A DNA stretch of 64,000 nucleotides, from assembly GCF_964355755.1 (NCBI RefSeq), contig NC_092675.1:22148912-22212911 (forward strand), written 5' to 3'. The position numbers and the translations under genes are program-made. Positions 1 through 64,000 of the stretch are shown here, one piece after another. The stretch is from Antedon mediterranea (taxonomy: Eukaryota > Echinodermata > Crinoidea > Comatulida > Antedonidae). A model generated the notes under the pieces. It was not told where the DNA came from, made no database searches, and saw only the letters and a program-made list of their open reading frames with translations. The stretch's first letter is position 1; each line of letters begins with the position of its first letter.

Positions 1-333
1 AGTGAAATCTGATTTTTTTTTGTAAATGAGATTTTTAACTTAAAAAATGAAGGCTTCTTCTATTGCTAGAAAGGTACTGACACACTGTAGGCCTACCTAT
101 AATTATTCTTTGAAACTTCAGACAAATGTTCAATTCCCTTTTCCGTCGAAAATAAAGAGTATTTAAAAAGGATACAGTCGAATACAATCATCCGAGTGTC
201 GGTGGTTGGGACTTCGGAGGTGTCAATGCAGCTGTTATATGTGGCTTCCTCTTCTTTGAGTGGATGTTGATTGTTGTATTGTATTGTAAACAACACAATT
301 ATTTGATTAAATGGTTTACAATTAACTAAGAAG

Positions 334-508
334 ATGCCGGAAAAAAGGAATTTTGTAGGAAGATGGAGTGCTGTTAGAATAAGGCGACCAAAAAAGACGA
401 TGAAACGATTATTGGCTCTGGCCATTGGTGCATTTATAGTTACCCTCTTTCTGATATTCAAAACTGGAGAATTGCAAGGAAATGGTACCGGAATTCATCG
501 TTTAAACC
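334..508 (+). CDS. FAM151-like exon 1
   Basis: 58 codons plus one base, followed by the donor GTGAGT. It encodes the basic cytosolic leader and the whole membrane anchor (residues 26-42). M23, just before the hydrophobic stretch, is a possible alternative start. Confidence 0.85.
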
Positions 509-3500
509 GTGAGTAGATTTTCGCCCACATCATCAATGACAGCAAAATGAGGCCTAGCTATACCTACTTCTAGCATGCTTGCATCTCAGTATTCTACCTG
601 ATATATTGACAAAGATTATGAAATTGGTGGTCAATGATGTTGAAATACTGTATGGCGGAGATGTATTTTTTTTAAATATTTAAATAAAATTTTTTTATTT
701 TCCCCATCATCCCATCATCAATCATCTCATTTCAATTCAAGCCACACCCACTTTTTTCGTTTTCTTAACGGATAAAATAATTGGTTCTACTTTTACTCAA
801 ATAACCACCCACCAGTGAAAATCGATAATCAACATTTTTGACCTGCTGAAAAAAAAAGAATTTCTTTTCCATTAAATTTGTATTTCATTTGCTGAGTAAT
901 AGTATGTCACCAAATATTTTTGATAGTTTAGCATAGCATTGTTCATTAAAGTTGATATAAAGCAATACAATGTGTTTTTCCTACTTCAGATTGCAATTAT
1001 TGTATTTTGTAATATCAACAAAAAATTGTACATTTTGTCGTTCGAAATTGACATAAAATATGATGATATTTTCATGCAAATCAGATGGAAATGTTAAAAA
1101 TTCCTACAACAATATTGGTATGTACATATCTTTTTTGCGTCACAAGGGATGTGTGCTGGGTAGAGTCAGCCAACAGCCAATTAAAATGATACAATGCACA
1201 TCTGAGTAGGGTAAAACATATTTGTTTGCATTTTAATTTCATTATAATTTTAACCCAGCACACACACCCTAATCTCTTGATTTTCTATGAAACATTACTT
1301 TTAAAATCATTCATTAAATTTTAGGGTAATCTTTCTTGTTTTTAAAATGCTTTGGTTTGTTAAATTGCTTTATTTGTTTTGTGAATCTGTTTTAATATAA
1401 TTTTTTTTTCTATTTTCAAAAGTGAACACTGGAAATAATCTGTGTACTGTAAAATGATGCCAATTTCCAAACTATTTACACAGTTTTGTTTGAATATAAT
1501 TCTGCAACAAATCAAAGTATTTGAATTTGGAGGTTCATTCATTTTGAATGAGACTACAAAAGCTATGTTTATATGAGCTGTTACAATACAATAATTCCCA
1601 TAACATAACAATTATTCAAGTATTTTAATACAAAGCATGGACTATATAAATAATGTATTGATTTTGTTCAAATGTAATTCTCATACGAACACCTGAATTA
1701 AAGTAAACAACAAAATTGTTGGTAAGGAGGTTAAGGTTAAAGAGACATTACAGTATATTTATATTAAAACTATTCAATAGTTGGACAGGAACTCTTCAAA
1801 TTTGCAGCCATATCTGTTTAATATTTATTAGTATAATTTTTTTTTTTAAATTAAAATATTCTGTTTAAAAAAAATAATTTTATATAAAATTATAAAATGA
1901 ATGCTACAATTTTTTTTAAAATTTCTTAAATTAATTAAACAGTTAGCGTGTACAGTACAGTAGTAGTGGTGCCTGACATCCTTGGCCTTTGTTTCAAACT
2001 GCTATCTAGTTGGCCGAGCCGATATGTGATGCTGCAATATTCGATGGTTCCTCTTCATGGTGGTTCGACTTTTTAGCTGTGGGTTAGTTGGAGTTTACTC
2101 TACCCATCTAGTTGCAATATAATAGCTGTATGGGTTTATGCATCAATTTGGCCATGGCCATATCAATGTTTTTACACTCATTAATTTCAATATTGAACCG
2201 CATTGTGTAAATCATGGATTATTGATTTTCTCATTGTGTAGTACTGTACTGTAGGTTCAGATTTTGTATTGTTCGGTTGGGTGTTTGAATTTTATGTTAT
2301 GGTTATATGTGTGGGGGATTGTATCAGGGATTCTATCAATTTACCATAATTATTTTCTCATTTTGTTTGTTTTTGTGTTTGTACAGTATATTTGTTTAAT
2401 GGAACCTGGGCAAGAAGATCAACAAATTAATAAATGATATTGGACCATATTAGTTTTAAAAATACACAATCCATTCAACAGTAATTCATCATGGATGGAT
2501 AAAATATATCGTGATAAATAAAATAAGTCTCATTGAAGCTTAGGGAATGGAGAAAAACAGTGGCACTACTTTATGTAACAATGGCACTACTTTAGGTAAC
2601 AGTGGCACGTACTACTTTAGGTAACAGTGGCACTACTTTAGGTAACAGTGGCACTACTTTAGGTAACCGTGTACTTTGAATTGGAAGGCAAACATCTCCA
2701 CTATCATAGTTTATTGACACAGAGAGATGCATTTGTATCTGGCTTAGTACAAACCCTGAGACTATTATACTGCTTTCACTTGGATCGTTCACAAGCCGCT
2801 CTCAAACTGATCGTCAGCTCATGACGCCAAGCTATTCATCATGCAAACAACGGCCGCTGAAGTGCAGATTCTATCGAGATCGATCGATGACATGCCACTC
2901 TTAGTCAGCATTGAAAATGTACCTGTCATGTTGTCTTTCATAAAAAGGATGCAATATTTGAGAATGAAACTGTCTTTTATTATGTCCTATTGTGACCATT
3001 TTATTTTTGTTTTTTCCAGTAGCTGGGATGTTTCAACAACCAACCATGGACCCTATTGTCCAGAAATATCAAGGTAACTAAACTATTATAATTTTAAAAA
3101 TTTATAAATCTACAAATAATTTTGAATTATTATTTATAAACATTATTTAACAGTTTTATTAGGGTTATCCCCAGGTATGCTCTTCTGTTTGTTTTGTAGT
3201 TGTTTATGGTATCATTTTTATTGAACATATTGAATTCAAACTCTCTCTGTCAAACTGTATTGTATTATACTTGAAAAAAAGCTAGATTCTACCTATAAAG
3301 TATATAAAATATATAAATTAAGTACCCCTCCTATGGAACACCTCAATTTAAGTCAGTGAAACATTAGCTTTTTTAAGACGCAAATTGAAATTGGCCGTAG
3401 TGTTAAAAATATTGCCACTCATTTTTTGCCTTAAATAGGAGTGTCCCCTGAATAGGAATTAGCCCTAGTGTTAAATATATTGCAACTCATTTTTTTCACA

Positions 3501-6464
3501 GGTAAGTGTCCCCTTAATAGGAGTGTCCCCTGAATAGGAATTAGCCCTAGTGCTAAATATATTGCCACTCATTTTTTTCACAGGTAAGTGTCCTCTTAAT
3601 AGGAGTGTCCCCTGAATAGGAATTAGCCCTAGTGCTAAATATATTGCCACTCATTTTTTTCACAGGTAAGTGTCCCCTTAATAGGAGTGTCCCCTGAATA
3701 GGAATTAGCCCTATTGTTAAATATATTGCCACTCACGGCTTAGTGTCCTCTGAATAGGGGTGTCCCCTGAATAGGAATTAGCCCTAGTGCTAAATATATT
3801 GCCACTCATTTTTTTCACAGGTAAGTGTCCTCTTAATAGGAGTGTCCCCTGAATAAGAATTAGCCCTAGTGCTAAATATATTGCCACTCATTTTTTTCAC
3901 AGGTAAGTGTCCCCTTAATAGGAGTGTCCCCTGAATAGGAATTAGCCCTATTGTTAAATATATTGCCACTCACGGCTTAGTGTCCTCTGAATAGGGGTGT
4001 CCCCTGAATAGGAATTAGCCCTAGTGCTAAATATATTGCCACTCATTTTTTTTCACAGGTAAGTGTCCTCTTAATAAGAGTGTCCCCTGAATAAGAATTA
4101 GCCCTAGTGCTAAATATATTGCCACTCATTTTTTTCACAGGTAAGTGTCCCCTTAATAGGAGTGTCCCCTGAATAGGAATTAGCCCTATTGTTAAATATA
4201 TTGCCACTCACGGCTTAGTGTCCTCTGAATAGGGGTGTCCCAAAGGAGGGGTTCTATGTACTTAAACCTAAAAATGTAAATTTAACCTTACAGGAAAAGA
4301 GCGCATGCCGCCAACTATTGAGAATATGGATGAAGAACCTGTTAGTCACACAGCAGAATTTCTTCTAGAGTATTACCTAACCAAAAAGACGGATGGCATT
4401 GAAATCACATGGTTGAAAAATAACAACACACGCAAGTTATTACTCCAAGTATTAGATGGTAGGTATGTCGTGGAAGTCAAGTTGTTGATATGAAATACCT
4501 TTAGAGCTCCAAACTTCCGAGGAAATTAAATATTAGGAAAAATATACCGTAAATCTTCTAATTTTTTCCCCTGGGTTATTATTCTTTAATTGTTTTTTAG
4601 GGGGGGGGGGGGGGTTACTATTAGAAGGGGGGTTACTAATCTTAAATTAGGAACCTGAAAATAGTAACCCACCCTTTTACGGTCAGCAAATTATAGCAAA
4701 ATAATAAAACAGTTTATAAACTCAAAAACACTCAAACTTCCCCCACTCCCGAGATCAACATGCATTATCTCCTTATTTTCAAAATACTGTTGCATCATAA
4801 CCAGTCTTCATAATGTCATTTTGTCAATAGTTTTTGTGACTCTAATATTAACCCTCATGGGTTACTATTAGAGTAGTGGGTTATTATTAGAAGATTTACG
4901 GTATTTATATTTCATATATTTATATAGATTGACTTAAAGGTGGGTTACTATTAGAAGGGGGGTTACTATTAGAGTGTGGGTTACTATTAGAAGGTGGGTT
5001 ACTATTAGAAGGGGGGTTACTATTAGAGTGTGGGTTACTATTAGAAGGGGGGTTACTATTAGAGTGTGGGTTACTATTAGAAGTGGGGTTACTATTAGAG
5101 TGTGGGTTACCATTAGAAGATTTATGGTATTTATATTTTATTCAAAGGCAATTGAATTACTTTTTTTTTCTTTTTCAGACCATTTATTGATGATGGTAGA
5201 GGTTGACGTAATTACAAAAAAGGACAAGTCTTCTAATGGAACAGCTATTATTGCTCCTACTAATGCCAAAGACGAATATGAGCTTAAACTGAAATCATTT
5301 TTAAAATATCTTGCAGTCTATTCAAACAAAGGAGTCAAAATTAACATTGATTCATTAGAAACATTACAATTTGCATTGCAAACACTAAAAACTATGCAGT
5401 ATCAATTGCATTCTCCAATCTGGTTGAGTATAAATGTGCTTCAAGGACCCAACTCTAAAAAAGAAGTTTTGGATTTTCCAAAGGCAGTCAATTTAATAAT
5501 AGAGTATTATCCTCCGGTATCTTTGTCATTGGGATGGTCAACAGAATTGCAGTCAGAACCTGTTAAATCAGGATATAACTGGTATCATGTTATTAGCATG
5601 GCCAAGTTATGTATCAAATTTCAGCAGCGTGTGTCCTTCTCTGTACGAGCAATCTACGGTGTGCATTCAATACATCAAATTAAGTGGTTGGTAAGTTTAT
5701 CGAGTAGATTTTCTGTGACTGTATGGGCAGATGAATCAGACAGTTTATCAGTCTCCGTTTTAGAGAATTTTCGCCAGGAAACTGATCCCAGCAAAGTGTT
5801 TTATAACTTACCAAAACAGTTGCTTGATGAATTAAAATCAACTGAAACAGCAAAAAGTAATCCTGTTGGTAAATGGGACAGAACATTATGGAAGCCGTCC
5901 ATATTGGATGATAAATCATTAGCATTTTTAGGGACAGAGCATGCAGTGTTAGAAGGCGGTAACAGCTGGCTTGTGTCGAAAATATCACACCAGCCCGCTC
6001 CACCAAATCGCAAATATGTACAGGTTCGCGGTAATGTGCAATTCATAAACTCGCCAAAAGATAAAAAGCATCTTTCAAAATTTGTGCTGTTTATTCGTAG
6101 CTCAGGGGTAAATCCTCCACAAGCTAAAGATGTACATGGCGTGAGGCTTATTATAATGGGTGATGGAACAGTGACATTTAGCTCGCAAAATCTGAAAAAG
6201 GCAGAGGTCTACAAACCACAGACTATGGCTAAATTGCCGAGTGGCAGCTGTGTCTCCTTCAATGTTACTGATTCAGGGGAAAATGAACCGATCTTGTGCT
6301 CTTTGTCAATAATAGATTGTGAAAGCAGAAAACCAGTTGATTCATCTGAAGTATCTTTACATTTAAGAGTGCCATATGACAGTGATAGACAGATGTTTTA
6401 TATTGCGGTAACCGGGGGAACAGCGACAGAAGCTGTTGTTGTTGAAAATCTAATTATATCATAA
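334..6464 (+). CDS. FAM151/Menorin-family single-pass membrane protein (4 exons, 559 aa)
   Basis: Joined exons are 334-508, 3020-3073, 4294-4458 and 5179-6464. The total is 1680 nt, every junction is GT-AG and phase 1, and no internal stop remains. The ATG at 334 has A at -3 and an in-frame TGA at 304-306. Residues 1-25 are basic, 26-42 form one hydrophobic segment without an obvious cleavage site (type II anchor, so the rest is probably lumenal or extracellular), and about 85-350 match the FAM151/Menorin domain. Seen landmarks are DGIEITW (110-116), VEVDV (138-142), KGVKI (182-186) and LGWST (249-253). Residues 350-559 are a C-terminal extension I do not recognise. The family fold is thought to resemble PLC-like/GDPD phosphodiesterase barrels; C. 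elegans MNR-1 acts as an extracellular cue in dendrite patterning. Family assignment is firm; orthology to FAM151A or FAM151B is not resolved. The histidines I expect after the tryptophan and in the AHP-like motif are absent. Confidence 0.88.
509..3019 (+). other. FAM151-like intron 1
   Basis: AT-rich intron of 2.5 kb. The only structured stretch I see is a 24-bp tandem repeat at 2557-2668. No coding evidence. Confidence 0.75.
2557..2668. repeat. Short tandem repeat, about 24-bp unit, 4-5 copies
   Basis: The unit ACAGTGGCACTACTTTAGGT recurs with small indels. It gives the repetitive antisense reading frame here, which is not a gene. Confidence 0.85.
3020..3073 (+). CDS. FAM151-like exon 2
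   Basis: A 54-nt exon between a TTTTTCCAG acceptor and a GTAACT donor, encoding residues 59-76. The acceptor at 3019 is chosen over the TAG two bases downstream because only this frame joins in phase to exon 3. It is a linker between the membrane segment and the folded domain. Confidence 0.78.
3420..4245 (+). repeat. Minisatellite in intron 2 with recursive-splice-like motif in each long unit
   Basis: Units of 82 bp and variant units of about 73 bp alternate in a higher-order pattern of roughly 237 bp. Each 82-bp unit ends in a T-tract, CACAG and then GTAAGTG, so a 3' splice site directly abuts a 5' splice site. The seven AG|GT junctions are after 3501, 3583, 3665, 3820, 3902, 4058 and 4140. 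A CTAAA-type branch-point candidate lies 25-30 nt upstream of most of them. The variant units lack the motif. Confidence 0.9.
4294..4458 (+). CDS. FAM151-like exon 3
   Basis: Starts after a CTTACAG acceptor and ends before GTAGGT. A second GTATGT donor lies 4 nt downstream but breaks the frame into exon 4. It encodes residues 77-131, including the first Menorin-domain strand with DGIEITW. Confidence 0.85.
4545..4903. mobile_element. MITE-like element with perfect 18-bp terminal inverted repeats
   Basis: The ends TACCGTAAATCTTCTAAT and its exact reverse complement enclose 359 bp in FAM151-like intron 3. The body contains a long G run at about 4602-4615 and TTACTATTAGAAG motifs. No transposase; non-autonomous. 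Confidence 0.8.
4939..5129. repeat. G-rich tandem array (GGGTTACTATTAGA unit)
   Basis: About ten copies of an 18-19 bp unit, arranged as 36-38 bp pairs, ending in a near-copy of the neighbouring MITE terminus. It looks like an expansion of that element's 3' end. It has no stop codons in one + frame and so mimics an N-terminal extension of exon 4. Confidence 0.88.
5179..6464 (+). CDS. FAM151-like exon 4 (terminal)
   Basis: A long terminal coding exon after a TTTTTCTTTTTCAG acceptor, with its stop at 6462-6464. It encodes most of the Menorin domain and the whole C-terminal extension. An open frame continues upstream of the acceptor only because the G-rich tandem array at 4939-5129 happens to lack stops; that part is not protein. 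Confidence 0.88.
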
Positions 6465-6673
6465 ATCATTGTATGATTAGTATGTACAACACAAAAAAAC
6501 CCAGTACTTTAGGCCAAATTCGGGAAAATATAATCCTTCAAGGAAAATAGAATTCTCTGGAAGGTTATCATTATTATAAATTGCACCACTAAGCAATATT
6601 TGCAATATAATGTTAAAATATTTGTGTAATTTATTTGAGTAAAACTCTATGTGTTTGTATGTTTTATTTATTA

Positions 6674-6839
6674 ATCCAAAGGCAAATTACTGAAAAAATG
6701 ACAATGCTGTGGGTATCAGTGGCTGGATCTCAATGGAAATACAAAAAAAAATCGAAAAGCTAAATCAAAACAATAAAATAAAACAGCCAGAAAAGTTAGC
6801 AGAGCTTTCGGGCAACACTAGCCCTTCATCAGTGCAAGT
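6674..6839 (-). mobile_element. Short dispersed repeat, copy A (hammerhead-like family)
   Basis: About 165 bp, nearly identical to copies at 15869-16029, 20931-21088 and 21111-21277. The functional-looking orientation is the - strand. It carries an intact CTGATGA...GAAA core at 6797-6832. Its AATAAA at 6772-6777 is the first canonical poly(A) signal after the FAM151-like stop, so it could serve that gene. Confidence 0.8.
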
Positions 6840-7214
6840 TTTATTTATTTATATTATTATATTATTTTATTTATTTATATTTATTGATTTAAATTTTTCC
6901 ATTGCCTTGAAACTTATTTGTACTAGATACAACATTTGTGCATAATTGTGTATGTTAAAAATACTATAATCATCATTTCTGCAATCTGTTACATATGTTT
7001 AATATTGTATATAGTGTGTTTACATTATTCCATCTACCTGTATATGTTCACTTTTTTAATGGTGTCATTTTATGTTGTGTATATGCCTGCTTTAATTTCA
7101 GAATGTGTACCTCAGGGGGTTAATAGGTATTTTGTTTTTGCAATTGTTCCATCGGTGTTTGGTCATTAGTCATCAATTTTTTATTTTGGTAGAGGTATAT
7201 ATTAATCAATTTTG

Positions 7215-7360
7215 TATTTTAACCTGAACAAAAATTTTTTTTTAAATGTGCCATTTTACTCTCACATAATATAGTTATTCACTTTGACAAAAAAATTGGA
7301 TCGAAAAAAAAAGAACATTACTTTATTCCCCCAACAAAATGTAATTTAATGCAAAAAAAA
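7215..7360. repeat. Fragment of TTAAAGATGTATTGTCCCC MITE family
   Basis: Shares the inner blocks (TTCACTTTGAC, ATTGGATCGAAAAAA) with the complete element at 57466-57800. The termini are missing or diverged. Confidence 0.5.
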
Positions 7361-8454
7361 TAGTCAAATTGACTGCTATTAGCAGGGTTAGGTACAGTAC
7401 CTGCCTTGTATTGTAAGCATTTTATTTGGAATATGTAAATAGAAATATGTAATATCAATATTTTACAATTAGTAGTTAATGTATAGTCAGTATATTGCAA
7501 TAGTTTTACCCAAATCAATGCAAAGTAATGCAAGAGTGAAAACATTAGGCCTACATTTTTTAAGGTAGACCTTTTTAGTATTATACTAGTTCCTTGTTCA
7601 AATCTAATTCCATAATATTATTTATTGTCTTTTAAGTAACCAAAAATAGATAGTACAGGTAATATTTGTCACAAACTTTCATTAGTTTTATAAAGATTTT
7701 TACCAAAGTTTAACATTATTTCTAGTATTTTACTTTACATAATATATTTGATGATGACCAGGTTTGAATAGCCTATTAAAGAAGAAAATTAATTTAAAAA
7801 TGAATTTATACTTTATGATATGGTGAAGACAATAAAACTGCCTAAGAATGAAAATGTGTACAATGTCATTTTTTCAGATTTTGTTTTAATGAATGATATT
7901 AAAGCTATCTATTCCAGTAATTAATATATGTTTACCTTGAAAGTTAGAGACAACTTAATTACATTCAATTCTTTAAAAGCTGAATTGGATTTTAATTGTT
8001 AAGTTCTTTTCCAAGCTTAACCTGTGAAAGAATAAATCTCTGTAATATAATTCTGGGTTCATTTCGTTTTCATTTAGAATGAGACAATAATATCAACACA
8101 ATAATATACAACTAGATTTAATTCGTCACTATGACGAATTATAGGTTATATGCATTGATTTAAATCAAGATAATTGATTTTTAAAAGATATATTGATTGA
8201 TTGATTTTCTCAGAATCTTTAATTATTTATAATATATGATAGGACCTTGCTAACGCGAACACCATAGCCGGTATCACAATCCGATCAAAGATCCCTCTGC
8301 GTATAATGTCATAAACCACATTTGCTGTTACATAATAATAAAGACATAAGTTATTTTTTATCTAGATTTCATTATAAATCATGTGTATAATATATACACT
8401 AAAAAATAAATTTGAACAAACAATACGGATAATAAAAAAAAAAATTTATTTCGT

Positions 8455-8530
8455 TTCCCAAGGTGAGACTCGATCTCGGTACCTTGAGTGCCATAGACAC
8501 GAGCACACACCACCGAGCCATACACAACTG
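8455..8530 (-). repeat. tRNA-like (SINE-type) segment in outer element
   Basis: Read on the - strand it has an A-box-like TGGCTCGGTGG and, about 45 nt on, a B-box-like GAGATCGAGTCTC. It does not fold as a full tRNA, so it is better read as a tRNA-derived pol III promoter relic. Confidence 0.5.
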
Positions 8531-9698
8531 ACTAAAAATTGTAGAAAAATTCCTCCGTGTATTTACTATGCAGTAACCACTTTGGTGCAGATAGATTATT
8601 ACATACCGCAATGAATTATAATTTTTTACTATGATGACATCTCTAAAAATGTACAAAAATGATGCACTGTCAAACTATATACTTTTAACTTTAATATATG
8701 AACTTTTGAAGGAAGAAAGTTAATGTTAAGTTTGTTATTTTGGCCTAAGAAAATGTCATAATTTGTTTGATTGTCGAAATGAATTTTTTTTAAATTTAAT
8801 ATGCAATTAATTATGGCTTAATCAACTTTTGTTCCCTTAGTTTAATAATAAATCATACATAAGATACATACACTTCAAGAAAATTAAATAAAAAATATGT
8901 GTTCCCGAGCATTCTGACGATCTATATTAATTTTAAAATTTAGCATATTTTCACCATTTTGTTAACTTACACGTGCGTAGCCTGTCACTTTTGACGTGCT
9001 CGTATAAGGCAATTACGCGTTGAAAAGTGAATAAAATATGATGATATTATTAAAGAAAGGTTGTACAACCGAAATCGGACAAAAAGAGTGCGCATTAACG
9101 TATAACGCGCAGTGCGCGTGCAAAAATCTGCGCACTCATGGCAATTTTTTAAACGCTTAAAATTGCCTGAAACGTACTCTAATTTCATCGAAAATAAATT
9201 TTGACAATTTTGAACATTTTAAGCGCGCGTACGCAAGCGTTATATGCGCTACGCACGTAATTGTATTGCCATATGATGAAATATGACCTGAAATTTATGA
9301 GTACCAAATTTTGTTTAATTGTGATTCATGCTTGTGAAGATATGATTACAAACGTGATTTCGTAAAATCGCGCGTAGACCGCGTAATTTTTGATTACGCA
9401 TCGTGAAAATATAACCACATCGATTCCTGGCCATAAGGAATATACTCTGAAAAATTGACTTAGATAGATGAAACTGATTTCAAGATAATTCACGGACAAA
9501 ATAGTGCTAAGGAAAGAATAAATAAACTAGAACTTAAACTCGTCACTTGAGGACGAGTTTGGTTATCCGCCCGCAACAAAACGTATCTTGCGTATTAAAG
9601 TACTTCTCAGTTATGACTTTTCCAAAAAAGTAGCTTATTCAAAATTAAAACTTCCCTTTCAGTGTAATAACCTAATAAATCCTTTTAATTAATTGCTT

Positions 9699-9770
9699 TC
9701 CCGTGATGGGATTCGATCCCGGTACCTCTAATACCAAAGTCGGTTGCACTACACATCGAGCCATATGAGC
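9699..9770 (-). repeat. tRNA-like (SINE-type) segment in inner element
   Basis: The paralogue of 8455-8530. On the - strand it shows GCTCATATGGCTCGATG and then CCGGGATCGAATCCC, a good B-box. Not a complete tRNA gene. Confidence 0.5.
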
Positions 9771-10460
9771 ACCTGTTGAAGAAAATCCGAAGGAAGAGTC
9801 CTAGTTCATTCGGTATGTCGTGAACCCTCTCGATGCAAGTTGATTATTACATATCGAACTTAAATCATAATTTTTACTATGATGAAATCTTCACAAATTT
9901 TAAACAGTGACATATTATGAAAGTGCATACTTTCAAGTTTTATATATTAACATGTAAAGAAAAAAGATAAACGTTATGTTTATTGTTTTACTCTTTGAAT
10001 ATGTTTATGTTTGTTTGTTGATAATTATTTCAAAAATTACATTTAATATGCAAATAATGTAGCCATCAAACACGTTTTAGCATTCAACACTATAATAAAT
10101 CAGACCTATGATTCATACACTGCAAGAAATTAAAATAAAAAATGGGGGTAACCTTGCATTCTGATGAACTGTGTCATTTTTAAAAGTAGACATATTTTGC
10201 AACATTTTCACAATTTGTTGACGTTTTCGTGCGCAACCTGTCATGTTTAACGTGCACGTAGAACGCCATTTCAAGTTGAAAAGTGAATAAAATAACGTAA
10301 AATTGTTAACCGAAGATTTAAAAACACAAATCGTGGAAAAGAAATGCTCATACCTGTTTCCTGCGCCGTGCGCGCGTAAAAATGTGCGCACCAGTGGCAA
10401 TTTTTTAAACGCTTAAAATGACCTGAATCGTGCTCTAATTTAATCAGAAATTGATTTGAA

Positions 10461-11065
10461 GCATTTTAAAATTTCAAACGCCATTTACGCGCGCACTTTC
10501 TAATGTTACAAATTGCGATAGCGTTAAAAAAGTTAACTATTGATGTGAAGCAAACGTGGCTGAAAATGACGTTAAAAAATATTCATTTGTTTCGAAGTTA
10601 TAACCAATTTAAGATTTTCAGAAAATCACGCGTAACTTACGCTACGCGGCTCTGACATCGTCAAAAAGCTTGGCTGGACAACTTCAGTAAAATGTCTATA
10701 TGTTGAACAAGTTACAAAATGTTATGTTAACGCGTTACAGAGAAACAGCGTGCACAAATTAGGAGCATTTTAAAATTTCAAACGCAGTTTACGCGCAGAT
10801 TTTCTAGTGTTCAAAAATTTGCTGAAGAGCGAAAAAGTTAGCCATTGATGTGAAGAAAACGTGGCTGAAAATTTCGTTAAAAAATATTTATCGGTTTCGA
10901 AGTTATGACCGATTTAAGATTTTCAGAAAATCGCGCGTAACTTACGCTACGCGGATCTGACATTGTCAAAAAGCTTCGCAGTACATCTTCAGTTAATTGT
11001 CTATATGTTGACCAAGTTACAAAATGTTATGTTAACACGTTCAAGAGAAAACGCGTACACAAAAT
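10461..11065. repeat. 303-bp direct tandem duplication, CpG-rich
   Basis: GCATTTTAAAATTTCAAACG begins at 10461 and again at 10764, and homology continues for about 300 bp in each copy. Both contain CGCGTAACTTACGCTACGCG-like palindromic CpG motifs. Confidence 0.8.
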
Positions 11066-11484
11066 CCGAGAAAGAAAGAAGAATAATAAAAAAAAAAAGT
11101 AACACTACAATAACAAAGGTTATCCGCTTGAGGCGGATAACCAATAAATAAATAAAGATTTTGACAGAATCAAGAGGTTATATGCATGATAATGCATATA
11201 ACCTAATTAATTAATAGAAGATATAAAAATATAAAGACCTGAGCATTAGAGCAAGGCCAGTGTAGTTATGAAATGAGATGTATTTGTCACCGCCTATAAA
11301 AAAAGTTGCAAGTTTGAATAAAGAATGAGGATTAATAAGGCCAAACCCAAACAAAATTTCATAAAGTATTCTGGCTGACATTCCTTTGGTTTAGTATGAT
11401 TAATTATGAAATAAATTAAAAACATTTTTTTTTATTTATAACAATAGGCTACATACCATTGATGTTGTAACGTGTAAATAGGAA

Positions 11485-11513
11485 TCTCACGGAATACTAC
11501 CGCGTCCGTGAGA
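11485..11513. other. Perfect 9-bp hairpin upstream of ZNG1
   Basis: TCTCACGGA (11485-11493) and TCCGTGAGA (11505-11513) are separated by 11 nt, in otherwise unique DNA about 0.7 kb before the ZNG1 ATG. Function unknown. Confidence 0.4.
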
Positions 11514-12222
11514 ATAGCCTTTTTCCGTCAAGAACAATGTCAACAAATGCACGTGTGTTGATTGTGTGAGAGAAAGGAAGTTCTTTTTAATTTGACAGGT
11601 TTTACGCTTTTTGTGGATATTTTGAATGTTCTTTCACATTTCTGATATAGTTAAGTATGTGAAGATTACAGTAAAATAATAATGTTTTTGAAACTGTGAA
11701 TGACTCTGGCCTACAATAGCTTGATAGCTAGGCCTTAAGAATTAACCTCCGCTGAGTATACGTCTTAGTCGTACGCCCACTGTTAAACCGTCCATAATCT
11801 AAATAGCTTTCTAAAGGAAGTGATCAGGTTGGCTTTCTTTCTACTAAATAATATAAAAACACATGGTTATAGATAAATATGATAATTTTTAAATATCTTT
11901 TGCGGCCAAGATCTGTTACGATAAAGTTAATAATGCTAAAATGATTTAAATTATTGAAAATTATGTACATTTTATAATATTTTATATTTACTGTGTATGG
12001 CCTACAATGTGGCTTTTTAACTGGTTGCTTTGCTATTGAAACTGATATGTAAAGTTTGACTATCAGTTTGGCTGACATTTTATTCTTGGCCTATGTCTAT
12101 GATGGTTTCACATTATAAAAGAAAAACCACTGTGTAACTGTTTCTTGTCATTTTTAAACCATTTATTTATGGTAACTGTTATTCTCTTTTTTTTAAGGTT
12201 ATTTATTGTTTGACCAATCAGA

Positions 12223-12304
12223 ATGTCAGACTCTGAGGATGAAATACCTGAATTAGTTGAAGCTGTCAACAAGATACCTGTCTCTATAATTACTGGATAT
12301 CTTG
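12223..12304 (+). CDS. ZNG1: ZNG1 exon 1
   Basis: Encodes the acidic N-terminus, the IPELVE motif and the start of Walker A (ITGYLG). Donor GTGAGG, phase 1. Confidence 0.88.
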
Positions 12305-15300
12305 GTGAGGTTTATTAATATGTTGAAAAGAAATTATGATTGAGAAATTAATTTCATATCTAATTGCAATCACCAACCCCATACAATAACAACTTCAATC
12401 TTGAACGGTGCGGCCACACACTGCAACTGCCACATACATAGCGAATAAAATAACGTATGGCATATGCACAAATTCAGCAAATGTGTTACCTTTCTTATTA
12501 CTTCTATTACAGGTGCTGGTAAAACAACACTTCTGAATTATATATTGACTGAACAACATAATAAAAAGATAGCAGTTATTCTCAATGAATTTGGAGAGGG
12601 TAAGACAGAAAATTGTTTTGCGCGGAGCCATCTGTGTTTGACATATTCTAGTCAAATCTCCCTGACTCTATGTTGAAAAATCTTCAAAAGACATAAATTT
12701 CTTTTAAAAGGCCCTAAATCATTTCTTAGCACTGACTCATTTTTCATTTTGAGGGTCACTTTTGTTAGAAACGCAGCTAAAGTGATGGGACCATCTCTTC
12801 CCCTCTATAAAAATGTAGGTGGTACATGTATCCACCAGAATCTGTGTCAGTGCTATTCTTTACGTAATTCTGAAAATCAAACTTTGTTGAAATATACTTT
12901 TTTTGCCCAGCTAATGTATAGTAACTATTTCATTCAGCCGTGGAAACAAACTATGTTCTAACATGGCCGAATGGCTAAAGGGGAGTTGAAAGGTGTCGCA
13001 TTTTGAATGGCGCTAGTATTGGTGTCAAGTTTAGGAGGAGATAGAGGACAAAATATTCTTTAGTGCTATTAATACATTTGTTTTCTTGATTCACAGGCAG
13101 TGCTGTTGAGAAGTCAATGTCAGTTGGCCAGTCAGGAGAACTTTATGAAGAATGGTTGGAGTTAAGGAATGGGTGTCTTTGCTGCTCTGTCAAGTAAATT
13201 TTGCAAATTGAAATATCATATCTTTGAAGGGAACCATTAAATATCATGTTACATGATGTGAAATAAACTAATCAAAGAATTTCGTAAAGAATTTATAATT
13301 AAAATGAATGAATATCTTCATTATTTTACTCTATATTTTAACACATTTTACAGAGATACTGGCATTAATGCAATAGAAAATCTAATGAAAAAGAAAGGCA
13401 AGTTTGACTACGTTCTTTTGGAAACCACAGGTCTTGCTGATCCAGGTAAAAATCAACATACTTTGCCCATTCAATACTCCGTCACCTGGCCAAACAACAT
13501 AATTGAATCAAGAAAAACATTTTCATTCAAATTAAAAAGGAACTTATTGCTTACGTGCAATCATACCTCCACACCTGCTCTAACTATTGCCAAACTATAG
13601 AGGACACTATACCAAATATAGATGTTGCTATTTAAAACAATCTATAGTAAACAATTGATATGCCATGGTGAATATGATTTGCAATAGTGGAAAATGCAAA
13701 TGTGCATTGTAAAAAATGTGCTGGCAATATATATATTTTAACCTTTAGTATGCAAAAGGGACGAAGTAGTAGAGCATTGATGGTAAATTTATGATTGTCA
13801 AAAGAATCTAGAGAAATTGCACTTTAAAACTCTGCTGAAAAGTTTTATTAATAATAGTATTCAAATATATATACAGTATTAATAATATTAAAAGTCAATA
13901 TTTATGTTATCCATTTTTGTTAGGACCCATTGCCTCAATATTTTGGCTAGATGATGGTCTGGGAAGTGAACTGTATCTTGATGGTAAGTACTTGCTATAT
14001 TTATTTCAAAATTATTATTTAAAATATTAAAAAAATGTAAAAATATATTTAATCAATGGAGACAACAAATTAAACTCAATTAAACTGGTGACTGATGAAA
14101 TCCAAGCACTTCATCATAGTAAGCACACTGGGAGATTATCCTGTAATCTTTTAAAATAGTGTACCAAATTTTGTATTATGCTTGTTGTGTATTTATGTAC
14201 AGCACAGTAAAATATCCCATATGGACAGACTAATCAAGCAATTTCAATCTTTTGTGAAACCAGTTTAATACTTGGACCACTTCACACACTCTGGATTTTA
14301 GTTTAATATTGACCTCACATTAGATAGGCCCAACCATTAGGCTTAGCTTTCAGTATGAACCCTGTTTACAATGGCCACAAAGTTAAACGCACATGCTTGT
14401 TTTATCTGTCTACAGGTATAATTACAGTTGTAGATGCTAAATATGGCTTGAAGAATCTGAAAGAAGATAAACAACCTGGCGTAGTCAATGAAGCTATTAG
14501 GTAATTTATATTTTAGTGAGCATGTGCACATGGTAGGAGCGATCAAAATAGCCTTCCCTAAACTGATTAATAATATTAAATTGGTTATAGTTACTGTAAC
14601 TATTAAAATGAGGAAAAAACATAACTGCAGACTATTCAGCCCTAAGCATGGCACCGGTATCATGAGTTTAGTCCTAAAAAAAATAACATACAGAGGTCTC
14701 AACGTGAACAAATATTCTAAAAGTTTGGCTAAATCATAGAGGGTGCTAATCATTCTTGAAAAATTCATCCAAGTAAAGTTGGTGCTATTTATTTTTTTAA
14801 TTTATGTCATCATTCCATTCTGCATATTATTTTCCCTTAATTATAAACATGGCGCCATTTCCGTTCGTAAATGGAACAAGTGTGGATCTAGCTTATGTGT
14901 GAGATGGAATATAATTCAATATATGTGTCCAGCTAGGTTTCATATGTTTTACTTATTGTTTTATATCAACATTTATTTCTTACAGTTTTATTCATGACTA
15001 AAATGTTATTTTAAAGATCATATTATTCTGAATAACATTTTATATTCCTAGACAAGTGGCAGTGGCTGATCTAATTCTTGTTAATAAGATTGACCTTGCA
15101 ACTAAAGAAGAAATTGCAAAATTAACATCACATATACAGTAAGAACAGCAAAACCTCTATTAAAGGGACACATTTAGGACTGTGTTAAAACATTTCCCCT
15201 TGTCCGTTTCACAGGAATAGAGAAATAGAGGTTTTCCTAAAAGAGAATCTCTACTGTGCTCATAAAATATCAAAATACATATACTGTCTTAGTTTTGGAA

Positions 15301-18300
15301 CTTTATAATGGTATATATAATAATATATTTCTGAACAATTATGGTAGCAAAGTAGAGACAGAAGCAGCAATTACAAAACAGAATCAAGTGTATAACAAGA
15401 ATAAAATTCCTTGTGTTTTGAGCACAAAGTTTTCATTAGAAAATTATTTTCAATTATGTCAATTCTGTAAATTTTGTTCAGTTAAATGTTAATTTAACAC
15501 TGGTCCTTGAAAAAGCTGGATCTTGTCTTGTGAGTTTACCCCAATAATACATTTCCTTTAATTATTTTTCTTTTTCAGAACCATTAATTCTTTTGCTGGA
15601 CTAGTTGAAACACACAAATCAAAGTAAGCTTATAACACGTTCATAAGATTATTCAATATGAAAATTAAAATATAGAATTATACTTATTATTGACCACTGT
15701 AACTTGATTGCTTGTGACATATAATGTGATAGTATGAGGTTTGCTAATGACAAAAAACTAAATTTGGTAATCGTAAACCTATGACTAATATTTTATTTTA
15801 TTCTTCTTTGTATGAATCGAATGTTATTCACTTCTGAATATTATTTGAATATCTGAATATATATATAAATCAAAAGGCAAATTACTGAAAAAAAAATGAC
15901 AATGCTTCAGTGGCTGGATCTCAATGGAGGTACAAAAAAAAAGCAAAAAGCTAAATCAAAACGATAAGTAAAACTGCCAGAAAAGTTAGCAGAGCTTTCG
16001 GGCAACACTAGCCCTTCATCAGTGCAAGTGAATATATATATATATATAATATGTTGAGTAATGAATTTTAGTGGATTATAATTTTTTTAAATCTTTTTTA
16101 GAACTTCAAGTATTATCATACAATATTTAAAATTTAGAGATTGAGGGATAATAATACTGTACTCGTATTTTAAAATAGTTTCTGTATTTCTATTTTATTT
16201 AGTGTGGACGTAGATGAAATTCTTGACCTTCATGCTTTTGATACAATGGGTAAGAAAAGGTGAGTACAAAGTTAATAAAGTATTTGTAGATAACAATTTG
16301 TTTGAGCAAATCTGAATTTCAGTTTCCATCATACCATTTTGCTGGACTGATCTAACCTGCTGTAACTACAGAAAGAGTATGCTGCCCTCAATAATGTTTG
16401 TAAATTGAAAACCATCAGATCTTATATCAACATGATAAAACAAATCAATTGTCGTATTCGAGTGTACCATTGAGTAGTTTTTCCGTTGAGTACTTCTTTA
16501 ACGAGTATTGAGCGTTGAGATTGTTCTTAACGAAAAAGCTTTCATTGTCAACGTTTTCTATTCGAATTTCTTTCTGTTGAGCACAAATTTACAATTCAAA
16601 TACTAAAAGTACTCAACGAATCTTTACGTTGACAACAAAAGTTCCCAATCGAATACGACAATTGTATACTACACATTATTGAATAAAAGTATCCATTTTT
16701 AAGACATTATATTTCAGTGTGCATAGTGAACAATTACATGTTGTGATGGTTTCCTATTCACCTTCACCTATAGAAGTTTTATATTTTCTTAACACAAACA
16801 AATATTGCTTGCCTCTCTATAGAATTAGGTATTGCGAAAAGTGAGTTTAAGTATCATTGGATTGGATGGAATACTTCAGAATTCAGAGTTCTTGTAAACT
16901 TTAAAGTTGGGGCAATAATAAATCAATTCATCAAATCATTTAATCTGAACGTTTTTAGGCCACTTGAACAACCAAATATGTAAATAGTACTCAATGCAAA
17001 CAGAATTGGAATGAAGATTATGATGTGCAGGCCTTGTCTTTTGAAAATTATAGGTTTTCTACAAATTGCACTCCTCAATACATTCAGGGATGCTGTAGGT
17101 GTGCTGTTTGTATTTTGGTGTGTAGAAGTTTACCAAATTTAAGCATGTTGTAAATTGCACTCCTCCAGGGCAGTTTAGGAGTGTGTTAGGCCAGTGATCG
17201 CACTTGCTCGCCTTAAAGGACAAGGCCTGGATGTTCTTATATGATACAATAATTATATTTAACCACTGAGCTAGAAACCCATATATTTTAACTATTTTAA
17301 TAATATAGAAACTTTCACTTTATTTAATGCATTTTTTATACCTGATTTTTTAAAAAGTGATTGGACAGCACTTGAGAAGAGAGGAATTTCTGACCATCAT
17401 AATATTGATCAGTCTGTTACCACGGTAACATTCACTGTACAAGGCTCTATTAATTCAGAAGACCTAGATAACTTTATACAGGTAAGATGAACATACAGTT
17501 AACTTTAATGTTGGATAGCCCTTCCAGTTCACTCATTTTCTTATCCTTGTTGCACCATTCTGTGCGAAATAAAATTTGTTATAAAACGTCTTAGTAGATT
17601 CTCGTCATTTGATTGGAGGATATTTGGTCACATGATATTCAATAATTACTACACTTTTGTTAAAAGGAGATGTGTTATAAAACAAATAATGAATGTTATA
17701 TTTCCATGCAATGGAACAAATAATTTCATTCAGTGAAAGATGAAATGTTTATTTTCACCTCATGAAATTATTTGTACTAATGGGATTGAAACTTTGAAAC
17801 ATGACTTCACTCTCATTATATGAAGTTTGTTTTATACAGTCAACTCTCCCAATACCGGACTCTCTGAAAACCAGAAACTCTCCCAATACCAGACTTTTTT
17901 TGAGGACCAAAAGGTCCCAAATTTATTTTTACCATTAAAAACACATTCCGAATACCAGACTTTCCGGAAAACCAGACTTATTTGGCCGGCCCAAAGGTGT
18001 CCGGTATTGGGAGAGTTGACTGTACTATGTTATTTAAAAATAATCAGTGCATCTATTGGTTTTCAGAATATAATGTTTTGATAAAAAACACCAGCAATAT
18101 AAGTTGGATTGACATAAAACATATCACTTCCCATAAATGTTATAATTTAGAGAGATGACTCCTTATGTTAAACTAATATAAATTTATATATTATAATTTT
18201 TGTTTATTTTTTGTTTCCATTGAAGTTTAATTGTTCACCATTTTCCCAAAAATAACAAGTAAGAATCTTGTTGTTGATACGTTAATCTTTTGAATGCACC

Positions 18301-21300
18301 CAAAAATATCCTTTTGAAGAAAAGCAGTGGTTTGATATGTCTGAAACATTTTGTTTGTCTATGTTATTGAGAAGATGAATAGGAAGACATACTGAAAAGT
18401 AATCCGCCTGAACCTGATGTAATGTAATATTAGATAAACAATCTACATATTTATTTATTAAAGTGTAGATTGTTCTAGTCTTATTTATAAGCCATCGGCC
18501 AGATTGTTTATTTCAATTTGATGTGGCACTTTTTCTTGGTAGGCCTACTTGAGGAGCTTTTCTTGTTGGCTTTTAGGGTTAAGCTAAAGGTATTATAGCA
18601 ATACAACTTAATGACAGTAGAGGCACGTAAAGGCCTACCACACCTTACAGGAGATTTCTTTGTCATTAAATTCTAAATGAGGTGTAATGTAGCGATTAGT
18701 TTAGTAGTCATCCTGCATACATTAAAGGTCATGGAGGTCACTTACACCTGAGCAATGAAGCTGTCTCTATCGCTATGAAACTGCTGTCCATCGCCCTGGT
18801 TAACTTGATGAATTTTGTTTTCTTGAGCTACAGTTTCCAGGCTAAGTTAACCAGCTGGAGTTCATAATCGCCAGTAGCTGGTAGGGGTTAGGCTCAGTAC
18901 CGCACTGGGGTTCAAGCTCACCAGCTAGCTGTGGTTCATGCTCGCCATTAGCTGGAAGGAGTTAGGCGCTGTAGCCATCTGGGGTTCAGGGATGGAACCT
19001 TTGTCAGAGAACTCACTGCTATTTTTCTGACTGTTTTTTCCAATTCAATAGAATTATGGTGTATTATAATGGTCATTTTTATGTATATGAGTACCATTTG
19101 AGGAGAGGCCTGTTGACCTCTTGCAATGTATAGCCAGAGTGCTCACGTCTACTTTTTGTTCTGATATTAGTGTTCCAAAATTACATTTTATCATTGTTAA
19201 CTAGCCCAAGTAATGAATCACAGAAAGCAGTTGATTTAAAATACATACTTTCTATTTACTCCGGTGTGCATCTTTTTAAAGCTCAGGTACAAGCATGAAT
19301 TTTAAATTTAATATTTGGTTAATTGTACATAAATCAAATATTTGTTAACAGAAATCGAGACGAAAAAACATGAATTTCACTTAATATGGTCAAATACAAA
19401 ATTTGGCAAAATTCTTCCATAAAAACCAGGAAGACTTTTTTTCAGTAGTTAGGTAGTTAACCTAATGTAATAACATGTCTGGTGACTCCCTAGACGGTGA
19501 AAAAAGATGGTGGATATACGGTGGATAATTTTTGCTATAGCATGAAAATAAAAATCTGAAGTTGAATAAAAATATCAGAAATGTAATATTCAAGTTATAT
19601 TACCTATATTTAGTCATCTGATAACATTTTTTACCGCACCGTTTATTTTTCATAGCTTTTTAAAATGCCTCTCTATTTACAAAATGTGTGTACAAACGAA
19701 TAGAGATTTTACTGTGTAATTTGAACTATCCCCCCACTGATAAGAAAGTGCTTATTTTCAACAAACTCGTGTAACACAAATAAAATCCCAAAAATTATGA
19801 AACATAGGGGAAACTATAGATCGATAATTATTGGAATGTATGATCAATAGAAATTTTTGCCCGCACCTGGCCTTTAAAATCTAATTTTACCATCTGTTTT
19901 CCATATTTTTACTTTGCTAGGAGCACAAATATTGTAATAGTTTTCATTTGCATTTATTTCACCCTTTAGCATTTTCTTTGATGTATACATACATTCCTAT
20001 TTCAATTAATGGTATCTTTCACAACTTTTGTTTTAAAAATGTTCTCTGCATCAATAAAATTCCTTGGTGTACTCATGTTTCTTATTCTTTTCAATTACTC
20101 TGATCTGTCAACAAACCTTACTTTGGTGGCAGGTAGAGTTTGTTCTCAAAACACATGCCACTGTAAACTATATCAACAGTAACCACCGCTAAATGAACAA
20201 ACCATGTTCTGTACAGGAGTCTATTAGTGAGCCCGATTGGTTGATGCTCAAATAAGGAAGCAGTGTGTTGTCTGTTGACAGGAGGCTTTGATGGGCACCT
20301 GTCAGTCATTTTCATATTGTTTGGTTCATGAATGTATTTATTAGACCTCAAGAGATTGCCGCAGACCCACTCACAGATTTTAGGTTTCAGATGCGCTTGA
20401 ACAGGTGAGAAGAGATTTACGAAACAGTATCAAAAGTTAATGATGTGCTGAAAATGTTGATTCGCTTTAATCATCTCAATCTGGAAACAAAATAATTACA
20501 TTTAATAAATGTTATACTGAACAACTATAATTAGTGCAATAGTTATATTAAGAAAAAAGAAAGACTAATTCAAGATATTCTGTCCACTTCCTTGTGTGCT
20601 GAATAACTCCAAATAACCGGTTTTATTTTAAATTTGATTTGTATATAACAACAAACTACAGGGTTATTAAAACAAACACATTATATTTTCATGTATATAT
20701 ATTAGTTTATAAACATAATTTTACAATGAATTTATATTTATTGTATTTATTTGGTGTACAACGCAATAACAACCCAGTGTACAATGATTTCATTTGCTTA
20801 GTCAACATTTTTCCACAATAGAAATATATATATATATATATATATATAAATCCAAAGGCAAATTACTGAAAAAAAGATATATATATATATATATATATAT
20901 AAACAAATCAGGCAAATATATATACTTTCACTTGCACTTATGAAGGGCTAGTGTTGCCCAAAAGCTCTGCTAACTTTTCTGGCTGTTTTACTTTATCGTT
21001 TTCGCTTTTTTTTTTTGTATCTCCATTGAGATCCAGCCACTGATACCCACAGCATTGTCATTTTTTAAGTATTCTGCCTTTGAATTTGTATATATATACT
21101 GACTGACTGACTTGCACTGATGAAGGGCTAGTGTTGCCCGAAAGCTCTGCTAACTTTTCTGGCTGTTTTACTTCTCGTTTTGATTTAGCTTTTCGCTTTT
21201 TTTTTGTATCTCCATTGAGATCCAGCCACTGATACCCACAGCATTGTCATTTTTTTCAGTAATTTGCCTTTGGATTTATATATATATATATAAATAAAAT

Positions 21301-24300
21301 AACAGCAGAAAACTTGGTAATACTTCATTGTTTTAATCACTACAAATTTTGCTCTACCTTGGTATTGAGCACTCTATCCTAACGGTCTGATAATTTCAAC
21401 CTGAATATATATATAAATTTCCAGCTTTATAAGCAACCATTCCTGCTTTGTACCCCATAGCTTTTGGAGGCGTGCCTTTATAACTTTGATTGGCTGATTT
21501 GTTTTATTATGTAATTTTGTGACTTATATATGTTATCCTTTGTTACAATTCTCTTCACCTGATGATGGGCTATGCCCGAAACATGTCGTAAAAATAAATC
21601 TATATTGAGGCAGTTTTAACTTATTTGATCTTGAATTTGTTTATATATATATATATATATCTGATGAATGTGACGAATAGGAAGATAGTTGCACTAATAA
21701 AATAAAGTTAATTAATCTTAACTATTGTATTAATTTCTTCGTTCTGTTGTTTTGTGTACATAGTCAGTCAAAAAGTTAGGCAGCATTGATTTCCTACCTG
21801 CCTTAAAAAAGAAGACAAAAACCTCCCTAGATATTTGTGATTGTTGATGTTTTAATATCGTTTTTCATTTAAAACAAATTTAGAAACAACCAGACTTGGT
21901 AAGACAAATGACATTTAAATAATTTGATAAATGAGGAGCTTTAAGTTTTCATAGAAAGTTTTTTTATTGATCGCAGAGATAGGCTCTCAGGGAGTGGTGA
22001 TGTTGTCGATTACCACATGTAAGTCAAAGGTCAGATCTCAAAGACAAGCCATTCTCATTTAGCAGTATATATTTCTTAACTATAGTCTTTGGAATGTTAC
22101 TATGAGTCAGATCTCACCTGTATGGTGCGTTTAGAAAGGTGATTATAGTAGAATAAAGTTAGATTAATTACTTATTTATTGTCATCAGTTAAATGGGAAG
22201 GTTTTTAGGTTCATCTGTTAATACTTACCAAACCAATCAAATTATTTGACCTCAAAGACCTCATCAAAATAAATTATTTTTCTTATGAATTGTGTTCTAA
22301 CATTTCAGATTTATTATTTTAACACTTAATTCTTCTTTTAACTTAACAAGATGATTTATGGGATTATCAACCCTTGATTTTATTGTTTCCCAAATTCAAA
22401 ATTAGTTTTTGATATTAAAAAAATCTAATAGTTGACACCTTGGTGTGACCGTTACTGACAACTAAATGATTTATCTCACAAACAAGTAAAAACTTTATTG
22501 CGGTGGTTACAGAAGGTAAATGATTTACGCAAACAAAAATTAAAAAACATTCTAACATTAAAAATGTAATATTTCTCAGCTAAGTATTTTATTTTATAGT
22601 CTCATAAAAAAACTTTATTGAGGTATTTACAATGTTAAATGATTTATATAAAAATGATTGAATGCCAAACTGGTGATGGCAATGTTTTATGTACCATATT
22701 ATGTGAAGTAAATTGTGATTAATCTATTTTTTAGGGATATTCTGGAATGATTTGATTTGAATTTATTAGGAAAATCATCATAAAAAATGTATACAAAGTG
22801 ATAACATAATTTACTGACATTACAAATAAATACATTTATAAAAGATTTTCCAGGATAGTCCAAAAAAGCTTATTAGCTTATTTACATTTTTATCCCTTTT
22901 GATCGACATTATAACCTAAAATCTGTGAGGTAATAGGATGGTCCCATCTTATCATAGTTGCTTTTTACTTTAGTGAGATGCCCCTTTCCTCCAGACCTCT
23001 CCTTCCCCCACTCAACCAATATACATTATGTGCAGATTATAAATATTGTAATGAGCTTGTTCTTTCTGACCTAAGTGTGGTCTTAATATCCAGGGACTGA
23101 TCCAGGGACTAGGCTAGCTAATAAGTACATTTTAATCTCTTGATAATCTTGAGTGATCAAACTTTATCATCCACTCAACATCAGGCATCTTTACATGCCT
23201 CAAGCAGCAACAAAGCCATGAACGCAGATTCTAATAGGTCTACACACATGATTCAAATTGAGAATGGTAGAGAGAAATGGTGATATTTCAAACATTTCAA
23301 CTGTTTTTTTTTTCCTAGAAAATTATTATCTATGCATTACGAGGTGGTTTATTGTGAAACCCATGTCTGGAGAAATCTGGTGGGCCTTGAAATTTGTGAG
23401 GTGCACCAAATTATCGCTTGAACATTTTGCACTCATAAAATAATATTGGGTGTGTTCTTTTTTAGCCTCAAGCCACACGCTATGCTTTCTTTCAAATATC
23501 AGCAATTATGTCATATTGAAATGAAATGATAATTAGTTTTAGCCTTAAAACAAACACATGTTTGTAGATGGTTTCAGATTTAAAAAAGATAGTCTGTGTG
23601 CCTAAAGAACAAGTAATTCGTGAATAGATAACATTTATATCATGCTTTTGACAGAAAAGCATAATAAAGTCTGTGTAAATTCGATATTTTGTATAGTAGG
23701 CCCAATGCGTACTAGTCTAGTCTCCTGGGATTTTCTGGTCCATCCATACTGTTGAGCCTACTTTAGGCCTATGATAAGATTGTTATATTGGTGTTTTTTT
23801 TTTGTAGAATCTTATTTGGGAAAAAAATGTGAAAAATGCCACGGGTGATGTAATGCAAATCTTGAGGCTAAAGGTAGGTAACATTATTCATTTTCACTAG
23901 CGCAGCCCCCTCTATTTCACCTATCATGGTTAAATTTTATTATGTCAATGAGAATAGCCGAATAATATCTTGGATTTATATAGTGCCTAATGTTGTGATA
24001 CAGCGTCATGTGACACTTGTATCTTGTGTCTATTCAAAACATTAACCTTGGAATACAGTAGATATGTTACACTGTATTACACAATTTGCCCACAATACAG
24101 GAAATATATTGCAATATTTGGTGTACTGAGAATTTTGATGAACAATTTTATTTTGATTATTTATTGAACCATGTTTCATGAGGGTAGCCCATCCAGCAAA
24201 GCTGATCATTGGGTCCTCGACAATACAATACAAAGAGTACAAAAATGCATTATCATAAAAAATTAATTATAAAAAACTACTATAAATATAAAATTGTTAT

Positions 24301-27300
24301 AGAATTTCCAGATTTTATAAAATTCAAAACTCAAATATTAAAATGTAATACAATCAATCAATCAATAAATAAAGGCATAGAAAATGCATTATCATAAAAA
24401 ATTAATTATAAAAAACTACTATAAATATAAAAATTGTTATAGAATTTCCAGATTTTATAAAATTCAAAACTCAAATATTAAAATGTAATACAATCAATCA
24501 ATCAATAAATAAAGGAATAGAAACTTTAGAAACACATTTCATTTGTGCTATCAGGGTTAAATAGAGTACTTGGAAAAGAGAGTAGAGAGAACATTATATA
24601 ATTTGTTCTTGTTTCCCACATTGTATAATGTTTGGTTGTGGTGGTTTGTTTGGTTCCGTTTATTTAACAATCTTCTCAAGCGTGGCATGCAGTTTAGATG
24701 GTTCAAATAATTCAGTACAACAAGAGGTGGTTTGTGTTACTACTAGCGTCAGTCAATCATGTGGCCACGCAACAAGAAAAAATAATAACTAGCTTCATAT
24801 AATAATATACAAATAATGAATAATAATAGTGCGAACTATTGCACGCCATGTGACCCACAATCGTTCAATCAAATGACAGGAATTTATTTAGGTGTTATAC
24901 AATAATAAATATGAAATATTATATGTTAAAATTACATTTTTTAAATTTGTTTATTTGATAAGATCTGTAAAGTCCAGGTAAATTTATGCTTTTTTTTCTC
25001 AAATTCACATAATTTATCATAATAAAAGATGAATATTTTACTTGATACATTTATGTTGGGTTTGCTAGTAATTAGTATCTTGTTTTGTATAATTATATTA
25101 AAAGTATCATAAATAATAATTATAAAAACAGTTTTCTATTTGAAAATGACGTCATATTCAAATCGGACTCATTAATAAAAATGCAGAAGAAATTCTCATT
25201 TTGGGACATTGTTATTTTCCCGGGAAACAAGCGAGGACCATATTAATATCTTGTAAAACTATGGCCTGTGGTGATGGGAAATTGATTGAAGAGCACTTTT
25301 CGTGGCGTTGTTGCTTCTGTACAGTTGACAAGGAAAACACCGTAACATAATGTAACGTAGGCCTACTCGATTTACGAAACAGTGATGAGCGTATGTGTGG
25401 TATTTGAATTTCAACTGCTCGTATAGTTACAACTACTTTAAGGTCAAGTTTACAATTAAAACAAGTATTGAATTCACAAATCAATTAGATGAATAAAGCT
25501 CCAATTATGAAGGATAGTTCGCGTACTTTTGCTCAATCAACAACTACTGAGTGATGTCATAAAGTGAAGTACAATTGAAAATGTCGTATTGGTGTATGGA
25601 TGTTTCGCGGTTTACCGAACTTTTCAGAAATGGACTGATTGCCGAAGGAATTTTTTCCGACTGTTAATGTTGTCGACAGCTCCATTTAGCCGAACAAAGC
25701 AGTACATTTTGCCGACACGATTCGCGTTTCAACGACAACCAATTCGCCGAGAGTATGTTTCGCACCCCCCCCCCCCCCGAGCATCGCCTATTCACGCCGA
25801 CAACCAATTTCCACCGATAACATTAACAAGAGCTAGGTTTTTAGTTCAATCGCAAATTCATTATATTGATATACAACTGTTAAGTAACTTTTGACCAATC
25901 ATACACTACCACCACTACTTTGTTTTATGAGAGGACAGACAAGATAGGAGAAAAGAAATTAGTTAGTAAATAGGCAATGTTACGTATAGACTTAAACAAT
26001 ATTGAGGTATTTGATTTGATACGAATTTCTTGATTTGATACGAATTTCTTGATTTGATACTAATTTCTCCGATAAGGAGGTCCGGTCAAGTTCTTATTAT
26101 TATTTAAAGCTCCAATTATGTGTCCCAATTATGTGTCCCAATTATGTGTGAACTAATCTAATTAAAATTACTTTTATTCCAATTAAAAAGAACTTAATTA
26201 CATTTGTCCGTACTATATAGTTTATTAATATAACACCTGTCAAAGCCGTTTCATGTGGTCTTAAAATGTTCTACGAAAACAAATAATTTCCTACAACGTT
26301 AATTTTGAATTCGTTAGGGAACGTCATCTGACCACACACGCCCAAAGATTTGAAGTAATTGAGGGAACTACCGGATTGATCCCCTAGCGAATCTCGTTTT
26401 GATCAATCCATTTAAAACATACCCTAAGGAGGCTACGTTTCTGGGACTGAAAGTGCTATGGGTGTTAGGACTATTAGTGAATCATATTGTTGAAATATAC
26501 ACAATAGTTGAACCACAAACATTGAAAAGTACAACGACTTATTCCAGATATAGGTGCTTTACTTTACGAAATCTTTTTTAGCAAACCGCTTGTTCACCTT
26601 CTGTCAATTTAAACATCTGTTAGCCTAGATTGTATTTTATCTACGTTTGATATCACACAGACGACATGCTATTTTACCTGTAGATAAGATCCCGTTTAGG
26701 ATCTGTCCAAACTAACATTTATAACGGAGTGTGAACTCTGTACACTCGCAACTTTTTAAATCGTATACTTACGAATAATATTATAGTTTTTGGATCCTTT
26801 AAATTAGTTTTTGATAATTTGATATGGCAAATTTGCCTTTTAAATTGATTATGAATTTTAAGTGTTTCGGCGTTTAAAACCTGTTGCTTAAAATCAGTAG
26901 TTAGTCGAGGGTCTATAATTATATAGACCAAATAAAAGGAAAATCTTCTCGGCTGTTAAAAAAAACAGTCACTTAAAATCAATTAATTACGGTTCGTTAA
27001 TAAAAAAAAAAAACAAATCGAGCTGGACCTGTACCCTCTTTTGTTTTTATGAGGGCTTCCCTATATTAGCTATTTATTTTGACAATTGATGTTTCAACAT
27101 AAGAATGATAATAACAGTCCAGTCACCGTACGCGCGCTTGACGGCCGCGGTCATGTAATTTCGATGGAAAATTGAATGATTATTTTTTGTGTGCTGAATA
27201 TGACCAATTTTACTCATTCTCGCAATTCACGAAACGTCAATCTTTCTTTACTTTTTAAATACTAGATTATTAGTTATTTTTATATTTCAATACATAATAC

Positions 27301-30300
27301 GATCCAATAATACAACTTAACCCTTATCAACAATGGTCCGATTAATTTTGTATGTAAATTAATTGTTCTCCAATCGTCAGTCATTGCTATATAAAGTGAC
27401 CCACTATTTTCATCTGACATGGTTGATGATGTCACTGTGACGATGTTAACACGGTATTTCTGAATAATGTTTTGTTAAAGTAAACAACACAGCGCCCTCT
27501 CAAAATATTGTCTTTTTTTATTACAACTAACAAATATTTTTGCAAGCGTTATGACCCACGGGCTACGCCCCTTGTGTAAATCCACTTCATAAATTCTTTA
27601 TTCAACATACGCGATGTATATTTCACCTGTTCTACCGACGAAATATGTTCCAGACCTCACAAGGAGATGATTTTTTTTTTCTCGTAATCTCTGCAAAGTG
27701 ATAGTCAAAAGTCACATGGGAGGTTGGCCAAACAACAATTTTTAAACATGTTAAAATTACTTGAAATAATGATCCATCATTCAATAACTATACAAATTGT
27801 GGCCTCCAAATATCCCTGATTTATTAGTCTGTTCTCAGCACCATCTCACCTGAAATTTACTAAAAACACCTTGATTAGATATTTAGTTGGCAGTAGGAAC
27901 GCTAGTGATTGATGTGTGTAGTGATACAAACATTGGCACCACTATGTCGGTTTACCTGTAAACGTGTGAAAACAAGGTCGTCTTTAGTTCTTATGGAATT
28001 CGCCACTAAGCTCCTCAAGTACACATTTAACATACATTTATTTTGTTGATTGATTCTTAATATTTTTACCACTCCACATTATTATGTCCAACTGTACATT
28101 CTGTGTTGATCCATTTTACCTGCAGACTAATTAATAATGTATGCGCGCCAAATGTTTTAGCAATAGACCTTATCTTTTGATACTCCGACCAAGTGGCATA
28201 GTTATGCTATGTTTAGTTTTATCCCGAGGCGTACTGTTTGGAAACTTCGTTTTTCTAAGTAACTATTTATAAGTATTACTACTTACAAATCTTATAATGA
28301 ATTATGACTGGCACATTAGTTATGAGTTTTTATCTAGTAGCGTCTGCACCTCTTGAAGTTTTTTCTTCAAAGTTTAACTAATTTCTACGTTTGTCCAATG
28401 GAAGAATCTGTCCATTCGTTTCGGCTCTCTCCTCCTGTCAATCATTTCGATTTAGGACCTTTTTGAGGTTTTGTTTTGGGAAAAGGTTTCACCTTGTTTT
28501 GACTTTGATTACTCTATTGGTCGATTTATTACACATCTTCACGCCTTTTGAAGGCTAATTAATTACAAAGGTATCATGAAATTTGTCAGAGGAAATACGC
28601 AATTTGCACCAATTGCAGATGGTGTGAAACTTGCTAGATTAATAGGCCTATTGATTCGTCAGAAAAAACCCTTACAAATTTGACAAATTCTTTGACATTC
28701 CCTTAGGGATGTACCTATTCGATTCGTTGATCCCCGCTATTTAAGATTTAAGTATGTTTTCTTCTTATAATTTGAAGGTTTAGTGAACAATATCTGGATC
28801 TGTTTTAAACAAGCTCGTAAATTGTGTACATGTCAAAGTTTATGCTTATTGATAGTTTTAGCAGACTAAGGAACAAATCTGTTGGTTAAGCCCTGAAAAA
28901 ATATCTGTTAAAGGAGACAATTAATACAGATTGTATTAAGATATTTCATGGTTAGTAATTAAATAACTAAGATATAAATGGCTGTTTTATTAAAATGAAA
29001 TCATGGGTTCGCAGCGGTAGTCAACCTCAAAGAAGAACTTCAAGTTCTGTTTTAAATTGATTTACTGCAACTGGTACCTTGGACGAATGCATTAACCTCA
29101 AATATATATTCAAAGACAATAAATCATATATTTGTCATATTAACACTGTGGGTGTATTTATATTATTATTACATTTTGAGTTCATAAACTTTAACAACAA
29201 ATAAAATAGTGAAAAAATATATAAAAAGACATGCACCTAATACTTTGTTTATAATAGAACTGTAAACAAAACAAACAAGAACGAATAAAAATGATGAGAG
29301 ACTGGATTATTCATCATTGGCAAAACTATAGTTGTAAGATCCTTTTAAACAAAAAAAACTACGAAAGATTACAAGATGCACCAACATGAAGGAAAATCCA
29401 GCAAGTCTACTTTTCATACATTGTAATTTCTATGTAGTCTGAGCAGTGTTTCATTGTTACAAAACTCATTTCATGTTTGGTCCATTATTCCAACAAAATG
29501 TTGAGTGAAAGTTTTACACCTTTTTCTACTTTATTCGTTATGGTACTATATAAAGTGATTTTAGTACCGACTTATAGTTATACACAATCGATTTGAGATT
29601 GAGTTAACAGGTAAAGCTAGGCTATATGTATAATTATTAAACGTTTAATATAACATAAATGTCGAACATTATGTTAATGAGATAACATCAGAAAACAACA
29701 TGAGACTGGATTGAGTAAGTTTTGGGAAAACATCAGAATAAGATGTACCGTTTGGTTAGTTTAATTGAAAATGTGGTAGCTAATCAGAAAATGGAGTAAT
29801 AGGCCTACTCCATGGTCAGACTGATAACGGTCATACGCACTTTCACTGACCATACGCACTTTTACTGGTCAGTACTACTTTCACTGGTCAGTGTCCAGTT
29901 TTCGTATATTGCTAGAGGCGTATAGGAACACATTAACGTAAAAGTTTAAAGTTTGTGTTTCTTCGCTTTAGTATTTTTGATATTTGTTCAGGTAGTCCTT
30001 TGGTCGTCTTAAAGCAATACTAACATTTTCACACCTCGGGCGTTGAACTTAAATGTGTTAGTTCACGATACGGTCATTGTTGACAGACCAAGGGGTCACC
30101 AGGTTCAATGAAATAAAACTTTGAGAATTAAATAAAATCTTTTAAAAATGGTGATGATTTGTTCAAATGCCGTCTGCTTATATATTATTGCACCGCTGCG
30201 GTTTTTAAACTTTTATTAGCTGATGATTAGAAGGTAAAAGGTATACGCAAGCTTTTATAGGTAGTCGCCGGTCGGTGATAATAGACACTAAGTTTGCCTT

Positions 30301-33300
30301 GAAATTATACCATCTATAAAATAGCATTAATACCCGCTACAAATTTGGATATACGAATGTATAGCCAGATTGGTTTATCCCTTCCCGTATACAGACGGCG
30401 TACATAAAGTTGTACAGAACACAAAGCGCTTCAAAAGTATGTTTACTATATGCTTTTCAAACGATTACACAAAGTTCAAAACTTCAGAAGTTTTGATGTT
30501 GTATACAGTTTCTCATGTACGTTGAAAGATACCAGTATAAGGCCTATACGGCGGCGTGAAGAATACGTACTATATTAGTCGTCCCTGCCAACCCTGCTTA
30601 TCAACAACCACAAACCTCCTAATTTACTCTTGGCAATTATTTTAATTACAACTCTTATGACGTTTATCATCATTCGTCAGAATCAACACCGGTTGTTGAT
30701 AGTGTAGAACGTTAACGATTAAAACTACGGTAAACCACGTGATTAATTTATTTAAGTGTGTGTATTGGTTAATCGATTGATTCCATCGATCCTTCGATTA
30801 ATAGAATGCGATTAATATTTTCTTCAAATGGAACCATTTGGCCAAAGTAACAGTTATACTGATAATGATTACGTTTGGACTCGTTTTGGACGCATCACAA
30901 CAAAATTGTGTCAAAAACAAACAGAATGATTAAGGATGATTGATGTATTTGGCAAGCATCACACTGACTTCTACAGCTTCTTCAGTGTTTACTCTTGTAC
31001 ACACAAATTACATCACCAGCCTAATCATTTGTTTTTCACTCATGCCTAAGATCTTTCCTTTGAGGGTCTCGACAAACCTGTCTAAAATAATTGAGCTGAA
31101 TAGTTGTTGAGCGCGCTAATGATCTGGTAATGGGACCGAGAGGAGGAAGCGAGGATTTTACCTGAACACATTAGATCTTTCTATAGTAGATGCTTTCATA
31201 AAGAAATTATTTCAACAATAAGACAAGAACTTGTATTTTATTCTGTTACGTGAGATTAAGCTTAATCTTATCTTTTTCCTCCGATAAAATAACCGAATGG
31301 TACTGCGCGTTTATTGATATTAACGTTAATCACGCGCATTTACGTGAGGCCTGTCGTGTTATGGATTCGTAATGATTATAGTTATTAGGCGGGAATGCGA
31401 ACTATCACTCTTGTCTGCGAGTATTTTACTTGCTGCTGAAATTGTTTCTTTGCGTCAGAGAAAATCAATTCTTATTTGTGCGAATGAACTCATTTGGAAA
31501 AATATAACACGAAAGTTTGTAAAAATATATCCTGGACATAGACAGGTCATTGCCATATATAGTGTCCAGTGAATACATTTAATCATATTTTTAATTACAA
31601 AATTTGATTTGGCTTTTTTACCTTTAAAAAATACTTTTATTCTTCTGTTTGTTGTTCAATGTTTCCTTCAAGCACCGAGTCAAAAAAAGATACCAAGCCA
31701 ATAATTCCAGATTCTCGAGCTAGCTGCAAACAATTCTTTTTGGTTTTTAACCTGTTTCCAATTTTTTTTAAAACAACAACAAACTAATTCTCCCTTGTTC
31801 GCAATTTTTATTATATATTTATTATCATACTCTACACACGAAGATTACTATATAAGACACTAAAGATAACGATATACAGCAAAGATATTGTCTTGGAAAA
31901 CTTTTGAAATGTGTTTTTTTTTAATATGCCATTTTAATGTGACATAAATTCTTAGGCCTATTCACTTTGACCAGAAATTGGATCAAAAAAACATTTACCT
32001 TCAAAACAAAGGATAGTCAAATTATTTGTCATGTTGAATGTGTCCTTTTGTAAGTGAAATCAATATTTGTTGGTGTTTTTTCTACATAAGTTAACTTTAT
32101 TTAAACTGCAAATTTAAAGACTGATTTCTTAATTTGTCATTGCTCTGTTATTTCTAATAATACTAATAATACAATTTAGGGCTAGTTTGTTTTGTACTTT
32201 ATGGATACACAGGACTATTTTATAACTCTCAGAAATTAACTGGATAACCACCGCATCATACTATAATAATGTTCATTAATTTAATATAATTTATAATAAT
32301 ATTTAGTACTTATTGTTTCACCTGTAATGTTTTATAATTTTTAAATTAAATGAAAACTGATTTATCGTAATCTGAATATGATTATTGTTTGTTGATATGC
32401 CCATATAAGAGTGCAAACTGTCACGGTTTGAAATAGGAACAGATTATATACTGTAATCCCTTGTGATCCTATTCTAATCCTAAATAATCACAATCGAGAT
32501 CAGTTTCCAGCGCGTATATGGACGCAAATAACAGATTTGTGTACTTAAAATAGTTATCAAATTATTGTCGGATTAAGACACTATCATGAATCGTTGAAAC
32601 ATTATTATTGTAAGCTTTCTAATTTGTTGTAAAGGGACTGTCTTTAATTATGAGGTGTTTGGAACTTGATAGGATGTAATCCAAATTCAAACATCGTTTT
32701 AATGAATGTTCTGTAACTAGTCGTGTTGTAGTGGTCCCTGGGGCTGACGTGCTTTGCTAGTGGCCATTATGTATTTATCTGTAATCAGAAACATTAAATG
32801 TAAAGAAGATTTTCTGTTCCCACGCCATCGCCTATTGTCGTCTGAAACGTCTGAATCTAATAATTATATAATTATTGAAACTAAACTCTTTTTTTAAACA
32901 TCGAGTGACAAATAATCGATGCGTTCTTACAGGTAACAGGGCAATATAATGTTTAAACATTACCAGTCCCTATCCAGTGGACACTCTATTAAGAAATCAC
33001 GTTGTCGGGCCACGAAGGTGTACAGGTTGTTCTACTGTATATATAAAAGTATAAGACGTTACTTGCGCAATTCTTCTTTCTTAATGTGTTAATATATCGG
33101 TATGTTTGCCTTTCGATATGGCGCCACCATTTTCAACAAATCATGAATCTAAACTTTCATTGCGTTACGTTTAATGGTTTTATTTAAAGAAACTTATTAT
33201 TCTATTGGTTACGGTCAAAATGTCGTTAGAAAGAATATTATAGTCTATGTGACTTGCAGATATTTTTATTGGCCTATATCGTAATTTAGTTATGATTGTA

Positions 33301-36300
33301 ACACAGAAAGATTTTTAGCGAAACAAAAGAATTTGAGAAATCATAGGATTGATTTTCCGTTTCTGTCACTCCATCTGAAAGTTATTACGTTCAATTTTGG
33401 AAGATTATGCACATTATACAACTTGTTTCATTTTTGACAAATACACTAATTTATGGCTGTGTGTGTGTGTTACTTTAGGCCTATGCTTGTCCAACCTCAT
33501 AGCTTGTATTTAGTCAATTAATTTCTTCGTCGCGTTTTTGCCTTACTTCATTTCTCGCCAATATTACCACTCTTTATAAAAGCCGAAAGCTGTTTCCGAT
33601 GATTTCATGAAATTAAATTTAAAACATTGCAAATTAAAAGTCAACATCGTTGAAGAGAAACTATAATTGCTTCTTTCGTCGATTCAATTTGCATTATGAC
33701 TTCGTTTTTAATTAATATAGATTTTATTTTATAAAACATTAGTGTTTGATGGTACAGTATTTGCAAGTGGTCAGTAGATAACCGGACATGTGCTAGTACG
33801 TTCTACTACTGTATGCAGTAATAGGCTAATTTGATATGCCCAATAGGATATCCATTGACACTATTCAGGATGACAATTCACTATCTATAAGACATTCAAT
33901 CGAATTTCGTTTTGTCTAATATTAGTTGTCACTTTGACATTTAGCATTACTATTTCGTACACAAAATATTTATTTTTAAAGCACCAATTTATTAAACCAC
34001 AATTCCTAATGTATTAATATTGTCTACAGCAATTTAAAATGTTTTATTTCAGTCCGCCGAGAAATACATAATAGGTTTAAAGGAAAGAACATCCATATTC
34101 ATGACACACCCATCATCGAACCAACGAAAATATGTTTTAACCCTCTGGTCAAACCCATTCATGAATCAACACTAGAGAACACTTTCCTTGGAAACAAACT
34201 AGGAAAATATACGTTTTAACACTATACCTATATAGGCCTATACCCTTTGTAGGCTCCTGAAGGTGTCCCTTTAATAATAATTTTACTGTACTGTCTTGTT
34301 AAACATATGAATCATAGGCCTAATATGCGTATCGTCAAAGTGTAATACTAACAACATAATACACCAGAGTATGACAACACAGGTGAATAATGTAATAACA
34401 TTATGCAGTTTAGACATTGCAGTAACTATGTTTCTTTTTTATTTAATATTAAATAGTAGGAACGTACACGTGAATTTGAAACTGTTCATGGAGAGCATTT
34501 GAAGTCCCTGCGATGTCTCATCCTTCGTCTTATGGCATTTCCTATACTGTCTGATTGTTTTTCTTTCTGGGCAATACTTGTATTTTTAAGTCCTATAAAT
34601 TATTAACGATTAATTCTGTTTGTACTAGATTGAGACATTCAGGTTGTGACAAATCGACAAATCGTCTAAAACGCAAACTTTTTTTAGTAAATGCTAAATT
34701 CTAAGTTTAGGGACGATATGTATAGTCAATCGAGTTCTTGATCCTCAATTAAAAGATTTTTTTACTAGTATTCCCGGATTTATACACATTAAATATAATC
34801 TCTTAATTATTTATTAGTAAAAATTAATTCCCGTACAACATGACGTCATTAATGATGTGTTGATCACGTTTACAATTCTAAATAATTATTTATGATGAAA
34901 CTTAAATGTACAGATCCCATAGTGTTGCTATAGTCTGCTAGCTTACATTTTTTAAATTTTCATTGCATCCCATAAGGTAGACATATGTGGATAGAAGCTT
35001 TTTTTAAAAACAAATCATTTAGAAAAGTTGTTGGTAACTTCTCGCCCCTATAATTTAATAGCAAATGTGATGCATTTCAGCAAGGCGTTAATTACATTTT
35101 GCTACCGAATCTATCAATGATTTAATAAAAGGACCAACTTATAAATGTGTCTAATTTTGTTAGGTCAATTCTCATCCCCTTTAATTTAGCTTTGTCATGA
35201 ATAGAAAGTTCACTGACCATTTTCTGCGTATCTTTTAATATGTTAGGAAGACAAGCTATCTCCATTTGGTTTGGTCACTTCTCAGACCTTTTAGCTAAGT
35301 CATGGAGCATCAAGGTTCTCCAGGCCTATAATAATGTTCAGTATCTTTCAATATGTTATAGGAAGACAAACTATCTCCATTTGGTTTGGTCACTTCTCAT
35401 ACCTTTTTAGCTAAGTCATGGAACATCAAGGTTCTCCAGGCCTATAATAATGTTTTGTTGCTACATCTTTCAATATGTTAAAGAAAGACAAACTATCTCT
35501 ATTTGGTTTGGTCACTTCTCAGACCTTTTAGCTAAGTCATGGAGTATCAAGGTTCTCCAGGCCTATAATAATGTTTTGTTGCTCATCTTTCAATATGTTA
35601 AAGGAGTACAAACTATAATCTCTATTTGGTTTGGTCACTTCTCAGAGCTGTTAGCTAAGTCATCGAACATCAAGGTTCTCCAGGCCTATTAGGCCTAATA
35701 ATGTTTTGTTGCTACATCTTTCAATATGTTAAGAAGACAAACCATCTCTATTTGGTTTGGTCACTTTTAGAACTTTTAGCTAGGTCATATGAGCTTAAAG
35801 GTTCTCGAGGCCTATACTAATGTTTTGTTGCTACATCTTTCAATATGTTATAGGAAGAAGGCGTTTACGTGAAAACAACACAAACTATCTCTATTTGGTT
35901 TGGTCACTTCTCAGACCTTTTAGCTAAGTCATGGAACATCAAGGTTCTCCAGGCCTATATAGGCCTAATAATGTTTGTTACTACATCTTTCAATATGTTA
36001 TAGGAAGAAGGCGTTTACGTGAAAACAACACATTTAATTATGTGTCGATTTGTTCTTCCGAAGTTTGACCATGGGCCATCTTCCTGCACTTTACGGTTTA
36101 GAAACTTCAAGTCATTGTTTGTTTGTATGAAAACAATGTTATTGCCGCATCTGACATTTTGTTTTAATCTGATTTGGAATAATAAAATAGTCATTAATGT
36201 GATTCGATTGAATGTTTCAAAATTGTTATATATTTACTTTTAATGGTCCACTCTGCAAACTTCTTATGTATAGCCTGAAGTTATTGTAACAATAATATTA

Positions 36301-39300
36301 CAATCAAATCAAAGCTAAAACAAAAAGTTCGAATTTGTTGAAACCTGCAGGGAGTTGTCAATTGGCCCCCTGTTTAAACTATGAGGAAGAGCACGGTACA
36401 ATTATTAATTATTATTAATTAGTTATTTTAGATATGTGTTTGTTCTTTCGTCTTTTATTGTCAAATATATTTTCTTCTTATCGTTGTTACTTTATATCCC
36501 CCTCCCCTTCTTGTAATCGAACGTGCATTTACAAAACACTTTGAATTTGACGTTTATTAACTTTAAAGCCGTATATGGTCGTTAAACATGTATAATAGTT
36601 GTTGTTGTGTAAAATTATCGTAGTTCAGAGTCCAATTGAAAAGTGGCATGGTCGTTTATGTATAGGCAGGTATCTGAAGCTCTTTACGCGTCTTATACAG
36701 ATTGAGTTTTTACAATTAAAATGGTTTATTAGTAACACGTTATTGGATGTAAAATTGACGGCGTACTATCAGTAGCAGACTATTAATCTCGCGCGCAGTA
36801 TCGATCGTGCTAACTTGAGAATAACTACTTCGGATCCAAGGTAATGATGGCGATAAAGGATTTTTAGTGACACTTCTTTTTTAGTAAGTGAACATATGTC
36901 GTTATGACGGTAATCCTTTCTATCATGGATGAGGATAATTTGCACACTGTTTTGATCCAATATTGCATTCAAGTCACTTGAGCTTTAAGTGATTTTATTT
37001 TTTTCTATTGCTATACTTAGTTTATGATTTATCACTATCGTTTGTTATTATTGTCCTATTGAATTATACAATTGAAAACTAAGAAGCAAGTTTGTTTTAA
37101 TTAAAAATTAAAATTAAATAAAAAATTATGAAATTAAACAAAATTTAAATTGCCTTTATTTGATAAAGTAATGCAATACCGTAACGGCTATAAATGGAAT
37201 AGTTAATCTTATTTTTCCCTTTGATATAAAAATGATCTGTAATAAAACATCATCGCCTTCTTCATCTCCTTCGTCATCAACAGATCACTATCATCATTAA
37301 AGTAATCACCATTACCAACACAATTAAATACTGCAATCAATGTTGTTCTTATCAGCTACGTCAATCCATTAAACAACGTCATTATCATCAACATCATCAG
37401 TGAAAAATGACCATTACCGTAACAAATGTCGTTATCATTATCGTCGCATTACAATAATCAATGCCGGTTAATCGTAGGCCTACATTGGAGGAAGCATCAT
37501 CATAAATCGACGTCGCTTACGTCATTATCATATCCATCATTTGCAACTTGTCATCATAATCATCGTCGTCATCGTAATCACCGCAATCAACCTATTTCGA
37601 TGTATCATCATTGTTATCATCTTTATCATCTTATGATTTATATCGACATAGTCATTATGTTCAACAGCATTGTCTTCTCAACCGCTATGGCTTATTACGT
37701 TATCCGTCTAGTATTCTGTAATTTAGCCGTTTCACAAATTAACCTACAGAGTCTAATAATAGACACTCGGTAATTACCATGCATGTTGCAATTGGTAAAT
37801 CGGAAATTCGATTTTCTAACGCAGACCTGGTCATCTGTAAGGGGTGTCAATATGTCATTAGGACTAAAGGCCTACGTAAATAACATTGTGTTTTTTGTAG
37901 TAGTTATATATATATATTACTGTATAGCTGGTGACGTAAATGAATATTAGCTGTATTAATATTATATCTTAAAGCTGCAGCAGTCAATCTAAAAATGTTT
38001 GAAACTAACTTTTTTAACGCAGAATGTTATAGACCATACAATTTAGACTTGCCCTAAGTCTGTCTTATAGTTTCAAGTATTATTCGTATGAAACACCAGA
38101 AGTGCTAAAACATTTATCTTTTACTAATAGTCGAGATACAATCTAGAACCTACACATAACATTATGTTCCTAGTTTAAATGGTTAAGAGGGGCGCGTACG
38201 TGAATATTAACCGTATAGCCAATTGAAAGCTGGCAGCTAAGTTAATAATTTGCATACAAGTAACACAAATCCATTGAACATGGTATAGCCTAAAATAATA
38301 AATATTCTCATTGAGGACCTAGTGTTACTTTTTTCTAGTTTACTTAGAAGTTTTTGTTTTATGTAGGCCTATCAAGGAATAACTATTCCCTGTGCCGATA
38401 TTCCAAGCGTGGATCTAACAGTAACACGGGATCTATAAACAGTGAATCTATAGATTATTTAAATGTCCAACTGACAAAAATGTCCCTCGCAAACATTTGA
38501 CAACTAACATTAGCAAAACGGTACATGTCATTTATTTAATCGTTTCCTTACTTTGTCACTTTTTAAATGACAGTTGTAATCTACGTTAACACTCTTTTGT
38601 TATTGTGTCATTTCCGGTTTAAATTATTCCAATCAAGGAGTGATTAAAACAATTGCTGTTTCATGTCTTCAATAAATGTTACAATTTTGTACTAATCATG
38701 AGAGAGCAAACTCACTTTTGTCTTTAAAATTATACGTTTGACTTCTTGTGATTATGGTATTAGTAATGAAAATACAATGATTTTAACTTAATGTTGCTTT
38801 CTGGTGTCCATTAATTTTATTTATTATATTATTATTTTAAAAACAAAGAAGAAAGAATAGGCCTAAAGCAAGCAAGAACAAATTTTGAAATTTGAAATAA
38901 TTTATCAACAATATATGTAACATAGGCTTTATAGGTTCTGTTAGAAGATGTTCTGTTTTGTTAAAATGTATACATTTTTATAGTGTATTCAATACTGTAC
39001 TTATATCAAATGTTTGACTACATTTATGATACTTCAACAACCAACATAATGTCGTTAGCTTTGAATTGAATTAAATACTGTAAGTAGTTTCAACTAAATA
39101 ATAAAAAGAAACACGAACAATATTGTATGTATTAAAGCTTTTGAATATTAAATCAGGTCATTCATAGATAATTTGTAGTTTAATAGATTAAGAGAAAATA
39201 AAATATTAACAATTTGAGATTGAATTGATTATGGTAAAACCACCCGTGGAATATTATTTTAACATCCCTATTTAATAATTGACATAATAATACATTTATT

Positions 39301-42300
39301 TAATAATAGTGTGTTGAAATACACATTTTATTCTACAACAAATATATAATGTTCGCATGGTAAATTATTAGTTTTGTAGGCGAAGCGAATTAGCCTCCAG
39401 GGTGGCCAACTGCTTAAAAAACCTGGAAATCTCTATCAGACATTCGCAGGTGTAGGCGCCTAGAATTAATATTCCCCACCGTCTTTGTACTGCCGTATAT
39501 CATCAAATTCCACACTTGTCATCCGGTGAGTTTCCGGCCCAAGGCGTACCTTTTGTTGTAAACCAATTCTACCTGGTTTTCATATCGAAAAAACCGACAT
39601 CAATCAAGTAACTCCATGAATTACACGCTACATTTGTTCTTAGTTTACCTATGAAAAGTTTTAGACCATATGATTGTATAAGCTGAAGCTGTGTGGCCCA
39701 GTATTTTGACGTTTTTCCCGTACCAAGGACTACCTGAGCGTCGTATTACCATTAGTGGTGTCAACTTATAAACCATCAGGCCACAAACGAAATAATTATT
39801 GTTTGTGCTATTTTAAAATATTTATTTTACTTAGCCGTACACTGTTATTATTTATATTTCGCCCATGTTCAGGTGTTCGTACAACCAGGTTTGTGCGCAC
39901 TTTTCAGAATGGCAAATATGTGATTAGTGTAGGTCATATATAGGCCTACACACAAAAGCTATACAAGAAAACTGAAATGCACAGCAATTTCAGAAAAATA
40001 GTTAAAAGCTTCAAAATAGTCAGTTGTGCGTATTCTAGGTACAAAACTTTTATTCTTACTTAGAGATGTAGGCCTATTGTCCCTTGAAAAAAATAATTCT
40101 TAATTTTTTTTTTAATATGTCATTTTAATGTCACATAAGAGTTATCCAGAAAATGATTAGGCCTAACTTTATTAAAACTACAAAATAACCTGTTCAAAGT
40201 CTGATCTTGCTATTTTCAATTTTAAGCAACATCTTTTTACACATTATTTTGGTTCTCTTGGTTAACCTTGAATCAGATGTTATTGTTGGTAAAATAGGAT
40301 ATTAAGAGTACTAAGACACTCTACAGCTCACTATGTCGGTCGGTTAGTCGGTAAACACTAACTTGAGCACGCGACTGCAGCCATGTATATGGTCTTCTTC
40401 ACTAGAGCTCCTGTTAGTTCAGGTAACCTTCATGGTTCAAGCGAGCTCTTATTCGGGAGCTTACAAAGAGTTGGAGAACGGGGGATTGAAAATGGTTTGA
40501 GTCTGTGTCACCTTCGTTCATCCTTTTCGATTAGTTGTTTTTTCCTGTTCTAAATCTCTTCGTAAATATTCGTAATAAATAGACGCCATAAGACAACCAT
40601 TAATATTATTTTGATAGTATTAGTAATTGCAGGACATGTACTCTATTCCTTTTAAACAATACCAGTATATTTACAATATACGTGACATTTAGTAACTGTA
40701 TGTCGACAATTATTTATATTTGTCATTTTTTCATAAGTTTCTGCAATTTCTTGCATTTCAAAATAAGATAGTTTTGATATTTGAGGCTGTAATCGGCTAA
40801 AAGTAAATAATGCCACCACACCTTAAGACTAGGCACTAAGGCAAATTAGGCTGTTAATATCCTTAATTATACTAATCATATACTTTTCTTAGGCCTATAA
40901 GAACGAAACTAAGGAAATATTTTCCCCTATTCATTGACCTGAAGATGAGAAACAAATTTGTTATTTTGTTTGGCCTTTCTGTAAAAATGTCTTATTGGCG
41001 CCAACACCTGCCTCAAATCAAACCCGACAGTAATTTGTTCGCTTGGACATTCCTGATTACATTTACAGCTGAATTGAATTGGCCTGCATGTTAAAACGTG
41101 AAAAGTAAATAACCAGGGGCAGAAAACGCTATCAAGCATATTCACCATATTAACACAATTTAGGTGTAATGTAATCATCGGTTGTTTTGTTATTTGTGTT
41201 ATTTATTTACAACCTGTGATAGTTGATGCAATATTTGACCTTCCGACTGTGAACAATAATCGCTTTCAGACCAAGAATGGTTAGAGGCTCAAAGCTAATA
41301 ATAATTGTTTAGAAATACATGACTGTGAAAGTGTTCTGTACTGTTGCACAATGAATTGTCTTATGTAACTGTTGTTTTAGGCTTGACTCATAAATAAAAG
41401 TTTTAACAAGCGCTTTGTTTAAGTTAGTTATTAACTTTTTAAAAAAAACAGGTTATATTCCCGATATAATTTCATCTGGATCCAAATGAATACAAATATA
41501 TAAAAAGAGAAAGCAAAAAGATGGAACTATTTCATTATATATAGTACATAATTATTCCTCTATTGTCCAAGAAAATGGAAATCACATTTTTCATGCCTGC
41601 GAATTATTATTACTATTATCTTAAATATTTTAAAGTATAGTCTCTCATCCCGATTTTAACGAGTTCATTTCTTTTTGCGTCACTGTAAATGGTTTTAAAA
41701 TTATGAAACAGTTACACATTTGATGAAAAAAGTCATTTAGGCCTATATTATGGAGATTTGGCTGCTTTTTGTATTGTGTGACGTTTTCCAGCATGAACAA
41801 TTTTTTTTCTAATTTTACATGCTTTTGTTTTCTAAATTGTTATGTTTCTTGACACAGGGAAGAGGGAATTACACTTTTCCCTGGTGGAACATAACAAGTT
41901 CAACATCGGTATTACACTCTTTATACCTTTGAATATCTAAACAAATGCCAAAAATATCAAATTCTTTTTTTTAACTGACCTGCAGTACTATATTCATTGT
42001 ATTGTTGAGTTATCTAAATTGTATTCGTTTAATATATGCGATGATTTCCTTAACACACACAGTTGCTGTCAAATAAAGTTATGGTTACCATCACACGGCT
42101 GTGCCGAGTTTTCCTGTACAACATTCAATCACATTATGCTAATATGAAGGTCATATTCAATATAATATCTAAACAAACAAGTATAACCCGTCAATGATTT
42201 GGCATTTTAATGTAGTTCATTATTAGGTATTGTCACATGTAGGCCTATCGAACATCACGCTACATGCTTTTGTATTGGAACTACAAACTACTTTTGTTGA

Positions 42301-45300
42301 GTTTTAGAACCGATATGGTACCGATATTTATCCTATAGTTTACGGCTTTATAAAGACGTTGCCTTTTTCTTCTATTGCCTTTTATGTTTAAAATATTTAC
42401 TTGATATGAGGTTGAATTTCTTCTCCATTTTATGTTATAAAGTGGACTTCATTTGATACTTTGGCCGAAAGTCATCTTCTTTGTACTTTTTAAAAATAAA
42501 ATAGTTTTTCTAATTTTCGTCATGATATTGAGACAGTTTTATGTTTATTGGCTAACTGTGAATCATGTGACGCGTTAGCAAAATTCACTCCTATACATTT
42601 TCATCTTTGATTAGCTATGTAGCACTCATTTACTTGAGTTTTTAAATTATATTTCGATCAATAACTCGAGTAAATCATTATTATGCTGTAATAATAACTT
42701 GCTACAATGGCGCCACCAAACTACTTCTCTACTTAAGTCATTTTGTTAACCGGGAAGGGGGAGTTTCTGAACATTTAGCACTTGTCCACCCTCTCAACGC
42801 AATTACGTCCGACTCTGATTTATCCTTGACCCAATGAAAGAAGAGCTTAAACAAAGGAATATGACTCCCGATATGACTCAAACCTCCCAGGTGATCAGCG
42901 ACTCTTGCTGTAGAAAATCGTCAAAAGGATAGACAGAGTCTTGAGCGTATGAAACGAAACGTTACAAAGTCAAAAGGAATCAAAGGTTGTAAAAACTGTA
43001 CATAATTAAATTTGTGTTATTTTATAACTAAAAGAATTAGATTTGTTACAGTTTCTTTCGTTCTTACTTTCTATTATACTTTAATGTTATTGGTTTAAAT
43101 TTGTTTTTCATTTTAGTTAGAGAGAAAACGTTGGCCTAAAGGCCCATATGGACGGTAACGATCGACAATAAATAGATAAACATACATTTTCTACAAAAAA
43201 GTTTTCTTCTAGAACCATAGGATAACCACTTATGCCGTCTTTGATTAAAAAAATAAAATTGTTTTATCCACTCAAAATGTAGTCATGATAAATAAGAACA
43301 ACATCTATCGATAGTATTGTTCTTACTAAATCTTAACATTTGATTGGACAAAGGCAGCGTAAGGTTCTATAATGAAAATGTTTCGACAGGTACCAAATTT
43401 AGTTTAGTTAGTGATAGCTTGTATAGGCCTACAATAGTTTATATCTCTCCAAATTAATATTGGCACTGTTTTAGGCCTACTGGAAATAAAATTCGTACCC
43501 AATCAATTGGTATTTATATAAGCTGAAAAGATTTATTCTTCATTCTATATGTTTTTACAATAAAAGTAATTGTTTTTTTAAATGAAATGTTACAGTGCTG
43601 TGAATCACAAAACGTAAAATTTGTTCTATTGGCTAGACCCCCATAGTCTCAAGGTTTTATCTGCTCCCAAGGCTCTGTTCTTGTCAATGAGGTAGCAAAA
43701 ATAATGCTGCATCATTCGTGAGTGAGACAGACCTGTCTCTCACCTAGGGAATACACACGAGACCTACTAAAATAATGTTTTCAAATAGACTAACAAGGCC
43801 AATTTCCTATTCGCTTGTATTCATATGCATAAAACCTTAAATATATATAGCTTAACCTATGATTTAAATAGGGCGATTTGTTGTACCATTTCAGTGATTT
43901 CCCCATCTAAAATGCAAGTCTTTTTTTACATCCGTTTTATTAATATTTACGAAAAACTCGCTATAGCTTCGGTAAACCGCAGAGGACAGGAGGTGTGTTA
44001 TCGATGCCACGATGGAAATTGTTCGATGTACCTACACACTACCCGGAAATCCGTCTGTTTCTTAAGGTGTTATCGCAGTAATTCAGAGCGACATTGTGTG
44101 GTTGATTTTTGCTAGTTAAAAAATATGAGAAGAAGAAGAAGACTGATTTATGTAATCTTAACGACAAAGTCTTGAAAGGAGGTTGTGGAGGAACTGCATG
44201 TTGAAGAGTGTGCAGTAGGGAGGCTCACGCGCGATGCAAACGTCACACAACGCAAATTTATCGCGCCGGTACGATGTTACAAAAGCATTACGTTGATTAC
44301 GCAACTGTAAAATGCCTAAATGATTGTCTATAATGAACAAGCAATCTTATTGGAAGCTGCTGACTTAATTACATCTTATAAATATATAAGATTGTAAAAT
44401 AATTTCATCATTACCGTAATACAAAACGGGTGTTTCGAAAACAGAGACCTAAAAAATAGAGATCCACAGGTTTCTGTTTTCTAGACCCTATATTACGTTA
44501 ATATTCAGATTTATTTTTTTTTCCAAATTTAGTATCAAAATATATTGCGTTATTATTGTTTAATAAAGGTATAATATGATAGATTAATTGAGTTAATATT
44601 GAATAATTTTTCCGTTATTGGTAATTGTATTATTTAGAGTAAAGCAATAATTTTCAGAATAAAGATAAAATGTATTAGGCATTAATGTCTTCATCACTTA
44701 TTTTACCTCATCATGCAAGCATGATTGTTCATTTTGTGAGTTATCGCCATGATTATGTTAAAATTAATAATTTTCAGTGTAGATTTTTTGAAACGTCACA
44801 GGAAATTGAGAAGGATTAATGTTGTCTTTAAATGCAACTGCTTTGATTGTCATAATGATGTGATGATTCGTGACCTATTTAACCCTTCAATGAGTCGGTA
44901 TTAATACTAATCTAGCCGGCATCAAGTGGGACTTGGTCTATAATTTTATAGGAAAGACGGATTAAGCCATACATGCTTTTCTGGAGCTTTTTGACGAATA
45001 TTTGTGTTGCGTATAATTGATAAAACCAGCCCCTTACTTCACGATGGATTGATTGATGATTTAATCATATCATATAACTGAGAAGTCCACGCTATATAAT
45101 CCACCCGAGATCCTGTCTATAAAGCTTTTATAAATAATATTCTTGATAAAATTCTGAAATGTATACAGTGGATGAATATACTTCCGTGTCTCGGGTATTT
45201 TTAAGACTTCGAAAAACTTTTTCCATTCGATGTTCAAATCGCGCGCGAAAGGAGTATTCCGTTGAGATTGATTGGGTGCGTTTGCTACTACCTATTCGTC

Positions 45301-48300
45301 AGTGTCAATCATGAAATAATATTAATGTATACAATAGGCCTAATTAAATTGTGTTTAACCATTAATATTAAAATAAAATTAGTTAAAACAATAAATAAAT
45401 AAACGGATTGACAAAAGATTCCGGGTACTATATTAATTCTAATCGGGGTTTTGCTCTGAACTACTTGGTAGGACCTATATAAGGCTATACATCATTGTAC
45501 CTGTTTAGTACCTGTATTGTTGCTTGTGATATTTAGTACGTACAGCTCACGATGTCGGTCGGTTGGTTGGTCGGTCGGTCCAGGGAGTTGTAATAATAAT
45601 AATATTTTACAACTCCCTGGTCGGTCGGTCGGTTGGTCGGTAAACACTAACTTAAGCACGCGACTGCAGCCATTTGTATGGCATTGTTTTTAGTTTGATT
45701 TAGTTTTCAACTAAAATAAAAGTTAGATATTAATGTAATGAATAGATTTTAAATTATTCGTTTCTGGTTAATTAATTTACCGTTTATTACAATGTTGACG
45801 CGTCTGAACTGTATTAAGAATTTCTGTTGTCCTAACAGTAACACAACTGTTGCTTTCGCTTAGTGTTAATTAATAAGACAAAAATCATAATCTTTAATAA
45901 GCAATTAGTTGAGGTCGATTAATATATTTAGCAGAAGGCATGACTACGACTTTATCAGAGGTCTTATTTTGTTCGCATCGTCCCTTGAGAAAGCATGGTG
46001 TCATAATATAGCGACACGTGGTATTTTTTTTTACTGTTTTACACTACATAGCCTTTATGCAGGTGGTTCACGATATACAGTAACGGTATAATTAAATTAA
46101 TAACATTTTAATGATTAATTTATTGATAATGACATCGTTGAATTTTCGACATGCTAGTTTTTGAATGATGTTGAGGCGAGATACATGAACAGCTTCCCAT
46201 TATAATGTTTAAAATAGTTGTGCGAACTTTATCGAATGTTAAACTTCTTATTTGCATATTTGCTTATTTCTCGTTTATGTTTCGTGTTTTCATACTCTTT
46301 CAATATGGAAGTTTTTATTTTCGTTTTCCAAACTGTAATGTTTAAAAATTATATAGATTTTTATATTTAAAATAGCATTCAATAAAATATTTCTTCCAGT
46401 AGACCCTATCTGTTTATTGAGTTCACTATTCTTTAAAAATCTTGAATTATTCCGAAATGAAAATCCTTTTAACGGTTTATAATCGATTATTTGACTTGTC
46501 AAACCATGCGATCAAATATTATATAAATACATTATATACATAGGCCTATGGGAGGCATGGGCATATCTTTCTTATTTTCTCAGACCTTAAAAGTACGGTA
46601 CCGTAATTCAAATAATTTGGTAGAGCATTCCATTCATTATAAGTCTACGAGATTATAAGTGTGTTTTTTTTTGTGAAACATAACCTAATAATATAGATTT
46701 ATACATTGGTTGTGTTTTAAAATGTGAAGAAAATAATGTTAATATTAGTGTTTTTTAAACCGTCAGTTGACGCATATGAAACGCACAATCATGTATGATG
46801 CGTCAATATTATGTGTAAATAAATTCAAATATGTCTTGCCTATCATTAATAAACAAAAAGTGTAGAAAGTTTCATATAATGGATAATCACCATGCTTCTG
46901 TTTGGTAATTATTTACCTACCTGTCATATCTAAAATCTATATTTGTAATTATATGAATAATCATGTCCCCACAGGTAAAATGTCAACATGAATTGTAACC
47001 TAAACAATTGTTATGGTACATAGACTTGCTTATAGGTAACATAATACCACTTGCTTGATTGGATACAGCTTGTACGCGCTACACTAATTGATTTAATTAA
47101 CGCATAGCACAATTGTTAGCAGAATATATGAAAATATGTTTTGACGAGTTTTTGAGTTTGAATAGCGACGAGTAAATATGTTACAATACAACGGATCTAA
47201 AGTTGCATTTACACGATGTTGGAAGTTGAATCTGCCTTTATTATTTTGGCCATGTGTAAATAATCTACAGAAGCTATATTTATTCAATATACACGGTAAA
47301 GTTGGGCCAGACACGTATTTCATTTATACTGTAATGTACTTAGCGCGTTATTAACAAGTAATTATGTTTCAACGTGTGAATAGAACCTTATGTGTGCAAT
47401 AAGTGGCTATTCAAAGAAAGTTATTGAAGGTTCGTAAATATTGTCGAGTAATTGACGTTTAATACGCTTCATAACCTTTTGTATTATCAACGGATGACCG
47501 TTTTTAATTATATTTTCCGATTGAAAATAAAATGCTGGGAAATTATACTGATCAACGAAATCACTCAGTCGAATTAAATTTTGCAACATATATATTGTCT
47601 TGTTTTAAGACTAGCATTGTTTATTATTAAATTAAGTCGTCCATCTCAATGTTTTGTGATTTTGATTGGTCTGAGAACAATGTAAGATGGATGTATATAA
47701 TAAGTGTACACACTTGAGCAAACTACGTTAAAGCCATGAGCAACTAATGTAACGTATATGTATTATAATCTCCGCCTAAAGAGGTTATTTGTGTCCGAGA
47801 TATTTGTGTGTGTTTGTCTGTTAGCAAGATAACATAAAAACTAAAAGACAGATCTTTACCACGTATATATGTGGTCACGGACGACTTCATTAAATTTTGG
47901 AAGCAATCCGGACCAGGATCCCAATTCTGGACCACTTTTTATTATTTTTATTAATTTTAGGCCGTACGTCAAAACTACAAGACGGATCTTTATTACGATT
48001 CTTGGTCTCCTTTCTCTGTTTACTCCTGGGGAAGGTTGCAACTCTTCACTATGAACATTTTAATAATGTATTTATAAGCAATATGGTAATCACAAGGTCA
48101 ATAACTTAATTAGGGTCAATAAAATATTAGGGTCATACCGTAGTGTTTTAGGTCAATATCGTAGGGTCAATAGAGCATATAGTGGTCAATGAATATACGT
48201 AACGTATTAGGAATTATCATTGACGTTTATTTAATGTCATACCACTATAATAAAATTCAATGATTAAACAATTAATTACATACGTTTAAATTGATTTTTG

Positions 48301-51300
48301 AAAATTTTTGGAAAAAAAAAAGTAGTAGTAAAAGCGTAGTTGAGAAGCAAAATGGCATAACCTCCCTTCCATCTACTGTGTAAAGTATATCCTGCGTTGG
48401 ATGTAATTATATTATATTCAAATTAAGTTCCCTGTAATTTCCGTACCTTTAGGCATAAGCAACTCCGGAATGTTGTTACAACTTATGTTAACGAAAGAAC
48501 ATTATTTTTGTCTTTCTGTAAACAGTTTGCCAAAGATTGTTCTTCACGGAACTGAATGCATAGTTAACATTTCTTAAATCAATCATAAATACATATTTTG
48601 ATTATACTATTAATGTTGCTCAAATGATGACATTAACATACACCCGGCGGTGAATGCATGAACTTGACTTATGTAATCTCCTAATCTCACATTTAGGTGT
48701 CATTTCATATTTATGCACAGTAATAGATCTAATTGTAGATACGCCGGTTAAAACATGCGTGTGCCAGTTTTTTTCCCCTCAACAAAATGCCCAAGAGACA
48801 TGGGTCGTGGCTCTACTGTCATGTCATAGACAAACAGACTGGAGAACTTTACTAAAAGGAGTTTACAAACGAAAGCTGAAGGATACATGGATTTAAAATA
48901 CAATCTATAGGCGGAGTAGGCGGAGTATTGCGCCTTATTCACTTTAACTTCGATGTTTTGCAAATCATTGTGAAGTTAATGTGTTGGTTGAAGCTGTGAC
49001 AATTTGTCACACAAAGCATATAGTCGAAGAACCCCTCTTCAGCGTTTGGTGTGTAATCTGTTTTTTCCTCCCTCGTCTATACGTTGAACAGTATCATTCC
49101 TTTATAGTTGAACAAATTGCACGTTTTGTTGCGAGTTAAATAAGTTGCTTTCGCTTTAACTTTACCCAGCGGATAATTTTTCAAAAGATGGTTATGTTGC
49201 ATTCATGTCTGAATATGATGCATAGCGTAAACTTTGTAAGTTAAGTTTGTGCTGAATGCTGATCTAAGTAAACAAGAAAAATCCTGTGTATTTAAGGCAG
49301 AAATGATTAATAAAATGCCTCCACTGTGTTTATAGTTATTCGTATGTTTACTTATACTTAAATTAAATAAACTAAGTGTTATTGTTAAAATGTAGGTCTA
49401 TGTTGAAAGGTGCTGTTAGTCTCGAACTCAAGTCGAAGTTGATCTCGAAATTTCTGTCTACTTTTGAATGCAGAAAATAACTTCAGATGACTATAATGAA
49501 TACATTATGTATACAAGTGATGCACTTAACGGCAGTTGCTTTATATTAAAGTTGGCTTGTAATATTTTGTTGGCCTACAACCCATAGACGTAATCACTAT
49601 CATATAATACGATGATTTACATATGGACATCATTTTAATGAAATATCACTGAAATATTAAGAATGCATTTTAACTATTAAAGTCAATATTTTGAACCTTT
49701 AACCTGATATGATTTTGAATTTGTCATGCGTTTCAGAACCGTGACAGAAGTCATCATTGGTCTTTTAGGAAACAAATACAGCGACATTTGTCATAGTAAA
49801 AAGTACAGTATTGAGACAAGTCCCTGTGAAACTATTTAAATTCAGTGTGTAGGATAAACATGTTATTAGAGAAGAGAATTATGTAATCACTAAAACTCCC
49901 CGGGGTTGATACTTTTTTAATAATGTTTCTTGTATTTAAGCAGATTGGCACGTCTATTGCTTTAGTCGTTTCTTGAAATTACTACAACGATACTAAGAAA
50001 GGATGACGAATATAAAAACGAGATCCTTACTTTGACATCTGAAGTGCAGTACTATTTTATTTATAGAAATATTTCTGCAATGTTATCTCTGCGACTTGCT
50101 ATCTCTGCTATTTGCACGGAAAATGGAATGACTATACGACATATGATATAATAACAGTAATGATCGTATAATTTCAATCTATAACAAAAATTCACCTTTA
50201 AATATTATAATAATAGTAAATCAGCAAACCATTTCGCTAAATCGAAACGTTATTGTAGGCCTCTTCATTCTTTTTTTTCAGTTTCAGAAGAAAAAAACCT
50301 ATTACAGTTAGTCCTACAATCTGAAAAATATTAATACAAATATATCAAACTAAAAAGGGTTTATTAAATCAATAAATTGTTTTGAACAATCTCTGCTACA
50401 TAGTTTCACCAGATTCTGCCACTAGATAGAGTGTAACAGACTATTGCACGTCTACTAGATATATGTATAACTGTATGGAGTTTGGAATCTTTTGAACTTG
50501 GGGTTCCGTATACCGTAATGAACAATGAACACACTGTACAAATAGAGGTAGATGGTACAGTAATTGAAGTTACACAGCCTTACAACTATTTTATATCCTG
50601 TTCACTTTTTTCGATTCAGGGGGAGGTTTCGGTGACAAATGAACCAAAGAGAGTTATCCTGCAAGTTGTTCAGGAGTTGTATGACAGAATATTAACGACG
50701 GAATGGGGTACCGACACACGGACATGTACTATAGTTTTCATTGGTAAGTAAAGCAATTGTTGATGACATATTGTTAAAGATTTATTGTCCCCCTGCAAAC
50801 TTGAAACTAAAGATGGATAAAATCAAACTTTGAGAATAGGCCATTTTGTATTTTTAATAGTTTAATTTAAAAGTTCACTTTGGCAAAAAATTAACACTGA
50901 GGCCTACAAGTATTCCGCTTATAATTGACTTTGAGACTATTTTTTCCTTTAAGTTTTATCACTCCAATATTTGGTCAAAGTGAATAATACGTGACATTTT
51001 TTTGGTTAGTGTATACCCTGAATTGTCCTCAGGGGACATCCATATTAAGGGGACAATCTTTTTTGTCCCGTTGGGTGTCTTCTTAATAGGAGTTCTACTG
51101 TATACAAAACAGCAAGTATTATTGATTAACGTTTTGCTAGAACTCTAGATCTAGTTAGGCTTGTCCTATAATGAAGAGTACGTTGCATATACCGACTGCT
51201 GCAAACCCTTGTTTAATGATTCTTGTTACATTATGTTTATTCTGGTAAATTTAGGTATTATATTAACATTAACAAAATAAGTATATAATAAAATAAATAC

Positions 51301-54300
51301 ATATTTAAAAAAACAAAGGTTCAGAGAAAAGGAGAAGAAACATAAAGAAAGAGAGAAAATCGATCCAATCAATTAAATTGTTTGGGTGGTAAAACATTTT
51401 TCGCTCAACACGATTGATATCGGTATACTATAGCGCCGCCAATTGACAAATATAACTTAAGTGACGTATGCGACCGGTTTGTCATTATAGCTTTTGATCG
51501 AACTTTGTGGATTATCTCTTTTCATTGACAAAGTTAATAGTTATTGATGGCTTGAAAACTTTGACCAGAAACCTTTTAAATCTATATCCTTTTAACGTCG
51601 AAATGATTATCCGAGGTTGAACGGATTTCAGTTGATTGAATGGTTTGTTTTGTCCAAAGGACATGGTAGCCTAATATTTTAATTGAGTCGTTGATTTAAA
51701 CATCAATATTCTAATGCGAAACACAAACATGATTATACGTTGACTGTATAGCATGTTTTACCAACGTGTTAATATAGTGGTAATTATGGGAGAATCATGT
51801 TATCAACAAATTCAAGAAGAAATTGACTTTTTGTTCTCACGAATGAACTACAAAATGGGAGCTGATTCCATTTGTGTATAGAAACAAAGGTTTATTTGTA
51901 CATCATCATTCTGAAATGCAATCACCTGCAGATTAGATCATAACGTGTTTATGTTCATAGCATTGGCATGACCATCTAAGGCGAAGATTCGTCTTTAATT
52001 AATCTAAACAAAGATTATCATTTCTTGTTATTTGAGCAGCGCAAAAATATTTTCTAATTTCACTCAGTTTATCTTGCAGAATAACAATGCCCTTTGGACC
52101 CAAATGTACCCATATGTTACTCGTTGTTAACGCGTCATTAATTATCAGTATATGACGCGTTGTAAATTCAGAAGCGTGTGAGTAGTTCCATGTGTTTTAA
52201 CGTCTGTCATCGTAACGCGTCATTAAATGTGATGATAACGCGTCATGATTGTGCGGCGTAAATTTAATTTATCATAACATTCTATTTCGTGGCAAGCTTC
52301 ACTTCACATATTGTAATGCATGGTGCATGTAAACTTGTTCACTTGTTTTTCGTAACTAATTGAAATTGTGTAGACTTTTTTTAATATCGATACTATAACA
52401 CTAATGGCAACTGGGCCTTGGTGGTATTTGGGTATCAAATATCTAGACTTTTCCTTCTGCTGAAGAGTAATGCTTGCAGACAGGGATTCTTTCTCCTCAC
52501 AGTATATTAAAGGGTACATCCGAGTTTAACATTTTTGTTTAAATACCACAATAGTAAAGTACAGCCTGCTGAAAAGGGCCTTTGTAGTTCATTAAAGGAT
52601 AGTTATATTGTTATTGAAAACAAAACCACTTCGATTAATAATGTTGGTTAACTCCACTTATTTTTCGACAGCGGTAAAGGAGGACGTATGTCGTAAACAG
52701 GCCCTTTAAAAATGTGTTGGATTTTTCATAATGCAATAACGAACATTTACACTACTTTATTTATGTAAATTTGAGGCAGTTTTTTCCTAGGCCTATAGAA
52801 AAATATATAGAAAGAAATGTATGCTAAGTCCGATTTGCACGCATCGAACATGGTCTCATCAGATTTATTTACACTAAAGATTGGTGTCGGATTTGGAACC
52901 CCTATAAATCTAGTCACTAATCCTATTTAGAATAATAAAAACATAATACAATACCTTAATTAGCCAGCTGCCTTTGCAACTTAATTGACTGTTTTGTGTT
53001 ACATAATTGATGAATGTACATTTAATAGTCTGTTACTTTAGGTAATTACCTCTTTTTTCTCTCTTTAGCATCAGGAATATTTCTTATATAAGGAATATTG
53101 CACTATTTGTTGTAGGAAAGCCGATACATTTAGACATAAAGATATATAAATGTGTGTATTAATAATAAGTACCGTATGAATTGTATAGCGAGATTCACAA
53201 GATGGCTTATTTCCCTGTCCAAACGGCCCCAAACTGTGTAAATCAAGGATCGGTCTATTCAGCCATGCAAGAAAACATCGAAACTAACTAACTCACATTA
53301 ATTATACAACAACTGTGTGTACACTACAACAATAACAATCAACTTAATACAATACTTAATAGACTATATAGGCCTATTTTATACAAATTATTAAAAATAA
53401 TTAAAAACTATTAGTAATTTTAATAGTGAAATAATTAGTAATCATCAAGGGCTGGAAATGACAGGTCATACTCTACTTAGAGTGACTCCAAAGAAGAACA
53501 TTTGTATATTAATAATGAGTATTGTATATAGCCAACAAGTGAAAATAAGAAGTTAACGATTATTTAAATACAGAAATGTTAACCGATATTAGCGTAGTAT
53601 TCCTAAATGCATACGGTAACCATTCGCAAGATAGCAATATTAAGAAATAGACAATTATTGTGTGCATATAAGCTTGATTCACGTCGGTTTGTTTCTAATT
53701 CAGTCGATCTAAACCATAACTTTCAATTTTTTTGTGATTTTTACAAAAAAATATTTATAAACTTTCTTACTTCTTTCTTAACAATTTTCACGGCTGCTGA
53801 ATAAATGTTGCGAAACGAAAGAAAAATATATAAAAAAGAAAGCAGAACATGTCATGATTCTTTGCTTTTTAAATGCAAATACAGTTTGATTGAAGCATGG
53901 AATGATGCTGCAGTATGCAAGTGACACGATTTTTTCTTAGTTCTGATTGGTTGCGTAATTTTTTATCGCAAAAAGTTACTCTAATTCTAACTGCTGTGCG
54001 AAAAAGATTCATATAGACCCTAAATAAAATCTCTGAAAGAGGCTTAATGCCACCCTTGTTGGTGAACCCATAGTGAAGAAAAGAATAGTGTATAGCCACT
54101 AACCATTCAAAACTAAGTAAAAAAATCACTCTTCCTTGGTATAATGATATCATACACAAAATCCCTTAAAAATTTAGCATAACTATCATAACAATAAAAA
54201 AAAAACATGGAGATACAAACAAATAAAAAAAAGTTGGATTGTTAAATGAAACCGTTTAGGCTATTTTGTCTTTTTATATAACTGAAATCATTTATTATTT

Positions 54301-57300
54301 CTGTTCGTTTTTTTTTTCTGTAGAAGTAATAACCCTATCTTTGATTTATTCATTTTCTGTTCAAAGTTTAATTATGGTAAAAAGTATTCTGTATAAAATC
54401 TTCAAATCAAAAACAAATTTTCTGTTTTTTAAACACAAAACAGTTTATTATATTCGACTGAACATCTGCGGACCCTCAAAAGTCAAACAGTGTTTCTCTT
54501 CTTCACCGCAACATTCTCAATTTGTTTGGAGTTATTTTCTTGACAAAGAATTGTAAGAGTTTTACCTAATCGGTTATGAAATGATACAACAGTTACAATT
54601 ACGTTTGCTTTTAAGATTTAGTTTTGCAGCAACTTAAGGCCGATACCGCCACTATTTGCTTTACGTTTTACAAAAAAAGTTAAGATAATTTCCCCAAGGA
54701 GAATTGATATTAGGGGATCACTCTTCAATTCAAAACTTTCATCATAATACTATTTATCAAATCATTCGAAAAGAATTGTTTTGAGTTGTAGTTGCTAGGA
54801 GCGATTTTCTAGAGTTTGGTCGATTACCTCAGCTTGTATTCAACATTTAACTCTTTTACTCCAGGTGTTAATTTCTAATAGCTATCCATTTGGCTCTCTC
54901 TTGTACTACAACTTGCTAGACAAATATTGAGAAATGCAATTGACCGCAAGTATTCTTTTTATTCACATGTAATATATAAACTAGGTGAATATATCAATTA
55001 CCTAGTTGTAATAATATCAATCGAATTTTTTGATGAACCCGGAGGCTAAAGTGAGCATGTATTATGTTTAGTAACCTCACTAGTGCGACCTTTTTAACAC
55101 CACGTAAAATTATAGTGCATCGTTTCGTTTCTCGTTTTCTTATAGTGAAGAGGTAACCCCGGGCAAAGGTTTTTGTGTGAACTTATAGCGGTCTCACAAT
55201 GCCGTTTTTATTTTTGATATTAAACGTTTTCAAAATAATACAAAGCTGACCTTAATCATCATTGTAGAAAAGTCTGCTGACATTGTTCTTGAATAGTTGT
55301 AGGTAAGATGCAATGTAATCGTACCCATGTTAATTTTCACATACCGCTTCGAAATGAGAAAGAAAATATGTTGGCGTACCTAGTGGCTTTTGGTTTTGTC
55401 GGCTGTATCAACTTAGTTAGTGTACCCGAAGGGATCTCTTACATGGTTTTTGTTTTGAATTACAATGCTCAGTGCGTTAATGGTCAGTTTTCCTGCCGTT
55501 TCGTGTGTGTCCAAGAAACTTATCCGTGGTCAGCGCTAATGGATTGTATGCGTTATCGCTATTATGTTATTTCTTAGGTGCGAAACGTTCCTTATTAAAA
55601 TAAAAACAAGATAAACGAAACCAACACACATGGCTGTTGACAATTGAACTATAACTTTTTCATTAAGCAGTTAACAACACATTTTAAGACACTTAAAATG
55701 TGAGCATTGGGGAGGAGCAAAATAAATTTATTCGAAGTCTTAGTCTATGATTTATAAAATCATAAAACTTAATAACCAGAGTAATGATAAATATAACTAA
55801 TAAACAACTAAATAAAATAAATTTTAATCTAACCAAAGTCTTGGGTATAGAAATTATTATATTAAAAAAATAAATAACGAGAGTTAAACATGGAATAATA
55901 ATCATTACAAATGATAATAGTATGTTTGTGTTTTTATTGTTTGTTGTTTTAGTCATTCTAGTTATTTATCGTTTTCTTATAGTTTGGAAAATGTTGTTAT
56001 TTTTAACTAATTACGCATCGATTTTCAAAATAGTAGGCCTACAGTAATACATTTTATCGCACTTTGGTGTTAGAAACAACTACATAGTGATGAGTTAATT
56101 GACAAGTGATTCAAGTTTATAATATAAAGCTTATAGATTTTAGGTATATTTACACATTAAAAGTGTTACGATGATTACAATATATAATTGATTTCAATAT
56201 CTGTCTGTTTGTGTATTTAAACGACAAGGCTATATTTATTCTGAGCGAAAGAAATAATGCGGAAAATGAACACTCTTCTACTTAGCCAGGACACCTGTGG
56301 CACAGAGCCTTGGTCCTTTGTAGGGTGTTATTGCTTTTAGGCAACGTGTTACCTGAAGAGTAAATAGATGAAATATAAAAGAATCCATTGAGAGGTATTA
56401 TCTGTCTTTATTTGATTTGAATTAGCAGATTAATGAATGCAAACGCTCCCTTCGGTAAAGTACAAAGTTAAGCAGTCCCAAGGACCACAATAGCCAACAT
56501 TTAACAAGACAAACTTCTCTATTCATTACGCATCAATTGGGCTTTTAACTAATTTCCTTCTGAGTGGAGGCACTAATGTTAGTGGTGCATTTGGGTGATT
56601 TCAATTAAAGATGGACGGTAAAGGTGTTAGGCTAAATTGCTTTTAATCCGCCATGAGTGTGTGATCGCTAGGCCATCATTTATTCAATAGAGCATCGTAT
56701 AGTAACTTGATGAACTAGTTAATACTAATACTCAAACCTACTTAGAAGCTTTGGTAAACATTATATCATGGCTATATATATATCAAAATGTCAACGATAT
56801 CGCATGGATATCGCGCGTATTACACATGAAAACATTACACCCAGCGTTTCTTACCAATCATGGTGTTTAATTTCCTTATAAGGTATGATACATTGTACAG
56901 TATTGCTATTAATATATTTCAGTTTACATTAATTGTTAATACTTAAATATACAGAAACATTAGACTATATGAGATATGATCCGTTATTATTTAAATTAGA
57001 CAAATAACCCTACGCTTTATTAGGACATCCGTTTAAAGTCATCAATATCAACAACAACTCTTAAACTAACCAATGTTCACTTGGTATATGCATGGAGAAT
57101 CTTATTTCTTCATGGTGTAATTTCACTCTTCCCTGGTATGAATACATAGGCCTATACTTGTTGAATGAAAAGAATATTTTCTCAGTTGAAAAATTGATAA
57201 TTGATAAAGGTCAATATCATTATAATATATGCACGTTTTCAACAAATGCAAAGGATTCATTGTTTGTTTTAATCTCCAACTTCCAAATTATTTTTATAGT

Positions 57301-58961
57301 TTTGTTTTTTTGGTAGTGGAAAATGAATTACAATTCCCCATGTGCCAAGGTTTCATAAGAATTCATTCCAAACAAAAATACAATAACACCAGTATTATAA
57401 ACTGCAATGCATATATACAAAATAATGACAAAACAATTCTTAATTAATTATAATATTAATAATAATTAAAGATGTATTGTCCCCCAAAAACAGGAAAAAT
57501 GAAGATTAATTAAATCAGACTTTGAATATGTTATTTTGTAGTTTTAATAAAGTTAATCACTTCCATAGAAAAAAACGAAAAAAATAATGTTTTCACTTGT
57601 AAAATGACAAAATAAATGGTTAAATTCAACTAAAAATCCATTGGCTGGCAGCCAATTTGACAATTTTTGCTTTAAAATACATTTTTTTTTTCGATCCAAT
57701 TTTTGGTCAAAGTGGATAACTATTATGTTACATTAAAATGGAATATTCAACAAAATTTGTTTTAAGAATTATTTTTTTCGAGGGGACAATACATCTTTAA
57801 TAGACTAGAAATCAACGACACCCTCCCCCGCCTTATACTGAAATATCCCTCCTGTCCGAGGATCTGGTCACTATAAATAAAGACAGCGAAGAAATTGAAT
57901 TCATTGACTGTTATTAATGAATTGTTGGGAAAGTAATGAAGATATAAAAAGTTGTCAGTTACCGTATTTTCCGTCCCTAGCGGCAACGTGATCTGAGAAA
58001 ATCGTTTCCTTGTTAATAATCATTGTTCTTTCATTTAGAAGTTTTCACACGTTTGCATTGCGCGAGTCCGCTAACGAAGTTGACATTTCGACATGGCTTC
58101 GTGCGGTGTATTGTATGTCTTCTTATATACCTTCTTATATATTTATATCAAAGAAACCATTTACGCCTGTAATTATGATAATGTCTATTATTATCAATAA
58201 TTGTTTCTAATAATTAATTGGTTACGTTGGTTAAGTATCTATCTTTCGGAATTCGATAAATAAGAAAAATGTTTAGATATTTCTTTTAAAGGAGGGGACG
58301 GGGGACAATATTAAAGATCATTTATTACTATACCTTTTCCTTTTCTATAAGGCTATAGATACCCCAAAATAGAATTTTATTTGTAAATTGTCTAGACACA
58401 TTAAAAAAAAAAAAGATCATTAGCCTATAATAATATAATTATGTATTTATATATTACGGTATAACATTACAATTAACATTACTTTTTAAAATAATGATTT
58501 TATCATATAAGTTTGCTTTGGCATACTTAATGTATTGTTTGGTCTTTTTCATGGTTTTATGTTGTTGTTGGCCTATAGGCCTAATGTACTTTATTTGAAT
58601 TAACATCGGACCACTGAATATCAGTTCTTTTTTAATGAAGGATCTGCACATAAAATAGATTGACGGGTTTGAACCGACATTGATATTCTATACAAAATAC
58701 CTACAGAACCAGCAATTCATAGTTTTCACAATTTTCTATTTTGAGATATCATTGTCATTGTTACTGTAGTAAGATGATTTATACGATCATAAGATCAAGG
58801 CCCGTAAACCAGATTTAACATCTTACTTCTAATAATGTTATTCTGTGTTTTTTTAAAATGTTAAAAATACTATATTTTTGTAAAATGTTTTAATTTTTTT
58901 TAAAGGTAAACATCTGACGAAGTCTATATTGTTGGAATCTTTTAGTAAACTTGTTAGATGA
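12223..58961 (+). CDS. ZNG1: ZNG1/CBWD zinc-chaperone GTPase (COBW domain protein), 13 coding exons, 353 aa
   Basis: Joined exons: 12223-12304, 12513-12599, 13097-13193, 13354-13445, 13924-13983, 14416-14500, 15052-15138, 15579-15623, 16203-16259, 17358-17481, 23808-23873, 50620-50743, 58906-58961. The total is 1062 nt; every junction is GT-AG and keeps frame. The ATG has an in-frame TGA at 12211-12213. Landmarks: Walker A GYLGAGKTT (25-33), zinc motif GCLCC (82-86), Walker-B-like region and TTGLADP (106-119), NKID (179-182), LDLHAF (219-224), and a C-terminal CobW_C-type domain. The family uses GTP hydrolysis to deliver zinc, in animals to METAP1. At 353 aa it is somewhat shorter than the vertebrate protein (about 395), mainly at the ends. 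The N-terminal partner motif reads IPELVE (8-13) where vertebrates have CPELVP. FoxD lies 2.7 kb downstream. Confidence 0.93.
12305..13096 (+). other. ZNG1 introns 1 and 2 (around exon 2)
   Basis: 208 and 497 nt, AT-rich, with no recognisable element. A tRNA-like phrase (TGGCCGAATGGCTAAAGG, about 12963) has no matching B-box. Confidence 0.7.
12513..12599 (+). CDS. ZNG1: ZNG1 exon 2
   Basis: Begins after CTATTACAG and completes Walker A (AGKTT). Ends with ILNEFGE before GTAAGA. Phase 1 at both ends. Confidence 0.93.
13097..13193 (+). CDS. ZNG1: ZNG1 exon 3
   Basis: Encodes residues 57-88 with the zinc-binding GCLCC (82-86). Acceptor TTCACAG, donor GTAAAT. Confidence 0.93.
13354..13445 (+). 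CDS. ZNG1: ZNG1 exon 4
   Basis: Encodes [20 protein letters not shown] and LADP, the Walker-B and switch region. Acceptor TTTTACAG, donor GTAAAA. Confidence 0.93.
13924..13983 (+). CDS. ZNG1: ZNG1 exon 5
   Basis: A 60-nt exon encoding [19 protein letters not shown]. Acceptor TTTTTGTTAG, donor GTAAGT. Confidence 0.93.
14416..14500 (+). CDS. ZNG1: ZNG1 exon 6
   Basis: Encodes [11 protein letters not shown] and the following NEAI region. Acceptor GTCTACAG, donor GTAATT. Confidence 0.93.
15052..15138 (+). CDS. ZNG1: ZNG1 exon 7
   Basis: Encodes [17 protein letters not shown] with the guanine-specificity NKID. Acceptor ATTCCTAG, donor GTAAGA. Confidence 0.93.
15579..15623 (+). CDS. ZNG1: ZNG1 exon 8
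   Basis: A 45-nt exon encoding [14 protein letters not shown] between a CTTTTTCAG acceptor and a GTAAGC donor. It corresponds to the poorly conserved linker before LDLHAF. Confidence 0.88.
15869..16029 (-). mobile_element. Short dispersed repeat, copy B (hammerhead-like family)
   Basis: In ZNG1 intron 8, flanked by (TA)n on both sides. The core CTGATGA...GCCCGAAAGC is intact on the - strand (15987-16022). Confidence 0.8.
16203..16259 (+). CDS. ZNG1: ZNG1 exon 9
   Basis: Encodes [18 protein letters not shown]. The donor at 16260 (GTGAGT) keeps frame with exon 10. A second donor-like GGTAAG ten bases earlier does not. Confidence 0.9.
16446..16664. mobile_element. MITE with perfect 16-bp terminal inverted repeats
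   Basis: CAATTGTCGTATTCGA at the left end and its exact complement at the right, 219 bp in all, in ZNG1 intron 9. The interior also has partly complementary GTTGAGTAC/GTACTCAAC blocks, so the whole element can fold. No coding capacity. Confidence 0.85.
17358..17481 (+). CDS. ZNG1: ZNG1 exon 10
   Basis: Encodes the start of the C-terminal domain, including [14 protein letters not shown] and NFIQ. Donor GTAAGA, phase 0. Confidence 0.92.
17837..18022. mobile_element. Pogo/Tigger-like MITE with TA target duplication
   Basis: 186 bp with perfect 24-bp inverted termini beginning CAGTCAACTCTCCCAATACC, bounded by TA on both sides (17835-17836 and 18023-18024). The CAGT...CTC terminus and TA duplication are typical of pogo-class Tc1/mariner elements. 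Degenerate copies of the terminus (ATACCAGACTTT) recur inside. Confidence 0.85.
18851..18990. repeat. Imperfect direct repeat, about 75-bp unit
   Basis: Two diverged copies of CCAGCTGG...GGGTTAGGC...CTGGGGTTCA blocks, noticeably richer in G and C than the flanks. Confidence 0.5.
20849..20876 (+). mobile_element. Terminal fragment of hammerhead-like repeat
   Basis: Only the 28-bp end (ATCCAAAGGCAAATTACTGA) is present, between two (TA)n tracts and in inverted orientation to the next copy. Confidence 0.6.
20931..21088 (+). mobile_element. Short dispersed repeat, copy C (core mutated)
   Basis: Same family as copies A, B and D, on the + strand. The core reads CTTATGA and GCCCAAAA, so two otherwise invariant positions are lost. 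Confidence 0.8.
21111..21277 (+). mobile_element. Short dispersed repeat, copy D (intact hammerhead-like core)
   Basis: In tandem with copy C, same orientation, about 180 bp apart, with TA microsatellites between and after. The core is described at 21117-21152. Confidence 0.8.
21117..21152 (+). ncRNA. Hammerhead-ribozyme-like core in copy D
   Basis: CTGATGA (21117-21123), one unpaired A, stem II GGGC/GCCC (21125-21128 with 21136-21139), GAAA (21140-21143), then stem III AGC/GCT (21143-21145 with 21149-21151) and A at the expected cleavage position 21152. All core bases are present. Stem I is not evident from the flanks and stem II has one extra base, so activity is uncertain. Confidence 0.4.
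21405..21660 (+). mobile_element. Second repeat type with hammerhead-like core, flanked by (TA)n
   Basis: About 250 bp between two (TA)n tracts. It differs in body sequence from copies A-D but carries the same kind of CTGATGA...GCCCGAAA segment. No reading frame. Confidence 0.55.
21550..21597 (+). ncRNA. Hammerhead-ribozyme-like motif, type I, short stem III
   Basis: CTGATGA (21559-21565), stem II GGGC/GCCC (21567-21570 with 21574-21577, one extra T), GAA (21578-21580), a 2-bp stem III (AC/GT, 21581-21586) and C21587 as the predicted cleavage base. Partial stem I pairing is possible (CAC before, GTA after, then TT/AA). Very short stem III is typical of the hammerheads in Penelope-like retroelements and retrozymes. 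Confidence 0.45.
23808..23873 (+). CDS. ZNG1: ZNG1 exon 11
   Basis: A 66-nt exon encoding NLIWEKNV through LRLK, a strongly conserved segment of the C-terminal domain. Acceptor TTTTTTTTGTAG, donor GTAGGT, phase 0 on both sides. It follows a 6.3 kb intron. Confidence 0.92.
24242..24519. repeat. 139-bp tandem duplication
   Basis: AAAATGCATTATCATAAAAA starts at 24242 and 24381. The two copies are almost identical (one A indel), implying a recent duplication or an assembly artefact. Each ends in (CAAT)n. Confidence 0.9.
24830..24915. repeat. Dispersed repeat, inverted partner of 60345-60430
   Basis: About 80 bp including CACGCCATGTGACCCACA and GGAATTTATTTAGGTGTTAT, matching the reverse complement of 60345-60430 with few differences. 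A weaker relative is at about 17605-17640. Confidence 0.7.
25590..25830. repeat. Degenerate CGCCGA-rich segment
   Basis: Repeated phrases such as TTGCCGAC, TTAGCCGAAC, TTCGCCGAG and CGCCGACAACCAATTTC, with a 14-base C run at about 25766. It reads as a decayed short repeat rather than a gene, although one + frame stays open for 101 codons. Confidence 0.4.
26008..26150. repeat. Two adjacent microtandem repeats (19 bp x3, 13 bp x3)
   Basis: GATTTGATACGAATTTCTT three times, then AATTATGTGTCCC three times 45 bp later. Confidence 0.85.
30690..30830. promoter_or_regulatory. Candidate enhancer: cluster of GATTAA/TAATC sites
   Basis: At least six GATTA/TAATC homeodomain-type cores in 140 bp, two ATCGAT motifs and a CACGTG E-box (30738). 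Position within the intron next to FoxD makes regulation of FoxD plausible. Motif clustering alone is weak evidence in AT-rich DNA. Confidence 0.25.
31253..31338. promoter_or_regulatory. Candidate regulatory site: palindromic AGATTAAG and TTAACGTTAA
   Basis: A 16-bp perfect palindrome AGATTAAGCTTAATCT (31253-31268) is followed within 70 bp by ATTAACGTTAATCA, itself bracketed by GCGCG and CGCGC. Speculative. Confidence 0.2.
31915..32055 (-). repeat. Fragment of TTAAAGATGTATTGTCCCC MITE family
   Basis: Contains TTTAATATGCCATTTTAATG and TTCACTTTGACCAGAAATTG blocks, matching the complete element at 57466-57800 in reverse orientation. Confidence 0.55.
35231..36030. repeat. Tandem repeat, about 120-bp unit, six copies plus a partial
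   Basis: The phrase ATTTGGTTTGGTCACTTCTC recurs at about 35252, 35371, 35492, 35616, 35742 and 35883 (spacing 119-141 bp). The last units carry an extra GAAGGCGTTTACGTGAAAAC block, present at about 35857 and 36005. The open frames here are repeat artefacts. Confidence 0.92.
37250..37640. repeat. Cryptically simple CAT/ATC-rich tract
   Basis: Highly biased to ATC, CAT and CGTC triplets without a strict period. It explains the His/Ser-rich open frame at 37426-37773. Confidence 0.75.
40077..40156 (-). repeat. Fragment of TTAAAGATGTATTGTCCCC MITE family
   Basis: ATTGTCCCTTGAAAAAAATA then TTTTTAATATGTCATTTTAATG, matching the right end of 57466-57800 inverted. Confidence 0.6.
40330..40405. repeat. 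Dispersed repeat related to 45540-45680
   Basis: TACAGCTCACTATGTCGGTC, GGTAAACACTAACTTGAGC and ACGCGACTGCAGCCAT are shared with 45540-45674, which carries an extra palindrome insert. Confidence 0.7.
45540..45674. repeat. Dispersed repeat with 41-bp palindrome insertion
   Basis: Compared with 40330-40405 this copy is interrupted at the GGTC tract by a hairpin whose 14-bp arms are perfect (45580-45593 and 45607-45620), with copies of TCGGTCGGT on both sides. Confidence 0.75.
47765..48200. repeat. Dispersed element with GTTAGCAAGATAAC block and GGTCAATA repeats
   Basis: Starts CTCCGCCTAAAGAGGTTAT, then GTTAGCAAGATAACA, CAATCCGGACCAGGATCC, and ends in six irregular (A)GGTCA(A)TA phrases at 48095-48200. 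I recall similar sequences in many marine invertebrates but cannot verify that here. No coding capacity. Confidence 0.5.
50620..50743 (+). CDS. ZNG1: ZNG1 exon 12 (26.7 kb downstream of exon 11)
   Basis: Encodes [15 protein letters not shown], the VVQELYD helix and CTIVFIG, which continue exon 11's RLK exactly as in the family. Acceptor TTTTTCGATTCAG, donor GTAAGT. The frame upstream of the acceptor is also open but shows no family similarity and is treated as intron. Confidence 0.9.
50774..51006 (+). mobile_element. Truncated TTAAAGATGTATTGTCCCC MITE
   Basis: Begins TTAAAGATTTATTGTCCCCC and runs to the GGTCAAAGTGAATAA block. The right terminus is missing. It lies 30 bp after ZNG1 exon 12. 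Confidence 0.65.
57466..57800. mobile_element. Complete MITE with about 19-bp terminal inverted repeats
   Basis: TTAAAGATGTATTGTCCCC at the left and its complement at the right enclose 335 bp without coding capacity. Reference copy for fragments at about 7215, 31915, 40077 and 50774. Confidence 0.85.
58906..58961 (+). CDS. ZNG1: ZNG1 exon 13 (terminal)
   Basis: After a TTTTTTTTAAAG acceptor it reads [18 protein letters not shown] and then TGA (58959-58961), counting the glycine split across the junction. This matches the family's ending (IGRNLD...L...F type) and completes a 354-codon frame. No AATAAA follows closely; ATTAAA variants lie at 59068 and 59169. Confidence 0.82.
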
Positions 58962-59383
58962 TGTGTCTTGGTTGTCGCCATCTACTGAAGCAACGACTTG
59001 GATTACCACGTCACGTCTTTCGTCCAAATAGCTCACGTTGATCAAACGACTGTATCGGTTTTCCAAAATTAAATTATTGCACACATAACGCAAATATGAA
59101 CAAAATGTCTGATGTTTATATTCAGTTCAATAATTGCTTTTTTTTACGGAAACTTACGCCTATGTATAATTAAAAATATTTTGCCGTTAGCATTTCGTAA
59201 TACAACTTAATTATAAAATGAAATAATGATTTGGTGGCTGTAGGCAATAATAGGACATATCGTTTAAGATTTTACAACGGATTGATAGACTCCAGTCGTC
59301 TCGTCTAGCAATGTGTTGACGTATCTGGACATCAAGCGCCGCGGAACGCCTAAACATTTTGTGTGTGTTTAGGCTAAACTATA

Positions 59384-59518
59384 CTAAAGCTCTGTCTACA
59401 CTATCAAACTAGACAAAATGTTAGTGATATACCCCAATATGGTAGTGATATGACATCATCATGTCTATATACACATTTTTTTATCACATAAAATTTGTTA
59501 GTGTAGACAGAGTTTTAG
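59384..59518. mobile_element. MITE with CTCTGTCTACACTA inverted termini
   Basis: CTAAAGCTCTGTCTACACTA and its near-complement at the other end bound 135 bp. Pairing has one or two mismatches over about 24 bp. The superfamily is not determined. Confidence 0.75.
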
Positions 59519-59736
59519 GCCTACAATCCGAAAAATGTCTAGTTTATCAAATTATCACACATACGGAACTGCATCCAAATATCTTTATTCAAAAGTTAAA
59601 CCAAAATAATTTGTTATGGTTTTGTTTTAACACACCAGATTCTCGGTACTAATAGTAGATTTCTCCGTTATCATAGGGAAATCTCTTCCGCCTATAGTAT
59701 CATTAGACCATAACATAATCCGTCACCATGCATGAT

Positions 59737-59832
59737 ACAGCACCACATGGGATACTGTATTACGGAATACAGCACCACATGGGATACTGTATTACGGAAA
59801 ACAGCACCACATGGGATACTGTATTAAGGAAT
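59737..59832. repeat. 32-bp unit repeated three times
   Basis: ACAGCACCACATGGGATACT starts at 59737, 59769 and 59801 with near-perfect identity. Confidence 0.92.
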
Positions 59833-60344
59833 GTTCCTATATTACTGGGAAAATAATGGTCACCCTTTCTGTCAAGATTATAAGCCTGAGACGTCAGCAA
59901 TCGTTAATTACCAAAGGAAAGTCAAATTTCCAGTTTATGGACGAACACTGTACATAATCTTGAATCTTTTATTTTTAATTTGTCGATTTTATGCGATCTT
60001 GACTTAATAAAACAAATAAACAAATGTCAAATATCATTAAGGCTACATTATATAGAACGATAATATTTATTTTCTTACTACAGTGTTATTAACAACACAT
60101 AATCTTTCACGTTACCATAAATGGACGAAATCAAGAAGATAATTTATAAATAGACGTAAAATGTTAATTGTGTGGTTGTGTTTTACCAAGTCCCCGTTAA
60201 TCCAACTACTCGTTGAAACCGTATCATGTTCATTGAAGATCAACATTTTATTACAATAAATGGATATTTTTTTTTATCCCCACGAAATCGATAGTAGTAG
60301 AGTAGTAGTAGATCGTTAGTATATAAATATTATTTATTAAATAG

Positions 60345-60430
60345 AATATATTTAATAACACCTAAATAAATTCCTGTGTTTGATTGGACGAATGTGGGTC
60401 ACATGGCGTGCAAGTACGCACTATTAAATA
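60345..60430. repeat. Dispersed repeat, inverted partner of 24830-24915
   Basis: AACACCTAAATAAATTCCTG and GGGTCACATGGCGTGCAAGT match the reverse complement of the ZNG1 intron-11 copy. Confidence 0.7.
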
Positions 60431-61199
60431 ATATGCATTTTGGCCTTAAACACATGATTTACCACATTAAATTTGTCTTTTTTAGACCTCAAAATAATCT
60501 TATTTTAGTAAAAATGTTGTAATATTTCTCTGATTTAATCAACATATCATTATGGACTTATATATCGCCAACAATATCGTGTGTCAGTACAAATATAATG
60601 ATATGCATTGAGGCCAACACCTGATTTACCACAGTAATTTTCTATCTTTTTTTTTTTGACCCCGAAACAATCTTATTTTATTATAAATTGAATCAACATC
60701 TTATTAAAAAGTATATCCTTTCTACTCCCATATGAACACTCTTACATAAAAAATAATCACAGTTAAAAGTAAAGAAGAGAAATGCGAGTTCACAATACAC
60801 CTTGCTTTTTGTTGGGTGGGGGGGGGGGGGATTGGGGATACAATGAGATTACATTATGTTATTCCATAATTATACTATATATTACATGGTGTCTTTCTTT
60901 AAGGACGCATTTAAAGATATATTCTATGAAAAAAAATTGTAATTTTGTTTCAATTCTCCAAAAATTGGATCGAAAAACCTGGTTAAATGTAACTGTTTAT
61001 TTCATCCAATACATTTTGAAAGTTCAGTCTCGAAAAAAGTTTTTGCTATGCATGGTGGCGCTGTTGTCAACAAGTAACCGGACAGTTTACTGCTATATGC
61101 TTTATCTTATTACGAACTCATGAATATCAAATGAATAGCACTGTTTGATTGTCCGCCTGTATCGATTTAGAATTTAAAAAAAAACCTTAGCGGTTGTCA

Positions 61200-61500
61200 T
61201 GCCTGGACTTAGCACCGTTTACGTAGTCTTTGTTTGATGAGCAAATCACCTAATTATCTAAAGGGGCGTTCCAGGCGGCGAAGTACTTTTGATATGGTAA
61301 TGAGGCGGACGAAAGGCCAGCTAATGGCTGAGCCTGTGCTCACGTGCTCTAGCCAAGTTCTAACTCTGACACATAAAGTGAAGATAGGAAGTTATCAAGC
61401 ATGCGACAGCCGCATTTATGTTGACTTCTCTCCGTTGATTAGAGTGGGTGGTAAACAGTCGAGATTTTCTTCTTCATTTTTATATGAACGAATTAAAACC
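61200..61500 (+). promoter_or_regulatory. Candidate FoxD proximal regulatory region
   Basis: A stretch 180-480 bp before the FoxD ATG is clearly richer in G and C than its surroundings, with a CACGTG E-box (61340-61345) and a phrase AGGCGGCGAAGTACTTTTGA. No TATA box found. An 80-90 codon open frame runs through it and could be an upstream ORF, but nothing supports translation. Confidence 0.3.
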
Positions 61501-61678
61501 TAGCTTGACATCTGATTGAAATTATATTTTGTCGGGTGTTCGTAACTTCTACTTGGGTTGAATTTTTTTATTTCCATAACTTCTGGGCTGGAACGAAACC
61601 GATTAATTTTCGCTTGTCGGACGTCCGGTAAACCATCTCTCAGAGGAAACTGACCAATTTGTCAGCTATCCGTAATTG

Positions 61679-62893
61679 ATGTTACCACAGGTACAAAATA
61701 GGAGCCCGAACGCATCGCCTGACTTACCAGACATGACTATCATTGTAACCGAGAGTGCAATGGATGAGGAGGCTAAGCCCCATACTCTAAGCCAAGATGG
61801 ACTTGCATTGGAGAGAAAAATAGATAACATTATCAATGATCATTCTATCGATTCACCCCATATAACAGTGGATGATGATTGTAGCGACAGTGAAGATTTC
61901 ATAACTTGTGAAAAATCAATCGACATGAAGGAAGACGAACTTGATAAAGAAATGAACGATGTAGAAGATTTTAAAGATGATGATGATATTGCTAAAGAAC
62001 GAGATAAGGACGAACAAAATACCGGAGACAAGAAAAAGTCGAACTTGGTGAAACCACCTTATTCATATATTGCTCTTATTACCATGGCTGTGTTACAGTC
62101 TCCACAGAAACGACTTACTTTAAGTGGAATTTGTGAGTTTATTATGAACAGATTCCCGTACTACAGAGAAAGATTTCCAGTTTGGCAAAACAGTATTCGG
62201 CATAATCTATCCTTAAACGACTGTTTTGTGAAGATACCAAGAGAACCAGGTAATCCTGGAAAGGGTAACTATTGGACCCTAGATCCAGCTAGTGAGGACA
62301 TGTTTGACAATGGATCTTTTTTGCGAAGGAGAAAACGTTACAAACGTCAACAACACGATATTATGTTAAGGGATCATCCGTTTATGACCCATCCATACGC
62401 TCATCACCTAGGCCTAGGTATTCACCACGGGATTTCACAACATCACCCCATGATGCCGTATCACTATATTTCACCTCTACCACCACCGGTCCCTCTACCT
62501 CTACCGCCTACATTAAGTGGTATTTCGCCGTTAACCATGAGTTTCTTGCCTGGTGCACCGTGTACAGTTGGTTTGCAGTCAGTACCTGGATCAACATTGA
62601 CAACAAATAGTAATAGTACCTCAGCCTCTCGACAGGGCTTTTCAATAGACAATTTACTTGGACTGAAAAAATCAACTTCGCAGTCATCATCATCTACAAC
62701 ATTATCGACGAATAGTGTAAATTTTGCGTTTCGTCCGCCTTCCAGCTTACATTCACCGCTTCGAGCTATAGGTAGCCCTCACGCTGCAAGCGCCTTTACA
62801 GCCCCTGTGAACTTTGCTTCAGATTTGGAGAAATGCAGGCAGTGTGTACAATGTACAGGCGGCGCTGCCTCGCTTTGTACGTGGAGATGTTAG
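61679..62893 (+). CDS. FoxD: FoxD-class forkhead transcription factor, single exon, 404 aa
   Basis: The ATG at 61679 follows an in-frame TAA at 61673-61675. Residues 60-120 are strongly acidic. The forkhead DNA-binding domain spans about 125-222 ([61 protein letters not shown]); that last stretch is diagnostic of the FoxD class. A His/Pro-rich linker follows, and then FSIDNLLG (321-328), an EH1-like motif expected to recruit Groucho/TLE. The last 19 residues contain five cysteines. Lack of introns fits FoxD genes. FoxD factors act in the nucleus, often as repressors in neural, mesodermal and neural-crest-like specification. Class assignment is firm; deuterostome invertebrates usually have one FoxD gene, so finer orthology is not meaningful. 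Confidence 0.95.
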
Positions 62894-64000
62894 TTGACAC
62901 ATCGCTAGACTTTAATTTAAGGCTTTCTGTCTGCTAAACGGCCCGAAGGACTTAAAAGCGAATTAAGCCAATAAATGTATTTTAGCCGGCCTAGAAAACA
63001 TTACAACTTGAACACTAGACCAAGTGTAAGACTTCTGTGCAACGCTTTGTATCTTATTATATGACAATTGACAACATTTCGTTGACATGGGATGGACTTT
63101 TTTCTCTGTGTAAGACGATAGCCACTATTGAGGCAAGTTTTAAACATTTTTTTAAAATTTTATTTTAACGATATTATTATATCGATAACAATAATGCACC
63201 GTAGATTTAACAATTATACAAATGTGTATATACTACCAGAACGAATATGTACTGTTCTTAATTATAAGTGACCCAAATTCAATACTCATTTCTAACAAAA
63301 GAACTAAATTGAAGATAGGAGAATAATTGAACAAAAAGTACCTTTTCTTGTTCTGGTGTTAATTTAAATCGAGTGTGTATATAACTAATGTTTAGGAATA
63401 GTTTTCAAAGGTCTTATTACACGAGGGAGCTTAGCTTCAATTTCGGGGACAAAAGGGAAACCAATTTTACTTACCTTTAAAATCAAACTTTACTATTAAT
63501 CGGCCAGTTTCTTTTAAAAGAATAAACACTTGTAAAATCGCAGGCCTGGATGCATTGATTGTCTACGCCGATTTGTATTATTATTCTCTGTCGCTTTTGG
63601 CAATATGTTGATTTAAATCATTTGAGCGTTAAAAGAAACATAATTACAAGTTAATTCTTATAACAATGTGTGATTTTTATCAACACAGGTAAGAAGTTTT
63701 CTAAATTTCAGTTTAAATTCCTCATTACAAAAGAGTGACTAACTAAACTTATTGAGTTCACTCATAATGACCAAACCAGACACTTTTCACTAATATCGGC
63801 AATGACAGTTATAGTGATAATGACGCCAGCATAGATTTAGAGGTTGTTTCAAAATTGTATAATAATTAATTAAATGTGTATTGTTTAAGTTAATGTTGTA
63901 AATGTTAAAATAAAAATATAATTGTTTATAAAGATTTATTTAAAGAAAGAACTCATGTTTATTAATCTTGAAACTGTTAGCTTCATAACTGTGCCTACCG
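62894..64000 (+). other. FoxD 3' UTR and downstream flank
   Basis: AT-rich with AATAAA signals at 62970, 63521 and 63909, so the transcript may end close to the stop or about 1 kb later. No further gene begins before the window ends. Confidence 0.6.

Follow-up and report, generated by a model that had tools for sequence, protein, structure and literature searches.

In a window of 64,000 nucleotides from the crinoid Antedon mediterranea (all plain coordinates below are positions in this stretch), we found ZNG1 and FoxD side by side on the same strand, probably as neighbours by descent. We read the locus as a FoxD regulatory block with candidate elements in the introns of ZNG1, the latter being a bystander, and give this reading a probability of about 0.6. 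Regulatory blocks with bystanders are of a known kind; what is new at this locus is a step in CpG o/e inside ZNG1. The features of the window are as follows.

4989..6461, + strand: large 3' coding exon of FAM151 (Menorin), upstream neighbour of ZNG1 (Pfam Menorin 3.1e-49, Menorin_C 2.1e-11)
12223..17481, + strand: ZNG1 exons 1-10 (tblastn and splice model), cobW domain, CpG-depleted gene body with CpG o/e 0.39
12223-12304, 12513-12599, 13097-13193, 13354-13445 and 13924-13983, + strand: ZNG1 exons 1-5
14416-14500, 15052-15138, 15579-15623, 16203-16249 and 17369-17481, + strand: ZNG1 exons 6-10
17482..23807, + strand: ZNG1 intron 10, 6,326 bp, CpG-depleted (CpG o/e 0.41)
23808..23873, + strand: ZNG1 exon 11
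23874..50619, + strand: ZNG1 intron 11, 26,746 bp, CpG-preserved from ~25.15 kb
25150..64000, no strand: window part of the CpG-preserved domain, putatively germline-unmethylated, which extends to C6:22252911 or farther, 41 kb downstream of FoxD
50620..50743, + strand: ZNG1 exon 12, CobW_C
50744..58905, + strand: ZNG1 intron 12, 8,162 bp, CpG-preserved (CpG o/e 0.92)
58906..58961, + strand: ZNG1 exon 13 and stop, 18 residues read by eye and joined into the splice model
58962..61678, + strand: ZNG1-FoxD intergenic gap, 2,717 bp, CpG o/e 1.07, presumably with the FoxD promoter
61679..62893, + strand: FoxD, single coding exon, from the first in-frame ATG (61679) to the end of the stop (62893)

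The two genes and the long introns of ZNG1

FAM151, ZNG1 and FoxD are arranged in tandem, all on the + strand. The distance of 2.7 kb that an earlier note on this DNA had given for the same-strand pair agrees with the 2,717 bp that separate the ZNG1 stop from the FoxD ATG. The FAM151 open frame begins with a minisatellite, which is probably noncoding.

ZNG1 was modelled as 13 exons with AG/GT splice sites on the + strand; the joined frame codes for 346 amino acids, starts with the ATG at 12223 and closes with a TGA whose last base is 58961. Exon 10 has an uncertain acceptor, and a small additional exon may precede it. The model matches the Pfam families cobW (E 2.2e-50) and CobW_C (E 8.5e-13) and carries the Walker A motif (GYLGAGKTT) and the CxCC motif (CLCC). 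Aligned with an approximate human ZNG1 sequence, it shows 60% identity over 335 positions. A search of NCBIfam gave no match for FoxD or for one ZNG1 exon. ZNG1 appears to be single copy in the genome, since the one other cobW match (on C3), considered as a second copy, is apparently an intron-split UreG gene. ZNG1/CBWD proteins are zinc chaperones that deliver zinc to METAP1, a function unrelated to the role of FoxD.

The forkhead domain of FoxD is identical to that of rat Genesis/FoxD3 at 95 of 105 positions (counted manually on the alignment) and is closest to FoxD, with 222.8 bits to FoxD3 versus 161.4 to FoxC2. It is at most 71% identical to 15 other forkheads of the same genome, a comparison by bit scores and identities, with no tree, that drew on 16 sequences fetched from 35 other genome matches (one had no readable domain). 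By forkhead identity FoxD is thus a developmental transcription factor, as is the target gene of a genomic regulatory block, and the FoxD genes of vertebrates have roles in neural and neural crest development. A FoxD–FoxE linkage was discarded, the nearest other forkhead matches on C6, the chromosome of the pair, being 4.4 Mb away.

The earlier note had described the 3' introns of ZNG1 as exceptionally long and repeat-poor. Their lengths ahead of the last two exons (26,746 and 8,162 bp) are as stated there, and a third long intron that it did not mention spans 17482-23807 (6,326 bp). "Exceptionally" is less secure, since a myosin gene has 24 kb between two profile matches (one ending at profile position 81, the other starting at 175), an interval that may consist of one or several introns. 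The myosin genes yielded too few adjacent exons for an intron-length distribution and served only as CpG controls. The introns are repeat-poor in relative terms, repeats shared within the 294-kb neighbourhood covering 6.9% of intron 11 and 5.2% of intron 12 versus 11.4% overall, but repeats do occur. Two of the tandem arrays in intron 11 lie at 24242-24523 and 35343-35850, and a genome-wide search of 24000-43999 located dispersed elements near 24.15-24.36, 24.80-24.95 and 40.31-40.40 kb. Self-repeat coverage of only 6.9% argues against transposon bloat as the cause of the size of intron 11; the genome-wide search took in 20 of the 26.7 kb of the intron and scored 39 of its 5,911 candidates, so that repeats which are old or very common may have escaped it. 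We also rejected a nested protein gene, as the open frames of the intron, inspected without Pfam, included nothing notable, and a structured RNA gene, as no RNA family in the window reached the Rfam gathering threshold.

A CpG step inside ZNG1

Across the first 12 kb of ZNG1, which contain exons 1–11, CpG o/e is 0.40. It is 0.97 past the step, across introns 11–12, FoxD and 41 kb beyond, so that the 3' introns resemble the surroundings of FoxD and not the first part of their own gene. The change point falls at 24544-25356 (best 25150; 2 x delta lnL 135), 1 kb past exon 11. Among 2-kb windows, the median CpG o/e is 0.46 to the left of it (n=107) and 0.98 to the right, with a right-hand minimum of 0.60 (37 of 39 windows counted, two all-N windows being dropped and two with some N kept). 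The TpG/CpA excess drops in step with this change, from 1.24 to 1.12. As controls we used 37 kb of interior stretches in five other long genes (CpG o/e 0.35, 0.38, 0.41, 0.71 and 0.57), one 10-kb UreG locus (0.86) and a Hox intergenic stretch (1.16).

Gene bodies, and introns most of all, are the targets of methylation in another echinoderm (PMC12550476). In Ciona its boundaries are sharp and genes are methylated in a nearly all-or-none manner (PMC3827831). From the CpG composition we infer that the surroundings of FoxD and introns 11–12 are unmethylated in the germ line. CpG-rich stretches are also found elsewhere: a 2-kb piece within one control gene has a CpG o/e of 0.95, the FAM151-ZNG1 intergenic stretch rises to 1.0-1.8 per kb, and 15 of the 107 left-hand windows have 0.74 or more. 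Since such DNA exists away from FoxD, introns 11–12 may just have a low level of germline transcription. We propose tentatively, at slightly less than even odds, that the housekeeping gene ZNG1 is split by chromatin state, with a methylated body in its first quarter (exons 1–11), its last two introns and exons taken over by a germline-unmethylated FoxD territory, and a boundary of less than 1 kb.

The position of the step could also mean that most germline transcripts of ZNG1 end after exon 11, by intronic polyadenylation at ~24-25 kb, gene-body methylation ending there as a consequence and exons 12–13 being rare or tissue-limited. The change point 1 kb past exon 11 fits this idea, as do the 10 AATAAA/ATTAAA hexamers in 23874-25400 (6.6 per kb versus 3.3 in the rest of intron 11 and 3.9 in intron 12), but of the eight non-overlapping hexamers listed, four fall inside the tandem repeat at 24242-24523, and exons 12–13, which have intact splice sites, code for the last part of the CobW_C domain. 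Early termination, which is compatible with a regulatory block, seems to us unlikely, although it fares best among the alternatives.

Age of the ZNG1–FoxD linkage

Judging from gene order, the linkage of ZNG1 and FoxD is most likely older than the ambulacrarian–chordate split, because vertebrates have both KANK1–DOCK8–CBWD–FOXD4 and KANK4–DOCK7–FOXD3. Human CBWD1 and FOXD4 presumably have the same head-to-tail order and orientation as the pair described here. An excerpt of PMC4306731 gives the human 9p order as FOXD4, CBWD1, C9orf66, DOCK8, KANK1, which bears out the adjacency of CBWD1 and FOXD4 that the earlier note had stated. The frog order, in an excerpt of PMC12467463, is Kank1-Dock8-Cbwd3-Cyp2j6-like-FoxD5a, and an excerpt on a caecilian lists other genes between the pair, possibly not in connection with FoxD. 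The vertebrate FOXD3 order is KANK4-USP1-DOCK7-ANGPTL3-ATG4C-FOXD3. With ZNG1 next to FoxD here and, as far as these excerpts go, also in human, and with a single gene between the two in frog, ZNG1 has the conserved synteny of a bystander in a genomic regulatory block, and the claim that the pairing predates the split of these lineages has good support, KANK also being near in Antedon.

The sole KN-motif match of the genome, which we take as KANK, is 195 kb upstream of the pair, with several other genes between it and ZNG1; its open frame is in addition similar to a solved Liprin-beta-1/KANK1 fusion chain, in what looks by eye like the KANK1 coiled coil. The chance of finding KANK within 195 kb is ~1.2% given the chromosome and ~0.1% genome-wide. 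Three of four DM-domain matches are on C6 as well. DOCK was dismissed as a missing close neighbour, the nearest match on C6 lying 5.7 Mb off and further ones on C5 and C4. Among the matches listed in our literature search, titles and abstracts held no description of a ZNG1/CBWD-FoxD pair in an invertebrate.

These neighbours bear on whether the two genes, adjacent in the ancestor, simply never parted in a slow lineage, with introns that hold nothing for FoxD and a CpG content due to low germline transcription. KANK, which has no obvious link to FoxD, has stayed near, the DM matches are mostly on C6, and the Hox cluster of this genome looks complete, all of which would suit a genome with slow rearrangement overall. 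The Hox cluster also indicates an ambulacrarian, probably a feather star, while a search for mitochondrial COX1 gave no match. However, local gene order does change, as the distance of DOCK and the genes between KANK and ZNG1 indicate, and yet the pair has remained together here and in the vertebrate orders excerpted above. We thus hold passive retention to be unlikely.

A chance or convergent adjacency here and in vertebrates is highly improbable even with one invertebrate genome examined, as a given gene would be the next same-strand neighbour with a probability of ~2e-5, or ~2e-4 if linkage on the same chromosome is granted (computed with ~27,000 genes; a feather star gene count is 26,838, PMC7351957), and the nearby KANK is separate evidence.

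A candidate FoxD regulatory block

Under the regulatory block reading, ZNG1 and FoxD would be the remnant of a linkage group of the deuterostome ancestor that included KANK, DMRT and DOCK genes, as suggested by one genome and the published vertebrate orders. FoxD would lie within a territory of 79 to ~126 kb whose CpGs are kept, as expected if it is germline-unmethylated. In composition, the onset of this territory is abrupt and lies within ZNG1, 1 kb downstream of exon 11; if methylation follows, the last two ZNG1 introns would therefore belong to FoxD territory and lie outside the CpG-depleted body of ZNG1. Putative cis-regulatory elements of FoxD would be situated in introns 11 and 12 and on the other side of FoxD. 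A chromosomal break separating them from FoxD would be deleterious, and the bystander ZNG1 would therefore be kept in place. The proposal of the earlier note that FoxD enhancers in ZNG1 introns hold the pair together thus gains indirect support as a putative mechanism, from the CpG state and from human FOXD3, described in an excerpt of PMC2745767 as within a genomic regulatory block. The Cyp gene between the pair in frog and the Fox genes of planarians, which have no conserved microsynteny (PMC7859237), count against a pairing held by enhancers.

Like the genomic regulatory blocks of PAX6 and FOXD3, as far as that excerpt of PMC2745767 describes them, the locus combines a developmental transcription factor with an unrelated gene in long-lived synteny, and the bystander may likewise have introns within the territory of the target; unlike them, it is recognised by CpG composition together with synteny and has an invertebrate host. 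The same two families share a neighbourhood in primates (CBWD1/FOXD4 and CBWD2/FOXD4L1, in excerpts of PMC4306731 and PMC10496407), where the copies include segmental duplications, whereas Antedon has a single ZNG1 and, within the comparison made, a single FoxD. Gene pairs kept for a very long time are also known as ancient metazoan microsynteny pairs (Irimia et al. 2012), with some Fox genes among them according to part of PMC7859237.

By this linkage, the vertebrate CBWD–FOXD4 neighbourhood most likely goes back to a time before the ambulacrarian–chordate split. If the split of ZNG1 by chromatin state is real, CpG depletion in a single unannotated genome would reveal, with no comparison species, where a regulatory block invades its bystander, and the ZNG1-FoxD block would be among the older ones readable in this way. 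A CpG boundary within one gene may then be a cheap route to further such blocks in single genomes. The 34-kb stretch between 25 and 59 kb is the place to seek ancestral FoxD enhancers, and this locus makes the ancestral regulation of FoxD testable.

Gene models and genome setting

The + strand of the window (C6:22148912-22212911) carries FAM151 (Menorin), ZNG1 and FoxD, in a genome assembly of 354 Mb and 18 contigs. The models on which the analysis draws are as follows:

12223-58961, + strand: ZNG1, rebuilt model from the ATG at 12223 to the end of the TGA, 13 exons with AG/GT splice sites, 346 aa
61679-62893, + strand: FoxD, from ATG to the end of the stop, one exon

The rebuilt models bear out what the earlier note had claimed for the ZNG1/FoxD tandem, namely its coordinates, a 2.7-kb gap and introns of 26.7 and 8.2 kb. 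The gap measures 2,717 bp and introns 11 and 12 of ZNG1 measure 26,746 and 8,162 bp; directly before exon 11 there is a further long intron of 6,326 bp. The ZNG1 model contains the cobW and CobW_C domains, and the forkhead of FoxD is identical to that of rat FoxD3 in 95 of 105 residues (counted on the alignment). ZNG1 appears to be single copy, since the only other cobW match in the genome is a UreG gene. This match, on contig C3, was considered as a second ZNG1 copy and rejected; it is an apparently intron-split urease accessory gene in an animal genome (C3:32770620-32770871, locus L022; TIGR00101, E 6.7e-11, 25-aa piece). Before the large FAM151 exon there is a minisatellite with VTIRRGVTIRVW repeats (4933-5187) that lacks stop codons in at least two frames and might therefore be predicted as coding sequence.

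In the family searches made here, matches were confined to contigs C1-C11, and feather stars have eleven chromosomes. A homeobox cluster at C2:7.79-8.21 Mb (loci L001-L013) gave 13 matches; in the 12 of 13 cluster pieces that were read, the homeodomains were assigned by eye, from class motifs, to Hox1-8, 9/10 and three 11/13 genes, of which one is inverted. This is an ambulacrarian set, and the cluster of twelve genes looks complete. With these twelve genes and a window G+C near 32%, the genome resembles the feather star Anneissia japonica, reported with 33.22% G+C and with hox1 to hox11/13c on two scaffolds (PMC7351957). These features place the animal among the ambulacrarians, probably with the feather stars. 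Elsewhere, C3:19.6-25.1 Mb holds an apparently expanded myosin array (19 myosin-head matches at profile 342-409 and 12 at 563-641 over about 5.5 Mb, mostly on one strand), and at C8:12532856-12535357 four homeodomain matches lie inside a single 3,044-codon open frame, an arrangement resembling a ZFHX-type gene with a giant exon.

A CpG step inside ZNG1

The observed/expected CpG ratio (CpG o/e) of ZNG1 is 0.40 from 12,223 to 24,544 and 0.97 from 25,356 to 58,905, followed by 1.07 in the ZNG1-FoxD gap and 0.84 in FoxD. A single change point at 25,150 (24,544-25,356 within 3 lnL; 2 x delta lnL 135) falls 1 kb past exon 11, 28% along the gene. The TpG+CpA excess drops in step from 1.24 to 1.12, as would follow from CpG loss on the left through deamination of methylated C; the right side is probably hypomethylated in the germline. 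In a scan of 294 kb in 2-kb windows, the median is 0.46 for the 107 windows left of the change point (15 reach at least 0.74, and the longest stretch at or above 0.70 is three windows) and 0.98, with a minimum of 0.60, for those on the right (37 of 39 windows, two all-N windows being dropped and two with 350 and 650 N kept). A 5-kb probe at C6:22.300 Mb, on the contig of the window, gives 0.47, so the CpG-preserved territory ends or breaks before that point; it includes FoxD, and its length is between 79 and about 126 kb.

In stretches from the interior of five further long genes (four myosins and one DOCK, chosen by ordered, same-strand flanking family matches and irrespective of expression), CpG o/e is 0.35, 0.38, 0.41, 0.71 and 0.57. 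Individual 2-kb pieces of these can be high, with values between 0.16 and 0.95, and a 10-kb stretch with the UreG gene on C3 reaches 0.86, so depletion is not universal to gene loci. An intergenic stretch between Hox genes has 1.16, and the Hox and Fox pieces, pooled and with coding sequence included, have 1.12 and 1.09. Methylated and unmethylated domains meet sharply in Ciona, where genes are described as nearly all methylated or all unmethylated (PMC3827831). Judged against the loci sampled here and against Ciona, a gene depleted in its first quarter and CpG-rich elsewhere is thus unexpected. The FAM151-ZNG1 intergenic stretch (8000-12000) has a CpG o/e of 1.0-1.8 per kb, about half of it under local repeats. 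Since CpG-rich intergenic DNA occurs there too, we word the comparison cautiously: introns 11-12 resemble the surroundings of FoxD and some intergenic DNA, unlike the rest of ZNG1.

A proposed regulatory block and its rivals

The proposed arrangement is most likely that of a genomic regulatory block, with FoxD as the developmental target and ZNG1 as the bystander. The block model itself is already known, and FOXD3 is said to sit in such a block (PMC2745767). FoxD would require cis-regulatory DNA on both its sides, and that on the 5' side, with putative FoxD enhancers, would be housed in the last two introns of ZNG1. Parting the 3' end of ZNG1 from FoxD would abolish FoxD regulation, so that the two would be inseparable and presumably held together by selection. 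The same CpG step would arise if germline ZNG1 transcripts ended after exon 11, a less likely but serious rival. In its favour, poly(A)-like hexamers are about 2x denser just past exon 11 (6.6 per kb) than in the remaining intron 11 (3.3 per kb), though four of eight non-overlapping ones fall within a tandem repeat. The other serious rival, that the ZNG1-FoxD neighbourhood has been retained passively, also seems to us less likely than the block. What we would expect to be new to a specialist is the boundary in CpG content within the bystander gene.

Age of the linkage

The ZNG1-FoxD pair is already known in vertebrates. The order FOXD4, CBWD1, C9orf66, DOCK8, KANK1 is given for human 9p (PMC4306731), and KANK4, USP1, DOCK7, ANGPTL3, ATG4C, FOXD3 and ALG6 for the surroundings of vertebrate FOXD3 (PMC4422726). 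In Xenopus tropicalis, Kank1, Dock8, Cbwd3, a Cyp2j6-like gene and FoxD5a are listed downstream of Dmrt1 (PMC12467463). The Cyp gene between Cbwd3 and FoxD5a argues against a universally tight pair, and so does the caecilian Rhinatrema, in which, according to the same source, Pgm5 and Tmem252 follow Cbwd3 and the next two frog genes are on other chromosomes, although one of these is named 'D4 dopamine receptor-like' and is possibly not FoxD. Among the papers listed in our searches, none was seen to describe the pair in an invertebrate. It may already appear in the tables of Irimia et al. 2012, which lies outside the papers covered and is the likeliest place, since Fox genes are included according to a citing paper (PMC7859237).

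Prompted by the frog and human gene orders, we searched for DM, KANK and DOCK domains genome-wide. The sole KN-motif (KANK) match is 195 kb upstream of ZNG1 on the same contig, C6, and the open frame containing it matches a Liprin-beta-1/KANK1 fusion chain as well. Three of the four DM-domain matches are on C6, at 16-20 Mb. DOCK matches fall on C4, C5 and C6, on C6 at 5.7 Mb from FoxD, so DOCK is no close neighbour. Between KANK and ZNG1 we found importin-13 (E 8.3e-12 vs 1.7e-5 for transportin-3; Xpo1 match), an exon read by eye as MYSM1 (without Pfam match), further unnamed open frames, a lipid-transfer/apolipoprotein-type gene with Vitellogenin_N and VWD, and a second gene of this type, read by eye, whose tested piece had no Pfam match. 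The two lipid-transfer genes are in opposite orientation (C6:22.045-22.100 Mb, L031-L036), the second with a repetitive 1,807-codon open frame.

The human relatives KANK4, MYSM1, IPO13, FAM151A, FOXD2 and FOXD3 all lie on 1p31-34. The part of this grouping confirmed in print is KANK4-FOXD3 (PMC4422726). Given these 1p31-34 positions, the crinoid locus would correspond, in unduplicated form, to both the 1p and the 9p region of human.
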